Of a DNA stretch of 64,000 bases, positions 1 through 64,000 are shown piece by piece (positions within the stretch are counted from its first letter, which is position 1; each line of letters begins with the position of its first letter). The notes beneath the pieces are model-generated. The model was not told the origin of the DNA. It ran no database searches and saw nothing but the letters and a program-made list of their open reading frames with translations. Both the position numbers and the translations under genes were made by a program. Source of the stretch: Acidobacteriota bacterium (GTDB taxonomy: Bacteria; Acidobacteriota; Terriglobia; Terriglobales; Acidobacteriaceae); NCBI GenBank assembly GCA_003225055.1, contig QIAU01000144.1:124001-188000 (forward strand), in the 5' to 3' direction.

Positions 1-729
1 TTTGAGCGCGCCCGCAAGGTCCGCTTCGTTGACCAGTTCCCCGCGTGCACAGTTGACCAGCCGCGCTCCTTTCTTCATCTTCTTCAGCGACCCGGCATTG
101 ATCATGCCCATGGTCTGTGGAGTAAGCCCGACGTGTAGCGTGAGGTAATCGGCGGCCGCATAGACCTCGTCGAGGGTCGTCATGTGTATACCGCATTCCT
201 TGGCGACACCGGTCGACACAAAGGGATCGTGTGCGATGACCTCCATCCCGAAGCTACGCGCCCGCTTTGCCACCTCCATGCCAATCCGGCCCAGGCCCAC
301 GATGCCCAGCGTCTTGGCGCGTAACTCAGTACCCTGCAGCGATTTCTTCTCCCACTTCCCGGAGTGCGTTAACTCATTGGCCCGGCAGACGTGGCGGGCC
401 ATGGCCAGCATCAGCGCCAGCGTGTGCTCGGCGACGGCCACCGCGTTCGCCCCGGGCGTGTTCATGACCGCGATGCCCTTGCGGGTGGCAGCATCGAGAT
501 CAATGTTGTCTACGCCAACGCCGGCACGCCCAATCACCCGTAACTTATTGGCGTGCTCGAGCAGCCGCGCGTCAACCTGCACCGCCGAGCGCACAATCAA
601 CGCGTCCGCTGATTCAAGTTGCGACGTTAGCTTTCCGTCCAGCTGATCCGCCGTGACCACCGTCCAGCGGGGTTGCTTGAGTAATGCCACCGCCGAGGAG
701 GAAATCTTTTCTGCGACGACAATTTTCAT
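1..729 (-). CDS. serA: D-3-phosphoglycerate dehydrogenase, N-terminal part (runs off left edge)
   Basis: Catalyses NAD-dependent oxidation of 3-phosphoglycerate, the first step of phosphorylated serine synthesis, in the cytosol. Reading leftwards from the ATG at 729 gives 243 residues beginning MKIVVAEKISSSAVALL. The sequence shows the family block GRAGVGVDNID near residue 68, the Rossmann motif GIVGLGRIG near 142-150, and the catalytic-arginine block NCARGELVNE with Arg near 229. The substrate-binding and cofactor domains are present as far as the edge; the C-terminus and any ACT/ASB domain lie outside the window. A class V aminotransferase on the same strand about 650 bp upstream may provide the next step, with an opposite-strand lipoprotein gene between them. 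Confidence 0.93.
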   Translation of the reverse strand, partial: MKIVVAEKISSSAVALLKQPRWTVVTADQLDGKLTSQLESADALIVRSAVQVDARLLEHANKLRVIGRAGVGVDNIDLDAATRKGIAVMNTPGANAVAVAEHTLALMLAMARHVCRANELTHSGKWEKKSLQGTELRAKTLGIVGLGRIGMEVAKRARSFGMEVIAHDPFVSTGVAKECGIHMTTLDEVYAAADYLTLHVGLTPQTMGMINAGSLKKMKKGARLVNCARGELVNEADLAGALK

Positions 730-957
730 GGCTTCTTGGTATCTGCGCGCCCTGCTCCGATTGTAAACGCGGGACAGGAGTTTGCGGTGTGATAGCAATC
801 GCGCTACGAGGACGGCGTCCTCGCCCCGTCCAGTCGGCCGGAAATGGCCGAAGTTTTACAAGAGAATGACATCCTGGTGACACTCGCGTTCGAGGTGCGG
901 GTTAGCCTGGCTTCTGATCCGGAAGATCCTGGTCCGGAAGATCTTGGCAGGTGGAAA

Positions 958-1311
958 ATGCGACTTACCGCTCTTTGGTTTGTGCCACTCCTAATGGTTG
1001 GGTGTGGTTACGGGTCCAAGAATTACAACCCCGGCATGACGGGCGGAGCAACTGCGCCCACGATCGCGACACTGTCGCCCAGCAGCGCCATGCACGGGGG
1101 CTCCGGTTTTACTTTGACAATCAACGGCGGCAACTTCGGCACCGATGCAGCGGTCTACTGGAATGGAGCGGCCCAGGGAACTATGTACGTGACGGGAAAC
1201 CAAGTCACGGCAGCCATAACGGCCACCGACATTATGAACGCCGGGACGGTTCCGGTTTACGTTCGCAGCGGCGGACAAAATTCCACTCCGGTTAATTTTG
1301 ACGTGCAGTAA
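958..1311 (+). CDS. small IPT/TIG-domain lipoprotein
   Basis: A 117-residue exported protein. The start at 958 is preferred over an upstream in-frame ATG at 844 because it places a short hydrophobic signal (FVPLLMVGC) at the N-terminus, ending in a lipobox-like cysteine near residue 16. The mature part contains an IPT/TIG-type immunoglobulin fold: the phrases TIATLSPSSAMHGGSGF and LTINGGNFG followed by VYWNG are classic for this domain, which spans most of the protein. Such domains usually act in surface adhesion or as modules of larger exported proteins; the role here is unknown. It stands alone between two minus-strand metabolic genes. Confidence 0.75.
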   Translation: MRLTALWFVPLLMVGCGYGSKNYNPGMTGGATAPTIATLSPSSAMHGGSGFTLTINGGNFGTDAAVYWNGAAQGTMYVTGNQVTAAITATDIMNAGTVPVYVRSGGQNSTPVNFDVQ

Positions 1312-1384
1312 AGCCAGCGGGCTCGGCCTCCATCACACCCTTCTCTCTCCGTGATCGCAGGCCGAGCCCGCCCGGGTGCATCTT

Positions 1385-2581
1385 CTATACCACCGCCGGG
1401 ACCGTCTCACGGTTCGCCTGGCACGCGTAGACTTCCTGAGCGGCCCGTAAGCCGGTTCCGTATTGGATTGGGCGCCCGCCAATTTTTGCCAGCACGTGTT
1501 CCAGGGCCGCCACAATACCGATGGTGTCGACATAATCGTAGTAGCCCAAGTGTGCGATGCGAAACAGCTTGCCCTTCATCTCGCCCTGACCGTTGGCCAC
1601 CACTGCGGCAAAAGATTCGCGGAATTCTTTGACGATCGCGCCCGAATCAATTCCTGGGGGAGCCGAAATCGCGGTAAGTGCCGCGGCAGGGCACGACGGC
1701 GAAAACAGCTTGAGCCCCAGCGCCTGAACTGCCGCGCGTGTCATTTCAGCACAGAGTTCCGCGCCCGCAATGAGCACCCCTCGTCCAGTCACAAGGTCCC
1801 CCTCCCCCAGCTGCCGTATGTAATCCAGAGACGCAGACAGCGCCCCAATCAGCGAGGTGGCCGGAGTAAATGCGGACTCGCCCCTGGCTGCGGCTTTCCG
1901 TTCCTTGCGAAGATCGAAGTAATAACGCGGCGACTGGGTGGATTCCATCCTTTGCCATGCACGCTCGCTCACCGCAAGGTAGGCCAGCCCCGGCGGGATC
2001 ATCAAAGCTTTCTGCGAGCCGCCGATGATCAAATCGATTCCCCAACCATCAATATCGAAATGCGTGGTTCCCAGGCCGGTAATGGCATCAACCACCAGCA
2101 ACGTGTTGTCGCCGTTTGCACGCACCAGCTTCACGATGCCTTGTACGTCGTGGCGAGCACCGGTTGAGCTCTCAGTGGCCTGCAAGTAAACGCAGCGCAC
2201 ATCCGAGGTCAGTCGCTTGCGAATTTCATCCAGCCGGAAGGTCTCGCCGTAAGGCACGGTTACCAACTCGATCGCACAGCCGTAAGCCTGGGCCAGATCC
2301 CGCCAGCGCTCACCGAACTTGCCGGCAGTCAGCACGAGAACCTTATCGCCAGGGGAAGTGAGATTCGAAACCGAAGCTTCCATGGCACCGGTTCCCGAGG
2401 ACGCAAGTACGAGCACGTCATTCTTGGTTCCGACGAACTGTTTCAAATCGGCCAGCGCCCGCATGTACAGCGTGCGAAAGTCTGCGGTTCGATGATGCAG
2501 GCTGAAGGAAGCCATGGCCGCCTGGGCCGGAGGCAGCAGCGGTGTCGGCCCGGGGGTGAATAAACGATTCTTGCGCAGCAT
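1385..2581 (-). CDS. class V PLP aminotransferase (alanine-glyoxylate / serine-pyruvate type)
   Basis: A 398-residue PLP enzyme of the alanine-glyoxylate/serine-pyruvate aminotransferase family. The N-terminal block FTPGPTPLLPP, the SSGTGAMEA cofactor-phosphate loop near 61-69, the Asp of VVDAITGLG (about 165) and the Schiff-base lysine in GGSQKAL (Lys191) are all visible, and length is normal. It lies on the same strand as serA. In several prokaryotes lacking SerC, enzymes of this family next to serA are thought to transaminate phosphohydroxypyruvate, so phosphoserine formation is a reasonable inference; alanine-glyoxylate transamination is the alternative. No serC is present in the window. 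Confidence 0.88.
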   Translation of the reverse strand: MLRKNRLFTPGPTPLLPPAQAAMASFSLHHRTADFRTLYMRALADLKQFVGTKNDVLVLASSGTGAMEASVSNLTSPGDKVLVLTAGKFGERWRDLAQAYGCAIELVTVPYGETFRLDEIRKRLTSDVRCVYLQATESSTGARHDVQGIVKLVRANGDNTLLVVDAITGLGTTHFDIDGWGIDLIIGGSQKALMIPPGLAYLAVSERAWQRMESTQSPRYYFDLRKERKAAARGESAFTPATSLIGALSASLDYIRQLGEGDLVTGRGVLIAGAELCAEMTRAAVQALGLKLFSPSCPAAALTAISAPPGIDSGAIVKEFRESFAAVVANGQGEMKGKLFRIAHLGYYDYVDTIGIVAALEHVLAKIGGRPIQYGTGLRAAQEVYACQANRETVPAVV

Positions 2582-2657
2582 AATCAGTCCTGGTAATTGG
2601 AGATCAAAGCTAGTTTAAGCCAGCCAGCGCTATCCTGTACGGCAACTGAAGGAAATG

Positions 2658-2701
2658 GCCACCGATTAGCACGGATTCGACGGAGCCGATCCGTGGGATC
2701 C
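2658..2701. repeat. dispersed GCCACGGATT-type inverted repeat, copy 1
   Basis: A degenerate copy of a short motif (core CACGGATTCGACG, then an inverted ATCCGTG) also seen at 20781-20829 and 33592-33611. The arms are imperfectly complementary and could form a hairpin. It lies in the spacer upstream of the GatB/YqeY gene. Confidence 0.6.
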
Positions 2702-2825
2702 GGGGCCCGGGTTCTTCCGCTGAGGGTGCCGAGAAAAGCAGATTCCTCGCTTCGCTCGCAACGATAAGCGTCCACCATCAAGGACAACCCTGATAATGTG
2801 TCTCTGGACCGCTATAATTCCCGGC

Positions 2826-3287
2826 ATGAGCATCTCGGAACAAATCCAGAAAGACATAACTCAGGCCATGAAGGCCCGCGACGAGCAGCGCCTCTCCGCG
2901 CTGCGCATGGTGAAGACTGCCCTCAAGCACCGCGAAGTGGAAAAGATGTCGCCGCTCGATGACAAGGAATCGCAGCAAGTCCTGAGCACGCTGATCAAGC
3001 AGCGCAAGGACTCCGTCGAGCAATTCCGTAAGGGCGGCCGGGAGGAGATGGCTGAGAAAGAAGAAGCCGAGATCGCCCTGATCGAGTCTTACCTCCCCCA
3101 GGCCGCCGGTCAAGAGGAAATCCTGGCCGGGGTGCGCGCTGTAATCTCGGAGATGGGTTCGCCCGCGATGAAGGACATGGGAACCGTAATGAAGAATGTG
3201 ATGGCCCGTTTCCAAGGCGCGGGTGTCCGGGTGGACGGTAAAACTGTTAGCGAAGTCGTGAAAGGCGAATTGAGTAAGCCAAAATAG
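2826..3287 (+). CDS. GatB/YqeY domain-containing protein
   Basis: A 153-residue soluble helical protein of the YqeY family, related to the C-terminal tail domain of the GatB amidotransferase subunit. Start 2826 (MSISEQIQKDITQAMK) is preferred to an upstream in-frame ATG because family members begin this way. Typical blocks are MKARDEQRLSALRMVK, the KQRKDSVEQFRKGGR stretch near 60-75 and IALIESYLPQ. Proteins of this family are linked to tRNA-dependent amidation or tRNA binding by homology only; the function of stand-alone members is poorly defined. It converges on rsmI, with a short GC-rich inverted repeat (about 3290-3307) between them. Confidence 0.9.
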   Translation: MSISEQIQKDITQAMKARDEQRLSALRMVKTALKHREVEKMSPLDDKESQQVLSTLIKQRKDSVEQFRKGGREEMAEKEEAEIALIESYLPQAAGQEEILAGVRAVISEMGSPAMKDMGTVMKNVMARFQGAGVRVDGKTVSEVVKGELSKPK

Positions 3288-3311
3288 CCGAGGGCCGCTG
3301 TCCCTACCTGT

Positions 3312-4205
3312 CTATTTGCTTCTCTGCAACTCGCGGTAGGCCTCGCTCTTGGAGATCCCCAGTTGCTTGGCGACTTTCTTCAGGGCTGCTTTTTGGTCCA
3401 CCTGCTCATCCGTCATGATCTGCTTCAGCCGCGCGCGGACCCCCGCTTTGGCCGCAGCCGTCTGGATCGAATCTTCCGACTTGCCGATCAGCAACGTGAT
3501 TTCACCCTTAATTTCGCCGCGCTGCTTCAGTTTTTCAAGCAGTTCCCCAGCCCGGCCGCGCAGGAATTCTTCGTGGATCTTGGTCACTTCGCGCGCGATC
3601 ACCACCTGCCGGTTTAGCCCGAGCACCTCGACGACATCCTCCATCGTCTCAATCAGCCGGTGTGGCGCCTCGTAGAAAACTTGGGTGCGAGGGGAGGCCA
3701 GAATGTTTTCCAGCAGCTCGCGTCGTTTCCCGTGCCTGGGAGGCAGAAATCCGCTGAAGCGGAAAGAATCGGTGGGCAAGCCACTGGCCACCAGCGCCGC
3801 CAAAAAGGCCGACGCACCGGGAATCGGCACAACCGGCACATGATGTCGGATGGCAAGCGTAATCAGGCGGAAGCCGGGATCGGAAATGCCGGGCATGCCG
3901 GCATCGGAAACCAGAGCAATGCTCGCCCCTCGTTCCACGTCGACGATCAACTCGGCGGCCCGGGTCATCTCGTTGTGCTGGTGGTAGCTGACCGTGCGTT
4001 TTTCGACGCCGTAATGACTGAGCAGCTTCTGCGTCTGGCGGGTATCCTCGCAGGCGATCAGGTCCACTTCCTTGAGCACACGCAGGGCCCGCAGCGTTAT
4101 GTCTTCCAGGTTGCCTATCGGAGTGGCCACAAGATACAGTTTCGGGCCGGGCGCGCTCCCACTGCCGTTTGAGGGTTGATTAGCGGCATGGTTTGGAGAC
4201 TTCAT
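3312..4205 (-). CDS. rsmI: 16S rRNA (cytidine-1402-2'-O)-methyltransferase
   Basis: SAM-dependent enzyme that 2'-O-methylates C1402 in the decoding centre of 16S rRNA. It is a 297-residue member of the tetrapyrrole-methylase fold. The signature ATPIGNLEDITLRAL lies near the start, followed by ACEDTRQTQKLL, SDAGMPGISDPG and the PGASAFLAAL loop. The C-terminal 40 residues form the usual helical extension (KKVAKQLGISKSEAYR). The ATG at 4205 is used; an in-frame TTG at 4211 is possible. A 20-residue Asn/Ser/Pro-rich leader precedes the conserved domain. Convergent with the GatB/YqeY gene. Confidence 0.95.
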   Translation of the reverse strand: MKSPNHAANQPSNGSGSAPGPKLYLVATPIGNLEDITLRALRVLKEVDLIACEDTRQTQKLLSHYGVEKRTVSYHQHNEMTRAAELIVDVERGASIALVSDAGMPGISDPGFRLITLAIRHHVPVVPIPGASAFLAALVASGLPTDSFRFSGFLPPRHGKRRELLENILASPRTQVFYEAPHRLIETMEDVVEVLGLNRQVVIAREVTKIHEEFLRGRAGELLEKLKQRGEIKGEITLLIGKSEDSIQTAAAKAGVRARLKQIMTDEQVDQKAALKKVAKQLGISKSEAYRELQRSK

Positions 4206-4317
4206 GCCCAAAGTCTATCACTGTCCTCGGCCGCGCAACCGTGATGCAAATTGACGGCGGCGAGCCTCCACCCTAGAATCTAAGTAGCCCTCCCCAGGCA
4301 GCGCGTCAGGGAGACCC

Positions 4318-4605
4318 ATGCCGCTTTACGAATACGAGTGCAAAAAGTGCCACCATCGTTTTGAGCGAATCCAGAAGTTTTCTGATCCGCACGTGAAGAG
4401 TTGCCCCAACTGTGCCGGTCCGGTGCAGTTGGTCATTTCGGCTCCGGCCGTACAGTTCAAGGGCTCGGGTTGGTACGTCACTGACTACGCTAAGAAGTCC
4501 TCCGCACCGGCTTCTCCCACCAATGGCGGCTCGTCCGAAACAACCGAAAAGAAAGAAGAAGCCAAGCCTACAACTGAAGCCAAGAAAAGCGAAAAGAAGA
4601 AATAA
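4318..4605 (+). CDS. FmdB-family zinc ribbon regulatory protein
   Basis: A 95-residue protein beginning MPLYEYECKKC, the hallmark of the FmdB zinc-ribbon family. Cysteines at 8, 11, 29 and 32 (CxxC plus CPNC) should bind one zinc. Residues 33-60 are the conserved VQLVISAP and FKGSGWY segment. The C-terminal 35 residues are a charged low-complexity tail of Ser, Glu and Lys. Family members are named after a putative regulator of a formamidase operon, but their function is largely unproven. It has a good purine-rich site (CAGGGAGA) just upstream. Confidence 0.9.
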   Translation: MPLYEYECKKCHHRFERIQKFSDPHVKSCPNCAGPVQLVISAPAVQFKGSGWYVTDYAKKSSAPASPTNGGSSETTEKKEEAKPTTEAKKSEKKK

Positions 4606-4775
4606 AGCAACCGCTTAGCCGGTTTCCTCTGCCCCGGCAGTCTTCCGAAAGAGTTCCCCATCTGTAATTTCGGCGCGTTTTCCTGTTGTAACAACAAATT
4701 TTTGTCGTGCGCTCCGTAACTTTTTGAGCTTCTAACCGGATTAGCCAAGCAAGAAAGGCACCCGGGGTAAAGGTT

Positions 4776-5143
4776 TTGAAGGCTCTTGAGAACGAGACAG
4801 ACGAGCGGCTCTTGATCGAAGCGGCACAGCAAGATCCGGCTCACTTTGCCGAGCTGTATGAGAATAATTTCGAGCGCGTCTACGCCTACATAGCGCACCG
4901 GGTACAAAACCGCGAGGAAGCTCAAGACCTGGCAGCGGAGGTTTTTCACCAGGCACTGGCGAGCATCACCTCTTCCAGCTCGTCGAGAGCCTCCCACCCG
5001 ATCAACGGCACGTCATCATCCGGCGCTTTGTGGATCAAAGAAGCATTCAGGAAGTCGCGCAGGAGCTTAGGCGCAGCGAGGGAGCTGTGACGCAACTCCA
5101 ACTTCGCGCCCTGCAAAGCCTCCGTGTGCGCATGACGGAGTAA
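4776..5143 (+). pseudogene. ECF sigma factor remnant (internal deletion and frameshift)
   Basis: The first frame from a TTG at 4776 encodes a sigma-70 region 2 start: DERLLIEAAQQDPAHFAELY, then RVYAYIAHRVQNREEAQDLA and EVFHQAL. The frame then drifts into Ser-rich nonsense. From about 4967 another frame encodes an intact region 4: LVESLPPDQRHVIIRRFVDQ, IQEVAQELRRSEGAVTQLQ and ALQSLRVRMTE, stopping at 5141-5143. The usual end of region 2 and the linker (roughly 60-80 residues) are missing. This is therefore a deletion plus a frame change, not a single base error, and no functional sigma factor can be made. The next broken gene starts 2 bp downstream. Confidence 0.85.
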
Positions 5144-5145
5144 TC

Positions 5146-6041
5146 ATGTCCAGCATCGCTCTTGCCGACCGACTCGATCAGGCCATCAAGGTGCTCATCG
5201 CAAGTTCCAATGGCGACCTTCCAACCACTAATCCCAAGATAAGCGGCTTGCGGCGAATTGCTGCCGAGCTTCGATCTCTTCCCAGCCCGGATTTCAAAGC
5301 GGATCTGAAGGCTCAGCTTTTGGAACACGCCCTCGGAGGACCATGTGGAGCGCCGTGCTTCCCCTCGAGCGGTGGTTCCAGGAACCGACCTTGCCCCCTG
5401 TTCTCAGGTGCCGGACGTTCCGGCTGCCCTGTCCAAGGCAGCAACCTGGTGCTTTCTTTCTTGGCGCACGCAGCTGGAGTCGCCTTTCTTCTCAGCTCGG
5501 GCTTATGGATGGCGCAACACAAACTCATACACCAGGAGATGGTGGTTTCGCTGGTGACCGACTCCCATCCGTATAGCCTGCCAGGGGCTCCAGCGCAGTC
5601 ACACGGAGGTGGCGGCGGGGGCGACCGGGACAAGTTCCACGCCTCGCGGGGACATGCGCCACGTTTCGCGGCTGAACAGGCTCTGGCGGAGGAGTTGGAG
5701 GTGGAACGGGCTCAGGGGTTGGCCCGGGTTGGGGTGGCGGCATTGGCGGAGGCGTCTATCGAGTCGGCCGCGGGGTGAGCGCGCCGCGAGCAATTTACGA
5801 GCCTGATCCCGAATACTCCGAGGAGGCGCGCAAGGCAAAGTATCAGGGCAAGGTAATTTTATGGGTCGTAGTTGGGCCGGACGGCACACCCCACGATGTG
5901 AGGGTAGGACGCTCGCTGGGCATGGGTCTCGATGAGAAGGCGATCGAGGCGGTCCGGAAGTGGCGTTTTGAACCCGCCATGAAAGACGGCCATCCCGTCG
6001 CCGTACAGGTCAACGTGGAGGTAAGCTTCCGGCTGTACTAG
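5146..6041 (+). pseudogene. TonB-family energy-transduction-like protein, frameshifted
   Basis: The first frame (5146-5778) encodes a soluble N-terminus, a membrane segment (NLVLSFLAHAAGVAFLL near 105-121) and the block SLVTDSHPYSLPGAPAQ, followed by GGGGGGDRDKF. The Gly-rich linker then continues in the frame that ends at 6041. That frame reads GIGGGVYRVGRGVSAPRAIY and then a TonB C-terminal domain: PDPEYSEEARKAKYQGKVI, LGMGLDEKAIEAVRKWRFEP and VNVEVSFRLY. The frame changes between about 5670 and 5700, and the linker appears shortened. Acidobacteria often pair such a protein with the ECF sigma gene just upstream; both members are broken here. The C-terminal domain alone (from 5775) remains open. 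Confidence 0.8.
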
Positions 6042-6994
6042 TTTTCAGATGGGGGTCTCCTGCTGGTGTTGAGGGTAACCGCCTTCTCCAGAACGTGCAC
6101 GGCGGCAACGTACATGACGAAGCACTCCCACGCAAAAGGCAGGAATCCGAGGTATCCCGGTGCGGGCATTTCAAAAATCTTCCAGCCCTGAGCCATCGGA
6201 AAGAGGTAGTGCCACTTTGCGGCAGCCCAATTATTCCAGAATTCCCACAGCCACCCGCAGACCCAGCCGGCAAGCAAGAGAGAATAGAAGCGGCCGCGGC
6301 GGCCGCTGGCAAGATCGCCGAGAAGCGATGGGAGGCCGCGATTGAAGTTAATAGGATCGAGAAGGAAGATGAAGCCGATCCACACCAGCACAAAGAGGTA
6401 AGCGGCCACGTACTGCGGAACCAGCAGCGGCACGCTAAGGCAGATCGCCCCAAAAAAGATCATCCCGCGCCGCACGGCCGGAGAGAACTCCACAGGTGCT
6501 GAGGGTTCGAACCATCCGAAGGCTTCAATCAAGTCCGCAGTCTCAAAGATTCCTGGCGTGATGGTCGCAAACGACCAGCCATAGCCCAGCAGAGCTCCTG
6601 CCCGGTTAACTGGAACTCCCACGTAAGTCCAGTTCGCCAGGCGCAGGTTGTAAGCTTCGAAAATCAACCACAGCGGAATGGAAAGCAGGGCGACACCCAG
6701 GAACGAAAGCGGTTCATCCTGCAGACGCGAGTGCCCTGTGACGGCCCGAACTGAGGCATCTGCCAGCAGGATGTAGGCGGTCCAGGCAATAGGTGTGAAA
6801 TATGTAGCGACCGGGGGAACCCCGCGAAACATCAGGAGTTCCCCGGTTATTAGGACCGCCCCGCCGAGCCAGCCATAGACAGCCAACGGCGCCCGTCGAT
6901 GCCGCTGGAACTCGGAGACCAGCACGCCCACATTCATTCCCGTGATCGTGATTCCCACCCCGACCATACTTGATGGTAACGCACCTGAATTCAT
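6038..6994 (-). CDS. polytopic membrane protein of unknown function
   Basis: A 318-residue protein with about eight to nine hydrophobic segments, rich in Trp and aromatic residues. Notable stretches are PIAWTAYILLADA, IPLWLIFEAYNLRLANWTYV, the paired FFGAICLSVPLLVPQYV and AAYLFVLVWIGFIFLLDPIN, and near the C-terminus WLWEFWNNWAAAKWHY followed by PGYLGFLPFAWECFVMY. The Glu, Asn and His residues within the hydrophobic C-terminal helices hint at an enzyme or transporter. I do not recognise the family. An inner start at MNVGVLVSEF (6937) is possible. It overlaps the end of the broken TonB gene by 4 bp on the opposite strand and is divergent from the RibD-like gene. Confidence 0.75.
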   Translation of the reverse strand: MNSGALPSSMVGVGITITGMNVGVLVSEFQRHRRAPLAVYGWLGGAVLITGELLMFRGVPPVATYFTPIAWTAYILLADASVRAVTGHSRLQDEPLSFLGVALLSIPLWLIFEAYNLRLANWTYVGVPVNRAGALLGYGWSFATITPGIFETADLIEAFGWFEPSAPVEFSPAVRRGMIFFGAICLSVPLLVPQYVAAYLFVLVWIGFIFLLDPINFNRGLPSLLGDLASGRRGRFYSLLLAGWVCGWLWEFWNNWAAAKWHYLFPMAQGWKIFEMPAPGYLGFLPFAWECFVMYVAAVHVLEKAVTLNTSRRPPSEN

Positions 6995-7036
6995 TCGAGG
7001 GCCCTTGAATGATAGGGTAAGTACCCAGGAGGCGCG

Positions 7037-7906
7037 ATGCTACTACAGCGCTGCTACAACCAGAGCGAAGATCAGTTCCCCCTACCGCCCCACATCCGGG
7101 AGCAGTATGGTCCTTTCGGCTTTCCCCAGCCTTGCGACGCGAGCAGGCCGTATATCAGCTCCAATTTCGTTATGGGCCTGGACGGCAGGGCGTCCTTCCG
7201 GGAATTGCCCGGCCAGGCCGGCGGCCGAGAAGTCTCGCGCAGCAAGGAAGACCGCTGGCTGATGGATTTCATTCGTGCCCATCACGATGCCCAAATCATG
7301 GGCGCCAGCACGCTTCGAGAAGAACTCGGCCGCGACAGCAAAGGCTGGGACTACGCCGTAGCGGATGAGGACTTGGGGCAATACCGGGAAAAAAAGCTGG
7401 GGCTGGATCGGACAAGAGTGATCATTGTGACGGGCTCGGGTGAGGTCGACCTCACGTTTCGTGTATTCAATTCCCCTCGCGTTGAACCGTGGATCGTGAC
7501 CACCGCCGCCGGGGCGCAGACCTTGCAGACGCGCCTGAAGGCGCTCGGGAAAGGGGCGGACCTAAAAGTAGTTTCAGTCGGAGAGGGTTCCATCGTGGAT
7601 CTCCCCGCCGCTATGCGCGTGCTTCGCCAGGAGCATGGGATTCGCACTTTGCTCTGCGAAGGCGGCCCGACTCTTTACGGGGAATTGCTGCACCTTCGGT
7701 TAATTGACGAAGACTTCCGCACCCTCTCTTTGCAGGTGCCGGGCAAGACGACCAAGCCGCCCATCGAACGTCCCACCACCTATGGTCACCTGAGCTATGT
7801 TCCTGAGACGGCCCCCTGGTTTCGCCTGATCAGCTTGCATTACGCGCTGCCGTATCACGCGTTTTTGCGGGTGCGGTATGAAGGGCCAAGGAAATTTGAC
7901 AGTTGA
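7037..7906 (+). CDS. RibD C-terminal-domain (dihydrofolate-reductase-fold) protein
   Basis: A 289-residue cytosolic protein with the RibD_C/dihydrofolate-reductase-like fold. Visible blocks are RPYISSNFVMGLDGRASF near 40-57, the IRAHHDAQIMGASTLREEL segment typical of RibD reductase domains, and HGIRTLLCEGGPTLYGELL near 203-221, which binds NADPH phosphate in relatives. No deaminase domain is attached. It could be a riboflavin-pathway reductase or one of the many stand-alone homologues of unknown substrate. No other rib gene is nearby. An intrinsic terminator follows. Confidence 0.85.
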   Translation: MLLQRCYNQSEDQFPLPPHIREQYGPFGFPQPCDASRPYISSNFVMGLDGRASFRELPGQAGGREVSRSKEDRWLMDFIRAHHDAQIMGASTLREELGRDSKGWDYAVADEDLGQYREKKLGLDRTRVIIVTGSGEVDLTFRVFNSPRVEPWIVTTAAGAQTLQTRLKALGKGADLKVVSVGEGSIVDLPAAMRVLRQEHGIRTLLCEGGPTLYGELLHLRLIDEDFRTLSLQVPGKTTKPPIERPTTYGHLSYVPETAPWFRLISLHYALPYHAFLRVRYEGPRKFDS

Positions 7907-7929
7907 ATGGACCTGTCATCCAATCAAGA

Positions 7930-7951
7930 TCACGAGTCTTGTGACTTTTTT
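7930..7951 (+). terminator. intrinsic terminator after the RibD-like gene
   Basis: TCACGAG and CTTGTGA form a 7-bp stem (one G-T pair) followed by CTTTTTT. The segment TTGTGACTTTTT (7939-7950) is also inverted at 8009-8020, so a larger bidirectional hairpin between the two convergent genes is possible. Confidence 0.6.
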
Positions 7952-8041
7952 GATTTAAGCGGTTTTTCCGGTAGGTAAGCGGCTTGTTTTCAGCATCACG
8001 AGCGAACGAAAAAGTCACAAACGCTTGATGAGGGGCGGGAA

Positions 8042-8389
8042 CTACTCTTTCTTGACGTACTGCACAATCTCGAACGCATTCCCCTCGCTGTCCTTGGCCA
8101 TCATGACCCAGCCGTACCGCTCTTGGGACAGACCCTTCCAGAACTTCACTCCTCTCCGCCGCAGCGTTTGCTGATCTCGTTTGGCATTCTTCGTCGGTAG
8201 CGTAAAGCTCGGCCCACTAGCGTGAACTTCGTCGCGTTTCTCCAGCGCCAGGACCGCGCCCTGGGTTTTGAATTCGCTGTAGGTGGGAGTCTGAAACTTG
8301 AGCGGTAATCCCAACTTCGAACGATAAAAGTCCACCGCCCGCTCCATGTCGGCGACGCCGACAATAACAACCGCGATTTTCTTCTCCAT
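8042..8389 (-). CDS. VOC (glyoxalase/bleomycin-resistance fold) protein
   Basis: A 115-residue single-domain vicinal-oxygen-chelate protein. The first repeat (KIAVVIVGVADMERAVDFYR then GLPLKF) and the second (RYGWVMMAKDSEGNAFEIVQY) show the paired beta-alpha-beta-beta-beta arrangement. The terminal Glu of NAFEIVQY matches the usual metal-ligand position, while the other ligand positions are not obviously conserved. Substrate unknown. The gene follows the pseudo-receiver gene on the same strand, with a terminator-like hairpin at 8443-8469 between them. Confidence 0.85.
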   Translation of the reverse strand: MEKKIAVVIVGVADMERAVDFYRSKLGLPLKFQTPTYSEFKTQGAVLALEKRDEVHASGPSFTLPTKNAKRDQQTLRRRGVKFWKGLSQERYGWVMMAKDSEGNAFEIVQYVKKE

Positions 8390-8442
8390 AGATGCCGCAA
8401 ATCATAGCGCAGCTCTGGGGTGATGACGATCGTCCACGCGAC

Positions 8443-8469
8443 AAAAAGGCCCCGACCGAAGTCGGAGCC
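8443..8469 (-). terminator. intrinsic terminator between two minus-strand genes
   Basis: On the minus strand GGCTCCGAC, loop TTCG and GTCGGGGCC form a 9-bp stem with one G-T pair, followed by TTTTT. It sits 36 bp after the stop of the pseudo-receiver gene. Confidence 0.75.
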
Positions 8470-8504
8470 CTTTGCCTTCATTGGCCGGCTTGCCGGGATG
8501 AAAC

Positions 8505-8879
8505 TTATTTTGCCGAAACCGCAGCTTCGGTCATCAGCGAAGCAATCTTCTCGATGAGCACGTCCATGCTTTGCCCAGTATCAGTGTTGGCGTCGACGCA
8601 CGGGTGGCGTCCGCCATCGGCATGCATAACCAGCACGCGCGTGCCCTCGTGTGCCTTCTTCACCATGTAGGGCAGGTGATGACGATCATTTCGGCTCAGC
8701 GTCGGCCCGAGCACGACCAGATCAAAAGCATCTCGACGCATGGCGTCTTCCACGCCCTTGCGTCCCACTGCGGTGTCCACGTGATGACCGGCTGTTTGCA
8801 TTTCGGCGGCTTGCGAGGCCAGCACTTCGGCGTCCCCCTCGCTGTAGAGGATCTTGAGTGTGAAAGCGGATTTCGACAT
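8505..8879 (-). CDS. receiver-like protein lacking the phospho-acceptor Asp
   Basis: A 124-residue protein starting at MSKSAFTLKILYSEGDAEVL (8879; an in-frame upstream ATG at 8900 is less likely). The strand pattern resembles a CheY receiver: an acidic turn SEGDAEVLASQAAEM, then FDLVVLGPTLS, where a receiver would have the phosphorylated Asp but a Gly is present, then GTRVLVMHADGG in place of the Lys/Thr strand. It is therefore a degenerate pseudo-receiver or an unrelated Rossmann-like fold. Both a partner and a function are unknown. A terminator follows at 8443-8469. Confidence 0.7.
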   Translation of the reverse strand: MSKSAFTLKILYSEGDAEVLASQAAEMQTAGHHVDTAVGRKGVEDAMRRDAFDLVVLGPTLSRNDRHHLPYMVKKAHEGTRVLVMHADGGRHPCVDANTDTGQSMDVLIEKIASLMTEAAVSAK

Positions 8880-9104
8880 TCGCGGAGCGTAACAACCCAC
8901 CCTCAGCCTGAGTAGGTCACCGAAGATCTAGTACCGGCGCGAAGACTCTGCCTTACGGAGCAAGCTCGAAGCGATCGCGTCACGAACTCCTGGACGGTCA
9001 GACTCCGTCGGTTACTCTGTCGTTACTAGCGTGCCATGACTTTCGTAACTCGCGTCCAGACCCGCATAACAACTAGTCTCTGCCGCGGGGGTTTTTGCCC
9101 AGCT

Positions 9105-9479
9105 ATGACGAACAAAATCACTAATTCGCTGATAGCCCTGACCGTGGGGGGACTGATGTTGGCCGGTTCCGCCGCTGCTCAAACCGCAACCTCAGGCGCA
9201 GGACCGGGTGTGGTTGATCCCGGCCATCCGCGCGTGAATCAAGTGAACCGTCGCAAAGCGCGCCAGCAGAAGCGCATTGCGAAAGGCGTAAAAAATGGCT
9301 CCCTGAGCCCGAAGGAGACCGCCCACCTGGAGAAGCGCGAAGCCAGCGTGCAGCGGCAGGAGCAGCGCGACATGGCAAAGCACAACGGCCATCTCACCAA
9401 GGCCGAACAGCGCCAGCTCAATCGCCGCCAAAACCGGATCAGCCGGAGCATCTACCGAGACAAGCACAACAATAAGTAA
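9105..9479 (+). CDS. small secreted basic Gln/Arg/Lys-rich protein
   Basis: Start 9105 (MTNKITNSLIALTVGGLML) gives a clear signal peptide with cleavage after AGSAAAQ near residue 26; an in-frame ATG at 9036 would bury it. The mature chain of about 98 residues is charged and helical. It has a repeated pattern: HPRVNQVNRRKARQQKRIAKG, GSLSPKETAHLEKREASVQR and GHLTKAEQRQLNRRQNRISR. The two halves resemble each other (NGSLSPKE / NGHLTKAE), suggesting an internal duplication. Probably periplasmic; function unknown. An intrinsic terminator follows. Confidence 0.8.
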   Translation: MTNKITNSLIALTVGGLMLAGSAAAQTATSGAGPGVVDPGHPRVNQVNRRKARQQKRIAKGVKNGSLSPKETAHLEKREASVQRQEQRDMAKHNGHLTKAEQRQLNRRQNRISRSIYRDKHNNK

Positions 9480-9510
9480 TCTGCCCTGGCGATTCGGAAT
9501 CTCGGGATAC

Positions 9511-9541
9511 AGCCGCAGGCATGCTGCGGCTTTTATTTTGT
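9511..9541 (+). terminator. intrinsic terminator after the secreted basic protein
   Basis: AGCCGCAG pairs with CTGCGGCT around a 5-6 base loop, followed by the T-rich tract TTTATTTTGTT. It lies in the 65-bp gap between convergent genes. Confidence 0.8.
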
Positions 9542-9544
9542 TAC

Positions 9545-10381
9545 TTATACTGTGCCTTTAGCGCGTAACAGCTCTGCCACGTCGCCGATCTTCTCGCCCA
9601 GCAGATTCAGCTTACGCGCCAAGCCCTGGATCTCCGCTTCCGCACGTCGATTAACATCGAAATCGAGCTCGCTGCGCAGCCGATCCTTGGTGTCCTGCCG
9701 GTTCTGGCTCATCATGATGATGGGCGCCTGAATGGCGGCCAGCATGGAAAGAAACAGGTTCAGCAGGATGTAAGGGTAAGGATCCCAGCCGCGCGGGCCT
9801 AGGGACGCATTTACGGCCACGTAGATCGCCAACACCATGCAGAAAGTAGTGATGAAAATCCAGGACCCGCCGAATCGTGCCACGGCATCCGCAATGCGCT
9901 CGCCGGGGCTAGCTTCCTGCTCGATCACCTCGTTAGGATTGCGGTTGGCGCGAAGACGCACCAGCCGCTGCGCAGAGTGGAACTGCTTTCCCAAAACCGC
10001 CAGCATATCCATACCCGCCATCGGCTTGCGTTGCAGCAGAACGGATATGTCGTGCCGGTCCACTTCCACACAGACAGTTTGCTCCAGAGCGATGGCCTCA
10101 GTTTGATGCGGAGTTTGATCCAGCATCGAGGCGAAGCCGAAAAACTCGCCATGACTCGGTTCGTCGACGACCACTTCCTGCTGGTCTTCATCCACAGTGG
10201 TCACCCGCACTCTGCCTGACACCATGACATAAGCTCGTCCGCCGGCGTCGCCCGCCTTATAGATGCGCTGCCGGGGAGCGAACTGCTTTACTTCCACCTG
10301 CCCGGCCAAAACAGCCGTCTCCTCTTCGTCCAGCAACGAAAAAAGTGGGACATGCTTTAACACTTCGGGGTTGCAGGCCAT
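9545..10381 (-). CDS. cyclic-nucleotide-binding domain plus DUF1003 membrane protein
   Basis: A 278-residue two-part protein. Residues about 10-130 are a cNMP-binding/Crp-like beta-roll (FAPRQRIYKAGDAGGRAYVM, VSGRVRV, then HGEFFGFASMLDQTPHQTEA). Residues about 165-278 are DUF1003: RIADAVARFGGSWIFI begins the first membrane helix (174-192), and YPYILLNLFLSMLAAIQAPI (203-222) forms the second. MMSQNRQ and a charged C-terminal helix follow. This architecture recurs in soil bacteria and suggests a membrane protein gated by a nucleotide or ligand, but no activity is established. Monocistronic between a terminator and a gene-poor stretch. Confidence 0.88.
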   Translation of the reverse strand: MACNPEVLKHVPLFSLLDEEETAVLAGQVEVKQFAPRQRIYKAGDAGGRAYVMVSGRVRVTTVDEDQQEVVVDEPSHGEFFGFASMLDQTPHQTEAIALEQTVCVEVDRHDISVLLQRKPMAGMDMLAVLGKQFHSAQRLVRLRANRNPNEVIEQEASPGERIADAVARFGGSWIFITTFCMVLAIYVAVNASLGPRGWDPYPYILLNLFLSMLAAIQAPIIMMSQNRQDTKDRLRSELDFDVNRRAEAEIQGLARKLNLLGEKIGDVAELLRAKGTV

Positions 10382-10705
10382 CGCTCACCTCGTGCAATCG
10401 TGATTGCTGAGAGGTATTTTATCGATGGCTGGCGAGAAAGAATTTCACCGGGCGGCTCGCCTGCCTAGCCCAGTTCACTGCATCAGATTTTTTAGTGCGG
10501 CGCGAGCCACGGGAAGCTGCCGCAGGCGGGTGTGCGAACCCTCGAAGTGAGAGAGAAATTCCTCATCCTCATTGATAGCCTGGTCCCGCTTGCCACTGTT
10601 CGTATAACTGGCTCAGCGAAATGGTCTCAGCGCTAAGGTCCATGATACCCGTGTGACGCGGGCGCCCCGCCCGCGAGCAATTAATCCCCTGCTGTATTGC
10701 TTTAA
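10382..10705. other. gene-poor spacer with a hairpin and a possible gene fragment
   Basis: The spacer separates two minus-strand genes. It holds a small frameshifted minus-strand ORF (10475-10643, listed separately) and an 8-bp GC hairpin, CGCGGGCG / CGCCCGCG, at 10657-10675 downstream of yceH. The hairpin has no T-tract on either strand. Nothing else was seen. Confidence 0.5.
10475..10643 (-). pseudogene. possible frameshifted short ORF
   Basis: From an ATG at 10643 the minus strand reads MDLSAETISLSQLYEQWQAG and PGYQ, then a stop. One frame over, it reads AINEDEEFLSHFEGSHTRLR and QLPVARAALKNLMQ up to a stop at 10475. The two pieces join smoothly around 10573 with a one-base frame change and have protein-like composition, which suggests a gene of about 56 residues that has lost its frame. 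The family is not recognised. It could be chance. Confidence 0.4.
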
Positions 10706-11353
10706 CTAGTCGAACTGCTTCTTGAACTCCGCGAACTGCTGTTGCAGCTGCCCGACTTCATCGCGGAGGCTGGCAACTTCCTGCTCCAGTTGCGCAATTC
10801 GATAGCTGTCGCCTGAGACCACCGCGCTGATAGGAGGCGCTGCTTCCCAGGTTTCCGCCTCTTTCGACAGCAGTTGTGCGAAACGTGCTTCTTTGGTGCC
10901 GGGCTGCCGGGCAAGCATTTTGACTAAGGGCGGCTCGCGCTCTATTAGGCGTTGCAAGGTTGAGGTGACCTCGTCCAAGGCCTCAAATCGATACATGCGC
11001 TCGGTACGCCCGCGCAACTCACCAGCAGTTTGCGGACCACGGAGCAGCAACACGCACATGACCGCGATCTCACGCCGGTCGAAGTTGAAGGCTTCCTGCA
11101 AACGATGTTCGTACTTGGTGACCCGGCTGTCGGCGCCGCCGGCGGGACCGGCTAGCCGCTTCTCCTGTAGTGAGTGCAACGCCTGCCGTACGGCATCTTC
11201 GTCCAGATTCATGACGGGATCGCGGTTGTTCTTCTGGTTGCAAGCATTGACCAGCGCGTTCAGAGACAGCGGGTAGTAATCCGGAGTGGTAATGTCCTTT
11301 TCAATTAATGAGCCCAATACCCGGGTTTGAACCGCGTTCAAAATGAAATTCAC
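10706..11353 (-). CDS. yceH: YceH-family (DUF480) protein
   Basis: A 215-residue protein of the UPF0502/YceH family, built of tandem winged-helix domains. The diagnostic N-terminus reads LNAVQTRVLGSLIEKDITTP, then DYYPLSLNALVNACNQKNNR. Later blocks are VMCVLLLRGPQTAGELRGRT and FEALDEVTSTLQRLIEREPP. The C-terminal 35 residues form a coiled coil (RIAQLEQEVASLRDEVGQLQ). The family probably binds DNA or acts in the cell envelope, but no role is proven. Two hairpins (11417-11478) separate it from the membrane protein gene upstream. Confidence 0.92.
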   Translation of the reverse strand: MNFILNAVQTRVLGSLIEKDITTPDYYPLSLNALVNACNQKNNRDPVMNLDEDAVRQALHSLQEKRLAGPAGGADSRVTKYEHRLQEAFNFDRREIAVMCVLLLRGPQTAGELRGRTERMYRFEALDEVTSTLQRLIEREPPLVKMLARQPGTKEARFAQLLSKEAETWEAAPPISAVVSGDSYRIAQLEQEVASLRDEVGQLQQQFAEFKKQFD

Positions 11354-11416
11354 GCTGCAAATGCCTCCCGGAGGTGGAAGGCGATTGTACTAAACAGCGG
11401 GGACGTGGGGCGCACC

Positions 11417-11478
11417 CGCGGACAGGGGTGTCCGCGCCACACCGAAGTAGGAAAGGCCACGCCCGTGCCACGTGGCCT
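11417..11478. other. two adjacent GC-rich hairpins
   Basis: CGCGGACA / TGTCCGCG around GGGG (11417-11436) and AGGCCACG / CGTGGCCT (11454-11478) follow the membrane-anchored protein gene on the minus strand. There is no T-tract, so they are more likely processing or repeat-type structures than intrinsic terminators. The GGACA/TGTCC core resembles the palindrome inside ispE. Confidence 0.5.
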
Positions 11479-11497
11479 CATCCCTAGTTTTCGGCGA

Positions 11498-12397
11498 CTA
11501 CTTTACAGCGGGGGCCTCCGTCGACTGAACCGTCGGTCCGGCCGCCACTTGCGGCTCGGCCATTGGCTTCACTTTCACGGTGACCAGGATCTTCTCCAGC
11601 TTGCCGAACACTTCGTTGCGATCCACCGGCTTGCTTTGATCGTCAACCTTGTCGCCGGATGTCCCAACTGCCATCGCGAATTCATAGCACGCTCCGTTTT
11701 CGAAGACGTGATAGTACTTCGCGTCGGCTGACTTCATCGGACCGAAGTCTTCCACTTGGTTGAACTCGGTTTCACCGACTTTAACTTGCGAGGGCGATCC
11801 CGGCTCGCTGTCGGGATGCTCGCTCTTCGGAAACGCGAAGTGCGTGCATTGGTCGGCACTCAGGCTCTTGTGCACGCTGAGGTTGAACAGCGCAGAGCTG
11901 AAATCGGTTCCGGGATACGAATTGCCGGGCATCTCGACGGTCGCCAACGCGATGCCGCCCGGCTGAACGAAATTCATCGCAACAGAAGATTTCGCATCCA
12001 GCTTGTCGCCCGTCTTCAGCGAGTATTTCCTCGGATAGCGGAAGGAAACGCCGTAGGTCTTATCAGTGTAAGTGACCGTCGATGGCCGCTTTTTCCCAAT
12101 CTTCTTCGGTGCAGCAGGCCGGCTCGCCACCGGTGCCGTCGGCAACGAAACGCTGATGGCCGGCACCTGCGGCGAGGAGTTTTGGAGATTCTGGTTTCCG
12201 GAATCGGCCACCGCCGGCTTGCTCGTCCCTTTCGAGCAGCCATTGGCTCCCAACAGGAAGATTCCGATTGTGGAAGCAAGCATGAGCGAGCCGATGGTGA
12301 TGATTGTGCGGCTGGACTTAAGCCCTTTGTGCCGAGCAGCATCCAACGTCTTCGGTTCGGTTTTTGCCTGCAAGTTGAGTTGCGTAAACTGTGCCAT
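11498..12397 (-). CDS. membrane-anchored exported protein of unknown function
   Basis: A 299-residue protein with a cytoplasmic leader of about 30 residues. One hydrophobic segment follows (IITIGSLMLASTIGIFLLGA near 32-51), ending near NGCSKG; the Cys could be a lipidation site. Residues 55-105 are a Pro/Ala/Ser linker. The outer domain starts at TVTYTDKTYGVSFRYPRKYS and includes FVQPGGIALATVEMPGNSYP and KYYHVFENGACYEFAMAVGT. This layout resembles PsbP/DUF-like domains that follow a YGVSFxYP motif. The C-terminus is Pro/Ala-rich. Function unknown; the family pattern is common in Acidobacteria (from memory). Confidence 0.75.
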   Translation of the reverse strand: MAQFTQLNLQAKTEPKTLDAARHKGLKSSRTIITIGSLMLASTIGIFLLGANGCSKGTSKPAVADSGNQNLQNSSPQVPAISVSLPTAPVASRPAAPKKIGKKRPSTVTYTDKTYGVSFRYPRKYSLKTGDKLDAKSSVAMNFVQPGGIALATVEMPGNSYPGTDFSSALFNLSVHKSLSADQCTHFAFPKSEHPDSEPGSPSQVKVGETEFNQVEDFGPMKSADAKYYHVFENGACYEFAMAVGTSGDKVDDQSKPVDRNEVFGKLEKILVTVKVKPMAEPQVAAGPTVQSTEAPAVK

Positions 12398-12647
12398 ATT
12401 GGCCTCCCGTCCTGGTTTCCCCAGTTACCAGAGCACCTGGCAGGAAGCGGACCATTTTAGAAAGTTGCTGATTAGGCGTGGTTTACGGGAAAAGCCGAGA
12501 AGAGAAATCGTGGTTGCCAATGGACGTCGTGGCTTGCCAGACACATCCGAGAGACGCACAAGCAGCACGACAGTAATGCGGCTAGCAGCCGGGCTGCAGG
12601 GTAGCACGACATCGTTGCGCGCGTTGCGCTGCGACGAGGTCTTCCTA

Positions 12648-13192
12648 ATGCGGTTCAGATACCGGTTGACCATCATGCTTGTGGGCCTGCTGGCATCGAG
12701 CGGGTGGACGAGCGATGCGCAGTCCCTCGGCGACCTGGCCCGTCAGCAGCGCCAGAAGCAGCAGCCCAAGCAAGCGCATCCTAAGGTCATCACCAACGAG
12801 GATCTTCCGAAACACCCGGATTCGAGTCCTCCCACCGACGACAGCCCTTCCCAGCCGACCAAGAAATCGGAAGCAAGTTAAAAGTTAAGTTCTTCACCGC
12901 TTGCCGCCGGCAAAACAAACATGCTAGGCGAGAAATGGAAGGCGCAGATTCAGGAACCGAAGAATGTGGTGGAGGAAGTACAGAGGCGCGCGCGGATGCA
13001 CTGGCCGGTTCCATCCATTTCGTCGACCCGAATGCGTATGGGAATGGTTGGGAGTACAACCAGCATCAGTTGCGAAGAAGGCAATACCTCGATCAGCTAA
13101 AAAAGCAGCTTGCCGAGCAAAAGAAGAAGCTCGAGAACATCTAGGAAGCTGCCCGCCGCCAGGGGTTCGGCAATTCCGGGTACGATTCGTAA
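12648..13192 (+). pseudogene. secreted coiled-coil protein broken by a stop, a frameshift and an amber codon
   Basis: An ATG at 12648 opens a signal-peptide protein: MRFRYRLTIMLVGLLASSGW, then SLGDLARQQRQKQQ and KVITNEDLP, a motif pair common in acidobacterial exported proteins. A TAA at 12879 ends it after 77 residues. The same frame resumes with LGEKWKAQIQEPKNVVEEVQ, then coding shifts to another frame reading IHFVDPNAYGNGWEYNQHQL and LDQLKKQLAEQKKKLENI. That frame meets a TAG at 13142, beyond which EAARRQGFGNSGYDS and a TAA (13190) give the expected C-terminus. At least three lesions separate it from an intact gene of about 180 residues. The 77-residue N-terminal piece could still be made and exported. 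Confidence 0.75.
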
Positions 13193-13267
13193 ACACTGCT
13201 TAGCGTTCTGCGCGGCCTTCTCGCTAGCTTTGCGGCCACGTCTTTGGTTTTCTGTGCGCCGTTGCTG

Positions 13268-14158
13268 ATGGTCGCTAATAATAGGGTTGTGCACACAAAC
13301 CCTGGATATCGCGGTCGTCTGGCTCCTTCGCCGACCGGTCTGCTTCACATCGGCCATGCTCGAACCTTCTGGATTGCCGCCTGGCGAGCCGAACAAAATG
13401 CAGGCACGCTGATCCTGCGCAACGAAGACCTCGACCCGCAACGCTCGCGTCCTGAATTCGCTCAAGCCATGCTGGACGATCTGGGCTGGCTGGGTCTTCG
13501 CTGGAGTGAAGGTCCGGACTGCGGTGGCCCGTGCGCTCCGTACTCACAAAGCGAGCGACGCGGCCGTTACCTGGCGGCATGGCGCAACCTACGGGACGGC
13601 GGCTTCATCTATCCGTGCTCCTGCTCCCGCAAAGACCTGGAGCAGGCAGCCACTGCTCCAAATGATGCCGAGGATGAGCCGATTTATCCTGGGCGCTGCC
13701 GCTCACGCGATGATGCGGCACAATTCCAAAGTCCTGCCGGGGTGAATTGGCGTTTTCGCGTGCCAGACCGCGAGCAAGTGCGCTTCGCCGACGTACACCT
13801 TGGAGTTCAAACTTTCGCGGCCGGGCGAGATTTTGGCGACTTCATTGTTTGGCGCCGCGATGATGTACCTGCGTATCAACTCGCCGTTGTTGTGGATGAT
13901 GCTGAAATGCACATCACGGAAGTCGTGCGCGGTGCCGACCTGCTGAAATCGACAGCCCGGCAAATTTTGCTTTGGCGGGCGCTCGAGTTGGTCGCGCCCG
14001 CCTATTACCATTGCGATCTGGTGCGCGACGAAGCCGGCCTTCGCCTTGCCAAGCGCCGTGATTCGCTTAGCATTCGCCATCTGCGGGAAAGGGGCCTGTC
14101 CCCTGACGATATTTGGAACAAAGCAGGACTGGGTGAAATCTCGCGTCCATCTTCGTAG
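13268..14158 (+). CDS. gluQ: glutamyl-Q tRNA(Asp) synthetase
   Basis: A truncated paralogue of glutamyl-tRNA synthetase that attaches Glu to the queuosine base of tRNA-Asp. It is 296 residues from the ATG at 13268 (ATG 13244 is an alternative) and lacks the anticodon-binding domain, as expected. Visible are RLAPSPTGLLHIGHART with HIGH at 27-30, the RNEDLDPQRSRPEF pocket, the zinc-site pattern PCSCSRKD with a later IYPGRC, HITEVVRGADLL, and the KMSKS-equivalent LAKRRDSLSI. It follows a decayed gene and precedes a transglutaminase-like gene with a short gap. Confidence 0.93.
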   Translation: MVANNRVVHTNPGYRGRLAPSPTGLLHIGHARTFWIAAWRAEQNAGTLILRNEDLDPQRSRPEFAQAMLDDLGWLGLRWSEGPDCGGPCAPYSQSERRGRYLAAWRNLRDGGFIYPCSCSRKDLEQAATAPNDAEDEPIYPGRCRSRDDAAQFQSPAGVNWRFRVPDREQVRFADVHLGVQTFAAGRDFGDFIVWRRDDVPAYQLAVVVDDAEMHITEVVRGADLLKSTARQILLWRALELVAPAYYHCDLVRDEAGLRLAKRRDSLSIRHLRERGLSPDDIWNKAGLGEISRPSS

Positions 14159-14244
14159 ATGCTCATTTATAATGATTGCAAGTCGCGTCAACTGATTTTC
14201 AACCGTGGAAACCGCGAGTTTCTCCTAATCATCCAAGCACATTC

Positions 14245-15411
14245 ATGACACGAATTCTGGCTATCCTGTTTTCCGCAACAACCGTCGTGCTTGCAACTGC
14301 GCTGGGAGCAACGTGGTGGTTCGCCTATCAGCTCATGCAGTCGACCAATCCGCCTCCACCTGAGCCGCTGCCTGTGCTGCTGCCGAGTCCGCAAGTGTCG
14401 CCCCTGCAAGTTCGCTACCAAGTCGACCTGCCGGGTCGTGGTGAAATCTTCCCTGCTCTAGCTTCCAGCAACGCCAGGGATTACTGGCCGGTTGCTGTAC
14501 TGACGATTTCGAACGCCTCCGATGGTCCAGTCCTGCAGACCATTTCCGCGGAGATTCCGGAATGGAGCCGACGCTCGACCACGAGCTTGATCGTGGGTCC
14601 TCGGGAAACACGAGTGGTGCACATCAATCCGGAACTGTTGCCCCAGGCTTACCAGAACACGGAAATCCGGCGTGCTCTGCTCGAGTTGCGCGCCAGTGCT
14701 CCCGGCAAACAGCCGGGATTCGACCAGGCTCGCCCCGTGTTCCTCCACGCGGTTTCCGACCTGTACTGGGGGAATAAATTTGCCAATGCCCAATTCATTG
14801 CGCGTTGGGTTACGCCCCATGATCTGGCCGTAATTCGCTTGGTGTCCTCGGCCAGAAATTACGTCCCGGCTGGGCGCCTTGCGGGATACGGCTTGGCGGG
14901 CAATACTCCCGAACGCGTGTCGGCGCAGGTCCGCGACGAAGCACGCGCCGTCTTCGAAGCGATGCGCCACCTAGGCATCAGCTACGTCGACAGTCTGTTC
15001 ACCTTTGGCAACTTCAGTGGCGAAGCGCAACGTGTGCGACTGCCGCGCGAGACGCTCAATCAGAGCAGCGCCAATTGTGTGGACGTCTCGGTGGCATTCG
15101 CCTCCGCCATGGAAAACCTGGGCATGGACCCGGTGATTGTGATTGTGCCTGGCCACGCGTTTGCGGGAGTGCGTTTGGCACGCGATGCGCGCGAGACCCT
15201 CTATCTGGACCTGACCGTGCTGCCGGAGGGCAGTTTCCAGCGGGCCATCTCGCGCGCAGGATACTGGCTGAAGAAAACACCTGCCAACCAGCAACTGGTC
15301 ATTGATATCTCTGCTGCGCGTGCGCTGGGCATCTACCCCATACCGCTGCCGCTGCAGGCAAAATCCGCGAGACCGGCTGCGCCACAGCACGAGGCGAGCA
15401 AAACCACTTAG
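14245..15411 (+). CDS. exported transglutaminase-like protein
   Basis: A 388-residue protein. Start 14245 gives a membrane anchor at once (LAILFSATTVVLATALGATW, residues 5-24) followed by a Pro-rich linker. Residues about 55-170 form an Ig-like all-beta region (YWPVAVLTISNASDGPVLQT). The C-terminal half is a transglutaminase/cysteine-peptidase-like domain: Cys278 in SSANCVDVSVAFASAM, His304 in VPGHAFAGV and a likely Asp322 in LYLDLTVLPEG fit the Cys-His-Asp triad. Probably acts outside the inner membrane on peptides or the cell wall; the substrate is unknown. Confidence 0.78.
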   Translation: MTRILAILFSATTVVLATALGATWWFAYQLMQSTNPPPPEPLPVLLPSPQVSPLQVRYQVDLPGRGEIFPALASSNARDYWPVAVLTISNASDGPVLQTISAEIPEWSRRSTTSLIVGPRETRVVHINPELLPQAYQNTEIRRALLELRASAPGKQPGFDQARPVFLHAVSDLYWGNKFANAQFIARWVTPHDLAVIRLVSSARNYVPAGRLAGYGLAGNTPERVSAQVRDEARAVFEAMRHLGISYVDSLFTFGNFSGEAQRVRLPRETLNQSSANCVDVSVAFASAMENLGMDPVIVIVPGHAFAGVRLARDARETLYLDLTVLPEGSFQRAISRAGYWLKKTPANQQLVIDISAARALGIYPIPLPLQAKSARPAAPQHEASKTT

Positions 15412-15970
15412 CTTCGGGTGGGCCATAGGGGTGAGCTGGCGAAATTGCCGATGTCAAGCGCGGCGAAGGAACAAGCGCTGGTTTCATAAATCATCTTCGG
15501 GGATAAAGCCTGGGTGGCTTAAGAATGCAGCCGGTGCTGATGCTGTCTGTGGGTTCAAACCAGAAGCCCCCGCCATTTTTGATTTCTGAAACGCAATACG
15601 AATCTGTCTCGGGTACAGAGCTGTACTCGAGAGGGTAAAGCGGAGGCCTTTGGCCCCGCCTTACTCCCCCCTTAAGGAACCGGCTCTTGTCGCTGAGGTG
15701 ACTGGGTAGAGCCGGATACAATTTATGAAACCAGCGCTATGCATTCGTCGCATCCCGGTCATATATGCATGGACATGCAGGGATTCTTCGATTCGCTTGC
15801 TGATGACAAAGACCACTAACCTCAATGGAATCAATACGCGCCTAGAACCTGGTCATTCTAGTCCTAAACCGGCCCTCGCGGGGGGCTAGTTTGTCGCGGG
15901 GCTAGTTGCGCAGAATGACTAGGCCCTCATTGCATTCTACGGCATGTCGCTGTCCTATCAGTTCTCCTGA
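15412..15970. other. 559-bp intergenic stretch holding an inverted-repeat element
   Basis: No convincing gene. It contains the 265-bp element with 18-bp terminal inverted repeats (15474-15738). Beyond it lies a structured stretch around 15841-15930, where CCTGGTCATTCTAG is roughly inverted as CAGAATGACTAGG across a GC-rich hairpin region. A GGGTTCAAAC at 15550 resembles a tRNA T-loop, but no tRNA fits around it. Confidence 0.6.
15474..15738. repeat. MITE-like element with perfect 18-bp terminal inverted repeats
   Basis: AGCGCTGGTTTCATAAAT at 15474-15491 is perfectly inverted at 15721-15738, enclosing 229 bp with no long ORF that resembles a transposase. No obvious target-site duplication flanks it (left ..GAACA, right ATGC..). 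The size and the long perfect arms fit a miniature inverted-repeat transposable element. A large RNA hairpin is the alternative. Confidence 0.55.
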
Positions 15971-16300
15971 TTACCCCAAACCACCCGGCTGCGTGGTGAA
16001 GAAGATTTGTTCTTCCAGGATGGGGAGGGTGATTGTTTCGGCCTTCCTGCGATAGTCCAGCGCGCCGCCGCGATTTCTCATGCGATATCTTTTGCCCATC
16101 ACGAAAATCCCGCAGCGCTCCTCACAGCGCACGACATATCTGTGATTCGCCTGCTGCAGAACCATGGTAGGACTGTGAACCTGGAGGGCCAGAAACTCCG
16201 GTTGCAGTAACAGCAACAAGTCACTGGAGTGAGCTAGCAGCAGCTCCACGCCTACGGCGGCGAGCAGAACGATTGTGGCCCAGCGCGCGATCCGTCTCAT
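15971..16300 (-). CDS. small single-pass membrane protein
   Basis: A 109-residue protein from MRRIARWATIVLLAAVGVEL (16300; an ATG at 16324 is an alternative). It has one N-terminal membrane segment with a long Leu-rich continuation. The rest contains VRCEERCGIFVMGKRYRMRN, in which CxxxC and basic residues stand out. No family recognised. Codon use and length make it plausible but not certain. Confidence 0.5.
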   Translation of the reverse strand: MRRIARWATIVLLAAVGVELLLAHSSDLLLLLQPEFLALQVHSPTMVLQQANHRYVVRCEERCGIFVMGKRYRMRNRGGALDYRRKAETITLPILEEQIFFTTQPGGLG

Positions 16301-16399
16301 CTCCCAGGCTCTATCCTGGCGCAAGGTTAGCAGTAAACCTCAGCCCTATGCCAACATCAAAATCAGGACACGCATTTTCGTACCGCGCAGGAGGGACAC

Positions 16400-16948
16400 A
16401 TGGCAAGCAATCCGTAACTTTCAGAGCAGAAAAGACCCGGGCGGGGCCCACAGGTGGCGCCCAGGATTCAGGTGACCTAGAAAGAAGCCATTTCGTGGCC
16501 GGTGATTGCGCTCATCATTGCTGCCGCGATGCTGGTTGCGGTAATCGCGTGGCTGCCGCGTACGCCGAAAGCGCGGCCCGGTCCAACTGCCGCGCAGATT
16601 CCGGTACAACCCAGGCTCGCTCAGATACAGCTATCGCATTTCAAAAGCAGCGCCAGTCGGCAACGCGTGCTACGTGGGTGCCCTGCTGTTCAACAACGGC
16701 GACACTGAACTCACCGGTGCACAGGTACAGGGTCGTTTTCCGGGAGCCAACGGCCCAACCGTCCAGGTGCAGAGCCGGCGCTGGGGCGAGGCAGCTCGCC
16801 GCAATGATGCAAATACGCATAGGTGCAGCAGCCGATCAAGCCTCACCAGTCGCGGCCGATTCGAATCTACTTCGACCAGATTCCTGCCCTCTGGCACAAG
16901 CAAATGCCGGAAATCACAGTTACTAGCGCGACTGCGACCAAGCCATGA
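16400..16948 (+). pseudogene. membrane-anchored FxLYD/DUF-like protein, heavily frameshifted
   Basis: A strong ribosome site (AGGAGGGA) precedes ATG 16400, but the frame reads MASNP and then TAA. Other frames preserve the rest in order. First comes a membrane segment, WPVIALIIAAAMLVAVIAWL. A beta-domain piece follows, ACYVGALLFNNGDTELTGAQ continuing VQGRFPG. The C-terminus is QQPIKPHQSRPIRIYFDQIP, then WHKQMPEITVTSATATKP and the stop at 16946-16948. The order matches a common acidobacterial single-pass protein with an extracytoplasmic domain for protein-protein contacts. Several indels and an early ochre stop make it non-functional. Confidence 0.7.
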
Positions 16949-17210
16949 GGCGAGCAGAATAGCGAGACTATCCGCGTATGCCGCCGCCAGCTCGGCAAAT
17001 TAGGAACAGACACATGATTTGCCGCGGGCCCTGATACGAACGACATTTCCACTACCGTGTGACGCGTGCCTTGATCGGTGTCTGTCCTTTTGTCAACGCT
17101 CTGGGCCACCAAGTTTGTCCCGAATTCACCGTGATCGGACATGAACAATCGATTGCCCAGCGGTCCGACATTGTTATGGCAGGTGGCAGGGTTGCTGCAA
17201 TAATGATGCA

Positions 17211-18908
17211 ATGGATCTTGCTTTCCTCGAAGAACGTTGGCTTCCGAAGTCTGTGCTTTGTCTGCGCGGGTACACCAGCCACAAATTCCTGCATGACCTG
17301 CTGGCCGGAGTAACGGTTGGGCTGGTCGCCCTGCCGCTGGCCATGGCCTTTTCGATTGCCTCGGGCCTCACGCCGCAAGCCGGAATCTACTGTGCGATGG
17401 TTACCGGCTTTCTTGTCTCTCTGCTGGGCGGCTCGAAGACTCAGATCGGCGGGCCAACTGGCGCTTTCGTCGTGGTGGTGGCTGGAATTGTTGCCGTGCA
17501 TGGGGTGGATGGCCTGTTCATGTGTACGGTCATGGCGGGCGTACTCCTGGCGATCATGGGAGCAGCCGGCATGGGCACGGCGGTGAAATTCATTCCACGG
17601 CCTATCGTCATTGGGTTCACTAACGGCATCGCCATTCTCATCGCCAGCACCCAGATCAAAGATTTCTTGGGATTGCAGATGGACAAAGTCCCCGGGGAGT
17701 TCTGGCATCGCATGGAAGCCCTGTCCGGCCACTTGCGCACGCTGTCGCCTGAGGCAACTGTTCTCGCGGCGGCAACGATTGTCATCATGGTGTTGTGCCG
17801 CTTGATCTCTGCGCGTATTCCAGGACCCATCGTGGTGCTGGTGCTGGGAACGGCAGGCGTCATGTTGCTCAAGCTGCCGGTCGAGACCATAGGATCGCGC
17901 TTTGGGGGCATTCCCAGCGGCTTGCCACATCTTGAAATCCCGAAATTTCGCCCGGAGTTGATCCATGGCCTGCTCGGCCCGGCCTTCACGGTCGCCATGC
18001 TGGGGGCGATCGAGTCGCTGATGTCAGCCGTGGTCTCCGACCGCATGAGCAAAGACCGCCACAATCCCAATGTGGAGCTGATCGGTCAGGGCTTGGCGAA
18101 CATCGCTTCGCCGATGTTCGGGGGCTTGCCCGCTACTGGCGCAATCGCCCGCACCGCCACCAGCATTCGCTCAGGGGCGCAGACGCCGATCGCGGGTATG
18201 ATCCATTCCGCGACGCTGCTTTGCGTGCTGTTGTTTGCAGCGCCGCTGGCGCGGTTTGTCCCCATGTGCGTGCTGGCGGGAATCCTGATGGTGGTCTCTT
18301 ACCACATGGGCGAGTGGCGCGAAATCCCGCAACTGGTGAAACTGACGAAGACCGATGTCAGTGTCTGGCTGGTGACTTTTGCGCTCACCGTGTTTGCCGA
18401 CCTCACTGTAGCGGTCGAAGCCGGTATGATCCTGGCAGCGCTGCTGTTCATCAGTCGCGTGGCGAACACCACCACGGTCTCGCAAGTCACCGATGATTAC
18501 ATTGAAGACGGGCGCGTGCACATCCTGCAGGACAAGGACATCCCGTATTACGCGACCATCTTCCGCATTCATGGGCCCTTTCTTTTTGGCGCGACCGACA
18601 AGATTTCCATCGTGACCGAGAACATCCACCAGCTGCCGCCAGTAGTGATTCTTCGCTTAAGAAATATGACCGCTCTCGATGCCACCGGCCTGTTCGCGCT
18701 GGAAGAACTGGCCAAACAACTGCATGCCTCGAAGCGTACGCTGATCTTGTGCGGCGTTCGCGAACAGCCTTCCCGGCTCATACATCAAGAAGAATTCGAG
18801 GAACTGATTGGGCGCAAGAACATCTGCGAGAATGTACAGGCCGCCCTCGACCGCGCCGAGGAAGTCTACGAGAAACTGGAGGCCAAAAAAGCGGCCAGCG
18901 GAAAGTAG
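17211..18908 (+). CDS. SulP-family inorganic anion transporter with STAS domain
   Basis: A 565-residue inner-membrane transporter of the SLC26/SulP family (sulfate, bicarbonate or other anions). The first helices contain DLLAGVTVGLVALPLAMAFS and the signature ASGLTPQAGIYCAMVTGF, followed by GPTGAFVVVVAGIVA. The conserved FGGLPATGAIARTATSIRSG segment (about 303-322) lines the transport site. After about 12 hydrophobic segments, residues 440-555 are a cytoplasmic STAS domain (PVVILRLRNMTALDATGLFA). The start is assigned by homology; no clear Shine-Dalgarno site is seen, and several in-frame alternatives exist. Substrate not assignable. Confidence 0.92.
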   Translation: MDLAFLEERWLPKSVLCLRGYTSHKFLHDLLAGVTVGLVALPLAMAFSIASGLTPQAGIYCAMVTGFLVSLLGGSKTQIGGPTGAFVVVVAGIVAVHGVDGLFMCTVMAGVLLAIMGAAGMGTAVKFIPRPIVIGFTNGIAILIASTQIKDFLGLQMDKVPGEFWHRMEALSGHLRTLSPEATVLAAATIVIMVLCRLISARIPGPIVVLVLGTAGVMLLKLPVETIGSRFGGIPSGLPHLEIPKFRPELIHGLLGPAFTVAMLGAIESLMSAVVSDRMSKDRHNPNVELIGQGLANIASPMFGGLPATGAIARTATSIRSGAQTPIAGMIHSATLLCVLLFAAPLARFVPMCVLAGILMVVSYHMGEWREIPQLVKLTKTDVSVWLVTFALTVFADLTVAVEAGMILAALLFISRVANTTTVSQVTDDYIEDGRVHILQDKDIPYYATIFRIHGPFLFGATDKISIVTENIHQLPPVVILRLRNMTALDATGLFALEELAKQLHASKRTLILCGVREQPSRLIHQEEFEELIGRKNICENVQAALDRAEEVYEKLEAKKAASGK

Positions 18909-18958
18909 ATTGCATTCAAGCCATTGCAGGGAAGAAGCCCCGTTTAGAGGCGGATGGC

Positions 18959-19454
18959 ATGAAAAACCAAGTTTGCTGCTGTTCGTGACAGCATTGGCTG
19001 TCCTTCCTGTGGGGTTGATCGCACGCGCCGGCAGCCAGCCCCGACACCTTGTCGGGCCAAAATCAACCCATATGTAAACCCCTACGTGGAGGACAAGAAC
19101 TTCAGCGGCTCGATTCTGATTGCCAAGGCAGGGAAGGTTCTCTTCAGCAAAAGCTACGGCATGGCCAACTATGAACTGGCTGTGCCGAACCGTCGCCCGG
19201 ACCTGTTGCCGAGCTATGCAGGGTGATACCGGTTCGGGCCAGAGTTTGCGTACAACCCTGGCGCCAATGTCGGCGTGGAGATGACTGACGAGGGGCTCCG
19301 GCTGGTTTCGGGCAACAGCGTGAGCTACCTGCTTCCGATCCCGGAAAACAAGTTTGTGGATCACTTGTTCGGAGGAACCGTTGCTTTCAACGAGCAAGAT
19401 GGGTATCTGAGCTGGGTTTTGGAAGAAGCTTCGTCGCAAAGAAACCTGAAGTGA
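18959..19454 (+). pseudogene. serine beta-lactamase-family hydrolase remnant with internal deletion
   Basis: Only the two ends survive. The 5' part encodes NPYVEDKNFSGSILIAKAGK continuing VLFSKSYGMANYELAVPN, the typical N-terminal strand pair of class-C beta-lactamase/penicillin-binding-protein homologues. It stops at a TGA near 19227. The 3' part, in another frame, encodes VEMTDEGLRLVSGNSVSYLL and FNEQDGYLSWVLEEASSQRN up to a stop at 19452, resembling the C-terminal DUF3471-type domain. The catalytic core with SxxK, YxN and HxG motifs (roughly 250-300 residues) is gone. Inactive relic. Confidence 0.78.
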
Positions 19455-19508
19455 ACGTTGGCGGCCCGACGCCGGAGTCGGATCCCACGCTCGTTGTACA
19501 CTCTCTCC

Positions 19509-20123
19509 ATGCCGCAGGAACGTCCGGGTCTCTTCCCCGTCCACAGCAACGTTCCCGATTCTTATCTGGTCGCCTACATTGATGGCGGAGCACGGGGGAA
19601 TCCCGGACCTGCCGGGTACGGGGCTGTTATTAAAGATCAATCCGGCAGCAAGGTTGCCGCGCTAAGCAAATATCTTGGCCGGCAAACCAACAACTCTGCC
19701 GAGTACAACGGCTTATTGGCCGCTTTGGAGTACGCGCTTCAAAATGGCCGCAAGGCACTGAAGGTCATCAGCGATTCCGAGCTACTGGTAAAGCAGATTC
19801 GCGGGCAGTACAAGGTGAACAGTCCAGCTTTGCAGCAGCTTCATCGGCGGGCACAGGAGCTGATCCGGCAGTTGGACTGGTTTTCCATCCAGCACGTTTT
19901 GCGGGCCCAGAATCGTGAGGCGGACGAGTTAGCAAATCTTGCGATGGACGAAGGAATGGGCCGCGCCCGTGCCGGCACGGGCCCCCCATCGCTTGGCTCG
20001 GGGCAGCCCCTCGCCCGTGCCGGCGGCGAGGAATTTGACGGGATCGTGCGAAATGGCGTCATCGAACTCTCCGACGGTGAATTGCCCGAAGGCACTCGCG
20101 TCCAAGTGCGGATCAAACGCTAA
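19509..20123 (+). CDS. RNase HI-family protein with C-terminal AF2212/DUF104-like tail
   Basis: A 204-residue protein. Residues 20-146 are a ribonuclease HI fold: VAYIDGGARGNPGPAGYG, the NNSAEYNGLLAALEYAL helix, the KVISDSELLVKQIRGQY strand-helix and the READELANLAMD end. The catalytic acids Asp25, Glu65, Asp89 and Asp139 are all present. A low-complexity linker (149-174) is encoded by GC-rich sequence containing the perfect palindrome CCCGTGCCGGCACGGG. Residues 175-204 (EFDGIVRNGVIELSDG, then LPEGTRVQVRI) resemble the small DUF104/AF2212-type antitoxin strand-turn motif. The enzyme should cut RNA in RNA-DNA hybrids. Start 19509 is preferred over 19458. Confidence 0.88.
   Translation: MPQERPGLFPVHSNVPDSYLVAYIDGGARGNPGPAGYGAVIKDQSGSKVAALSKYLGRQTNNSAEYNGLLAALEYALQNGRKALKVISDSELLVKQIRGQYKVNSPALQQLHRRAQELIRQLDWFSIQHVLRAQNREADELANLAMDEGMGRARAGTGPPSLGSGQPLARAGGEEFDGIVRNGVIELSDGELPEGTRVQVRIKR
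19966..19981. repeat. 16-bp perfect palindrome inside the RNase HI gene linker
   Basis: CCCGTGCCGGCACGGG lies in frame in the region encoding the linker between the RNase HI domain and the C-terminal tail. A partial copy (CCCGTGCCGGCG) follows about 45 bp later, around 20012-20023. Confidence 0.7.
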
Positions 20124-20234
20124 GGCAACCGAACTGGCTCGCGACGGCAAGCGACCTTGTAGTGGTCACACGTTATTGTTACTGACTATCAGCACCGGCT
20201 CACACTCCGTTCTCCTGAGCCGCTGTTATCCTGC

Positions 20235-20678
20235 TCATCGCTGTGCTGCCGACGTGTGATCGTGCACTATTTTCCAGCCATCCGCGAACCTGCGGAAAAT
20301 CAGCGTGAACAATCCGTGCGGCGTCTTTCCATCCGGCATGGTGAGCTTCCATCCGCCTCGCACAAAAGCGGCATCCGCGCTAAGCCCCTCAATCTGAAGA
20401 TCGGAAAATTCCAGTTTGCCCATCTCGCGGCCTTCACCCTGGTAGCGCTTACGATAGCGGTCTAACGTCGCCTCCCAGCCCTTGGCCAGGTTGTCGCCGG
20501 CGAAGAATGTCAGCTGTGGCGAGTTCCAGTAGCCGGTCATGAAACCCTCCAGGTCGTGACGATTCCAGGCCTGAACCTGGTTTTTCAGCACCTGCTCAAC
20601 GGCGGCCCTCTCCGCCCCTTGGGCAAGGGCCGGGGAAGCAGTCGATAACAGAACGATGAATGCGAGGGTTGCGCGCAT
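20235..20678 (-). CDS. exported NTF2-like (DUF4440/SnoaL-type) protein
   Basis: A 147-residue protein. Start 20678 (MRATLAFIVLLSTASPALAQ) yields an ideal signal peptide cut after ALAQG; the longer ORF adds an unlikely 39-residue leader. The mature part is a cone-shaped NTF2-like domain: VEQVLKNQVQAWNRHDLEGF, then MTGYWNSPQLTFFAGD, DRYRKRYQGEG and RFADGWKIVHDHTS at the end. Members of this fold include ketosteroid isomerases and many binding proteins. The ligand here is unknown. Convergent with the RNase HI gene. Confidence 0.85.
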   Translation of the reverse strand: MRATLAFIVLLSTASPALAQGAERAAVEQVLKNQVQAWNRHDLEGFMTGYWNSPQLTFFAGDNLAKGWEATLDRYRKRYQGEGREMGKLEFSDLQIEGLSADAAFVRGGWKLTMPDGKTPHGLFTLIFRRFADGWKIVHDHTSAAQR

Positions 20679-20780
20679 GTGCGCCTCCAGGGCGCAACAG
20701 TGTCGCACAGGAGGCAGGTTCTTAACAGGTTCCGAGAACGAGATTCGTGGCTCCGCGAGGAATAACAAGAGCCCAATGAA

Positions 20781-20829
20781 GCCACGGATTGACACGGATT
20801 CGACGCCCCAGATCCGTGAGATGCGTGGC
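20781..20829. repeat. dispersed GCCACGGATT-type inverted repeat, copy 2 (most complete)
   Basis: GCCACGGATTGACACGGAT (20781-20799) is roughly inverted as ATCCGTGAGATGCGTGGC (20812-20829), giving an imperfect hairpin upstream of the NTF2-like gene. Related copies are at 2658-2701 and 33592-33611. Confidence 0.65.
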
Positions 20830-21013
20830 CGTGTTTTCTTGTCTTACACTGAGCAAATGCCGGGACCCTTTGCGGCTAGAGGCCCGCTCACGATGCAGTT
20901 GTGAGGCAGAGTTTGCCTGAGACCTGATACTCGAGATCTGGGATCGAAAAAAACAGGTCCTTCGACTCGCGCACCGAGCGGATTGCTCGGGATGGCAAGG
21001 TTTTGCAGGGGAG

Positions 21014-21496
21014 TTACACGCGGCTCTTTTTGGCTGCCTTCACTCTGGCGACCCCGGCTATTTCCCAAGGCCGTTTTGTCCGTTCGGGCTCGGGTTTATC
21101 GCGGTCTTCGACGCGGTCGTACTGGTAGGCCTCGCTGACGGTTCCCAGCGACTCGTTGTAGAGGCTCGGCAGGCCCAGGGCTTCCTTCATTTCTTCGGTG
21201 AACTGGTGCAGCGCTTTGAGGTGGTCAACAGTGGCCGCGATTTCCGTCTTGGAGGTCTTAAGTACCTGCTGGTATCCCTTGTTCACGAGCTTGGAGATCT
21301 CGCTTCCAACCAGGTAGCCGGGATAGGCAAAGATCTTAACACCCTCGCCACCGTCCTTTTGGATGGCGGCCGAAACGTTGTACTTCTTGAAAAACACGCG
21401 GTTCTGCGTTCCGGGAGCCTCGATGAGGTCGAACCCGTGATCACGCAGCCAATTGACCGCGTCTTCGTAAGTGCGCTGCTCCACCTTGTCTGCCAT
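21014..21496 (-). CDS. conserved hypothetical soluble protein
   Basis: A 160-residue protein beginning MADKVEQRTYEDAVNWLRDH. It has no signal peptide or membrane segment. Visible blocks are FDLIEAPGTQNRVFFKKYNV with SAAIQKDGGEGVKIFAYPGY, a compact alpha/beta region, then LVGSEISKLVNKGYQQVLKT and a helical stretch VDHLKALHQFTEEMKEAL. The C-terminal 45 residues are charged and likely disordered, ending in a Lys/Arg cluster (RVKAAKKSRV). I do not recognise the family. It is divergent from the cysM group. Confidence 0.75.
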   Translation of the reverse strand: MADKVEQRTYEDAVNWLRDHGFDLIEAPGTQNRVFFKKYNVSAAIQKDGGEGVKIFAYPGYLVGSEISKLVNKGYQQVLKTSKTEIAATVDHLKALHQFTEEMKEALGLPSLYNESLGTVSEAYQYDRVEDRDKPEPERTKRPWEIAGVARVKAAKKSRV

Positions 21497-21671
21497 TGGT
21501 TCCTGTTTGCTTCCTTGCTGACTTGCGCCAGATTAGATGCTGCGTTTCAGAATCGGGTACCCCGCTACTTCTTCCTTGGATCTAAAGCTATTCTTCGATA
21601 ATCTAGACACAATTAGTAGCCGTTTTTGGCTCCGTGGGCACATTACGATAGTCACGGGGACCTCGTCCAAC

Positions 21672-22658
21672 ATGTTCAAGCCGTCGCCCAAAAGCGCGGA
21701 AGTTGCTCACGCTGCAGCACATGGGGGAGGTCCGTTCGGTTCCGGCCTGGGTGAGGATCCCTTGCAACGTATCGGCAATACGCCCCTGGTGCAGTTCGAA
21801 ACCTTGACCGGAGAGCGGCCCAACGTGCAAATCCTGGGCAAGGCCGAGTGGTTCAATCCCGGAGGATCGGTCAAAGACCGCGCCGCCGCCAACATCCTCG
21901 CCGAGGCTCGCCGGATGGGGAAGTTCGGACCCGGTAAGATACTCCTCGACTCGACCAGCGGCAACACCGGCATCGCGTACGCGATGATTGGCGCCGCTTA
22001 CGACTTTCCGGTCACTCTGTGCATGCCGGAAAACGTTTCGGCCGAGCGCAAGCGCATTCTGCACGCCTATGGCGCGAACATTATCTACACCGATCCGGCG
22101 GAAGGATCAGATGGAGCGATCCGGAAAGCGCGTGAGCTTTTCGCCGCCGAGCCGGAGAAATTTTTCTACGCTGACCAGTACTCCAACGAAGCCAACTGGC
22201 GCGCCCACTACCAGACCACAGCCAATGAGATCTGGTACCAGACCCAGGGCCGCATCACCCATTTCGTCGCCATGCTGGGCACCAGCGGGACGTTTACCGG
22301 CACGACGCGGCGCTTAAAGGAACTGAATCCCCGCGTTCACTGCACTTCCCTGCAGCCGGACTCCGCCTTTCACGGCATTGAAGGCGCCAAGCATATGGCC
22401 AGCGCACTCGTACCCAAGATTTACGATCCCAGCCTGGCAGATGACAACCTGGAAATCTCAACCGAAGCTTCTTACGAGATGGTGAAGCGGTTGGCGCGGG
22501 AAGAGGGCTTGCTGGTTGGCATCTCCGCGGGCGCAGCCGTCGTCGGCTGCCTGCAGGTGGCGGAGAACCTGAAAAAGGGACAGAACGCAGTGATCGTCAC
22601 CATCTTGTGCGACTCCGGCGATAAGTACCTGAGCGAGCGGTTCTGGGACGAGAGCTAG
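21672..22658 (+). CDS. cysM: cysteine synthase, CysM type (probable O-phosphoserine sulfhydrylase)
   Basis: A 328-residue PLP enzyme of the cysteine synthase family. Start 21672 (MFKPSPKSAEVAHA) is chosen since the upstream ORF extension is unlike the family. Motifs are RIGNTPLVQFETL, the PLP lysine Lys68 in NPGGSVKDRAA, TSGNTGIAYA near 96-105, GTSGTFTGTTRRLKEL and the C-terminal LCDSGDKYLSERFW. The gene is followed by a JAMM peptidase, a CysO-like carrier and MoeZ. In actinobacteria that set marks the CysM that uses O-phosphoserine and CysO thiocarboxylate, so that role is inferred by context. The spacer after it is a heptamer-repeat hairpin. Confidence 0.92.
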   Translation: MFKPSPKSAEVAHAAAHGGGPFGSGLGEDPLQRIGNTPLVQFETLTGERPNVQILGKAEWFNPGGSVKDRAAANILAEARRMGKFGPGKILLDSTSGNTGIAYAMIGAAYDFPVTLCMPENVSAERKRILHAYGANIIYTDPAEGSDGAIRKARELFAAEPEKFFYADQYSNEANWRAHYQTTANEIWYQTQGRITHFVAMLGTSGTFTGTTRRLKELNPRVHCTSLQPDSAFHGIEGAKHMASALVPKIYDPSLADDNLEISTEASYEMVKRLAREEGLLVGISAGAAVVGCLQVAENLKKGQNAVIVTILCDSGDKYLSERFWDES

Positions 22659-22670
22659 CCAACGAATCTT

Positions 22671-22738
22671 AGATTTCAGATTTTAGACTGCAACTTTAGA
22701 ACCGGATCTAAAATCTGAAATCTGACTAAAGTCTGCAA
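22671..22738. repeat. heptamer-built inverted repeat between cysM and mec
   Basis: Units AGATTTC, AGATTTT and AGACTGC run at 7-bp spacing. The arm 22671-22687 is perfectly inverted at 22707-22723 (17-bp stem, 19-base loop), followed by more heptamer-like units up to 22738. Member of a family of seven such spacers in this window. Confidence 0.8.
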
Positions 22739-22756
22739 TCGCTAAAATCGTCTTCC

Positions 22757-23188
22757 ATGTTGAAGATCCCTCAAAAGGAATATGTGGCCATCCGGCAGCA
22801 CGGCGAGGAAACCTATCCCCACGAGTGTTGCGGGGTTCTCCTGGGCACCGCGGATGGGGACGAGCGCGTGGTTACCTCTTCTGCCCGGTGCGGGAATACT
22901 CGGGTTGATTCGCCTCACAATCGTTACCATATCGATCCCAAGGAGCTGGTGCGCATTCAGCGTGAGGGCCGCGATCGAGGTGAGGATATCGTCGGCTTCT
23001 ACCATTCGCATCCTGACCATCCGGCGCGCTGGTCTCTCACTGATCTGGAGGAAGCGCACTGGCTGGGTTGTTCTTACGTGATCACGAGCGTGGCCAAAGG
23101 CAAAGCGGACCTGACGAATTCCTTCGAGCTTGCCGGGGATGGGGAAAGTCAAAAGAAGTTCCTGGACGAGCAGATCCAGATTGTCTAG
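22757..23188 (+). CDS. mec: JAMM-type metallopeptidase (Mec-like CysO-cysteine hydrolase)
   Basis: A 143-residue zinc isopeptidase of the MPN/JAB fold. The catalytic set is complete: Glu23 in YPHECCGVLLG, then His83, His85, Ser93 and Asp96 in GFYHSHPDHPARWSLTDLEE, matching E-(n)-HSHx7SxxD. In Mycobacterium the homologue releases cysteine from the CysO-cysteine adduct. The gene order cysM-mec-cysO-moeZ supports the same role, and it may also trim the C-terminal tail of the CysO precursor found here. ATG 22757 follows closely on the heptamer hairpin. Confidence 0.9.
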   Translation: MLKIPQKEYVAIRQHGEETYPHECCGVLLGTADGDERVVTSSARCGNTRVDSPHNRYHIDPKELVRIQREGRDRGEDIVGFYHSHPDHPARWSLTDLEEAHWLGCSYVITSVAKGKADLTNSFELAGDGESQKKFLDEQIQIV

Positions 23189-23341
23189 CGGGGGCACACC
23201 ACACGTAGGCCAGCCGCTCCCGGCTGTCCGGTCTGTCCAATCGGCGGAGATTTCAATTGGCAGGGGAAAGCTGCTATAAAGGCGGTTAAAACCCCGCTGA
23301 ATCCAAAGCTTAGCTGTAGGCATCACTACGGAATGGAGAGC

Positions 23342-23701
23342 ATGGCCAAGATTCACATCCCAACGCCGCTACGACAGTACGCGGACAAGCACGCAACGGT
23401 CGAAGTCAACGCCGGCACAGTCGGAGAGGCGCTAACCGGGCTCGTGAGCAAGCATCCTGACTTGCGCCGTCATCTTTATACTGATGAAGGCAAGCTCCGG
23501 GCCTTTGTGAACGTGTATCTGAACGACGAGGACATCCGCTACCTGCAAAAGGAAGGCACTGCTTTAAAGGACAATGATAGTATTTCCATCGTGCCCTCCA
23601 TCGCTGGAGGCAGCCAGGATATTGACGAAGTGGCGAATTTGAGGATTGTCGAATTGAACTCCGCCCTACCAACGTGCTGTTGTCCTGCCTGTTGCTGTTG
23701 A
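23342..23701 (+). CDS. cysO: CysO/ThiS/MoaD-type sulfur carrier with a Cys-rich C-terminal extension
   Basis: A 119-residue ubiquitin-fold sulfur carrier. Residues 1-90 fit the CysO branch: MAKIHIPTPLRQYADKHATV, then LVSKHPDLRRHLYTDEGKLR with VNVYLNDEDIRYLQ, and SISIVPSIAGG. In working carriers the chain ends at the Gly-Gly (89-90 here), which is adenylated and thiocarboxylated. Here 29 more residues follow, ending PTCCCPACCC with six cysteines in the last nine. Processing by the adjacent JAMM peptidase, as for QbsE by QbsD in Pseudomonas, or a past frameshift past the natural stop, could explain this. ATG 23333 is an alternative start. Confidence 0.88.
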   Translation: MAKIHIPTPLRQYADKHATVEVNAGTVGEALTGLVSKHPDLRRHLYTDEGKLRAFVNVYLNDEDIRYLQKEGTALKDNDSISIVPSIAGGSQDIDEVANLRIVELNSALPTCCCPACCC

Positions 23702-23755
23702 CCGTCCGAAATTCGTCAATCCGAAAATTTCAAAATGCGAGAATTTGAGGCTTTC

Positions 23756-24928
23756 ATGGCCACTACAACTGACGTCAGAGGCGAGCCGGCAACGCTTAAC
23801 AACGACGAAATCCTGCGCTACTCGCGCCACCTGATCATGCCCGAGGTCGGCATGGAGGGTCAGCAGAAGCTGAAGGCCGCGCGTGTGCTCTGTATCGGGG
23901 CAGGCGGACTGGGCTCGCCGCTGGCCTTGTATCTCGCGGCTGCGGGCGTGGGTACGCTTGGCATGGTGGACTTCGACGTGGTGGACTACACCAACCTGCA
24001 GCGCCAGATCATCCACACGACTGCCGATGTCGGCCGGAAAAAGCTCGAATCCGCAGGGGACAAGCTGAAAGCCATCAACCCGTTTTTGAATCTGCGGAAG
24101 TTTGAAACCAAGCTGACCAGCGAAAACGCGCTCGAACTCTTTCGCCAGTTCGACATCGTCGCCGATGGTACTGACAACTTCGCGACCCGTTATCTGGTAA
24201 ATGACGCCTGCGTGCTCACCGGTAAGCCGAATGTCTACGGCTCGATCTTCCGCTTTGAAGGACAGGCCAGCGTGTTCGCGACCAAAGAAGGCCCGTGCTA
24301 TCGCTGCCTGTATCCAGAACCGCCACCGCCGGGGCTCGTTCCCTCCTGCGCCGAAGGCGGAGTGCTCGGCATTTTGCCCGGACTGGTAGGTGTGATGCAG
24401 GCCACCGAAGTCATCAAGCTGATTCTGGGGAAGGGTGAGCCCCTGATCGGCCGCCTGCTGCTGATCGACGCCCTGGGCATGAAGTTTCGCGAACTCAAGC
24501 TGCGCAAGAACCCCGATTGCCCGGCCTGCGGCACGCATCCGACAGTCACGAAGTTGATAGACTATAACGAGTTTTGTGGAATTCGCGGCGAGGAGAAGCC
24601 GGTGGAATCAAGCGTGTCGGAAATCCAAGTGGAAGAACTGAAGCGCCGTCTGGACGCGGGCGAACCGTTGTTCGTGCTCGATGTCCGCGAGCCGCACGAA
24701 TATCAGATCTGCAACATTGGCGGGCACCTGATTCCGCTCGGCGACTTGCCGAAGCGGGTGCACGAACTGGATTCCAGCCGCGAGATCGTCGCCCATTGCC
24801 GCTCCGGCGTGCGCAGTGCAAAGGCGGTTGCTTTCTTGCGCCAAGCGGGATTCCGCAAGGTGCACAACTTGGCCGGAGGCATTCTCGCCTGGGCTGACCG
24901 CGTCGATCCGAAGATGCCGAAATACTAG
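23756..24928 (+). CDS. moeZ: MoeZ-like adenylyltransferase/sulfurtransferase
   Basis: A 390-residue E1-like enzyme that adenylates the C-terminal glycine of sulfur carriers and transfers sulfur to it. Residues 15-280 are the MoeB/ThiF domain: ATP-binding GAGGLGSPLALYLAAAGVG near 48-66, DFDVVDYTNLQRQ, zinc cysteines Cys181/Cys184 (CYRC) and Cys255/Cys258 (CPAC), and the SCAEGGVLG loop. Residues 290-388 are a rhodanese domain with active Cys348 in AHCRSGVRSAKA. Start 23756 is preferred to 23735. It is the last gene of the cysM cluster and should charge CysO, and possibly MoaD or ThiS as well. Confidence 0.93.
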   Translation: MATTTDVRGEPATLNNDEILRYSRHLIMPEVGMEGQQKLKAARVLCIGAGGLGSPLALYLAAAGVGTLGMVDFDVVDYTNLQRQIIHTTADVGRKKLESAGDKLKAINPFLNLRKFETKLTSENALELFRQFDIVADGTDNFATRYLVNDACVLTGKPNVYGSIFRFEGQASVFATKEGPCYRCLYPEPPPPGLVPSCAEGGVLGILPGLVGVMQATEVIKLILGKGEPLIGRLLLIDALGMKFRELKLRKNPDCPACGTHPTVTKLIDYNEFCGIRGEEKPVESSVSEIQVEELKRRLDAGEPLFVLDVREPHEYQICNIGGHLIPLGDLPKRVHELDSSREIVAHCRSGVRSAKAVAFLRQAGFRKVHNLAGGILAWADRVDPKMPKY

Positions 24929-25113
24929 TGGTGGCCGCGCCTGTTCCTGACGAGGAGAGCTGGCGCACCGCTGAGGCGGCGCCCTGATACGTTCACCAAG
25001 TAACCGGGATCACATAGCGTCATATATGCCGGTGAGATACTGCTTACCTCCCCTGTTTACGATCAGTAGGAGGGGCAATCCTGTCTTGGTATCTGCTGGT
25101 CGTAACTTGTCTT

Positions 25114-25796
25114 TTGTCTTTTGGCCTCTGTGCCTGGCGCAGAACAACGCTACTGCTCAAGGTAAAGCGCGCGGTTTTTATAACCGGACAGCAAGTCATG
25201 GGAGTATCGGGCGGCGGCGGTTCCAGCCAGGCGTTCGCCACCGCGGGGCTAGGGCTAGGTGGAGCGCGCCCACAAGCCGCAGAAATCATTAAGACTTTTG
25301 GCGAGCGGTGTCCGGAAGTTATCGTCAACAGCAAACAGGAGAAAGCCGATTACGTAGTCCTCCTCGACCCTGAAGGAGGAAGAGGCATTTTTCGCAAGGG
25401 ACAACCAGGCGGCGCGGTCTTTGAATTAAATTAAACTTTGAATTAAATTAAACAAAGAATGGTGATCCGAACAGCTTATGGCCATTCTACTTGGCTGCCG
25501 GGCAATTCAGTCAAAGGTGCTTGCGACGGGACCAGGAAAGACTGGCCAGCCTGAATTCAGCGCTCTGCAACATCGAGCTCCGAGAGCCTGCAGAATTTCC
25601 GATCCCCCGCCCCGCCTCCGCCACCAAGGCCCCCACTGCGGAATTAGAGGAATTGCAGATAACATCGCCTCCCGCTGGCGCCCATATTGAGATCGATGGA
25701 GACTTTGTTAGAAGTACCTCTTCGACGACAGGACTTGCGGGGAGCACCCGCGTGCTCCCCTCTATTTTTTTGGAACCGGTTCGGACTACTTGGTAG
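25114..25796 (+). pseudogene. exported protein with PEGA domain, split by a tandem duplication
   Basis: The first frame encodes RAVFITGQQVMGVSGGGGSS, then AAEIIKTFGERCPEVIVN and EKADYVVLLDPEGG, and ends prematurely at AVFELN within an AT-rich duplication. The 17-bp unit TTTGAATTAAATTAAAC occurs twice at 25420-25453. In another frame coding resumes as KNGDPNSL (about 25455). It then runs through a Pro/Ala linker into a PEGA-like domain (LEELQITSPPAGAHIEIDGD, FVRSTSSTTGL) that fades at 25796. The order (N-terminal domain, then PEGA) matches an acidobacterial family I know from memory. An upstream frame change in the signal peptide is also likely. The PEGA end overlaps a strong terminator. Confidence 0.65.
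25739..25771 (+). terminator. strong intrinsic terminator
   Basis: GGGGAGCAC and GTGCTCCCC form a 9-bp perfect stem around CCGC, followed by TCTATTTTTTT. It terminates the broken PEGA gene and precedes a convergent gene. Confidence 0.85.
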
Positions 25797-26184
25797 AGTC
25801 GGCTGACCTCATTTCGGGGGGCTCGTTGCCTAGCGCCAACGCGAACTTCTTCCCGGCAAACCGGATTTCACTGACCGACTTGCTGCCGTCGGTGTTCTTG
25901 TTGATAACCACGGCATCGTTGCTGGATCTGTCGTTCAGAGCAAGCACGCGTGCCGGCGCCTTGGCCAGCACCTTCTTGCCCTGCTTAATGCTCAGCTCCA
26001 CGTTGGGGCCAGCACCTTCCCACTGCACCTGGTATTGGCCCGGTGCGAGCTGGCTGCCATTCACCTGCGCCGCATTGAACAGCTCCATCGAGGCTTTGTG
26101 GTTGTCGCTGCCGGCAAAAGCACTGACTGTCAGCAGCAGTGCGAGGGCTGGCACCATAATTTTGGAACTCGACGAGAATTTCAT
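25786..26184 (-). CDS. small secreted protein
   Basis: A 132-residue protein with a clear signal peptide: KIMVPALALLLTVSAFAGSD, cleavage near residue 25. The mature domain is beta-rich: ELFNAAQVNGSQLAPGQYQV, then QWEGAGPNVELSIKQGKKVL, and EIRFAGKKFALALGNE near the end. The NGSQLxPGQYxVxWxG pattern recurs in small exported acidobacterial proteins (recalled, not searched). Probably periplasmic; function unknown. Convergent with the terminator at 25739-25771. Confidence 0.82.
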   Translation of the reverse strand: MKFSSSSKIMVPALALLLTVSAFAGSDNHKASMELFNAAQVNGSQLAPGQYQVQWEGAGPNVELSIKQGKKVLAKAPARVLALNDRSSNDAVVINKNTDGSKSVSEIRFAGKKFALALGNEPPEMRSADSTK

Positions 26185-26774
26185 ACTGCTCCTTGTCCTC
26201 CCGATACGTCGGGAACCGTTTGCAGGCGGCCCGCCTTGGCCACGCGCTGTAGCTTGCGTTTCGCCGCGAATGGCCTACAATGCTCGACCGGGGTTCAGTG
26301 AAAAGAGCCGGGCCACAAGACCTCGCGCTCTCGCTTTAGGGATTGTCCTCGCCTGGGCCGCCAAACCGTAGACGGGAACGATCCCTGAACCCTTCCACCC
26401 TTGTAGTGAAACCGGAAGAAACGTCGTCCTTCCGGTCCCCGCAGTTAGCATCAAGATACGCCGGTGTTCCTCACGAAATTCCCCACAATCGCGAGTTATC
26501 GGGTTGGACGATAGCTTTCCAGTCGCGTTAGCAAAATTAGTGCTGCACAGTGCGAACTGGAAATAACAGGTAAATGTCTTGGAATGTCAGCTCAACCTCG
26601 GTGGATTAAATATGCGGATTTCCTATGTGTGTAGTCGGCAGCTAACGCCGGCCTCGGGTAGGAATGCATTTCAGCACGCCTGAACCGCCTGCTGGGAAAA
26701 ACGTCGAATTCGTGTCAGAGAATCGCTTTCGCAATCCCGCAGCAGTGCAATCGGCGCTTTAGCCGCTAAGGTGG
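26185..26774. other. 590-bp intergenic stretch
   Basis: Between two minus-strand genes. Short ORFs here show no protein-like pattern, and no tRNA, strong terminator or clear repeat was seen. It should hold the promoter of the small secreted protein gene (right of 26184). Confidence 0.6.
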
Positions 26775-27734
26775 CTACTCAATTTTCAATACCACTTTGC
26801 CGAAATTCTTGCGCTCCAGAAGCAGGCGATAAGCCTCCGTCGCACGATCGATAGCAAGCGTGTGCCCGACGATGGGGCGCAATTTGTCCGCATTGGCCCA
26901 CTCTGAAAGCCGCTTCCAGGCGTCGCTCATGAGTTGCGGGTTTTTCGACAACTGGGTGAGCCACAGTCCATGCACGCTGGCCCCCTTCCGATACAAAATC
27001 CGGGGATCCAGTTGTGCCGGCTGGCCCGTTGCCGAGCCGTAAGTGATGACGCGTCCAAAATCGCGCAAGCAACGAACGCTCTTCTGCACATGCTCGCCAC
27101 CGAGCATCTCGAAGACCACATCCACACCTTCGCCTCGCGTCAACTCATGGACGGCTTGCTGGTAATCCTGCGCTTTGTAGTTGATGGTGTCTAGGAGTCC
27201 CAGCTTCTTTACTTTCGACAATTTGTCTTCAGACGAGGAAGTGCCATACATCTTGACCCCGAGCAACTTGCCGATCTGGACGGCCGCGGTGCCAACCCCG
27301 CCCGCCACGGCATGAATCAGCACGCTGGCTATGCGCCCCTCGGGAGGTTGCAACAATGCCGCTTTCCAGTAGGCAAAATAAGCTGTGAAGTAGTTCACGG
27401 GGAAGGCGGCTGCTTCCACGGCACTCCAGCCGTCTGGGACGGGCCAGAGCAGTTCGGGCCGCGCCGCTAAGCGCTGGGCAAAAGCACCCCATTGCGTGTA
27501 CCCCATGACCCGCTTGCCGGTATCTTCGCGCACTCCGGCAAACTCCCGGCCGGCGATGATCGGGGGATCGGGAAGACCCGGGTAGCCGCCGGATGCGGTA
27601 AGAACGTCGGCGAAATTGACCCCGGTCGCCGTCACTTTAACCAGTACTTCTTTCGGCCCGGGTTGTGGCTCGGGAACATCCTGCCACTCCAGAACTTCCG
27701 GCCCAGCCCAGCGAGGTATCACCATCGCTTTCAT
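26775..27734 (-). CDS. zinc-independent MDR-family quinone oxidoreductase
   Basis: A 319-residue medium-chain dehydrogenase/reductase of the NADPH:quinone-reductase type. The N-terminal GroES-like part reads VLVKVTATGVNFADVLTASG, then YPGLPDPPIIAGREFAGV. The NADPH-binding half has VLIHAVAGGVGTAAVQIGKL (AxxGxxG) near 137-156 and DVVFEMLGGEHVQKSVRCL. The catalytic-zinc cysteine and structural-zinc cysteines of alcohol dehydrogenases are absent, as expected for this subgroup. Substrate unknown. It stands alone. Confidence 0.9.
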   Translation of the reverse strand: MKAMVIPRWAGPEVLEWQDVPEPQPGPKEVLVKVTATGVNFADVLTASGGYPGLPDPPIIAGREFAGVREDTGKRVMGYTQWGAFAQRLAARPELLWPVPDGWSAVEAAAFPVNYFTAYFAYWKAALLQPPEGRIASVLIHAVAGGVGTAAVQIGKLLGVKMYGTSSSEDKLSKVKKLGLLDTINYKAQDYQQAVHELTRGEGVDVVFEMLGGEHVQKSVRCLRDFGRVITYGSATGQPAQLDPRILYRKGASVHGLWLTQLSKNPQLMSDAWKRLSEWANADKLRPIVGHTLAIDRATEAYRLLLERKNFGKVVLKIE

Positions 27735-28054
27735 GGCCTAGGAGTGTAGCAGGCAGATCCGAGCCGAATCGGAAGGCGCGGCAATGCACGCGGTTGCGGG
27801 TCAGAATGGAACTTCCGTACCGGGGGGACGTTCCCTTCCCCTTTTCAGGTGCCCTGCTTTCGGCCCGGGTATATACTTCGGCTGGAATAACTTTTGTGGT
27901 AACCGCCGGCTGAGTCGGGCCGGCACGGAGCGTCTGTTTATTCTTTAGATTCTTAGGCTCCGTTTTTAGATCGCTGGTCTCTTAGGGTCAGTCGAGGCCA
28001 GCTCGGGAGGTTTTGCCGCCCTTGCGAGGCAAACCACCCGAGGGAGGGCCTTTC
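27735..28054. other. 320-bp divergent promoter region
   Basis: Lies between the quinone oxidoreductase (minus) and the PIN-TRAM gene (plus). It contains GC-rich inverted pieces (GCCGGCTGAGTCGGGCCGGC near 27903-27922) and T-rich tracts, but no ORF of note. Promoters for both genes are expected here; none could be assigned with confidence. Confidence 0.5.
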
Positions 28055-29161
28055 GTGGACTTAGTTCTTATTCGTCTCCTATTTATCATCTTCGTTGCTA
28101 TCACCTGCTATCTGATCGAACCGTTCGGACTTCCCTCCAAATTGGATGCAGCAGCTGTCGGAGGGCTCTTCGGATGCATCATTGTCGTCTTCGAATGGCG
28201 TCTACGCATGATGAGCCTCAAGCGGCTGATTGGGGCTGCCATCGGCAGTGTGCTTGGCATTTTCGGTGCCTATCTGTTTGCGATTGTGATTCGGAACAGT
28301 TTGCCGGCGGGTCCCACGCAAAGCTTCCTCATGCTGATGGTCATGTTGCTGATGGCCTACGTGGGCCTGATCGTGGGGGCTAACAAGGGCGACCTGCTGA
28401 ACCTGGCCGCCCTCGGCGGCATCTTCGGCGGTGAAAAGCAAGCCAAGAAAAGCTACAAGATTCTGGACACCAGCGTCATCATCGACGGCCGTATTGCCGA
28501 CATTGCCGAGACCGGGTTCCTCGACGGCATCATGGTCATCCCGCAGTTCGTATTGCGCGAGTTGCAGCTGGTAGCCGACTCGGCCGACTCGCTCAAACGA
28601 AACCGGGGCCGTCGCGGCCTGGACATCCTGCAGCGATTGCAGAAAGTCGCTTCGCTCAACATCCAGATTGTCGAAGACGACTTTCCGACCATTCGCGAAG
28701 TGGATATGAAGCTGATCGAGTTGGCCAAGCTGTACGAAGGCAAGATTGTCACCAACGATTTCAATCTGAACAAAGTCGCGCAGCTGCAGGGCGTGGAAGT
28801 CCTGAACATCAACGAACTGGCGAACGCGCTGAAGCCGATCGTGCTCCCGGGCGAGACCATGAAGGTCTTCATCCTGAAGGAGGGCAAGGAGTACAACCAG
28901 GGCGTAGCTTATTTGGACGACGGGACGATGGTGGTGGTCGACAATGCGCGTAAGATGATCGGCAAGAACGTTGACATTTCGGTGACGTCGGTTTTGCAGA
29001 CCACTGCGGGCAAGATGATCTTCGGAAAGTGGGACGAGCGGCTGTCCGGACGCGTGGAACCTGCGCGTCCCGTAACCATCCCTCCTGCCGTTCCGCCTGT
29101 ACCGAGCGTTGCTCCTGCGGAAACCAAGAAGCCGTTCATGGCGGAACGGCCCATCGAATAA
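28055..29161 (+). CDS. PIN/TRAM-domain membrane protein (YacL-like)
   Basis: A 368-residue protein. A GTG at 28055, about 8 bases after GGGAGGG, is preferred to ATG 28013. It starts with four membrane segments ([69 protein letters not shown]). Next is a PIN nuclease domain: [32 protein letters not shown] and [18 protein letters not shown] carry the acidic metal ligands. A TRAM RNA-binding domain follows ([20 protein letters not shown]). The C-terminus is Pro-rich. The family is conserved in bacteria with long-standing but unproven links to RNA metabolism. Confidence 0.92.
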
Positions 29162-29209
29162 ATTGTGCAAACGGAGAGTGAGGTTCGCCAGTCTTCGTAC
29201 TGTGTACTG

Positions 29210-29575
29210 TTATTCCGTGGGAATTGCCGAGCCTACCGCGATTGTGTCTCCCTGAACTGAGCCGGTAACTTTGGCTTTCTGCCCTGCCAAGTACCCGAGA
29301 TCGTCAGCGCGACCGCTCAGTTGATAAGTCTTCTCTCCGGCCACAAGCACGTAATGTGCACCCTTGCGTTGACAGGTGCGGGTACACTCCTCCGCACTCT
29401 TATCGGGCAATTTATGCCGCGGACCACAAAATGAATCGCTAATGATGCCTACAAAGGTGTTCGCATCCGCCTGGCCCATTTTGAGCGGCTTGTCATGGGG
29501 ACCCCTAACCGGCTGCTGGGCCAGTGTTGTCCCCATTACAAACAAAATGACTGCGGCCAGGGTGGGCCCCCTCAT
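29210..29575 (-). CDS. small secreted protein
   Basis: A 121-residue protein with signal peptide MRGPTLAAVILFVMGTTLAQ. The mature part contains FVGIISDSFCGPRHKLPDKS and ECTRTCQRKGAHYVLVAGEK, then KTYQLSGRADDLGYLAGQKA and a beta-strand end VTGSVQGDTIAVGSAI. Three cysteines lie in a motif (ISDSxCG...C..xC..KGAxYVLV) that I recall from acidobacterial exported proteins. The C-terminal part resembles a small OB-like fold. Function unknown. Convergent with the PIN-TRAM gene. Confidence 0.82.
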   Translation of the reverse strand: MRGPTLAAVILFVMGTTLAQQPVRGPHDKPLKMGQADANTFVGIISDSFCGPRHKLPDKSAEECTRTCQRKGAHYVLVAGEKTYQLSGRADDLGYLAGQKAKVTGSVQGDTIAVGSAIPTE

Positions 29576-29870
29576 AGACTTCTCCCAGGTTGAGTCCGTG
29601 CCTGCCAGGCTGCCCTGGCTTCAAGACACGGGAAAGTAAGACCCTCGGACGAAAGTTACGCGCAAAGCTTCCGCATCTTGGATGCCATCTTCTGGGTGCA
29701 GGCAGTCTGTCCTAACTAGACAAGTCACGGGGCGTTACACTCTTCCGGCTCGCATGGTGCGAGGGGCCGTAGCGACTCAGGGGTTTCGCTTAGGCAGAAC
29801 AAGGCAGAACCGTCCTCCTGGGAGGCAAATTGGCTCTAAAGCTATACTCTTGCATTCTCCTTAGGACTAA

Positions 29871-30277
29871 CCATGAAACGGGTCACGGGAATCGGCGGCA
29901 TCTTCTTCAAATCGCCTAATCCAGCCGAGTTGCTCGCCTGGTACGAGAAACACTTTGGTATCGAGCGTTCTCCGGACAGCCCTGCCGATAGTCCGTCAGC
30001 AGCTTTCGAATAGCGGGACGCGCAGGACACCGCGACCAAAGGCATGACCGTCTGGGCGGTCTTCACGCGTGAGAGCAAATACTTCGACCCGAGCCGCTCT
30101 GCTTTCATGATTAACTACCGGGTCGAAAATCTGGATGCGCTGCTCGAAACCTTGAAGAGAGAAGGGGTTGAGATCGATCCGCACCGGGAAGACTACGATT
30201 ACGGCCGATTCGCCTGGATTATGGATCCGGAGGGCAATCGCATTGAGATGTGGGAACCACCAAAACAGAAGCGGTAA
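29871..30277 (+). pseudogene. VOC-family protein interrupted by an in-frame amber codon
   Basis: A single open frame from ATG 29871 encodes a complete VOC protein: VTGIGGIFFKSPNPAELLAW, then YEKHFGIERS. After a TAG at 30011-30013 it continues with MTVWAVFTRESKYFDPSRSA, FMINYRVENLDALLETLKRE and GRFAWIMDPEGNRIEMWEPP. The TAG stands where TGG (Trp, SAAFEWRD) would be expected, so a single G-to-A change explains it. The piece from 30044 is still open but lacks the first beta-alpha unit. Amber read-through or a sequence error are alternatives. ispD follows about 95 bp later. Confidence 0.75.
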
Positions 30278-30372
30278 ACTGCAAATCTTGTCATTCCGAG
30301 TGAAGCGAGGAATCTGCACGCCCTGGTGAATTTGAACTGGCGCCACTACGCTCGTATACTGATCGCCCCGCC

Positions 30373-31092
30373 ATGAAGGTGATTGTCATTATTCCGGCCG
30401 CCGGGCTGGGCACGCGCATGGCCCCCCCCAGCAGCACGCGCGGCAAAAAGTCGAAGCAATTCACCGAGTTGGCAGGCGCTCCTATCCTTGTTCATACGCT
30501 CAGGAAATTTGTTTCCAGCCCGGCAGTCTCCGAAATCTGGGTGGCTCTGCGCAAGTCGGAGATCGGCGACTTCCGTGCCCGTCTGGAAAAAGAATGCAGA
30601 GACACCCTACAGAAAAAGATTGAACTGGTGGAAGGCGGCGAACACCGGCAGCAATCGGTGGCGAATGCGCTGGCGGCGATCTCTGCGCGCGCCGACGACA
30701 TCATCCTGGTGCACGACGCTGTGCGGCCGTTTGTCACCCCGGAGACCATAAAGGAGGTCATTCGCGCTGTCGAAAAATATGGGGCAGCGATTGCCGGAAT
30801 GCCTGCCGTGGATACGGTAAAGCAAGTCGAGCGCACCGCGGAAGGAGCTCTGATCAGGGCTACCGTGCCCCGCGAGCGTGTGGTCATGGCGCAAACGCCG
30901 CAAGGCTTTCGCTACGGCGTTTTGAAAAAGGCTTTCGACGAAGCTGAAGCCGACGGTTTCCTGGGCACCGATGAAGCATCCTTGGTGGAGCGCTCCGGTA
31001 AAGAAGTCGCGGTGGTGATGGGATCGGCTCGCAATATCAAAATCACCACTCCGGCAGATATGGAGTTGGCGGAGTTTTATCTGAAAAACTAG
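30373..31092 (+). CDS. ispD: 2-C-methyl-D-erythritol 4-phosphate cytidylyltransferase
   Basis: Third step of the MEP isoprenoid pathway: couples CTP to methylerythritol phosphate. It is 239 residues. VIIPAAGLGTRMAPPSSTRG is the CTP-binding glycine-rich loop, with conserved Arg and Lys following; KKSKQFTELAGAPILVHTLR continues it. Further blocks are IILVHDAVRPFVTP with the metal-binding Asp, PAVDTVKQV, and RERVVMAQTPQGFR. Immediately downstream lies a heptamer-repeat array that runs into ispF, so the two are almost certainly co-transcribed. Confidence 0.95.
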   Translation: MKVIVIIPAAGLGTRMAPPSSTRGKKSKQFTELAGAPILVHTLRKFVSSPAVSEIWVALRKSEIGDFRARLEKECRDTLQKKIELVEGGEHRQQSVANALAAISARADDIILVHDAVRPFVTPETIKEVIRAVEKYGAAIAGMPAVDTVKQVERTAEGALIRATVPRERVVMAQTPQGFRYGVLKKAFDEAEADGFLGTDEASLVERSGKEVAVVMGSARNIKITTPADMELAEFYLKN

Positions 31093-31096
31093 CTAT

Positions 31097-31667
<571 letters not shown>

Positions 31668-31676
31668 AAGCCTTTT

Positions 31677-32426
31677 TTATAGAGATTCGAACTCGCCCGC
31701 CAATCTCAGGTGCTCCGCTTTAGCCGCTTGCACAAAGGCCCGGAAGATCGCTCGCGATGCTTCATCTTCCATCGCTCGTTCCGGGTGCCACTGCACGGCC
31801 AGAACAAAATGATCGGGAGCGGCGCCTTCCAAGGCCTCAATGATTCCGTCTTCGGGGCAGCGGGCCACGACTCTGAGGCCGTCCCCCGCAACATCTGCCG
31901 CCTGGTGGTGGCTGGAGTTGACGCTAAGGGAGCGGGCTTCAGGTCCAACATTGAGAATCTTCGCTAATCTCGAACCGGAATCAATTTCCACCGTATGCGC
32001 GATCGGCACTTGCCGACCCGCGGCGTGCTTGATTCGAGACTCGATGTGCTGGATCAAGCTTCCTGTGCGGTAAACGTTGAGAATCTGCAGCCCATAACAG
32101 ATGCCGAGCAGCGGCTTGCGCATGTTGTACGCGTCCTGCAGCAGCAATTCGTCAACCGTATCGCGCCTAGGATCAGCAGGGTTGGTTTTCGGGTGTCGTT
32201 CGGAGACCCCGTACTTCGAGGGATCGACGTCGGCGACGCTTCCCGGAAGAAGGACTCCGTCGCAGCGCTCGATGATTTTCATGACTTCGGAAGGCGATTT
32301 GTCCAGCGGGATGCGGATGGCTTGTCCGCCAGCCATTTCGATGGCCCGCTCATATTGCGGCAGAGAGCCTTCCACGTATTCGGGATTGGTCGAAAGCGGC
32401 AGCGGGATCGCGATCCGTGCAGGCAT
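31677..32426 (-). CDS. gamma-glutamyl-GABA hydrolase-like class I glutamine amidotransferase (peptidase C26)
   Basis: A 249-residue protein of the PuuD-type branch. The catalytic Cys110 is in PLLGICYGLQILNV. The His/Glu pair is in FVLAVQWHPERAMED (about 216-219). ERCDGVLLPGSVADVDPSKY (54-73) is the family's oxyanion segment, and PAARIAIPL-type sequence opens the protein. The usual role is hydrolysis of gamma-glutamyl amides; the substrate is not provable here. The gene converges on ispF with about a 10-bp gap. Confidence 0.88.
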   Translation of the reverse strand: MPARIAIPLPLSTNPEYVEGSLPQYERAIEMAGGQAIRIPLDKSPSEVMKIIERCDGVLLPGSVADVDPSKYGVSERHPKTNPADPRRDTVDELLLQDAYNMRKPLLGICYGLQILNVYRTGSLIQHIESRIKHAAGRQVPIAHTVEIDSGSRLAKILNVGPEARSLSVNSSHHQAADVAGDGLRVVARCPEDGIIEALEGAAPDHFVLAVQWHPERAMEDEASRAIFRAFVQAAKAEHLRLAGEFESL

Positions 32427-32462
32427 AGATTCATTGTAGCGAGTTCCTGACGGCGATGGTCA

Positions 32463-32780
32463 CTATGAGTGCAGCGAGGAACCTGCTGTTTGCTTCTCAA
32501 GGGACCAGAGCGCTTTCGCCTGACGATAGTGCCGAACCTCCATAACCAAGGAGACCAGAAGCACAATGACTGCCACGACGACCGCACACGGCGCGGCGAT
32601 ATTGCGGTAGGCCAGGGTCAGATTCGGCCGGATCCGGTACACCCGGGAGTAGATCAGGACCCCGACAATTCCCAGCAGCAGACTAACTGCGAAAGAAAGC
32701 AAAGTGATGAGGAACGTCACCAAGAGTGCCCGACTGGGCACCAGGATTAGCCGCGGCTTGCGCCCCTGAGTTGCTGGCAT
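32463..32780 (-). CDS. small two-helix membrane protein
   Basis: A 105-residue protein with a basic N-terminus. Two membrane segments follow: VTFLITLLSFAVSLLLGIVG and AAPCAVVVAVIVLLVSLVME, separated by VLIYSRVYRIRPNLTLAYRN. The C-terminus is charged and short. No family recognised. It is upstream of the glutamine amidotransferase on the same strand and divergent from the 32849 gene, so the pair may be co-transcribed. Confidence 0.65.
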   Translation of the reverse strand: MPATQGRKPRLILVPSRALLVTFLITLLSFAVSLLLGIVGVLIYSRVYRIRPNLTLAYRNIAAPCAVVVAVIVLLVSLVMEVRHYRQAKALWSLEKQTAGSSLHS

Positions 32781-32848
32781 GGTTCTACCCTACAACATGC
32801 GCCGCTTCTGCGCCCAGCCTTGCCGCGCGGGTGCGCTACAATAACCCA

Positions 32849-33586
32849 ATGTCTCACGCGGCTCCCGCGATTACGCGCTCTCCCGCAGACGTAGTGCGCC
32901 AGACGCCGGTTTCGCAGGCTTCCAACGGGGTTTGCTACGCCGTCGCCGGCCAGATCACGCTACCCGAGGCGGATTTGGAGCGGATGATTGCCGCCGTTCC
33001 GCGTTCCGCGGCGGCAGCTCTGGAGCGCAAGGCCTACTATTTTGTTCCGCTTACAGTGAGCCAAGGCGACGATACTGTAATTGCCGATCGGTACGACATC
33101 GCACTCAGCGACAACGCCGTTTGTCACCGCAACCTGAACCTGGGCGACTCGCAGTGCGTGTTCATCTCCACGCGGTTGATGGATGACAAGTTCTCGGTCG
33201 CTTTCGAGTTCTACATCAATGTGGGCCATGCCATTGTGGAGCGCGCCGGGGTGTCGCAGGCGTTTGCGGATTTGGCCTGGAGGCAGGTGGAGTCCGGGGT
33301 GCGAGGCGAAACTTCCCTGGATGCCTGGGAAGCGCGCAAACTGGCCACCGGACATGGCCCGGACGCCGAAAAGTACAAGAACGAATTCCTCGCTGCAGCG
33401 TTTGCCGACGCAATCTCCATTTACCTGCTATCGCTTTTTCTGGATGTTGATTATTACGACCTGCGCGAACGCGACTACCCGCTGCTGGCACCCACTCCGC
33501 TAAGCGAGCGTCTTCGCAAGGTGGCTGAGCTATTCCCGCCCAATTCGGGATTCGACTTCGCGATTTACTACAAGCGGCGGACCTGA
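32849..33586 (+). CDS. conserved hypothetical soluble protein
   Basis: Start 32849 (MSHAAPAITRSPADVVRQTP) yields 245 residues; the longer ORF from 32726 overlaps the divergent neighbour's coding region. No membrane segment is seen. Features are YAVAGQITLPEADLERMIAA near 31-50, an all-beta central part (YFVPLTVSQGDDTVIADRYD) and FEFYINVGHAIVERAGVSQA. The tail is DLRERDYPLLAPTPLSERLR, then FPPNSGFDFAIYYKRRT. I do not recognise the family, but codon use and composition are those of a real gene. It precedes ispE after a short repeat. Confidence 0.75.
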   Translation: MSHAAPAITRSPADVVRQTPVSQASNGVCYAVAGQITLPEADLERMIAAVPRSAAAALERKAYYFVPLTVSQGDDTVIADRYDIALSDNAVCHRNLNLGDSQCVFISTRLMDDKFSVAFEFYINVGHAIVERAGVSQAFADLAWRQVESGVRGETSLDAWEARKLATGHGPDAEKYKNEFLAAAFADAISIYLLSLFLDVDYYDLRERDYPLLAPTPLSERLRKVAELFPPNSGFDFAIYYKRRT

Positions 33587-33591
33587 AATGA

Positions 33592-33611
33592 GCCACGGAT
33601 TTACACGGATC
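33592..33611. repeat. dispersed GCCACGGATT-type repeat, copy 3 (half)
   Basis: GCCACGGATTTACACGGATC matches the left arm of the copy at 20781-20829. No right arm is present. It lies in the short gap before ispE. Confidence 0.6.
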
Positions 33612-33630
33612 TAAGTACAATCGTTCCTCC

Positions 33631-34650
33631 ATGATGGTCACGGTTCGGTCCTTCGCCAAGATTAATCTCGGCCTGTCGATCGGTGCGCTTCGTGCTGATG
33701 GCTTCCACGAACTGGGCACGGTGTATCAGACCATCGCCCCCCATGACGTGCTGCGCGTGGGCATCGCGAAGGGCTCGGGGATTGAGATCCGCTGCCCGGA
33801 CCCGCGGGTACCGACTGACGAGACGAACACTTGTTATCGGACCATCGAACTCGCTATGGCCGCGCTCCGGGGTAAGGGACGGGTGTTGCTTGAAATCGAA
33901 AAGCGCCTGCCGGTGCAAGGCGGCTTGGGCGGAGCATCTTCCAATGCAGTAGCAGCGCTGTTAGCTCTCGAACGGGCACTGAAGAAACCACTCTCGGCTG
34001 TCAAGAAGCTGCGTATTGCGGCGGAAGTTGGCTCGGATCTGCCCCTGTTTCTGGTGGGCGGGACGGTGCTCGGCGTCGGGCGCGGCGAACAAGTCTATCC
34101 GCTGCCGGACTTACCTTCAACCTATTGCGTGCTGGCTGCCCCGGAGATTGGTATATCCACACCCAAGGCGTTTGCTGATTGGGATGCGATCATGGCAGGC
34201 CCAGCCGAGCGGCGCTCGACCGGACAGCCGGGGGCGGCTGTCCCGATGCGTAATCCAGGCAAATTGACGGTATCTACTCAGTCCGATAATATAGTTCAGT
34301 TCGGCCGCACCGTTTCTTCGTGGCTGAGTGGTTCATCCGGTGTCCCTGCCCGCGGCAGGGGCCGGGCCGAGACTCCGCTTCTCGACCTCGTCCGTACCGG
34401 GATCGAAAACGACTTCGAAAAGGTCGTCTTTCCCAAGTATCCCGAATTGCGCGAGGTGAAGCGTGTGCTTGAACGAGAAGGCGCACTATATGCGTCTCTG
34501 TCTGGCTCTGGTTCCGCTGTTTATGGCCTGTTTGGTGCGCGGGTGGAAGCCGATCAAGCCGCGGCTCGATTGCGAAAACAGGGCATCCCGGCACAGACGA
34601 CCGCCACTCTGACCCGAGAACAGTATTGGAAGAAAATTTTTTATTGTTGA
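33631..34650 (+). CDS. ispE: 4-diphosphocytidyl-2-C-methyl-D-erythritol kinase
   Basis: Fourth step of the MEP pathway: a GHMP-family kinase. It is 339 residues, about 40 longer than usual. Motifs are FAKINLGLSIGALRADGFHE at the N-terminus, the ATP loop LPVQGGLGGASSNAVAALLA near 93-112, and LYASLSGSGSAVYGLFGARV near the C-terminus. The extra length lies between about 190 and 250, where Gly/Pro/Arg-rich sequence is encoded by DNA with two palindromes (34222-34243 and 34344-34360). The last codons and the TGA lie in the left arm of a heptamer hairpin. The tRNA-Gln gene follows. Confidence 0.93.
   Translation: MMVTVRSFAKINLGLSIGALRADGFHELGTVYQTIAPHDVLRVGIAKGSGIEIRCPDPRVPTDETNTCYRTIELAMAALRGKGRVLLEIEKRLPVQGGLGGASSNAVAALLALERALKKPLSAVKKLRIAAEVGSDLPLFLVGGTVLGVGRGEQVYPLPDLPSTYCVLAAPEIGISTPKAFADWDAIMAGPAERRSTGQPGAAVPMRNPGKLTVSTQSDNIVQFGRTVSSWLSGSSGVPARGRGRAETPLLDLVRTGIENDFEKVVFPKYPELREVKRVLEREGALYASLSGSGSAVYGLFGARVEADQAAARLRKQGIPAQTTATLTREQYWKKIFYC
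34222..34243. repeat. palindrome inside ispE (GGACAGCCG / CGGCTGTCC)
   Basis: A 9-bp perfect stem around GGGG, in frame within a variable loop of IspE. Similar cores occur intergenically near 3290-3307 and 23213-23228. Confidence 0.75.
34344..34360. repeat. palindrome inside ispE (CCCTGCC / GGCAGGG)
   Basis: A 7-bp perfect stem with loop CGC, in frame within the same extended region of IspE. It resembles the 20-bp palindrome in the GGDEF gene (44329-44348). Confidence 0.65.
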
Positions 34651-34723
34651 TTTTTGATGGTTGATTGAAAATTAAGATGCCGACCGGTTGCCAAGCAACC
34701 ATCAGGGGATCAAAAATCAACAA
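34644..34723. repeat. heptamer hairpin between ispE and tRNA-Gln
   Basis: Units TTGTTGA, TTTTTGA, TGGTTGA and TTGAAAA are in register. The 15-bp arm 34644-34658 is perfectly inverted at 34709-34723, and an inner GATGGTTG/CAACCATC extends the stem. It includes the ispE stop codon and ends 8 bp before the tRNA. Confidence 0.85.
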
Positions 34724-34731
34724 TGATCGAC

Positions 34732-34805
34732 TGGGCCGTCGACTAATGGTAGGTCAAGTGCCTTTGGAGCACTTTGTCTAGGTTCGAATCCTAGCGGCCC
34801 AGCCA
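34732..34805 (+). tRNA. tRNA-Gln (anticodon TTG)
   Basis: A 74-nt cloverleaf. The acceptor pair is TGGGCCG / CGGCCCA, the discriminator G, and CCA is encoded. The anticodon stem AGTGC / GCACT encloses CTTTGGA, so the anticodon is TTG. The T-arm is CTAGGTTCGAATCCTAG. It is flanked on both sides by heptamer repeats. Confidence 0.96.
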
Positions 34806-34813
34806 GAAAAACC

Positions 34814-34883
34814 AGCTTTTAGCTCTTGCTTTTTCGCGTGGAGTTCAGGGGTTCAAGCATTAAGAGCTAAAGGCAAGAGCTAA
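34814..34883. repeat. heptamer hairpin between tRNA-Gln and prs
   Basis: Left units AGCTTTT, AGCTCTT and GCTTTTT are in register. TTAGCTCTTGC (34819-34829) is inverted as GCAAGAGCTAA (34873-34883), ending 3 bp before the prs ATG and likely covering its translation start. Confidence 0.8.
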
Positions 34884-34886
34884 TCC

Positions 34887-35912
34887 ATGGCCACTCTCGC
34901 GACAACCGCAGATAAGAAGGCGCCGGTAAGCCCGGAGGAGAAGCCCGAGCGCAAGCCTCAGCGCTCCCGTGTGGATGACAAGTTCAAGATCTTCTGCGGC
35001 ACGGCGAACGAGTCGCTGTGCGATGAGGTCTGCGCGTTTCTCGGCATGACTCGCGGCCAGGCAAAGGTGACGCGGTTCTCCGATGGTGAGGCTTATATCC
35101 AGATCCAGGAGAACGTGCGCGGCGCTGACGTATTCCTCATGCAGCCCACCTGTCGTCCGGTAGACATGCACCTGATGGAACTGCTTTTGATGATTGACGC
35201 CTTAAAACGAGCTTCGGCCCGCCGCATCACGGCGGTGATCCCCTATTTTGGCTATGCGCGCCAGGATCGCAAGGACAAGCCGCGTGTACCGATTTCCTCC
35301 AAGCTGGTGGCTGATTTGCTGACCACGGCCGGCGCGGATCGCGCGCTGGTCGTCGATTTGCATGCTCCGCAGTTGCAGGGCTTCTTCAATATTCCGGTGG
35401 ATCACCTGTTTGCTTCGCCTGTGCTCGTGGACTATTACAAGAAGCTCATTTTACCGCATCTCACCGTCGTTTCTCCTGACGCGGGGGGCGTGGAGCGCGC
35501 CCGATTTTTTGCCAAGAAGATGGATTCCGCCTTGGCTATCGTTGATAAGCGCCGGGTGGATGTGAACGTCGCGGAAGTCATGCACGTCATCGGCGATGTC
35601 AAAGGCCGCACGTGCCTGGTCATTGACGACCTGATTGATACTGCCGGCACCCTGGTCAAGACTGCGCACGCCCTGCTCGACGATGGCGCCACCGGCGTTT
35701 ATGCCTGCGCCTCGCACCCGGTACTTTCCGGGCCAGCGGTGGAAAATATTTCCAAGTCACCAATCACCGAGGTGGTGGTCACCAACACTATTCCGCTCTC
35801 CGAAGCCGCCCGCAAAGAGCCCAAAATCAGAGTGCTCACAATTGCAGGACTGATTGGCCGCGCCATTCAGTCGATTCATGAGGAAACTTCGGTCAGCAAA
35901 TTATTCATGTAG
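34887..35912 (+). CDS. prs: ribose-phosphate pyrophosphokinase
   Basis: Makes PRPP from ribose 5-phosphate and ATP. It is 341 residues, with about 30 extra Lys/Pro-rich residues at the N-terminus. Visible are TRFSDGEAYIQIQENVRGAD, VIPYFGYARQDRKDKPRVPI (ATP loop), VVDLHAPQLQGFF, VVSPDAGGVERARFFAK and the PRPP-binding LVIDDLIDTAGTLVKTAHAL. No clear Shine-Dalgarno is seen; the ATG lies at the edge of a heptamer hairpin. It probably shares an operon with rplY 16 bp downstream. Confidence 0.95.
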   Translation: MATLATTADKKAPVSPEEKPERKPQRSRVDDKFKIFCGTANESLCDEVCAFLGMTRGQAKVTRFSDGEAYIQIQENVRGADVFLMQPTCRPVDMHLMELLLMIDALKRASARRITAVIPYFGYARQDRKDKPRVPISSKLVADLLTTAGADRALVVDLHAPQLQGFFNIPVDHLFASPVLVDYYKKLILPHLTVVSPDAGGVERARFFAKKMDSALAIVDKRRVDVNVAEVMHVIGDVKGRTCLVIDDLIDTAGTLVKTAHALLDDGATGVYACASHPVLSGPAVENISKSPITEVVVTNTIPLSEAARKEPKIRVLTIAGLIGRAIQSIHEETSVSKLFM

Positions 35913-35928
35913 GCAGGAATCAGAAACT

Positions 35929-36678
35929 ATGGCTACAGCAACCGAGACGAAACCTGAAACCAATTTTCTGGAAGCGGAGCCGCGCCAGCCCGGCAACAAG
36001 AACGATGCCCGCCGGGTGCGCCGCAGCGGGAAGATTCCCGCGGTGGTCTACGGGGCCGGCAAAAATGCGGTGCCAGTCAGCGTGGACCCGCGGCAGGTCT
36101 CTCGGATTCTGCACTCCGAGAGCGGTCACAACACGATTTTCGACCTCGCCCTGGACGGCCAGCGCAGCAAGGCCATGATCGTCGATTGGCAGTACGAACC
36201 CATCAAGGGCGCGCTGCTGCACATCGACCTCAAGCGCATTGCCATGGACCAGAAGCTCAAGGTCCTGGTGCCGATCGTCCTCAAGGGCGAAGCGGCGGGC
36301 GTGAAACAGCAAGGCGGCATTCTGGAGCAAGTGCTGCGCGAGGTGGAAGTGGAGTGTTTGCCCGGCGACATCCCCAGCCACATCGATGCCGATGTGACCG
36401 AGCTGGTCTTCGGCAAGGTTTTGCGCGTGGCGGACCTGCCGCATGGCGAAAAGCTGAAGTTCCTTACCGACCCGAATCAGACCGTGGCTCACGTCACGGC
36501 GGTTAAGGAAGAAGTGGCGCCGACGCCGGAAGCCGCTGCCGCCGAAGCCGCGGCCGTTCCCACCGAGCCGGAGGTCATCAAGAAGGGCAAGCAGGAAGTC
36601 GAAGGGGAAGGTGCCGAGGAAGCTGCTCCCGAGAAAGCCGAGAAAGCAGAGAAACAGGAGAAGAAGGAAAAGAAATAA
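35929..36678 (+). CDS. rplY: 50S ribosomal protein L25/general stress protein Ctc
   Basis: Binds 5S rRNA. A 249-residue Ctc-type L25. The N-terminal part (KNDARRVRRSGKIPAVVYGA) is the RNA-binding domain. The TL5-like C-terminal domain includes DLKRIAMDQKLKVLVPIVLK and VEVECLPGDIPSHIDADVTE. The last 50 residues are an Ala/Glu/Lys-rich low-complexity tail. Start 35929 is chosen by homology (MATATETKPET); an upstream in-frame start overlaps prs. It follows prs, as in many bacteria, and precedes pth. Confidence 0.94.
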   Translation: MATATETKPETNFLEAEPRQPGNKNDARRVRRSGKIPAVVYGAGKNAVPVSVDPRQVSRILHSESGHNTIFDLALDGQRSKAMIVDWQYEPIKGALLHIDLKRIAMDQKLKVLVPIVLKGEAAGVKQQGGILEQVLREVEVECLPGDIPSHIDADVTELVFGKVLRVADLPHGEKLKFLTDPNQTVAHVTAVKEEVAPTPEAAAAEAAAVPTEPEVIKKGKQEVEGEGAEEAAPEKAEKAEKQEKKEKK

Positions 36679-36686
36679 CCGTCGTC

Positions 36687-36774
36687 GGTCTTTGGTCTCT
36701 GGTCATTGGTCATTGTTCTCTCTGGCCAACGGCCGGGGACAAAGAGGTAACTAGGAGTTAGCAGCTAAGAGCTA
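36687..36774. repeat. two heptamer arrays between rplY and pth
   Basis: Five units in register (GGTCTTT, GGTCTCT, GGTCATT, GGTCATT, GTTCTCT at 36687-36721) and three more of a different type (GGAGTTA, GCAGCTA, AGAGCTA at 36754-36774), 6 bp before the pth start. Confidence 0.8.
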
Positions 36775-36780
36775 AGCCGC

Positions 36781-37362
36781 GTGAAACTGATCGTTGGCCT
36801 GGGCAATCCGGGAATCGAATACCAGTTCACGCCGCACAACTTAGGATTTCTCGCCATCGATCGCCTCGCCGACGAATGGGGCGTGGACGTGAGAAACCGG
36901 AATTGCCGGGCACTGACTGCCCGGGCCGTTATCGGTGACCAGCAGGTTCTCTTGGCCAAGCCGGAGACCTACATGAACCTGAGCGGCCTGTCCCTGCGCG
37001 AGCTGCTGGCACAGCATGAGCTCAAGCCGGAGACGGATCTGATCGTCATTTATGACGAACTGGATCTGCCGCTGGGCACGATTCGCATTCGGCAACGGGG
37101 CAGTTCGGCTGGGCACAACGGGATGGAATCGGTGATCGGCGCGCTGGGTACGCAGCAGTTTTTGCGAATCCGTCTGGGAATCGCGCCGGAGAAGAAGGTC
37201 GCGGATGGCGTGAAATATGTGCTTACGCCCTTTCGCAAGAGACAACTTAAGGTCGTGGACGAGGTCCTCGACAAGGCTGCTGAAGCTGTGAAGGTGATTT
37301 TGACCGAGGGGCCGGACGCGGCGATGAATCGCTTCAACCGCAAGCCCGATCCGGAAGATTAG
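36781..37362 (+). CDS. pth: peptidyl-tRNA hydrolase
   Basis: Frees tRNA from stalled peptidyl-tRNA. It is 193 residues from a GTG start. Motifs are LIVGLGNPGIEYQFTPHNLG with the catalytic His18, LLAKPETYMNLSGLSLRELL, IVIYDELDLPLGTIRIRQRG and SAGHNGMESVIGALGTQQFL. The GTG lies just after a heptamer array. rpsF follows 25 bp later. Confidence 0.95.
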   Translation: MKLIVGLGNPGIEYQFTPHNLGFLAIDRLADEWGVDVRNRNCRALTARAVIGDQQVLLAKPETYMNLSGLSLRELLAQHELKPETDLIVIYDELDLPLGTIRIRQRGSSAGHNGMESVIGALGTQQFLRIRLGIAPEKKVADGVKYVLTPFRKRQLKVVDEVLDKAAEAVKVILTEGPDAAMNRFNRKPDPED

Positions 37363-37387
37363 AAGATTAGTGGTTGGGAGAAACGGA

Positions 37388-37786
37388 ATGAATCGCACTT
37401 ATGAATTGATGTTCATCGTCCGCCCGGACATGGCGGATGAAGATCTCGACAAACTGATTTCCACGCTGGAATCGCAGGTGACCACCTCGGGTGGAACCGT
37501 GAACGGCGTGGAGCGCATGGGCAAGCGTCGCCTGGCCTATACCGTTCGTCGATTTCAAGACGGCATGTACGTTCTGCTGACGGTTGAGGGTGGCGGGGCG
37601 CTGATTCACGAACTGGAACGCCGTCTGCGCGTGACCGAGCCAGTGATCAAGTTCCTCACCGTCCGGATTGACGAAGAGCGGAAGCGCCTGGACAAGATCA
37701 AGCAGATTCGGGACGCGCGGCGCAAGGCGGCACCCGCACCTGCTACACCCGAAGCTGGCGGCGAAACTACCCCGGCAACGCCCTAA
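37388..37786 (+). CDS. rpsF: 30S ribosomal protein S6
   Basis: A 132-residue primary rRNA-binding partner of S18. The family pattern is complete: RTYELMFIVRPDMADEDLDK, then GVERMGKRRLAYTVRRFQDG and MYVLLTVEG, and VIKFLTVRIDEERKRLDKIK. The last 25 residues are an Ala/Pro/Thr-rich tail. Start 37388 is chosen over 37370 by homology. It is separated from rpsR by a heptamer hairpin. Confidence 0.95.
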   Translation: MNRTYELMFIVRPDMADEDLDKLISTLESQVTTSGGTVNGVERMGKRRLAYTVRRFQDGMYVLLTVEGGGALIHELERRLRVTEPVIKFLTVRIDEERKRLDKIKQIRDARRKAAPAPATPEAGGETTPATP

Positions 37787-37790
37787 GAGG

Positions 37791-37853
37791 GTCGTTGGTC
37801 CTTGGTCGTTTACGGAAAAAGCCAATGACCAACGACTGACGACCAAAGACAAG
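37791..37853. repeat. heptamer hairpin between rpsF and rpsR
   Basis: Units GTCGTTG, GTCCTTG and GTCGTTT (37791-37811) face CCAATGA, CCAACGA, CTGACGA and CCAAAGA (37822-37849), largely complementary. It starts 5 bp after the rpsF stop and ends just before the rpsR ribosome site (AAGGAG). Confidence 0.85.
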
Positions 37854-37870
37854 TTTTACTAAGGAGCAAC

Positions 37871-38245
37871 ATGGCTGAAGAAACCAAGACAGCAACCCCT
37901 GAACCACCAGCCGCTGAAGCACAGCGGCCTGAAGGATCGCGTCCGGAAGGACAGCGCGAGAGTCGATTTGGGCCCCGTGGACCGCGTCCTGCCGGAGGTC
38001 CCGGCGGCGCCCGCGAAGGCGGCCGCAAATATTTTCGCCGCAAGAAGGTTTGCAAGTTCTGCGTGGAGAAGATCGAGGCGATCAACTACAAGGATGTGCG
38101 CCTGCTCTCGCAGTTCGTCGCGGAGAGCGGCAAGATTGTTCCGCGGCGCCTCACCGGCGTCTGCACACCTCACCAGCGGCGTCTCTCGGTGGCGATCAAG
38201 CAGGCGCGCAACATCGCCCTGCTGCCCTTCGCCGGCCGCGCGTAA
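37871..38245 (+). CDS. rpsR: 30S ribosomal protein S18
   Basis: A 124-residue protein with an unusually long N-terminal extension (about 55 residues, Pro/Arg/Gly-rich, ending [18 protein letters not shown]). The conserved core reads [20 protein letters not shown], then [20 protein letters not shown] and [20 protein letters not shown]. The Cys pair KFC plus the GVC cysteine fits the zinc-type S18. AAGGAG sits 7 bases upstream of the ATG. The next spacer is the longest heptamer array in the window. Confidence 0.95.
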
Positions 38246-38255
38246 AAACCTCGTC

Positions 38256-38361
38256 GGTCATTGGTCTTGGGTCATCGGCGGTCTTGGGTCATCGGCCATA
38301 GATAACCTGAGCCAGATGCCGCCTTGCCAACGACCAACGACCAACGACCAACGACCAACGA
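38256..38361. repeat. long heptamer array between rpsR and rplI
   Basis: Left arm: GGTCATT, GGTCTTG, GGTCATC, then after GGC again GGTCTTG, GGTCATC (a 17-bp piece repeated at 38263-38279 and 38280-38296). Right arm: five identical CCAACGA units at 38327-38361. The arms are largely complementary. The right end lies 20 bp before the rplI ATG. Confidence 0.88.
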
Positions 38362-38381
38362 GTAAATTACGGGGTCATACG

Positions 38382-38834
38382 ATGGAAGTCATTCTGAAAG
38401 AAGATGTTCCCAGGCTCGGTTCCCGCGGCGATGTGGTCAAAGTCGCCGAGGGCTACGGACGCAATTTTCTCTTGCCCAAGAAGCTTGCTATCGAGGCCAG
38501 CCAGGGCAACAAGGCGGTGATCGAGCAGATGAAAGCCGCCGCGGTGCGCCGCTCCGCCCAGGAAAAGGCCGGCGCTGAAGAACTCGCTAAGCAATTCGAC
38601 GGCGTGTCGGTGAGCTTCCAGCGGCGTTCGGGAGAGCACGACCAGTTATTCGGGTCGGTGACCTCGGGCAACATCGCCGAGGCTCTGGAGAAAAAGGGCT
38701 TCAACATAGACCGCCGCAAGGTCCAGCTCCATGAACCACTGAGAACCTTGGGCGAATTCACCGTCCCGATAAAGCTGCATAAGGACGTTACCGCTCACCT
38801 GAAAGTCCTGATCGAGAAGGAAGCGGGCGAGTAG
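38382..38834 (+). CDS. rplI: 50S ribosomal protein L9
   Basis: A 150-residue two-domain protein. The N-terminal domain reads MEVILKEDVPRLGSRGDVVK, then VAEGYGRNFLLPKKLA. The long connecting helix has AVRRSAQEKAGAEELAKQF. The C-terminal domain has LFGSVTSGNIAEALEKKGFN and VPIKLHKDVTAHLKVLI. Start by homology; it comes after the heptamer array. It closes the rpsF-rpsR-rplI group. Confidence 0.95.
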   Translation: MEVILKEDVPRLGSRGDVVKVAEGYGRNFLLPKKLAIEASQGNKAVIEQMKAAAVRRSAQEKAGAEELAKQFDGVSVSFQRRSGEHDQLFGSVTSGNIAEALEKKGFNIDRRKVQLHEPLRTLGEFTVPIKLHKDVTAHLKVLIEKEAGE

Positions 38835-38996
38835 ATTCGTATGGGGTGGGTCGGAGACCCGCCTCCCGAGTTAATTCCTCCAGCTCAAAATCTCAAATTG
38901 CACCTCGCCCGGTGCGAAGCTTCCCTCTCTCGGTCGTATTCCAGCTAACCCTCGCTTCGGCAATCAGTTACTGGCGCAAAATCAGCTACAAACCCC

Positions 38997-39002
38997 TATA
39001 AT
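38997..39002 (+). promoter_or_regulatory. likely -10 element upstream of the ECF sigma gene
   Basis: A perfect TATAAT about 87 bp upstream of the sigma gene start, with only weak -35 resemblance 17-18 bp earlier (GGCGCA). It would give a housekeeping-type promoter for the sigma/anti-sigma group. Confidence 0.45.
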
Positions 39003-39088
39003 CTTGCTCACGGTTCTGGGTCTTCCACGTCCAAACCTATGCAAACCAGAAAGAAAGGCTGGTACTCAGGTTTGCGAGGACAGAGACC

Positions 39089-39796
39089 ATGCCGGCCGAC
39101 GCTTGGGCATTATCTATTGGCGGTTGTTCGACTCCGGGCGCAAGTAGCGATCGCGCGGTACGAGGCAGTGGCACCCAGAACCCCTTCGCGCGGGGCGACA
39201 TGGCTGGGCACAACATAGCCCGCATTGACGATACGATGCTCGTCCGCGAGGCGCAGCGGGGCAACCGTGCCGCCTTCGAGGAGTTGGTGCGTCATTACGA
39301 TCAGGCCGTTTTACGGCTGGCCCTGCACCTTACCGGCTCGGAACACGACGCCCAGGATGTCTATCAGGATGCGTTTCTGAAGGCCTACAAAAGCCTGGGT
39401 AATTTTCGTTTCGAGTGTTCCTTTTACACCTGGATCTACCGCATCGTCACCAACCTGTGCCTGGATCAGCTCCGCAAGAAACAAGTGCGCAAAGAAGACG
39501 CGCCGGTAGCCACCGACGCCGGCGGCGAGCAGTTCGACGTGCTCGATCGCGTGCCCGACGGCCGGGCGGGTGCGAATCCGGAGCGCGACCTGATGCGCCG
39601 TGAACTGGGCAGCCGCATCAATAGTGCCCTCGAGCGTCTTACGCCTAGGGAGCGCATGGTCTTCGAGCTGAAGCATTACCACGGTCTGAAGTTGCGAACT
39701 GTCGGCGAGATTTTAAATACGACGGAAGAAACAGCAAAGAATACGCTATTTCGGGCGACGCAGAAATTACGCGGCGCCCTGGCGGACATGCGATGA
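39089..39796 (+). CDS. ECF RNA polymerase sigma factor (RpoE type)
   Basis: A 235-residue extracytoplasmic-function sigma factor. A 45-residue leader precedes region 2: DTMLVREAQRGNRAAFEELV, the -10-recognition/core-binding stretch DAQDVYQDAFLKAYKSLGNF, and FYTWIYRIVTNLCLDQLRKK. Region 4 has LERLTPRERMVFELKHYHGL and TVGEILNTTEETAKNTLFRA, the -35-binding helix-turn-helix. The following gene is a zinc anti-sigma factor. An inner start at MAGHNIARIDD (39200) is possible. Confidence 0.92.
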   Translation: MPADAWALSIGGCSTPGASSDRAVRGSGTQNPFARGDMAGHNIARIDDTMLVREAQRGNRAAFEELVRHYDQAVLRLALHLTGSEHDAQDVYQDAFLKAYKSLGNFRFECSFYTWIYRIVTNLCLDQLRKKQVRKEDAPVATDAGGEQFDVLDRVPDGRAGANPERDLMRRELGSRINSALERLTPRERMVFELKHYHGLKLRTVGEILNTTEETAKNTLFRATQKLRGALADMR

Positions 39797-39935
39797 GGAT
39801 ACAGGTTCCGGAGCAACGAAATTCGTTAGCCCAGCCGTCAGCCGTGGGTAGTCTGGGAAAACGGGGGCCGAGTCCTGTAGGGACGACAGCAGAGCTTCTG
39901 TTAAGAAAGGTCAACCCCGATAGGGGAGTGCAACT

Positions 39936-40874
39936 ATGAAGTGCGAATGGGTTAAGGAGAACATTCTCCTCTACGTTTACCATGAACTGGCCGACGACAC
40001 TCGCTACGAACTCGAGCAGCACGTAGCCCGCTGCGCCGACTGCGCCGCCGAACTGAAAGCCACGCGCAAGTTCCACGTGACCTTGTCGTCGCTGCCGGTC
40101 GAGGAACCAACACCGAATCTGCTGGCGGCCTCGCGCATGCGCCTGCAGGAAGCCCTCGAGACCAGCGAGCCAGGTGGACTGTGGCAGCGGCTGACCTTTG
40201 ACCCATGGGTCTGGCTGCGGCAGATGCGCTTTTCGCCCGCCCTCGCCGCCGTCCTCCTCATCATCGGCTTTGCCGGCGGGATTGGCACAACCTACTCCAT
40301 ACTTCGCCCTTCCCCCGGAACGCCGGTTATCCCGACCATTGACCAAGTCGCTCCTTCCGAATCCAGCATCACGGGCATTCGCTCCGTCGTGCAGGAGGCG
40401 GGCACGAACAAAGTCAGCATCAAGTACGACACTGTCAGCACTCAACAAGCGGAAGGTTCTCTCAACGATCAGAAGATCCAGCAACTCCTCCTGTTTGCCG
40501 CGCGCAACAATTACAACTCTGGTGTGCGCATGGATTCCGTGGACCTGCTGACGCAAAAGCCTGATAACGCGGGGGTGCGCGAAGCCCTGATTTACGCCCT
40601 GCGTTATGATTCCAACCCGGGCGTGCGACTCAAGGCTCTGGAGGGTCTTGGACCGTATGTGAAGAACGATGTCCGCGTTCGCGACACAGTTTTGGAAGCT
40701 CTGATGAATGACGGCAATGCCGGAGTTCGCACCCAGGCCCTGCAGTCGCTCAGGCCGGTGCGCGCCGATAGCAGCGTGCGGGTTGTGCTGCAAAGCCTGG
40801 CGCAGAACGACAAGAATCAATACATCCGGTCGCAGGCGCGCACTATGCTGGTGCAACTGGGTGAGATGGATTAG
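39936..40874 (+). CDS. zinc-type anti-sigma factor with HEAT-like repeats
   Basis: A 312-residue single-pass membrane protein. Residues 1-40 are a zf-HC2/ZAS anti-sigma domain: His29, Cys33 and Cys36 in EQHVARCADCAAEL fit Hx3Cx2C, preceded by ENILLYVYHELADD. One membrane helix lies near 105-124 (ALAAVLLIIGFAGGIGTTYS). The outer part (about 180-310) consists of HEAT-like repeats: NSGVRMDSVDLLTQKPDNAG, then NPGVRLKALEGL and NAGVRTQALQSLRPV. It should hold the upstream sigma factor and sense an envelope signal through the repeats. Confidence 0.88.
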   Translation: MKCEWVKENILLYVYHELADDTRYELEQHVARCADCAAELKATRKFHVTLSSLPVEEPTPNLLAASRMRLQEALETSEPGGLWQRLTFDPWVWLRQMRFSPALAAVLLIIGFAGGIGTTYSILRPSPGTPVIPTIDQVAPSESSITGIRSVVQEAGTNKVSIKYDTVSTQQAEGSLNDQKIQQLLLFAARNNYNSGVRMDSVDLLTQKPDNAGVREALIYALRYDSNPGVRLKALEGLGPYVKNDVRVRDTVLEALMNDGNAGVRTQALQSLRPVRADSSVRVVLQSLAQNDKNQYIRSQARTMLVQLGEMD

Positions 40875-40961
40875 GTATTTTTCCGACGGGCCAGGGCGCC
40901 CGCCCCTCGGCGGGAAGCAGGGGCTTAGCCCCCTGGGAGGAGGAGGAAAACGAGGTGCAGG

Positions 40962-42146
40962 TTGAAGCAGTTCTCTAAATTCGCCGGGACCGTGGTAGCG
41001 CTGTTGTCCATGGCTTCGGCGGCGCAACAGGGCCGCATTTCCCGGGAAGGCGGCAACTGGACGCAGCAGAGCTCGGGTACGCTTTCTGCCGCCAGGAACC
41101 TTCGGGTCAAGGTCGATTTCGGCACAGTGCGCGTGCAGGGCGGCGCCCAGCAGGACATCAACTACGTTTTCCGCAATATTGCCTACACCTCCTCGGAAGA
41201 GAAAGCCCGCCGCCAGCTTGACGCCTACAAAGTCAGCACCTACGTTCGGGGCGAGACCGCTTACATCGTCGCGGAAGTTCAGGGATCTCGCGCGAGCCGA
41301 TGCTCAGGGGAGTTTGTGGTCAATGTTCCGCGGCAGATGGAGTCGGTGAAAATTGAAACCGACGGCGGCAATGTTCTCGTCGACGGCATTGCCGGGCGCC
41401 TCGAGGCGGAAACCGGGGGCGGCAGCATTAAAGTGGACGATATTGGCGGCTCGGTCTCTGCCGAAACCGGGGGGGACTATATTGATGTGGGTACGGTTGG
41501 CGGAGACGTGAATCTGCAAACCGGGGGGGGGCGGATCTCCATCCGCTCCGTAAAAGGCAAGATCAATGCCTCGACCGGCGGTGGCGATATGGTCATCTAC
41601 TCCGGATCGCAGGGTGCAGTTCTGGAAGCCGGCGGCGGCAATATCCAGGTCAAACAGTGCATCGGGAAGTTGAGAGTCTCGACGGGCGGCGGCAATATTG
41701 ACTTGGGTGACATCGCCGGCCCCGCCGAGATTGAAACCGGTGGCGGAAGTATTCGCCTGGCTTCTGCCAAAGGCCCGGTTCGCGCTGAAACCGGCGCGGG
41801 ACGGATTGAACTCAACGGAGTACCTTCGGCGCGGGCAGAGTCTGGCGCTGGCGGGATCGTCGCCCGCTTCATTCCGGCTGGCGAGCGAGCCGATTCCATG
41901 CTGGAAACCTCGGCGGGCGACATTACCGTTTATATAGCTTCGGGAGTTGCCGTCACTGTGCGTGCCAGTATCGAGCTCTCCAACGGACACCGCATTCAGT
42001 CCGATTTTCCAGAACTGCGAGTCACCACCGAGGGCGACTGGCCGGGAACAGGATCGGCCACTGCCGAAGGCAGTTTGAACGGCGGCGGTCCCTTGCTGAA
42101 GGTGCGCACTACAGCCGGAGACATCCGCATCCTTCGCGCGCCCTGA
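40962..42146 (+). CDS. exported DUF4097 beta-helix protein
   Basis: A 394-residue protein from a TTG start with a GGAGGAGGAGG tract about 15 bases upstream. The signal peptide is FAGTVVALLSMASAAQQ. The rest is a DUF4097 right-handed beta-helix with a rung of about 20-22 residues. Repeated turns are ETGGGSIKVDDIGGSVSAET, LQTGGGRISIRSVKGKINAS and STGGGNIDLGDIAGPAEIET, and the pattern continues to the end. Such proteins are common next to sigma/anti-sigma genes and are thought to be envelope or adhesin-like; no enzymatic motif is visible. Confidence 0.85.
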   Translation: MKQFSKFAGTVVALLSMASAAQQGRISREGGNWTQQSSGTLSAARNLRVKVDFGTVRVQGGAQQDINYVFRNIAYTSSEEKARRQLDAYKVSTYVRGETAYIVAEVQGSRASRCSGEFVVNVPRQMESVKIETDGGNVLVDGIAGRLEAETGGGSIKVDDIGGSVSAETGGDYIDVGTVGGDVNLQTGGGRISIRSVKGKINASTGGGDMVIYSGSQGAVLEAGGGNIQVKQCIGKLRVSTGGGNIDLGDIAGPAEIETGGGSIRLASAKGPVRAETGAGRIELNGVPSARAESGAGGIVARFIPAGERADSMLETSAGDITVYIASGVAVTVRASIELSNGHRIQSDFPELRVTTEGDWPGTGSATAEGSLNGGGPLLKVRTTAGDIRILRAP

Positions 42147-42262
42147 GAACCAGAAGCCGAGGGCAAGAGGGGCGGCGCCACCCCGGCGCATTTGTGACAA
42201 TCCGCTTTATGGCACGTCCCAGGCTTCGCGAGCACGTTACCGGGCCAAAAGGGAGGAACAAC

Positions 42263-43408
42263 ATGCCTAGGTACCTCCTCATTGCGATCATGCTGCTGCC
42301 TCTGGCGACGGCAGCAGCTCTTTCCGAACAGACACCCAGCTTCGACCCGGCAAGCGGGTCCTATGCGTTCTCCAGCGATGAGCCTTCCGGGAGCACTTCC
42401 TATTTAGGGGTGGACACCCGCGACGTTACTCACGATCGTGTTGCGGAGCTGAAGCTCAAGGACGAGACTGGCGTGGAAGTCACGGTGGTCGACCAGGACG
42501 CTCCCGCCGGCAAGGCCGGCATCCGGGAGCACGACGTGATCCTAACCGTCAACGGCAATAAGGTGGAGAGTGTCGAGCAACTGCGCCGCATGATCCGCGA
42601 AATCCCGGCGGGACGTGTCGTGAATATCGGCCTGAGCCGCAATGGCCAGCCACTGAATCTGCAAGTGCAGTTAGCCGCGCGGCGGTCGTTTTCGGTCAAG
42701 ATTCCACACATTCCGCCTATTCCGCCCATCATTTCTATGCCGCCAATGCCTCTAATGCCGGATATTGACGTTCCCATGTCCGTCGTCGTTGTGCAATCAG
42801 CCATGCGGAGCGGGCTGATGGTTGAGAATCTCACTCCCCAGCTTGGCGAGTTCTTTGGCGCCAGGAACGGGCAGGGCGTGCTGGTCCGTTCGGTTGAGAA
42901 GGGCAGCCGTGCCGAGAAAGCCGGCTTCCACGCAGGCGACGTGATCGTGCGCGTCGACAAGGATCCAGTGCACGACACCGGAGACTTCAGCCACGCTCTA
43001 CGCTCTCATCGCGGCGGGGAACCGGTCCGCGTCGGGATCATTCGCGACAAGAAAGAACAGAACCTTACGCTCACCCTGCCCGAGCGTCGCCAATCGGGTG
43101 ACCTGTTTGAAGAAAGCTACGATTTTCCCAACATCAACATCCAGGCCGACCTGCACCTGGATGAACTGAAGACTGAGCTCGCCAAGCTGCAGCCACAGCT
43201 TGAGCTCGCGATGAAGCAAGCCAGCCGCAGCCTGGATGAAGTCGGCAAGCAGATGTGCGATCACCAGAAACAATTGCGCGAGCAGCAGAAGCAGATGCAA
43301 AAGCAGATGCGCAAAGAAAGCCTAAAACTGCGCAAGGAATGGAGAGGCCACGAACGTGAGCTCCAGCGCGAACTGCAGGTATTACGGCGTAGCGCAGCCG
43401 AGATCTAA
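42263..43408 (+). CDS. exported protein with two PDZ domains and a C-terminal coiled coil
   Basis: A 381-residue protein. Start 42263, after GGGAGGA, gives signal peptide MPRYLLIAIMLLPLATAAAL. The first PDZ domain (about 45-135) has YLGVDTRDVTHDRVAELKLK and APAGKAGIREHDVILTVNGN. After a Pro/Ile/Met-rich linker, the second (about 190-275) has SRAEKAGFHAGDVIVRVDKD. The tail (about 295-380) is a charged coiled coil (HQKQLREQQKQMQKQMRKES). There is no protease domain, unlike DegP. It follows DUF4097 and likely acts as a periplasmic scaffold in the same stress unit. Confidence 0.88.
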   Translation: MPRYLLIAIMLLPLATAAALSEQTPSFDPASGSYAFSSDEPSGSTSYLGVDTRDVTHDRVAELKLKDETGVEVTVVDQDAPAGKAGIREHDVILTVNGNKVESVEQLRRMIREIPAGRVVNIGLSRNGQPLNLQVQLAARRSFSVKIPHIPPIPPIISMPPMPLMPDIDVPMSVVVVQSAMRSGLMVENLTPQLGEFFGARNGQGVLVRSVEKGSRAEKAGFHAGDVIVRVDKDPVHDTGDFSHALRSHRGGEPVRVGIIRDKKEQNLTLTLPERRQSGDLFEESYDFPNINIQADLHLDELKTELAKLQPQLELAMKQASRSLDEVGKQMCDHQKQLREQQKQMQKQMRKESLKLRKEWRGHERELQRELQVLRRSAAEI

Positions 43409-43437
43409 CCTAACCGGGGCGCGCGGAAGTTCCTCGG

Positions 43438-43465
43438 GCGCGGGCGCTGCTGCCCGCGCTTTTTT
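43438..43465 (+). terminator. intrinsic terminator of the sigma/DUF4097/PDZ group
   Basis: GCGCGGGC and GCCCGCGC form an 8-bp stem around GCTGCT, followed by TTTTTT. It lies 30 bp after the PDZ gene. Confidence 0.85.
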
Positions 43466-43548
43466 CATTCGCTGTCCAATTTCTTCATCCTGAGCGGAGG
43501 TGAGTCCGGGAAGGATCTTGCGGGCACGACTCGGGCATTTAGCCGGTA

Positions 43549-45033
43549 TCAGGAATGCGCCGACGCCGCGTTCGCGATGGGCGCCAGGCAAACCCGATTG
43601 CGCCCTGCCTGCTTGGCGGCATACATCCCGGCATCGGCAGCTTGCACGAGTTCATCGCGGGTGGTGCCATGGCGTGGAAAGACGGCGGTTCCGGCACTGA
43701 TAGTAACTGGGCGTGGCACGCCTGGAAACGGCCAAGTCTCCACCACGCCACGCAGCTTTTCGGCCACTCGCAGTGCCTGCTCGACGCTGGTTTGGGGTAA
43801 CAGGATCGCAAATTCTTCTCCTCCGTAGCGGCACACGACATCGATCTTGCGCAGGTGTTGAGAGAAGATAGAGGAGATTTGTCTTAAGACTTCATCCCCC
43901 AGCAGGTGTCCGAACTCGTCATTCAGCCGCTTGAACTGGTCTACATCCAGAATAATGACCGACAGCGCGCTATCGAATCTTTGTGCGCGCTCAATCTCCT
44001 GGTTGATACGCAATTCAAAGAAACGGCGGTTGAAGATGCCGGTCAGGCCGTCGATGTAGGCCAGTTGCCGCACCCGCTCCACGTGATGAGCGTTTTGAAT
44101 GGCATTGGCGCAAATGTCGGCGACCGACTCCAGGGTTGGCCGGTCGGCAGGGTTAAAGGCAGCAGTACGAGTGCTGTCCAAAGCCAGAACTCCTAGGGTT
44201 TGCCCGAAAGAGAGAAGGGGAATGCACATCTGGGAAGAGGTTTCTTCGAACAGTCCAACGTAGTCGGCATCTTTTCGGACGTCATCCACGATTGCACTTG
44301 TGCCCGCAACCAGGGCACGTCCCCATATGCCTGCCCTGCAGGGCAGGCGCGCATCTCCGGGTATGCACAAAGTCAACCTCCCCTCGTGTGCCCGCAACAC
44401 CAGGTCCTCTTCTTCCTTCAGCAACACGGAGACGTGATCCAACTGGAAGGCCTTTTCGACCAGCCAGCAGACCTTAGGCAGCAGCTCTCTGAGTTCCAAA
44501 ACCACCGTCATTTGCTGTGCGATGGTGTTGATCGCCTCGAGCTGTTGCGCCCGGCGACGCTCCAGGGAATGCAGGCGGGCGTTCTGCACCGCCAACGATG
44601 CCTGAGTAGAAAACAAGGTGAGCAGGTCAATGGTTTCCGAATCGAAGCCATCCGCGCTCTCGCTTTGGCAGTCGAGCACGCCCAGCAGGTCCTCCCGCAC
44701 CATCAACGGCACGGCTAGTTCGGAAAACTGGTCGCGGGCCGAAGTCGGGCAGCGGGAATCCCTGCTTGTATCGGGAGCATAAATCGGCCGCTTCTGCGTC
44801 GCCGCTTTCCCGATTAATCCGTTTCCTACGGGCACTCGGAAATCTTGCTTATTCCACCCCGTTTGGCTTCTTAGAACCAGTTCCTGCTTTTCCTTGTCCA
44901 GCAACAAGATCGCGACTCTTTCGAAATGAAAGAAGTCACGCACGATGATCAGGATCTGGTGCAGCACCTCATCCAGTTCGAAGGTGGACAGCACGGCCTG
45001 ACTGGCATCGTAAAGGAGGGCAATCTTTTGCAT
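43549..45033 (-). CDS. diguanylate cyclase with two GAF domains
   Basis: A 494-residue cytosolic signalling enzyme. GAF1 spans about 5-150 (ALLYDASQAVLSTFELDEVL, then LIGKAATQKRPIYAPDTSRD). GAF2 spans about 165-315 (ITIAQQM-type start, GIWGRALVAGTSAIVDDVRK). The GGDEF domain starts at LAYIDGLTGIFNRRFFELRI. The active site is RYGGEEFAILLP, and RKID five residues before it is a product-inhibition I-site (RxxD). It should make c-di-GMP, with control through the GAF domains. A 20-bp palindrome (44329-44348) is embedded in GAF2. Monocistronic. Confidence 0.93.
   Translation of the reverse strand: MQKIALLYDASQAVLSTFELDEVLHQILIIVRDFFHFERVAILLLDKEKQELVLRSQTGWNKQDFRVPVGNGLIGKAATQKRPIYAPDTSRDSRCPTSARDQFSELAVPLMVREDLLGVLDCQSESADGFDSETIDLLTLFSTQASLAVQNARLHSLERRRAQQLEAINTIAQQMTVVLELRELLPKVCWLVEKAFQLDHVSVLLKEEEDLVLRAHEGRLTLCIPGDARLPCRAGIWGRALVAGTSAIVDDVRKDADYVGLFEETSSQMCIPLLSFGQTLGVLALDSTRTAAFNPADRPTLESVADICANAIQNAHHVERVRQLAYIDGLTGIFNRRFFELRINQEIERAQRFDSALSVIILDVDQFKRLNDEFGHLLGDEVLRQISSIFSQHLRKIDVVCRYGGEEFAILLPQTSVEQALRVAEKLRGVVETWPFPGVPRPVTISAGTAVFPRHGTTRDELVQAADAGMYAAKQAGRNRVCLAPIANAASAHS
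44329..44348. repeat. 20-bp perfect palindrome inside the GGDEF gene
   Basis: GCCTGCCCTGCAGGGCAGGC lies in frame in the GAF2 domain, encoding part of DARLPCRAG where relatives have a short loop (from memory). Confidence 0.75.
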
Positions 45034-45212
45034 AGATTGGCTGCTGGATTTTACCGTGCGGCAATGGGACTGACCGAGGTGCCGAAAGTAACCACCAAGA
45101 GTGGCTCCGCCTCTCAGGAATTAGGGCCTACAGCGATCTCTCTTCGCGATTACAGGATGTGCTCGATTGGGCACAACTCTGGCGCTGGCTAGCCTGATGC
45201 AAGGGAAAATTT

Positions 45213-45719
45213 ATGCCGGAAAAAGAAACCATCGAGCGCACCGATCAAGATGCCCGCCAAGGCAAATCGCCCGGCACCCAGGCAGGCGAATTTGTTCGCG
45301 AAGAGATGCATCACGTGCGCGAGGGTAAGCACGGTGCCCGCTCCGCCAAACAGGCAGTTGCCATCGGATTATCCAAGGCCCGCCGATCGGGAGTAAGCCT
45401 TAAGCCACCGCGTCGCGGCAGGGCATCGGCGCGTACCAGGAAACAAGCCAGCCGCGACTATCGTCGAGGACGCGGCCACGCTCGCCGCCAGAGGTCGGCC
45501 CGGCGTTCACGCGCGACTCGGGAAGCCTTGCGGCGCGAGGGCCGCAGCGCCGCTTCCCGCAGATCGCTCGCCCGGCAGGCTCGCAGTTCGGCCCGCAGCC
45601 GCGGCTCGGCCAGCCGTCATCGCTCCGCGAAAAAAGCTGTTCGCACCAAAGCAAGAAGCGGCTTGCTTCAGGCCGCCCGAAAAGCGGCTCGCACCCGCCG
45701 CGCCCACGCCCGAAGATAG
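45213..45719 (+). CDS. DUF6496-like histone-type basic protein
   Basis: A 168-residue, very basic protein. Residues 1-60 (KSPGTQAGEFVREEMHHVRE, then GKHGARSAKQAVAIGLSKAR) match the DUF6496 pattern found in small DNA-associated proteins. The rest is a low-complexity tail of Arg, Ala, Ser and Lys (RRGRASARTRKQASRDY, RTKARSGLLQAARKAARTRR) like the histone H1-type tails of bacterial nucleoid proteins. It probably binds DNA or RNA through charge. An intrinsic terminator follows, then recG. Confidence 0.82.
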   Translation: MPEKETIERTDQDARQGKSPGTQAGEFVREEMHHVREGKHGARSAKQAVAIGLSKARRSGVSLKPPRRGRASARTRKQASRDYRRGRGHARRQRSARRSRATREALRREGRSAASRRSLARQARSSARSRGSASRHRSAKKAVRTKARSGLLQAARKAARTRRAHARR

Positions 45720-45740
45720 GCCGAAGGACGGTCCACCGCA

Positions 45741-45771
45741 GCCCGAATCCCTCGGGATTCGGGCTTTTTTC
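45741..45771 (+). terminator. intrinsic terminator after the histone-like gene
   Basis: GCCCGAATCC and GGATTCGGGC form a 10-bp stem around a CTC-type loop, followed by TTTTTT. A perfect inverted repeat with a clear T-tract. Confidence 0.9.
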
Positions 45772-45787
45772 TGCATACGGAACTGTG

Positions 45788-45818
45788 AGGCGCGGACACT
45801 CCAGTCCGCGCCTTTGTT
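45788..45818. other. hairpin just upstream of recG
   Basis: AGGCGCGGAC and GTCCGCGCCT form a 10-bp perfect stem around ACTCCA, with TTGTTAA after it. It could be a second terminator or a 5'-leader structure; recG starts 15 bp later. Confidence 0.6.
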
Positions 45819-45832
45819 AACATTCCTCCCAG

Positions 45833-48013
45833 GTGCTCGATCCCACTACCTCCGTCCAGTACGTCAAGGGCATCGGTCCGCGTCTTGCCGAAGTCTTGGC
45901 CGGCAAAGGCATTCAGACAGTCGATGACCTGCTGCACTATCTGCCGTTCCGCTACGAGGACCGCCTGAACCCGCGAGGCATAACCGAGCTGCGTGCGGGA
46001 GAGATGGCGACGGTAATCGCTGAAGTCCGGAACTCGGGCCTGTTCCGCACCCGGCGCATGCCGATTTTTCAAATAACTGCGAGCCAGGGAAGAGCGCGCC
46101 TGAAGTGCCTGTGGTTTCACGGTACCTACTTGAAAGACAGATTCAAGCCAGGGCAGATGGTAGCGCTCTACGGCAAAGTCGAGGCCGATCATCGTACCGG
46201 CGAACTCGAGATCATCCAGCCGCAATTTGAAATTCTCGGCGACGCCAGCGAGGAAGGAGCGTCGGATAGCGCCGAGCAGAAGCTGGCGCGCTCACTCGAA
46301 ATTGGCCGCATCGTCCCCATCTACGAATCTCTGGGGCAGGGACGGCTGACCTCCCGCTGGTTCCGCCGCGTGATCCATTCCGCGCTGGAGAACCTGGCGC
46401 CCGCGTTACCCGATCCCATACCGGACGTAGTTCGTCGTCACATCGGCTTGGTCTCCCCGCGCGAAGCACTTTGGCGAGTCCACTGGCCTGATCCGGGCGA
46501 AAGCCTGCAGGATCTGCAAACTTCGCGCACTCCGGCCCACGTCCGTCTCATTTTTGAAGAGCTGTTTTTCCTGGAGTTGGGTCTTGAACTCAAAAGCCGC
46601 CAGCAAAAAGCACAAACCGGGATTGCTTTCCACCTGGACGACCGGGTCCGCGAGGCCATCAAGAAAATCCTGCCCTTCCACCCGACTGCCGCGCAGAAGC
46701 GCGGGTTGAAAGAAATTGCTTCCGACATGGAAAAGCCGTTTCCCATGCGGCGTCTGCTGCAAGGCGATGTCGGCTCCGGCAAAACGATCGTTGCCTTCGA
46801 AGCGGCCATAATCGCTATCGAGAACGGCCATCAGGTCGCGCTTATGGCGCCCACCGAAATTCTTGCTACCCAGCACTACCTCTCCGCGCGCCGCATCCTG
46901 GAGAACGCCGGCTACCGGATTGTTCTTCTAACCGGCTCACTGGAAGAGGACCGCAAGCGAGAAATACGGCGCCACGTAGCCCAGGGCAATGCGCAACTGA
47001 TTATCGGTACGCATGCTTTGCTGGAGGAGAAGGTTGAATTTGAAAAACTGGGTCTCGTGATCGTTGACGAGCAACACCGCTTCGGCGTCCTGCAGCGACT
47101 AAAGCTGATGAAGAAAGACAGGGCGGGTCTCCGAGATGCTCAGGCCGAGCGCAGCTCAGCCGAGCCGGATGTCTTGGTCATGACGGCAACGCCAATCCCG
47201 CGCACACTGGCTTTGACACTTTACGGCGACCTGGATATTTCGGTACTCGATGAAATGCCGCCCGGCCGCACGCCCATAGTCACTCGCCGTGTCTCCGATG
47301 AACGTTCGCAAGAAGTCTGGGATTTCGTACGCAAGCAGGTTGCCGCCGGCCACCAGGCCTATGTCGTCTACCCGGTCATCGAGGAAAACGAGGAAACGGA
47401 GCTCAAGGCGGCAAAGAAAATGTACACGGAGCTGGAGAGCCGCATTTTTCCCGACCTCAAGGTCGCCCTCCTGCACGGCCGCATGGAAACCGATCTGAAG
47501 GACCAGGTCATGCGCCTGTTCCAAAAGGGGGAGATCGAGGTGCTGGTCTCCACCACGGTGATTGAGGTCGGTGTAGACGTGCCCAACGCGACGGTGATGG
47601 TCGTCGAGCATGCCGAGCGTTTTGGCCTGGCCCAACTCCACCAGCTTCGCGGGCGCATTGGCCGCGGCACCGCCAAGTCGTGCTGCATTCTGATGACAGG
47701 CGGCAAAATAACCGAGGAGGGCGATCGCCGGCTTGATGCCATGGTCCGCAGTAACGACGGATTTCAGATTGCAGAACTTGACCTCGAACTACGTGGTCCG
47801 GGAGAATTTTTCGGCACCCGCCAGGCCGGCATGCCTAGTTTCCAGGTCGCCAACCTGATTCGCGATCGGCAGTTGCTGGAGGCCGCGAAGCGCGAGGCGA
47901 GCGCCATTCTCGCCGGGCCCAATTCAGAGATCACGCAGCCAGAAATTGAGCGCGCCATCTGGCACATGCGCAGTCGCTGGCAACACAGCTACGGGCTGGT
48001 GGAAGTAGGATAA
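45833..48013 (+). CDS. recG: ATP-dependent DNA helicase RecG
   Basis: Reverses stalled replication forks and Holliday junctions. It is 726 residues from a GTG start. The wedge/OB region (TSVQYVKGIGPRLAEVLAGK, YLPFRYEDR) is followed by helicase motifs: Walker A LQGDVGSGKTIVAFEAAIIA near 308-327, APTEILATQHY, DEQHRFGVLQRLK (motif II), DVLVMTATPIPRTLALTLYG (III), FVRKQVAAGHQAYVVYPVIE, and LHQLRGRIGRG (VI). A 13-residue insertion (RDAQAERSSAEP) between motifs II and III comes from a repeated palindromic element at 47127-47165 also found in selA. Confidence 0.95.
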   Translation: MLDPTTSVQYVKGIGPRLAEVLAGKGIQTVDDLLHYLPFRYEDRLNPRGITELRAGEMATVIAEVRNSGLFRTRRMPIFQITASQGRARLKCLWFHGTYLKDRFKPGQMVALYGKVEADHRTGELEIIQPQFEILGDASEEGASDSAEQKLARSLEIGRIVPIYESLGQGRLTSRWFRRVIHSALENLAPALPDPIPDVVRRHIGLVSPREALWRVHWPDPGESLQDLQTSRTPAHVRLIFEELFFLELGLELKSRQQKAQTGIAFHLDDRVREAIKKILPFHPTAAQKRGLKEIASDMEKPFPMRRLLQGDVGSGKTIVAFEAAIIAIENGHQVALMAPTEILATQHYLSARRILENAGYRIVLLTGSLEEDRKREIRRHVAQGNAQLIIGTHALLEEKVEFEKLGLVIVDEQHRFGVLQRLKLMKKDRAGLRDAQAERSSAEPDVLVMTATPIPRTLALTLYGDLDISVLDEMPPGRTPIVTRRVSDERSQEVWDFVRKQVAAGHQAYVVYPVIEENEETELKAAKKMYTELESRIFPDLKVALLHGRMETDLKDQVMRLFQKGEIEVLVSTTVIEVGVDVPNATVMVVEHAERFGLAQLHQLRGRIGRGTAKSCCILMTGGKITEEGDRRLDAMVRSNDGFQIAELDLELRGPGEFFGTRQAGMPSFQVANLIRDRQLLEAAKREASAILAGPNSEITQPEIERAIWHMRSRWQHSYGLVEVG
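47127..47165. repeat. in-frame palindromic element in recG
   Basis: The 28-bp core GCTCAGGCCGAGCGCAGCTC.. at 47138-47165 folds as a nested hairpin (GAGC/GCTC around GCA; outer GCTCaGGC/GCCGAGC). It matches 24 of 28 bases of the core in selA, and the 11 bases before it also resemble each other (about 14 of 19 including overlap). Confidence 0.8.
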
Positions 48014-48273
48014 GCAGGTCGGCGAAACTGCTCTGCGCGGAATTCAACCCTGGAGGCTGAATCATGCGCGCGGGCGCGACGGGTTTGGCGGTCATGATTG
48101 CAAATCACCGTCCCTTGACCGCCGACCTTGAACCCGCAGATGAGTACGACCAGAAGCTAAGTAGACCCAATCTTACCCGGAATAGTTACTCCTTCCCGGG
48201 TGTGTACTTCAGCCGGAGCAAGCCGCTGCTTGGCGGCCTGCTCCCTCCGCTAATTAAATGCGCTGGGCTAAAG

Positions 48274-49491
48274 CTAAAAGACCACCAGCGGTCTCATCAT
48301 GTCGTGCTCTTCGTGTTCGAGAATGTGGCAGTACCACAGATACTCTTTTCCAGCCACACCGAGGGTTCGGCTCAAGCTGTTCGGCATGGTAGCTATCCCC
48401 GGAGGATTGGGCGGCAGATCGAACCGCATGATCACGGTCGTCACCGTGCCGGGATTCATCTTGACGGTTTCCTCCTTCCACTCCAACTCCGGCCGATCCG
48501 GTCCGACCACCGGGCCGTTGTAGTCGGAATGGCAATATCTGAGGTGGGGCCGAAGGAGTTGAACGGCGCCGCTGCAGCACCTGCACGCTCACCAGCTGGA
48601 AGTGTATGGGATGAGCGTCGGCCGTGAGGTTGACGATCTGCCACACCTCGGTCGCGCCCGCGAGGGGATTCTCGGTCGAGGGATCGATATTGTTCCGACC
48701 GAACGTGTTGCCGCCTTAGCCTGATTGCACGCTCGTTCCCGGAGGCTGGACAAGACGGCCCTACCAGTCATAGTCCTCATTCAGCGTGAGAATCCGGACC
48801 TTGCTGCCGGGAGGAGGCGGAAGCGGAGCGGTGGTCCAGGTTCCAACCAGCGACGGATCAATGCTGCCACTTAGATCCGTGGTGGGGATAATCGTCAACG
48901 GCGGATCGGTGTTGGTTGCGGGAATCACGTTGAAGCGCATGATCTGCCGCGTATTCGGTCCAAAGCCTGGAGGCGTGATCGTGGGATTCCTCCGCGCACT
49001 CGGGAAGTAATCGTTGCGCGGGTCGCCCATGGGGAACGGGGCGGGCGCGCCGTTGTACAGAATCAGTTTCTTCCCGGCAAAGCCGCTGAAGTCTACGATG
49101 ATGTCCCAGAGCAAATCCGGGACCCTCGGCATTCGTGGGCGCCAGGGTCGCCGCATTGAGCGTAATGCCACCTGCGCTGCCATCCTCCAGCTGAAGCTGC
49201 ACTCAGGAAGCGTGCCTGGGTCGCGTTGAGAATGCGCAGCCGATAGCGTCGCCCCTCAATGGTGGCTTCCGGATACACCGTGCCGTTCGCGGGCATGGTG
49301 TCGCCGAACATCTCGGGAATCGAGGATGGATCCCCAATCGGAGGCGTATTGTCGCCCCCCCGTGTATTTCCGGCGGTTGCGCTCGTAGGTGTCTGCATAC
49401 CGGAGGCTGCCCGGGTGTTGGGGCAGTGAGGCACTAGTCCGAAGAACTTCGGACTAGTCAGCGAGAGGGCAACAAGACGGCGGCAGCACAT
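48274..49491 (-). pseudogene. multicopper oxidase remnant (several frames, N-terminal part missing)
   Basis: Read leftwards, the pieces follow the order of a CotA/bilirubin-oxidase-type multicopper oxidase. The first piece reads NGTVYPEATIEGRRYRLRIL with NATQARF. Next come IIVDFSGFAGKKLILYNGAP, RQIMRFNVIP and LTLNEDYDW. Another frame follows with EVWQIVNLTADAHPIHFQLV, then EYLWYCHILEHEEHDMMRPL. The second and third cupredoxin domains are recognisable; the first, with the N-terminal HxH copper motifs, is absent. In HPIHFQLV the expected third His of HPxHxH is Gln. Frames change at least three times. The FNT gene ends its neighbourhood only 19 bp away. Confidence 0.82.
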
Positions 49492-49509
49492 CGGAGCCCC
49501 CCGCGTTGT

Positions 49510-50325
49510 TCAGTTCCCGCGTACCTGCCCATAATTCAGCAAGCTGACGATAACCACGCCGCCCAAGACGTTTCCCGAAGTCGCGAATAGCAGCCAGTGG
49601 AAGTAGCCGGCTAGCGAAGCCGATCCGGACACTACTGCTGCCAGGATCTCGCCGCTGGAGGCAATACAATGCGAGAATTTACCGACTCCGACCACGAAGG
49701 CCAGCAACCAGATCATCACCACTTGACCAATTGTCCACTGGCTGGCCGTCACCATCCATGCCACCAGGGCAATCAGCCAGCCACCGACAACCCCGCTCCA
49801 GAAAAAATGGGCCCCTGATCCGGTGCTGCTGAGGTTTCCCAGGGTCACCAGCTGAGCTGCGATGTCGGCCGACAACGCCCCAGACTTGATTGCCAGCAAC
49901 GCGAATAGGAAAGCCCCGGTTACATTCGCGCCGAACACGACCGCCCAGAGCCGCAGCGTCTTTACGAGATTGTCCCGGCGACACTTATGTTCATCGAGAA
50001 CCAGCACGACCGGGTAGAGCGTGTTCTCCGTAAAGAGTTGGGCACGCCCGATGATCACGGCGATAAAGCCGATCGGATAGACGGCAAACGAGGCCAGTTC
50101 CTCCCAGGTGCCGCTACCGAGAATGGCCCGTACCGAAGCCACGCCCAGACCCGTGAGTCCCATGGCCAAGCCGCCCGCCAGGCCGGAGAAGGCTAGACTG
50201 CGCGCTGAGCGGCGTAGTTCCTCCCTCGCATTCTCGACGGCGGCGCTGAAGATCTCCGGGGCGGTAAGACGGCGTGTTTCGACCGCTAGTTCTTCCTGGT
50301 TGCGCACCCGGCATTGGATTCCCAA
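49510..50325 (-). CDS. formate/nitrite transporter (FNT) family channel
   Basis: A 271-residue inner-membrane protein with six hydrophobic segments. Visible are SGLAGGLAMGLTGLGVASVR, ELASFAVYPIGFIAVIIGRA, LFTENTLYPVVLVLDEHK (the conserved TENT-type turn), VVFGANVTGAFLFALLAIKS, ALVAWMVTASQWTIGQVVMI and GKFSHCIASSGEILAAV, in which the lone His fits the pore position. The substrate (formate, nitrite or hydrosulfide) cannot be read. Its stop lies 19 bp from a decayed oxidase on the same strand. Confidence 0.88.
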   Translation of the reverse strand: MGIQCRVRNQEELAVETRRLTAPEIFSAAVENAREELRRSARSLAFSGLAGGLAMGLTGLGVASVRAILGSGTWEELASFAVYPIGFIAVIIGRAQLFTENTLYPVVLVLDEHKCRRDNLVKTLRLWAVVFGANVTGAFLFALLAIKSGALSADIAAQLVTLGNLSSTGSGAHFFWSGVVGGWLIALVAWMVTASQWTIGQVVMIWLLAFVVGVGKFSHCIASSGEILAAVVSGSASLAGYFHWLLFATSGNVLGGVVIVSLLNYGQVRGN

Positions 50326-50390
50326 GCGCCGCTCGGGGTTGATTCAAGAGACGGGAAGGGCGCACCGGAGAGGCAGATCAGGTAGGCAGA

Positions 50391-50855
50391 TCAGGTAGGC
50401 AGAAAGGACATGCGCAAAAGGAGGTTTCGCCCCTTGGAACTATTCTTGTCCTGGATCGCGTCTCCCAAGTCGTTGCCAAAAAATGAGCCTCCGGCAAGCA
50501 GGGCTTCAATGGCCCGAATCAAATCGCGGGCAGCGTGCGATTTGAGCACGTATCCACGCGCACCAGCCTTGCGAACCGCCTTCACCAGGCTTTTGGAATC
50601 GTGCATCGTGAAGATCAGAACCCGGCTGCCAAGATTCAGCGCGCATATTTCCTGAGTCGCTTCCAGCCCGCTCATGACTGGCATCGTGATGTCCAGGATA
50701 ACCACGTCTGGCTTGCTTTTCATGACGGCCTGCACGGCCTCCTCTCCGTTTGCGGCCTCCCCCACGATCTCCCATTCCGGTCGAGCCTTCAGAATGGTCC
50801 GCAGGCCTTGGCGCACAACTTCGTGGTCATCAACGATCAAAATCTTGATGTGCAT
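50391..50855 (-). CDS. receiver-only response regulator (NarL-type without HTH)
   Basis: A 154-residue protein. Residues 1-122 are a canonical receiver: ILIVDDHEVVRQGLRTILKA, phosphoacceptor Asp55 in VVILDITMPVMSGLEATQEI, Thr in FTMHDS and Lys105 in YVLKSHAARDLIRAIEALLA. A NarL-type protein would then continue with a LuxR helix-turn-helix. Here the frame ends after NSSKGRNLLLRMSFLPT, with no such domain. It may be a truncated gene or a naturally single-domain regulator. Divergent from a full-length relative at 51290. Confidence 0.85.
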   Translation of the reverse strand: MHIKILIVDDHEVVRQGLRTILKARPEWEIVGEAANGEEAVQAVMKSKPDVVILDITMPVMSGLEATQEICALNLGSRVLIFTMHDSKSLVKAVRKAGARGYVLKSHAARDLIRAIEALLAGGSFFGNDLGDAIQDKNSSKGRNLLLRMSFLPT

Positions 50856-51289
50856 CCGAAAGTCCCCATTTCATGGAGCGCAGCAGGCGCAAGCCAAGCT
50901 TTTCGCGAGGGAGGAGCCCACTGATGCCAGCCAGTCTCTTGACCAGCTACCCCAAATTTTTGGACGTCGAATGGAGCCGAGAAACTACTGAAGCGACGAG
51001 TAGGCGCGGTCTTTACGTCTTTCTTACATCTTTGCCTTTGACCAGCCACTATGAACTGTCCAGGTCAGCGAGAAAACGATATCTCTATACCGCCAAATCC
51101 CGACTCGCAAGTCCATACAGTGTTTACTGTAGTTACAAATCGGGGCATACGTCTGCATAGTAGACAGAGCCGCTCCCCAAGAACTCAGCTTAGGTCGAGA
51201 ACAGAAACCTATACACAAACTCGACTGGAACGGAGATCCCGCTTCGGGGAGAGCGCTTTCGAACCCAGCAGAATCATCCCTGGTGTCTT
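50856..51289. other. 434-bp intergenic region between divergent regulator genes
   Basis: No ORF with protein-like features. It should hold the promoters of both response-regulator genes and contains the dyad TACAGT-gttt-ACTGTA at 51116-51131, a candidate operator. Confidence 0.5.
51116..51131. promoter_or_regulatory. candidate operator dyad TACAGT-N4-ACTGTA
   Basis: A perfect 6-bp inverted repeat around four bases, 159 bp upstream of the NarL-type gene. The size suits a dimeric helix-turn-helix regulator; the owner is unknown. Confidence 0.35.
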
Positions 51290-51964
51290 ATGGGCAATGT
51301 TCGCATTTTGGTCGCTGACGATCACGAAATAGTCCGCAGAGGTCTGTGTAACCTGTTGCAATCCCGCGGCTGGGAAATCTGTGGGGAGGCTGGCGACGGA
51401 CGGCAGGCTGTGGAAATGGTGCAGCAGGTGCACCCGGATGTCGTCATTCTCGACATAGGAATGCCCAACCTGAACGGCCTGGACGCCACGCGTCAAATCC
51501 TGCACAAGAATCCGAACCAGAAGATTTTGATCTTAACCATCACGGACACGGACCAGGTGGTGCGTGACGTCTTGCAGGCGGGAGCTCGTGGTTTCGTTCT
51601 CAAATCCGATGCCGCCCGTGACCTGGTCGCCGCTGTAGATGCTGTGCAACAAAATCGGACTTTCTTTACACCCCGTGTCGGCGAGATGGTGCTGGAAGGC
51701 TATCTGAAAGGCGGCGGAGTCTACCAAGCCGAACCCACTATTCCAAGTCTGACGCCGCGCGAGCGCGAGATTGTTCAACTGTTGGCCGAGGGCAAGAGCA
51801 CCAAAGAGGTGGCCTCAGTTCTGGATCTGAGTGTGAAGACGGCGGAAACCCATCGCAGCAATATCATGCGCAAACTCAAGCTGCATTCCGTCGGAGAACT
51901 GGTTCTCTATGCCATCCGCAACAATATCGTGCAAGTTCCCAAACGCGACCTCGGTCAATCCTGA
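51290..51964 (+). CDS. NarL/FixJ-family response regulator
   Basis: A 224-residue two-domain regulator. The receiver (1-125) has DDHEIVRRGLCNLLQSRGWE, phosphoacceptor Asp55 in VVILDIGMPNLNGLDATRQI and Lys near 108 in FVLKSDAARDLVAAVDAV. The output is a LuxR/GerE helix-turn-helix: LTPREREIVQLLAEGKSTKE, VASVLDLSVKTAETHRSNIM and KLKLHSVGELVLYAIRNNIV. No sensor kinase is adjacent. It is close in sequence to the receiver-only gene at 50391, suggesting a past duplication. Confidence 0.93.
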   Translation: MGNVRILVADDHEIVRRGLCNLLQSRGWEICGEAGDGRQAVEMVQQVHPDVVILDIGMPNLNGLDATRQILHKNPNQKILILTITDTDQVVRDVLQAGARGFVLKSDAARDLVAAVDAVQQNRTFFTPRVGEMVLEGYLKGGGVYQAEPTIPSLTPREREIVQLLAEGKSTKEVASVLDLSVKTAETHRSNIMRKLKLHSVGELVLYAIRNNIVQVPKRDLGQS

Positions 51965-52031
51965 GCGCCCAGTTCTATTCCCAACTGGTTCCCTCCTTCT
52001 TCGTCTTCCAGACATGCCATAATCACTGGTC

Positions 52032-53498
52032 ATGAAGGCGATCAGGCGCTCCGATCTTTACCGCAAGCTTCCGGCGATAGACGCACTGCTGCGCGCTCCC
52101 GAAGTCGCTGCCCTCGTCGCCCGCGAAGGACAGGTTGCCGTGGCCGAGGCAGCCCGGGTCGTCCTGGCCCGCGTGCGTGACGAGATCGCTGCAGGAGTTC
52201 TCGATAGCACCCGATTGGAACTTGCCATCGCCGGGTTGCCCCCCGCTATTGAGCGTCAGCTCCAGCAATCCCTGGCTTATTCTCTGCGCGAGGTAATCAA
52301 CGGCACGGGAGTCATCCTGCACACCAATTTGGGTCGCGCGCCCTTGTCGGCCCGAGCCCTGGACCATGTTCGTGATGTGGCCCTGGGCTACTCCAACCTG
52401 GAATTCGATATAGCAGCCGGAGCGCGTGGCAAGAGAGACGTCCACGTCGACCGCCTGTTCCGAAAGTTGTTGTCAGAGCAAACAGGCGATGTGGAAGCGG
52501 ATCTCCCACCCGCTCAGTCCGAGCGCAGCTCGGCTAAGCAAGCGGCTGAGATCTCCACAATCGTCGTAAACAACAATGCTGCCGCCGTCCTGATCGCTCT
52601 CAATACGCTAGCTGAAGGTGGAGAAGTTATCGTCTCACGCGGCGAGCTGGTTGAGATCGGCGGGTCGTTTCGTATCCCCGACGTGATGGCCAAGTCCAAC
52701 GCAATCCTGCGCGAGGTAGGCACCACCAACCGCACGCGCATCGCCGACTACGAGCGCGCCATCAACGACCAAACACGCCTCCTTCTCCGGGTCCACCGCT
52801 CCAATTTCCAGATCACGGGATTCACCGAACAGCCCTCGCTAACAGAACTGACGAGACTTGCCCGCAAACGAAGCGTTCCCCTGATGGAAGACGTGGGGAG
52901 CGGGGCACTGTTCGATCTGCGCTCGGTTGGCATCACTGGCGAGCCGGGAGTTCTCGGCAGCCTGCGCGCGGGAGTGGATGTTGTTACCTACAGCGGCGAC
53001 AAATTGCTGGGCGGTCCGCAGGCCGGAATTCTGAGCGGAAAACGCGAGCTCATCGCGCGCATTCGGGCGAATCCGTTGTTCCGGGCGTTGCGCGTCGATA
53101 AGTTGACCTATGCCGCTCTGGAAGCCACGTTGCTGGCCTACGTGAAACATGACCATGACGCCATCCCCGCGCTGCGCATGATGCGCCTGTCAAAGCAGGA
53201 GATTGGAGCCCGTGCGGAAGCGATGCTTGAGCAGCTACCTTCGCCGAGGTTGTCGGCGCACATCATCGATGGGGAATCGGTGGTCGGCGGCGGCGCGGCG
53301 CCTTCGGCAGCGCTCCCAACCCGTCTGATCGCGCTCACGGTGAGGGCTCTGAGCGCGGACGAATTGGCAGGACGCCTGCGACAATCCGGTGTAATAACGC
53401 GCACGGAAGAGGGCCGCGTCCTGCTCGACCTGCGCACCGTGTTTCCCGAGCAGGATCCGGCAGTCGCGCAAGTCTTGAGGCGAGCCTTGGAAGATTGA
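52032..53498 (+). CDS. selA: L-seryl-tRNA(Sec) selenium transferase
   Basis: PLP enzyme that converts seryl-tRNA(Sec) to selenocysteyl-tRNA(Sec). It is 488 residues, slightly long. Motifs are RKLPAIDALLRAPEVAALVA at the N-terminus, INGTGVILHTNLGRAPLS, VVNNNAAAVLIALNTLAEGG, EVIVSRGELVEIGGSFRIPD, and the PLP lysine near 324 in TYSGDKLLGGPQAGI. An extra loop (about 156-174, LPPAQSERSSAKQAAE) before VVNNNAAA is encoded by the same palindromic element as in recG. No selB, selD or tRNA-Sec is in the window. Confidence 0.94.
   Translation: MKAIRRSDLYRKLPAIDALLRAPEVAALVAREGQVAVAEAARVVLARVRDEIAAGVLDSTRLELAIAGLPPAIERQLQQSLAYSLREVINGTGVILHTNLGRAPLSARALDHVRDVALGYSNLEFDIAAGARGKRDVHVDRLFRKLLSEQTGDVEADLPPAQSERSSAKQAAEISTIVVNNNAAAVLIALNTLAEGGEVIVSRGELVEIGGSFRIPDVMAKSNAILREVGTTNRTRIADYERAINDQTRLLLRVHRSNFQITGFTEQPSLTELTRLARKRSVPLMEDVGSGALFDLRSVGITGEPGVLGSLRAGVDVVTYSGDKLLGGPQAGILSGKRELIARIRANPLFRALRVDKLTYAALEATLLAYVKHDHDAIPALRMMRLSKQEIGARAEAMLEQLPSPRLSAHIIDGESVVGGGAAPSAALPTRLIALTVRALSADELAGRLRQSGVITRTEEGRVLLDLRTVFPEQDPAVAQVLRRALED
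52502..52539. repeat. in-frame palindromic element in selA
   Basis: The core GCTCAGTCCGAGCGCAGCTC.. (52512-52539) matches 24 of 28 bases of the element in recG and folds the same way. It encodes AQSERSSA versus AQAERSSA in RecG. Confidence 0.8.
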
Positions 53499-53527
53499 GG
53501 TCTGAGAGCTAAGCAAGTAAATTCCCC

Positions 53528-54058
53528 TTGGCGATCCTCTATACCATCGGCCACTCCACCCGCAGTTTCGAGGAACTGGTCGAAGCACTGCAAGCCCACT
53601 CAATCCAGACGCTGGTCGACATCCGTTCCCTCCCAATGTCACGGCGTTTGCCACATTTCAACGGCGGCTACCTCGAGAAAGCGCTTCCCGAGGCCGGGAT
53701 TCATTACGTCTCCATGAAGGCCCTCGGCGGCCGCCGCAAGATGATCCGCGACGATTCACCTAATGTCGGCCTGCGCAGCCTCAGCTTCCGCAATTACGCC
53801 GACTACATGCTGACCAGCGAGTTCCAGAACGCCGCCGCTGAACTGGTCAGGCTCGCCCAGCATTCGCGTACCGCGTACATGTGTGCCGAACGAGTCTATT
53901 TCCGCTGTCATCGCATGCTGGTCTCCGACTACCTGGTAGCCCACGGCCACGAGGTGCTGCACATCGACGCCACCGGTCCGGTAAAGCGGCACAAGCTGAC
54001 CTCCGAGGCACGCCTCATCGATGGACAATTGATCTTCCGCGGCGATCGCCTGCTATGA
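53528..54058 (+). CDS. DUF488-family protein
   Basis: A 176-residue protein, TTG start. Family hallmarks are LYTIGHSTRSFEELVEALQA and TLVDIRSLPMSRRLPHFNGG at the N-terminus, YVSMKALGGRRKM, and YMCAERVYFRCHRMLVSDYL (the CAE...CHR block) near 118-137, followed by GHEVLHID. These Cys/His/Arg residues suggest a metal- or nucleotide-binding enzyme, but DUF488 proteins have no proven role. It follows selA by about 30 bp, likely co-transcribed. Confidence 0.88.
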   Translation: MAILYTIGHSTRSFEELVEALQAHSIQTLVDIRSLPMSRRLPHFNGGYLEKALPEAGIHYVSMKALGGRRKMIRDDSPNVGLRSLSFRNYADYMLTSEFQNAAAELVRLAQHSRTAYMCAERVYFRCHRMLVSDYLVAHGHEVLHIDATGPVKRHKLTSEARLIDGQLIFRGDRLL

Positions 54059-54136
54059 AACGTGTGCAGATGGAACCTGAAGCGCGTCTCGGCCCCGCCC
54101 GGCCGATCAAAGCTCCGCTTGTGTTACCTTGACGGG

Positions 54137-54514
54137 ATGATCGTCGGTTCGGGCATCGACGTGGTCGAAGTCCCGCGCGTGGCGGCAGCCATCGAACGCT
54201 TTGGCGAGCGCTTTGTCCAGCGCGTTTTCACGGAACAGGAAATCCGCTACTGCGAGTCGAAAGCCAACCGTGTGGAGCGCTTCTCGGCGCGATTCGCTGC
54301 CAAGGAAGCAGGCATGAAGGCGCTCGGTACGGGCTGGAGTCATGGAATCGGCTGGCGCGATTTGGAAGTGCGCCGCCAGCCGGGAGGCCGGCCGACGCTT
54401 GTGTTCCATGGCAAAGCCGCCGAGTTTGCGAGGCTAATGGGCGTCGCGCATGTTGCGCTCTCGCTCACCCACACCGCCGCAGAAGCCATTGCGCAGGTGA
54501 TTTTGGAAAATTAG
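54137..54514 (+). CDS. acpS: holo-[acyl-carrier-protein] synthase
   Basis: Transfers 4'-phosphopantetheine from CoA to acyl carrier protein. It is 125 residues from ATG 54137. MIVGSGIDVVEVPRVAAAIE carries the Mg-binding Asp8, and RFSARFAAKEAGMKALGTGW carries the second ligand Glu and catalytic Lys. VALSLTHTAAEAIAQVIL ends the protein. An upstream in-frame ATG (54062) overlaps the DUF488 gene end and is less likely. Spacing suggests an operon with selA and DUF488. Confidence 0.94.
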   Translation: MIVGSGIDVVEVPRVAAAIERFGERFVQRVFTEQEIRYCESKANRVERFSARFAAKEAGMKALGTGWSHGIGWRDLEVRRQPGGRPTLVFHGKAAEFARLMGVAHVALSLTHTAAEAIAQVILEN

Positions 54515-54545
54515 GTCCGAGACGGTTCGAGTCGAGGTTTTGTAT

Positions 54546-54569
54546 CAGGGTACCAGGGTACCAGGGTAC
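54546..54569. repeat. tandem CAGGGTAC x3
   Basis: Three perfect 8-bp units in the gap between acpS and the convergent GT39 gene, followed by a small GGTACGC/GCGTACC hairpin. Confidence 0.75.
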
Positions 54570-54646
54570 GCCTTCAAGCGTACCGCTTAGGGTAAGGCGT
54601 TCGCTCTTGCCAATTCCGGCGGCGCGGCTTCAACCCGCCGAGGAAC

Positions 54647-56173
54647 CTAGGGTGCCTTGGCCGCTTCGCCCTGCGACTTGGCAGGCACGATCTCGAGCCG
54701 CTCGACACTGACCGCTTTAAACTTCTTTTCCTCTGCAACCGCATACGTCGGCTGCAAGGCACGTAGCAGCTGCACGGTTCTCCCCTCCGGAGCAAAATTT
54801 GGAAATACTACGACCCAGACCTGGCGATGAGTACGGGCGAGCTCGGAGAGGGATGCTTTGCTCTTTTCGTAGTCAGGCAGTGCGAGCTTTGGCGCCGCTC
54901 CTGGCGCGTACCAGCGGCTCGAGTAATACACTAGCGGTGCCATCCCAGTACCGACGAACGCCGTATCCCCGTCATGGACACGGCTCAGCAGGTAGCGCAT
55001 GGCGCCTTCCCAATCTTCTTCAGTTTTGTAAGCCAACCCAACCGAGACCAGCGATAGGCACAGGGCAATGGCCAGAATTCCGGTACGCACGCGGGAGGAC
55101 CGCCAGTTCGCAATTCCGTCGGCTACCACCAACATAAACGCGGGCCAGCAGACGATCAGGTAACGGAAGAAAAAAACCGGTTTCAGGTACGAGACCAGGA
55201 AGCTGATTGCAACTGGAAGAATCAGCCATAAGGCGGGAAACGCCTGTCGCCAACTCGGCAAAGAGCGCGCGCTGCTGACCCAGACTCTCCACAAGTCTAA
55301 GAAACTCAGGAGGCATAGACCGGCACAGATGAGCAACAAAACGTAAGCCACACCGGTGCTTCCGGCTCCGGCCAGGAAAACTGCCCAGTGGACCAATTCC
55401 CACAGTTTGGGCTTCGGGATCCAGGCCAACTGACCGGCATTATGGGTGATGACATAAGCTGCGGCGGGGCTAAGCAGCAATCCCAGAGCAACCAAGGCCA
55501 ACCGTAATTGCCTCCAGGGAATTTCCTTCCGGCGCAGCAAGAGCAGCGAAGCCAGTTGCGCCACCAGGGCCAGCACTGCATAAAGGTGGCAGTAGACCGA
55601 CAGGGCAGAGGCGATCGCATACAACAACCAGTTGCGAAACGTCGGCCGTTCCAAGCCGCGCACCAGAAGCCACGTTGCCACCACGAGCAGGAGAAGCATC
55701 AGGCTGTAGCTGCGAATCCACTGCGAAGCTCGCACATGGGACGCGCTAACTGACACCAGCAGCGCGGTGATCAGCCCCGTTCGTCGGCCGTAAAGCTGAT
55801 TTCCCAGGGCATACATTGCGGGCACGGTTGCCACCCCGAACAAGATTGAAAGGATTTTGGCTACGCTCTGGCCGTCCCCGAGGTAAATCCAGCCTCGCAG
55901 GAGAAGGTAGTAGGCGATCATGTTGCCTTCTCGCGTGCTGATCTCGCGCCAGAAGCTGGGCCAGCTCATGCGCGCGTACAACATGCTGTAGATTTCGTCG
56001 AGCCAAAGACTCTTACCAGCAAGATGAGGCAAGCGCAGGACCAGGGCGATGAGCATCAGCCCCCCGAGGACCAGGGCGGTCGACCGCGTCGAGGTGCCGT
56101 CGCTCAGCCGAGAGGTCCAGCTGCGCGCGTCGCGTTGGGAAGTAGTTACATCCGTGCTCAGCGGAAGATTCAT
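54647..56173 (-). CDS. GT39-type (ArnT/PMT-like) membrane glycosyltransferase
   Basis: A 508-residue multi-pass protein. RLPHLAGKSLWLDEIYSML (about 50-68) has the conserved DE pair of the catalytic loop. About ten hydrophobic segments follow, such as LSILFGVATVPAMYALGNQL, ITALLVSVSASHVRASQW and FFRYLIVCWPAFMLVVADGI. The C-terminal 110 residues are a soluble outer domain (AFVGTGMAPLVYYSSRWYAP). It should transfer a sugar from a polyprenyl donor to an unknown acceptor. Convergent with acpS, divergent from the next gene. Confidence 0.87.
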   Translation of the reverse strand: MNLPLSTDVTTSQRDARSWTSRLSDGTSTRSTALVLGGLMLIALVLRLPHLAGKSLWLDEIYSMLYARMSWPSFWREISTREGNMIAYYLLLRGWIYLGDGQSVAKILSILFGVATVPAMYALGNQLYGRRTGLITALLVSVSASHVRASQWIRSYSLMLLLLVVATWLLVRGLERPTFRNWLLYAIASALSVYCHLYAVLALVAQLASLLLLRRKEIPWRQLRLALVALGLLLSPAAAYVITHNAGQLAWIPKPKLWELVHWAVFLAGAGSTGVAYVLLLICAGLCLLSFLDLWRVWVSSARSLPSWRQAFPALWLILPVAISFLVSYLKPVFFFRYLIVCWPAFMLVVADGIANWRSSRVRTGILAIALCLSLVSVGLAYKTEEDWEGAMRYLLSRVHDGDTAFVGTGMAPLVYYSSRWYAPGAAPKLALPDYEKSKASLSELARTHRQVWVVVFPNFAPEGRTVQLLRALQPTYAVAEEKKFKAVSVERLEIVPAKSQGEAAKAP

Positions 56174-56573
56174 GAATCCGCCATTGTACGGCCTGGTAGA
56201 GCTAAGTCCGTGTCACCGGCCCTTCCGTGCCGGGTTTACCATATTGCCCGTGCGCGGCTGTTATCCTTGAGGCTCTGAGTCCCCGGCGGAAGCAATAACA
56301 CATGCAGAGATCCTCCGCTTCGCTCAGAGTTTGTGACTCTTTCGTTTTTCTCGCACGGACTGATGCTGAAAACAAGCAGGTTACGTGCCGAAAAATCGCC
56401 TAAATCAAAAAAACTCACGAACCGTCAGGATGTCAAGTCTTCCGGATTGGTTGAATCGAGTTGAGGCTCCCCAATTTAACGATCCCAAGCTTTTGCCGCG
56501 ACGGTTGCCTTATGCGTATGATGTCGAATTCCCGACTCGAACCAACCCGCAATCCCGGAGAACCCAGGGGAAG
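56174..56573. other. 400-bp divergent promoter region
   Basis: An in-frame extension of the next gene reaches back to 56385, but it has no family features and the ribosome site (AGGGGAAG) directly precedes ATG 56574. The region should hold promoters for both divergent genes; none is clear. Confidence 0.5.
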
Positions 56574-58961
56574 ATGACCGTAGCGCCTGCACTGCCCAAT
56601 CAATCGAAGCAACTTAGCCTCCGGGAGGCTGCCCTGCCGCTGGGTCTTGCGCTGACCAGCTTCGCGGCGCTGCTGCTGGAGCTGGCGTTAACTCGGCTCT
56701 TCTCGGTCGTGCTCTTTTATCATTTCGCGTTTCTTGCTATTTCGTTGGCTCTCCTCGGACTCGGCGCTGGAGGAATATTCGCACACCTGCGCCGCCCGTG
56801 GCTGTTGCGTTGGCCCATGCCCACTCTTGCCGCCGCCGTGTCCGGACTGTGTTCGGTTGTCATCATCATCGTCCTGGAAATTGTCTTGCACTCTGCGGTC
56901 CACCTGCAGCTCAGCTGGAAAGATCTCCGTCATTTAAGCACGCTTTATGTCTCCGCCGCGGTTCCGTTTTTTTTGACAGGTCTGCTGTTTTCTGTGGTTT
57001 TCGCTCGGAATGCTTCCCGCATCTCGCATTTGTACGGGGCCGAGTTAACCGGAGGCGCGCTGGCCTGCCTCGCGACGGTGCCATTGCTGAACCAACTGGG
57101 CGGGCCCAACACCGTCCTGTTTGCCTCTGTGGCGATGGCTCTAGCCTCGGTCGTCTGGAGCGACAATCGAAATTGGCGCCGGGCCGGCGCTGGACTGGCC
57201 GTGTTGTTGCTGCTGTTAATCGCGCTGAACATCCGCTACCCTCTGCTCGACGTGGTTTATGCCAAGGGAAGCCGCCGCGATGGAGTTGGGCTCGAGTACG
57301 CTCGCTGGAACGCCATTTCGCGGGTAGAAGTGGATCGCGAGAGAGATGGCTCGCGTTACATCGTGATCGACGCCGACGCTTCCACCGCCATCATGAATGT
57401 TAATCCCCATCCCGGGGAGGGCACTGCGCGCTGGCTGATGGCAGCCGCTCCCGCCGTCTGCAACGTTCTGCGCCCGCACGGAGATTTCGCCATCATCGGT
57501 CCCGGCGGCGGCGTGGATGTTCTGCGCGCTGTCGCAAGCGGAAGCACGCGTGTCACCGGGATTGAAATCAATCCCATCATCGTCAACGACATCATGCGCG
57601 GGCGCTACGCTGACTATGCGTATCACGTTTACCAGATCCCCGAGGTGGATATTCATGTCAGCGATGGCCGCTCTTTCCTTCGCAATTCGCGCGGCCAATA
57701 CGATGTGCTGGAAATGACTCTGGTGGACACCTGGGCCTCGACGGCGGCTGGCGCCTTCGCGCTGGCCGAAAACAATCTCTACACGGTAGAAGCGTTCAAG
57801 GAGTATTTCCGGCATCTGAAGCCGGACGGCATGATCGCGATTACGCGATGGGAGTTCAAGGAAGCGCGGGAGGCACTGCGGGTTGTGTCAGTAGCCATGG
57901 AGGCGCTGCATCAGCTTGGCATTGCCAATCCGGCTGCGCACTTTGCCGTCGTGTCCGACGGCGCGCTCGATGCTGACGGCCGCCCCGTTCTTGTCGTCGC
58001 CAAGAAAAGCCCGGTGACCTTCGCGGAAGAAGCAGCAGTTTTGGAGCACATCAAGAAATATCCCAAGCTGGTGGCGCAATATCTGCCTTCGTCGCCGGGT
58101 GCCAATGCGTTTTCGCAACTAATATTGAGTAATGATCCCGTCGCCTTCGCTCATCAGTACAAGTTCAACGTCACACCGGTTTACGATAATGCGCCATTTT
58201 TCTTCTTCACGCTGAAATTGAAGCAAGCTCTAACCCGCGGGCCGGTCCAGGGGATCGACTGGAAGGTAAACGTTGGCGTGGCTGTCCTGGGCATGGTCCT
58301 GCTGCTCTCGCTGGCGGTGGTGATCGCGTTTTTGATCCTGCCGCTCGCATTTCATGACCGCAGCCGGGGAAAAGTCCTTCCGCTCCTGTATTTTGTCGCC
58401 GTTGGTCTCGGCTACATCCTGGTAGAGATCGCCTTCATCCAGCGCTTCGTCCTGTTTTTGGGTCATCCTACTTACGCACTAACAGTGGTCATTTTCCTGC
58501 TGCTTTTGTCCAGCGGCGTCGGCAGCCTGCTTTCGCGTCAATGGCTGACTCGTCCGAGATCGGTCCGAACGCCCTTAGCAGTAATCGCCGCGTCCATCCT
58601 AGCTTACGTCTTCTTGTTACCTGCCCTGTTGCCATCCCTCGTGGGACTTGCCTTCCCACTCAAGCTCGTAGTGAGCGGAATTTTGCTGGTTCCACTGGCG
58701 TTGGCCATGGGGATGCCGTTCCCAACCGGCTTGCGAGCGCTGACCGGCAACTCGCCTTCCGAAGCTGCGGCTGACGAGACCGCAGCCGACAGTTCCGTGG
58801 AGTGGGCCTGGGCGATGAACGCTGCCGCCAGCGTGCTGGGCTCGGTTCTGGCGATGGTGATCGCCATCCGCTTTGGCCTGAATGTCACCCTGGGGTGCGG
58901 CGCAATGGCTTATGTTGCTGCCCTGTTGGCGAGCGCAACGCTGACGCCAAGGCGGGCATGA
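56574..58961 (+). CDS. large membrane protein with spermidine-synthase-like domain
   Basis: A 795-residue fusion. Residues about 15-260 hold seven hydrophobic segments (LPLGLALTSFAALLLELALT and onwards). About 270-560 is a SpeE-like Rossmann methyltransferase/aminopropyltransferase domain: DFAIIGPGGGVDVLRAVASG (glycine loop), VTGIEINPIIV with the ribose-binding Glu, VSDGRSFL, and LVDTWASTAAGAFALAENNL in place of the usual catalytic Asp region. About 570-795 is a second membrane block (LYFVAVGLGYILVEIAFIQR). Stand-alone membrane relatives exist but their substrate is unknown. Start 56574 by ribosome site. Confidence 0.85.
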   Translation: MTVAPALPNQSKQLSLREAALPLGLALTSFAALLLELALTRLFSVVLFYHFAFLAISLALLGLGAGGIFAHLRRPWLLRWPMPTLAAAVSGLCSVVIIIVLEIVLHSAVHLQLSWKDLRHLSTLYVSAAVPFFLTGLLFSVVFARNASRISHLYGAELTGGALACLATVPLLNQLGGPNTVLFASVAMALASVVWSDNRNWRRAGAGLAVLLLLLIALNIRYPLLDVVYAKGSRRDGVGLEYARWNAISRVEVDRERDGSRYIVIDADASTAIMNVNPHPGEGTARWLMAAAPAVCNVLRPHGDFAIIGPGGGVDVLRAVASGSTRVTGIEINPIIVNDIMRGRYADYAYHVYQIPEVDIHVSDGRSFLRNSRGQYDVLEMTLVDTWASTAAGAFALAENNLYTVEAFKEYFRHLKPDGMIAITRWEFKEAREALRVVSVAMEALHQLGIANPAAHFAVVSDGALDADGRPVLVVAKKSPVTFAEEAAVLEHIKKYPKLVAQYLPSSPGANAFSQLILSNDPVAFAHQYKFNVTPVYDNAPFFFFTLKLKQALTRGPVQGIDWKVNVGVAVLGMVLLLSLAVVIAFLILPLAFHDRSRGKVLPLLYFVAVGLGYILVEIAFIQRFVLFLGHPTYALTVVIFLLLLSSGVGSLLSRQWLTRPRSVRTPLAVIAASILAYVFLLPALLPSLVGLAFPLKLVVSGILLVPLALAMGMPFPTGLRALTGNSPSEAAADETAADSSVEWAWAMNAAASVLGSVLAMVIAIRFGLNVTLGCGAMAYVAALLASATLTPRRA

Positions 58962-59068
58962 GCAGCCAGACAGTACACAGCCTGTAACTCCGCAAGCCAC
59001 GCGGGGTCTGCTATGATTTTCACAAATCCACCGCTTTTGCGGTCTGGTCGAGACTATCTGAGGAGAAG

Positions 59069-60142
59069 GTGCCTAGCCAGAAGCAGGTTAAGTGGTCGCA
59101 ACTCAAGGTTGGCATCACAGTTATAGTTGCCAGCATCACGCTCATGGTGCTGGTCTTCCTCATGAACCAAACGGGCGGGATGTTCTCCCGCAAAATCACT
59201 ATCCAGTCCTTCTTCGACAACGCCAGTGGCCTGCGCCAGGGCGCGCCGGTGCGTTTGCAGGGTGTTGACGTCGGCAATGTGACCGCCATCCGGGTCGTTC
59301 CCAACAAGCCGCTCACGCCGGTAGAAGTCACCATGAAGGTGAGCACCCGCTACATGGCCAACCTGCGCAAGGATTCGGTTACGTCTCTGGAAACGGCGGG
59401 AGTTTTGGGCGAAACCTACGTGGAAATCGAAAGCGGACAAGCAAGGGGCGCTCAGATCCAGGAAGGGGATGTGCTTATCACCCGCGAACACCCGGATTTT
59501 CAAGATGTCGTTCGCTCCAGCCAGAGCACGCTGCAGAACCTGGACGCGCTGCTCAAGCGTCTCGACCGCATCGTGGCCTTCGTGGAAAGCGGCCAGGGCT
59601 CGATCGGCAAACTCATTTACGATCCGAGCTTGTACAACCATTTGAATACGACCTTGAATGAGTTTCAGGCAATCGCCACGGACGTGAGCCAGGGCAAGGG
59701 CAGCCTGGGCAAGATGGTGGCCAGCGACGAGCTTTATCAGAAGGCCGACACCACCATAGATAAGCTGAACGGCATTATCAGCGACATCGAGCAGGGCAAG
59801 GGTTCCGCGGGCAAGTTCCTCAAAGATCCCGGGCTCTACAACAATGCCAACGAGACCGTCGCGAACATCAAGAAATTTACTGAAGATGTAAACGCCGGCA
59901 AGGGCGCCCTGGGCAAGCTGACGCGAGACGAGCAACTAGCCGCCAGGCTGAAGGACACGATCGAAAAGCTGTCGATCATCTCCGATCGCCTGGAAGCGGG
60001 TGAAGGCACCTTCGGCAGTCTGCTGCGTGATTCCTCGCTCTACAGCAACACCGACCAGATGCTGGTGGAAACCCGCGGCCTGGTCAAAGCCATCCGCGAG
60101 AACCCCAAACGCTATTTGACGATCCACATGAAGGTGTTCTGA
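59069..60142 (+). CDS. MlaD/MCE-domain lipid-transfer protein
   Basis: A 357-residue periplasmic protein, single membrane anchor (LKVGITVIVASITLMVLVFL, about 12-31). The MCE domain (about 40-125) reads FFDNASGLRQGAPVRLQGVD and VGNVTAIRVV, then VLGETYVEIE. The rest is helical, with repeats of a GxGSxGKL motif about every 45 residues: GQGSIGKLIYDPSLYNHLNT, GKGSLGKMVASDELY, GKGSAGKFLKDPGLYNNANE, GKGALGKLTRDEQLA and GEGTFGSLLRDSSLYSNTDQ. Such proteins form hexameric rings or tubes that move phospholipids. No MlaE/MlaF is adjacent. GTG start with AGGAGAAG directly before it. Confidence 0.9.
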   Translation: MPSQKQVKWSQLKVGITVIVASITLMVLVFLMNQTGGMFSRKITIQSFFDNASGLRQGAPVRLQGVDVGNVTAIRVVPNKPLTPVEVTMKVSTRYMANLRKDSVTSLETAGVLGETYVEIESGQARGAQIQEGDVLITREHPDFQDVVRSSQSTLQNLDALLKRLDRIVAFVESGQGSIGKLIYDPSLYNHLNTTLNEFQAIATDVSQGKGSLGKMVASDELYQKADTTIDKLNGIISDIEQGKGSAGKFLKDPGLYNNANETVANIKKFTEDVNAGKGALGKLTRDEQLAARLKDTIEKLSIISDRLEAGEGTFGSLLRDSSLYSNTDQMLVETRGLVKAIRENPKRYLTIHMKVF

Positions 60143-60323
60143 CAGTCCTCTCCCAACGCAGAAAGATGCTGACTCAAAGCAACTGCAGCTCTCTAAGGCG
60201 AAGTAGAGTGGCTTCGAGGGGGGAACGCACATTTAAAGAATTTGGCCGCGCGGCCCGTGGGCTTTGTTGTCCTGGAGATGAAGTGAACCGCATTGAACGC
60301 GACAACTTTGGGAACTGTTGCAG

Positions 60324-61232
60324 TCAGGCTGGAACGGTAGCGTCGGCCTGTTCGTGCGCGTGGTAACTCGAACGTACCAGCGGGCCTGATTCCACATGGC
60401 GGAAGCCGACGGAAAGTGCTTCTTCCTTCAACCTGCGGAATTCCTCGGGCGTGTAGAAACGGGCAATTGGCAGATGATCGCGCGACGGTCGCAGGTATTG
60501 GCCAATCGTGAGAATGTCTACGCCCCGCGAGCCCAAGTCCCGGAAAACTTCGACCAGTTCCGGCATGCTCTCGCCCAGGCCTACCATAACACCGGATTTC
60601 GTCACCAGGCCGGGTGACAACCTCTTGGCATTCTCCAGCAGATTTAACGTCCGTCGGTATCGCGCGCCAGAACGAACCGCACGGTACAGTCGCGGAACCG
60701 TCTCCGTATTGTGATTAAGTACGTCCGGATGCGCGTCAAGGACGACGCGTAAGGGCTCTTCCAGCCCCTGGAAATCAGGAATGAGTACCTCGACCCGGCA
60801 ACCGGGCGCAAGCAGGCGGATTTGATGAATCGTTTCTGCAAAGACACGGGCTCCGCCTACGTTGTCGTCGTCTCGGTTAACGCTGGTTACGACGGCATGC
60901 CTGATGCCGAGCTTGGCCACCGCTTCCGCGACTCGGCGCGGCTCTTCGTAGTCGATGGGCTGAGGCTTGCCCTTGGGGACGGCACAGAACCCACAACGCC
61001 GCGTGCAGATATCGCCCAGCAACATGAAAGTCGCGGTGCGGTGGTTCCAGCACTCGCCGATGTTCGGACATTGCGCCGACTCGCACACCGTGTGCAGCCC
61101 AAGTCCGCGAGCAAGTTTCTTAAGCTGGTGAAAGTTCTCGCCCATGGGAGCCCGCGTCTTCAGCCACTCCGGCTTGGGCTGCGGGATCCGGGGTCCCAGC
61201 TCGATCTGCACTAATTGGGAAGTGCCGGCCAT
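60324..61232 (-). CDS. lipA: lipoyl synthase
   Basis: Radical-SAM enzyme inserting sulfur into octanoyl groups on lipoyl domains. It is 302 residues. The auxiliary iron-sulfur cluster ligands are in [20 protein letters not shown]; the radical-SAM cluster is CTRRCGFC (CxxxCxxC). Other blocks are [57 protein letters not shown] and [16 protein letters not shown]. It stands alone, convergent with the MlaD gene. Confidence 0.96.
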
Positions 61233-61419
61233 GAACCATTTGATTCTACATGCGGTCTGGTTGATTCGCGAGATGAGCCGAGCTGCGCTCCCGGTAGGAG
61301 CCTCGGCCGGCCAAATGCTAAATGCTGATTAAGGCGAAGGTTCCTGATACAGCACGCAAGATGCTTCCCCGGCTTACGCCAGCTCAGCATGACGCCATAG
61401 GCGGGGGAAGGATCGGTGA

Positions 61420-61830
61420 TCACCTGTGCTTCTCCCGTTCCGCCTCCCACACCGGCTTGTAGTCGTACGTGGGATAGAAGTCGGTGTGGTATGCACCCCA
61501 TGCCCCCTGTTCGATGGCCAGGTTCACCTCGCGCAACTGCTCCGCCGGAAAGCGCAGAGTAACTACCTGCCCGATGCCCATCATCACGTACCAGGAAACC
61601 ACTTCGGTCCCGGCTGGCGGAAAGTTCTTGTCAAACCCGGTCTGTTTCAAGTGCGCTTGAATCTCGTCCAATTTCTTGGACTGATCGTGCTTCAGAAAAA
61701 TGGTGAGCATCAAGGTTCCCGGAGCGGTTGCCGACGATGGTTGAGGCAGGGCCGGCGCGCTGAGACCCGAAGCCGCAAAACAAATCAAAATCAGAACGGC
61801 CGTAAGCGCCACCTTGGATAACCGAGACAT
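61420..61830 (-). CDS. small secreted protein
   Basis: Start 61830 gives a 136-residue protein with signal peptide MSRLSKVALTAVLILICFAA, cut near GLSAPA. Mature features are TLMLTIFLKHDQSKKLDEIQ, then FDKNFPPAGTEVVSWYVMMG and IGQVVTLRFPAEQLREVNLA. The compact alpha/beta layout with GAYHTDFYPTYDYKPVWEAE at the end suggests a small ferredoxin-like fold. It could be a YCII-like or dehydrogenase-accessory domain; no family recognised. Divergent from the HAD-ATPase gene. Confidence 0.75.
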   Translation of the reverse strand: MSRLSKVALTAVLILICFAASGLSAPALPQPSSATAPGTLMLTIFLKHDQSKKLDEIQAHLKQTGFDKNFPPAGTEVVSWYVMMGIGQVVTLRFPAEQLREVNLAIEQGAWGAYHTDFYPTYDYKPVWEAEREKHR

Positions 61831-61996
61831 AAGAGCGCCTTTTCTTGTTCTTGTATAGCTGCGCCTGTTTGATGCCGCCATACAGATTTTGAGTTTTTTC
61901 GCGGACAAGACTGTCAGTGCCAATTGTGGGAGCTGCAGCTGTCTTCTGGAGCAGCTAGAATCACAAACCCAGAGTCGTACTCGGCATCCAATACCC

Positions 61997-63709
61997 ATGC
62001 GCTACCTGCTGTTGGCAACCGATTATGATGGCACGCTCGCATCTCACGGCGTAGTGAGCGACCAGACTGTCTCACTGCTTCAGCGGGTACGGGCTTCAGG
62101 CCGCAAGATCGTGCTGGTAACCGGCCGCCACCTGCCCGACCTGAAGAACATTTTTCCGCAGCTTGACCTTTTTCCCCGGGTAGTCGCCGAAAATGGCGCC
62201 CTTCTCTATCGGCCTTCTTCGCACGAGGAGAAATTACTCTGTGAGCCTCCCCCGCGAGAATTTCTTGACCTTCTCCGCGAACGCAACGTGCCTTTTACCG
62301 CGGGGCGGGGTATCGTAGCCACGTGGGAGCCGCAGCAGGAAGCGGTGCTCAAGGCCATTCACGATCTCGGACTGGAGCTGCAACTGATCTTCAACAAGGG
62401 CGCGGTTATGGTGCTCCCATCCGGCGTGAATAAGGGCACTGGACTCAAGGCGGCACTCGAGGAACTCAGCATCTCCTTTCACAACGTGGTGGGCATCGGC
62501 GATGCCGAAAATGATCATGCACTGCTTTCGGCTTGTGAATGCGGGGTTGCCGTAGACAACGCCCTGCCCTTTCTGAAACAGCGCGCCGACATTGTCACCC
62601 AGGGCCGAAACGGCGCCGGTGTTTCCGAGATCGCTGAACGTCTTTTGTCCGATGATCTCGCCGAGTTCGACATGCATTTGCTGCGTCATTCCATTTTGCT
62701 GGGAGAACGCACAGATGGCAGCGGTCCGCTGCGCATCCCGCCCATCCGAAGCAGCATTCTGGTCGCCGGCCCGTCCGCCAGCGGCAAGTCCACGGTCGTG
62801 GCCGGACTCCTCGAGCAACTTGCCGAGCAACAATATCAGTTCTGCCTGATCGATCCGGAAGGTGATTATGAGAATTTGACCGGAGCCTTGACTTTTGGCA
62901 CTGCCAAAGAGCGCCCGGATCCTCGGGCTGTGTTAAAGGCGCTGGAGATGCCCGATGAAAACGTGATTGTCAACCTGCTGGGGATGCCGGTGGGCGAGCG
63001 CCCGGAATTTTTCTGCAAGTTTCTGCCGAGCATTCAGGATTTGCGTGCACGTACCGCTCGCCCACACTGGCTGATCGTCGACGAGGCGCACCATCTGCTG
63101 CCGTCCTCTTGGTCGCCCGCCTCGACTACCATCCCGCAGGCGCTGGAGGGGACGATTCTGGTGACGGTTCATCCCGATCATGTCTCGGCGGCTGCCTTAG
63201 CCCCAGCGAATGCTTTAATCGCAGTCGGAAAGTCGCCCATGCAAAGTCTCCGTTCCTTTGCGGGAGCTCTGCGAATCTCCCTTCCTGGAGGCGACGAAGT
63301 AGAGCTGAAAAGCGGCGACGCTCTGGTGTGGTTTCGGCAGGAGCAGGGACCTCCCCTTCGCGTTCGTACCAGTGCTGCCAAGGAGGACCGAAGGCGTCAT
63401 CTCCGTCTGTATGCCGAAGGCGAGCTTTCCCCCCAGCAGAGCTTCTATTTCCGGGGTCCAGACCGCAAACTTAATCTGCGCGCTCAGAACCTGATGATGT
63501 TCATGCAGCTCGCCGAGGGAGTTGATGAATCCACTTGGACATATCACCTCCGCCGCGGCGATTATTCCCGCTGGTTTCGTGAATTCGTCAAAGACCACGA
63601 GCTGGCAACCAACACCGCCGCTATCGAGCAGGACAACCGGCTTTCGGCGGAGGAGAGCTGTCGACGAATCAAAGAAATGATCCAATCGCGTTATACCGCT
63701 CCGGTCTGA
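61997..63709 (+). CDS. HAD-IIB phosphatase fused to a HerA/DUF87-type P-loop ATPase
   Basis: A 570-residue fusion. Residues 1-230 are a Cof-type HAD phosphatase: LLATDYDGTLASHGVVSDQT with nucleophile Asp9 and acid Asp11, IVLVTGRHLPDLKN (motif II), a Lys in VNKGTGLKAALEEL (motif III) and GIGDAENDHALLSACECGVA (motif IV). Residues 245-450 are a P-loop ATPase: Walker A in LVAGPSASGKSTVVAGLLEQ near 258-266, Walker B in HWLIVDEAHHLLPSSW. The C-terminal 90 residues are unassigned. The phosphatase may act on a sugar phosphate; the ATPase part could regulate or localise it. Upstream in-frame ATG 61889 lacks family features. Confidence 0.87.
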   Translation: MRYLLLATDYDGTLASHGVVSDQTVSLLQRVRASGRKIVLVTGRHLPDLKNIFPQLDLFPRVVAENGALLYRPSSHEEKLLCEPPPREFLDLLRERNVPFTAGRGIVATWEPQQEAVLKAIHDLGLELQLIFNKGAVMVLPSGVNKGTGLKAALEELSISFHNVVGIGDAENDHALLSACECGVAVDNALPFLKQRADIVTQGRNGAGVSEIAERLLSDDLAEFDMHLLRHSILLGERTDGSGPLRIPPIRSSILVAGPSASGKSTVVAGLLEQLAEQQYQFCLIDPEGDYENLTGALTFGTAKERPDPRAVLKALEMPDENVIVNLLGMPVGERPEFFCKFLPSIQDLRARTARPHWLIVDEAHHLLPSSWSPASTTIPQALEGTILVTVHPDHVSAAALAPANALIAVGKSPMQSLRSFAGALRISLPGGDEVELKSGDALVWFRQEQGPPLRVRTSAAKEDRRRHLRLYAEGELSPQQSFYFRGPDRKLNLRAQNLMMFMQLAEGVDESTWTYHLRRGDYSRWFREFVKDHELATNTAAIEQDNRLSAEESCRRIKEMIQSRYTAPV

Positions 63710-63789
63710 TGAGCGAGCATGTGAGCTGGATTTGCGGCATCCGGGAATCTGGGATTGACCATCCAAATGTGGCAGATATAGGGGGTGTT

Positions 63790-64000
63790 ATGAAACGCGA
63801 GAAGCTGTTGCTTTGGTCGGCAGGGTTGGGAGGTTTGGCTGCCGGGCTGATCCAGGTTCTGGGAATCGGTTCTCGTCTGAGGGGGAGAAGAAGCTCTCGG
63901 CGAGAGGCAGGCCTTGTGCTAGACATCAATTCAGCAAGTCCGGAACAATTGCGAGCGCTTGGCCTCGACGATCGTGCTATCCAGCGGCTGATCGAAAATC
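63790..64000 (+). CDS. ComEA-like helix-hairpin-helix protein, N-terminal part (runs off right edge)
   Basis: ATG 63790 opens a frame that stays open to the end (about 70 residues). A short membrane anchor (LLLWSAGLGGLAAGLIQVLG) is followed by a basic stretch. LDINSASPEQLRALGLDDRA and IQRLIEN then form the opening of a helix-hairpin-helix of the ComEA/DUF655 type, with the NxAxxxxL start. Such proteins bind DNA non-specifically, often in competence or repair. The rest lies outside the window. It starts about 80 bp after the HAD-ATPase gene. Confidence 0.75.
   Translation, partial: MKREKLLLWSAGLGGLAAGLIQVLGIGSRLRGRRSSRREAGLVLDINSASPEQLRALGLDDRAIQRLIEN

What the first reader, a model, noticed from the sequence alone, without database searches (positions are those of the whole stretch)
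22671..38361. Seven spacers around conserved genes are built from in-register 7-bp units
Spacers after cysM, ispD, ispE, tRNA-Gln, rplY, rpsF and rpsR are made of 7-base units that keep register though their sequence differs (GGTCATT, CCAACGA, CTGGAAA, AGATTTC, TTGTTGA, AGCTCTT and others). Five of them pair with an inverted arm to give stems of 11 to 17 bp or more (22671-22723, 34644-34723, 34819-34883, 37791-37849, 38256-38361). Cyanobacteria have heptanucleotide tandem repeats; I know of no description of this hairpin-forming kind around translation genes in Acidobacteria. A constant period with changing sequence suggests a shared generating process, or a protein that reads the period.
Basis: partly seen in the sequence, partly recalled or inferred. 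Interest (0 to 1): 0.75.

Follow-up and report, generated by a model that had tools for sequence, protein, structure and literature searches.

The report
Fast-changing seven-base hairpins between bacterial genes
Gaps between genes in these soil bacteria often hold hairpin-shaped DNA built from seven-base units, and sister species can carry quite different unit sequences at the same place, which points to an unidentified DNA process that works in steps of seven bases.

Summary
Intergenic period-7 arrays exceed chance in the own genome (11 against 0.3 in shuffles) and reach 41 per 200 kb in a relative. One ribosomal operon of a relative is packed with them.

New here: diverse units share a skeleton, TYRG plus three letters, on the 5' arm. 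Variation within arrays falls mostly on one position, and unit order is not mirrored between arms. The same gap holds different hairpin families in related species. Stem mismatches show no RNA bias: G-U 248, A-C 250, against 16 and 1 in tRNA stems.

Best reading (0.4): DNA-level, 7-nt-stepped, arm-to-arm templated synthesis rebuilds palindromes in transcribed gaps where selection tolerates them; the enzyme is unknown. An RNA role for having some hairpin is not excluded (0.25). Terminators, known RNA families and Y1-transposase palindromes fit poorly.

The parts
22671..22723 (.). Hairpin behind the cysM-like gene: 17-bp perfect arms, unit AGATTTY, loop 19
   Evidence: arms; lag-7 run 22706-22725; z -5.5
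31099..31154 (.). Array between ispD and ispF, CCAACGA units passing into AAACTGG units in the same register; no hairpin
   Evidence: (z 0.04)
34636..34724 (.). Hairpin between ispE and tRNA-Gln: 16-bp perfect arms, unit TTGATTN, loop 50
   Evidence: (z -2.7)
34819..34883 (.). Imperfect hairpin between tRNA-Gln and the PRPP synthase gene, unit AGCTCTT
   Evidence: sequence (z -3.1)
36687..36715 (.). Array GGTCTTT-GGTCTCT-GGTCATT-GGTCATT behind rplY
   Evidence: (z -2.6)
37791..37849 (.). Imperfect hairpin between rpsF and rpsR, unit GGTCGTT / CCAACGA
   Evidence: (z -4.8)
38256..38361 (.). Imperfect hairpin between rpsR and rplI; the 3' arm ends in five perfect CCAACGA units
   Evidence: (z -3.0)

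Best explanation
These are imperfect palindromes whose two arms are short arrays (mostly 2 to 5 units) of one degenerate heptamer, made and remade at the DNA level. In transcribed gaps just behind stop codons a strand folds back and synthesis copies one arm from the other in any 7-nt register. The unit is thereby spread over both arms (concerted change), unit order is not preserved, and one position per unit stays free. Selection removes the products from genes and mostly from divergent, promoter-bearing gaps. Shown here: period, arm architecture, skeleton, free position, unmirrored order, gap preference, replacement at fixed places, and no RNA-pairing bias. Inferred: fold-back templated synthesis as the mechanism, and lack of the hairpin nuclease SbcCD as a permissive condition. 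Not explained: the enzyme, why seven, why TYRG, and why one position is free.
For: Lag-7 excess in the own genome and relatives. Both arms share one degenerate unit but not its order (41 hairpins, observed minus permuted -0.01 +/- 0.32). Sister species at 91.8% and 90.6% identity carry different units in both arms of the rpsR-rplI hairpin; the neighbouring rpsF-rpsR gap of the first pair differs at 5 of 138 positions. Hairpin family at rpsR-rplI shows almost no phylogenetic signal (17 changes, shuffled mean 18.3). Mismatches G-U 248, A-C 250 in 228 stems and 19 against 22 in heptamer cores; tRNA control 16 against 1. Few arrays in coding DNA and fewer in divergent gaps. SbcD above its cut-off in 0 of 11 genomes, while it matches in 13 of 14 control genomes, 8 above cut-off.
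Against: Genomes without arrays (G032, G017) lack SbcD too, so its absence cannot be the cause. Complementarity at the variable phase is 55 of 123 with 37.8 expected, which hints at some mirroring, though the best register was chosen. The fixed free position and the 5'/3' polarity are not predicted by simple fold-back copying. Hairpins may be too young for RNA selection to leave a mark. 121 of 233 arrays have no detected partner.
Confidence: 0.4

Rival explanations
1. Selected RNA hairpins: each intercistronic gap needs some stable stem (to stop exonucleases, tune translation of the next gene, or mark processing sites). Any sequence that folds will do, so families are swapped freely.
For: Gaps fold strongly whichever family they hold: rpsR-rplI 37 of 53 with z below -2. 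In G006 0 of 22 divergent gaps fold so, against 36% of 155 co-directional and 46% of 37 convergent. A ribosomal operon of G006 is packed with arrays. In five rpsR-rplI gaps (L024, L171, L177, L181, L184) a ribosome-binding-like AGGAG lies at the end of the 3' arm.
Against: No G-U over A-C excess. No reason for a period of exactly 7. Some congeners have no hairpin at the same gap, e.g. L182 and L186 by eye, though no loss of function was tested.
Confidence: 0.25
2. Plain replication slippage: heptamer microsatellites that expand and shrink unit by unit, with inverted partners by chance or by insertion of the same repeat.
For: Adjacent units are more alike than permuted in long arrays: 10 seed-free arrays of other phyla, 0.495 against 0.388, 0 of 500 permutations, and 7 long arrays of this family, most variable letter 0.648 against 0.474, 1 of 500. 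Slippage is the published suggestion for heptamers (Mrazek 2007, as cited in PMC4679880 and PMC4692102; not read).
Against: In 194 short arrays of this family adjacent units are not more alike (0.165 against 0.180; variable letter 0.350 against 0.330, 44 of 500); short seed-free arrays of other phyla are not significant either (0.272 against 0.240, 68 of 500), so power is limited. Slippage alone does not give convergent arms, a common skeleton, or concerted change in both arms.
Confidence: 0.13
3. Sites read by a DNA-binding protein that recognises TYRG every 7 bp (nucleoid or topology protein); selection keeps the core and the spacing.
For: Shared skeleton, one free position, strand-symmetric mismatches, and placement behind genes.
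Against: Array numbers range from 0 to 41 per 200 kb within one family, and whole sites are absent at orthologous gaps. No candidate protein was found; only four protein families were searched.
Confidence: 0.1
4. Palindromes mobilised by Y1 (HUH) transposases, like REP elements or TIRs.
For: Y1 transposases match in 9 of 11 genomes. Class 3 enzymes in Acidobacteria are said to be flanked by atypical structures in high copy (PMC6006769, section 27 read).
Against: Of 20 stretches around Y1 genes, 3 hold any period-7 array (5 arrays in 69 kb); many have other, non-periodic palindromes instead. Copy number does not follow arrays: G032 has 4 enzymes and no arrays, G018 has 3 and 36, G210 has none and 3.
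Confidence: 0.06

Closest known systems
GGGAATC (GGGANTN) heptamers of Xanthomonas and GGGGA(C/T)T of Nostoc (PMC4692102)
   Same: Intergenic heptamer arrays close behind the upstream gene, few between divergent genes, 70 and 75 convergent inverted pairs in two species, positions of the unit that vary, and length and sequence variation between related species. GGGANTN fits the TYRG frame with a free letter just before T (my reading).
   Different: There one G-rich unit per genome, proposed to form quadruplexes; here many unit families per genome, mostly without GGG tracts, swapped between orthologous gaps.
TAACTGA direct repeats of Beggiatoaceae, cyanobacteria and Bacteroidetes (PMC4679880)
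   Same: Heptamer, intergenic; its reverse complement fits TYRG (my reading).
   Different: One unit, mostly just before start codons, a single inverted case in the main genome (abstract); here many units and many inverted pairs behind stop codons.
Heptanucleotide long simple sequence repeats (Mrazek 2007; seen only as cited in PMC4679880 and PMC4692102)
   Same: Period 7 is the commonest longer period and slippage is proposed as the cause.
   Different: Short degenerate arms in hairpins, with no adjacent-unit likeness in the short arrays.
REP elements and TIRs of Y1 transposases (PMC3733652, PMC6006769)
   Same: Dispersed palindromes in gaps between genes.
   Different: Those have conserved families and a linked transposase; the heptamer hairpins do not cluster at Y1 genes.

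Membership tests
Heptamer simple sequence repeats | 7-bp tandem units, mainly intergenic, above chance | tested here: met
Heptamer simple sequence repeats | Slippage signature: neighbouring units more alike than distant ones | tested here: inconclusive
   Not seen in 194 short arrays, seen in 7 long ones of the family
Xanthomonas/Nostoc type heptamers | Convergent inverted pairs behind genes, rare in divergent gaps | tested here: met
Xanthomonas/Nostoc type heptamers | G-tracts able to form quadruplexes | not tested
   Most units listed lack GGG by eye; no count was made
REP / Y1-transposase palindromes | Arrays flank the transposase gene | tested here: not met
   3 of 20 Y1 stretches hold any array
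Intrinsic terminators | Stem followed by a T run on the transcribed strand | tested here: not met
   No plus-strand terminator-like site at the listed hairpins; 16 found in the region, 17.4 in shuffles
Known structured RNAs (Rfam 15) | Match above gathering score | tested here: not met
   Only the tRNA matches in the window
RNA structure kept by selection | G-U mismatches outnumber A-C | tested here: not met
   248 against 250; control 16 against 1

The most novel reading that the evidence does not exclude
An unidentified activity, present in several bacterial phyla, writes palindromes in steps of 7 nt: it copies a six-letter core built on TYRG and leaves one letter untemplated, on both arms, and rewrites whole hairpins between sister species. 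The period-8 and period-10 hairpins (7-letter core plus 1 or 3 free letters) would be other settings of the same machine.
Probability: 0.12. Interest if true: 0.93.

Novelty: new variant of a known kind. Interest (0 to 1): 0.62.

Why it matters
Why heptamers are the commonest longer repeats in bacteria has no settled answer (the published suggestion is polymerase slippage, and the 2015 Xanthomonas paper leaves the role open). Here the period is kept while the sequence is replaced within a genus, which gives a fast natural experiment on how bacterial palindromes arise and whether a polymerase, a missing nuclease or a reader sets the step of seven. It also warns that spacers in ribosomal operons of these bacteria can evolve very fast.

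Tried and rejected
Rejected: intrinsic terminators; known RNA families; Y1-transposase palindromes; reverse transcriptase as a required maker, since RVT_1 has no match in G018, G025, G045 and G049, which carry arrays; simple inverted duplication of one arm (order not mirrored). Considered and left: stop codons in all frames as the purpose (judged by eye only; CCAACGA, CAGTGGY and CGTTTCA arrays carry few stops; no count was made).

Led nowhere or weak: paper searches for Acidobacteria with heptamers (0 papers), Calothrix heptanucleotides, Koribacter with tandem repeats (1 paper), letters of the 10-bp unit (nothing to the point in the 15 of 2,929 papers listed). SbcC is uninformative: only 1 of 14 control genomes passes its strict cut-off. 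Family mapping on the tree uses hand-made regular expressions and counts 'other' as a state. The permuted controls used fewer restarts than the observed fit, which favours the observed value somewhat.
Full report
What was checked. The window is G000:C23:124001-188000 of a 7.4-Mb draft genome. In 316 kb of this genome intergenic lag-7 arrays number 11 against a shuffle mean of 0.3; lags 4, 5, 6, 8, 10 and 11 give 0-2, lag 9 gives 5. Genes were called with a home-made hexamer caller, checked only against known genes of the window: stops agree, some starts are off (rpsR).

Relatives. The same scan over 140 kb (G049) or 200 kb each gives 41 intergenic lag-7 arrays in G006, 36 in G018, 23 in G028, 22 in G025, 6 in G049, 5 in G045, 3 in G210 (another family), 0 in G032 and 0 in G017. 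Coding counts are 0-6. Lags 8 to 10 are also raised in some (lag 8: 11 in G018; lag 10: 9 in G025). G032 has the length I recall for Koribacter versatilis Ellin345; that name comes from memory. One exact unit pattern occurs in 6 of 199 genomes sampled over the phylum, the own genome included. So the feature is patchy even within the family.

Anatomy. Of 233 intergenic arrays 58 are 5' arms, 54 are 3' arms and 121 have no detected partner; 5' arms are T-rich (T 0.31, A 0.14), 3' arms A-rich (A 0.30, T 0.15). Aligning units by rotation gives one skeleton, T/C-Y-R-G-N-N-N: 4.67 bits over 112 arms against 2.79 +/- 0.09, maximum 2.94 of 20, when positions are permuted. The 121 unpaired arrays alone give 4.07 against 3.03, maximum 3.13 of 20. 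TYRG is in 132 of 233 units (permuted mean 56.2, maximum 72 of 200; reversed motif 37). In 48 arrays from other phyla it is in 21 (permuted 9.8, maximum 16), but the reversed motif also reaches 16 there, so the claim outside this phylum is weak. In 141 arrays of 26 nt or more one position carries most variation (0.253 against 0.017-0.104), and unit order does not mirror the other arm in 41 hairpins. At the variable phase 55 of 123 sites are complementary, 37.8 expected, with the best register chosen.

Place. In G006 arrays occupy 41 of 251 co-directional, 12 of 67 convergent and 6 of 74 divergent gaps; in six other genomes 63 of 488, 5 of 133 and 10 of 162, so convergent gaps are rich only in G006. 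In co-directional gaps the median start is 7.5 nt behind the stop codon. One 20-kb piece of G006 (L061) holds 18 of 82 arrays in 600 kb. Ten of its 29 called genes were scanned: nine ribosomal proteins (L5, S8, L6, L18, S5, S13, S11, S4, L17) and methionyl aminopeptidase.

Turnover. The gaps rplY-pth-rpsF-rpsR-rplI were read in 60 loci (own, 29 of the family including G006, 30 congeners of G006). Lag-7 runs are in 5 of 57, 10 of 59, 21 of 56 and 20 of 56 usable gaps. Depending on species the same gap holds CAGTGGY, AGTACCN, TTGATTN, CAGCTNT, TAGCTNC, GTCGTTN, a period-10 CACGGAT hairpin, another palindrome or nothing evident. In the pair L159/L161 (91.8% identity) the rpsR-rplI units differ in both arms (AGCTNTC against AGCYNCG) with an identical 3' flank, while the rpsF-rpsR gap differs at 5 of 138 positions. 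In L177/L187 (90.6%) three units of each arm differ at the same unit position. On a tree of 30 tips the changes of family number 17 at rpsR-rplI (shuffled mean 18.3, minimum 14 of 500) and 12 at rpsF-rpsR (16.2, minimum 12): almost no signal at the first, some at the second.

DNA or RNA. If pairing were selected in the transcript, G-U should be tolerated more than A-C. Stems were found in 228 of 1040 co-directional gaps, with 248 G-U and 250 A-C mismatches; convergent gaps (41 stems of 209) give 26 and 18. Cores of 53 heptamer hairpins give 19 and 22. The tRNA control gives 16 and 1 (acceptor 7 and 0, T stem 9 and 1; 26 tRNAs). Against a pure DNA reading, gaps fold strongly as a class and divergent ones do not (0 of 22 with z below -2), so selection for having some hairpin stays possible.

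Slippage. In 194 short arrays of the family adjacent units are no more alike than permuted ones (0.165 against 0.180), but 7 long arrays do show it. Seed-free arrays of other phyla show it when long (10 arrays), not when short (48 arrays, 68 of 500). Short arrays have little power.

Breadth. In these 80 stretches, chosen by a heptamer and thus biased, lag 7 leads outside the seed arrays too (46 in 62 non-acidobacterial, 14 in 18 acidobacterial stretches; other lags up to 13 give 0-11). Several arrays change sequence along their length in register, for example L194 and L229. Of 80 seed arrays 13 are 5' arms, 7 are 3' arms and 60 have no partner, so the polarity is weaker there.

Candidate makers. 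SbcD is above its cut-off in 0 of 11 genomes, with weak matches in 3; it matches in 13 of 14 control genomes, 8 above cut-off. SbcC is above cut-off in 0 of 11; the matches are about 50 residues in frames of 619 to 1322 aa, which I read as other ATPases, and only 1 of 14 controls passes. Reverse transcriptase has no match in four array-bearing genomes. Y1 transposases do not track arrays.

Literature. PMC4692102 (passages, sections 10 and 16) describes the nearest thing. PMC4679880 was read in abstract, introduction and section 24; PMC3733652 in passages and section 16; PMC6006769 in passages and section 27; PMC4060949 in passages. The searches listed no paper on heptamer hairpins in Acidobacteria; in what I read I saw no shared skeleton across unit families and no G-U/A-C test. 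This covers only the open library.

Noticed in passing
G006, G045, G018, G025 stretches; rpsR-rplI gaps such as L162-L166: Sibling hairpins with other periods: period 10 (CACGGAT plus three free letters) and period 8 (CACGGAG or CTCTGTG plus one free letter), again with arms in inverted pairs. They occupy the same gaps as the heptamer hairpins in related species.
   Followed up: partly
rpsR-rplI gaps of L024, L171, L177, L181, L184: An AGGAG of the TAGCTCC-type 3' arm lies just before the rplI start, so the hairpin could hide the ribosome-binding site.
   Followed up: no
whole genome G000: 42 Y1-transposase matches, many of them partial, in the own genome, against 0 in the same-genus G059 and 0-8 in the other nine genomes searched.
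   Followed up: no
L309, L310, L311, L325, L326: Y1-transposase genes flanked by non-periodic palindromes such as CCCACGTCTCGC and CCCAGGTTAGCGCCCC, which look like REP-type elements of this family.
   Followed up: no
11 genomes: The hairpin nuclease SbcCD was not found above cut-off in any of these genomes, array-rich or array-poor; the SbcD search matches 13 of 14 control genomes.
   Followed up: partly
rplY-pth gaps of most congeners of G006: This gap mostly holds a different, non-periodic palindrome (GGACAGCCGNGGGCGGCTGTCC type) rather than heptamers.
   Followed up: no
window 54542-54569, 25419-25453, 50371-50403: Other short tandem repeats of period 8 (GTACCAGG), 17 and 13.
   Followed up: no
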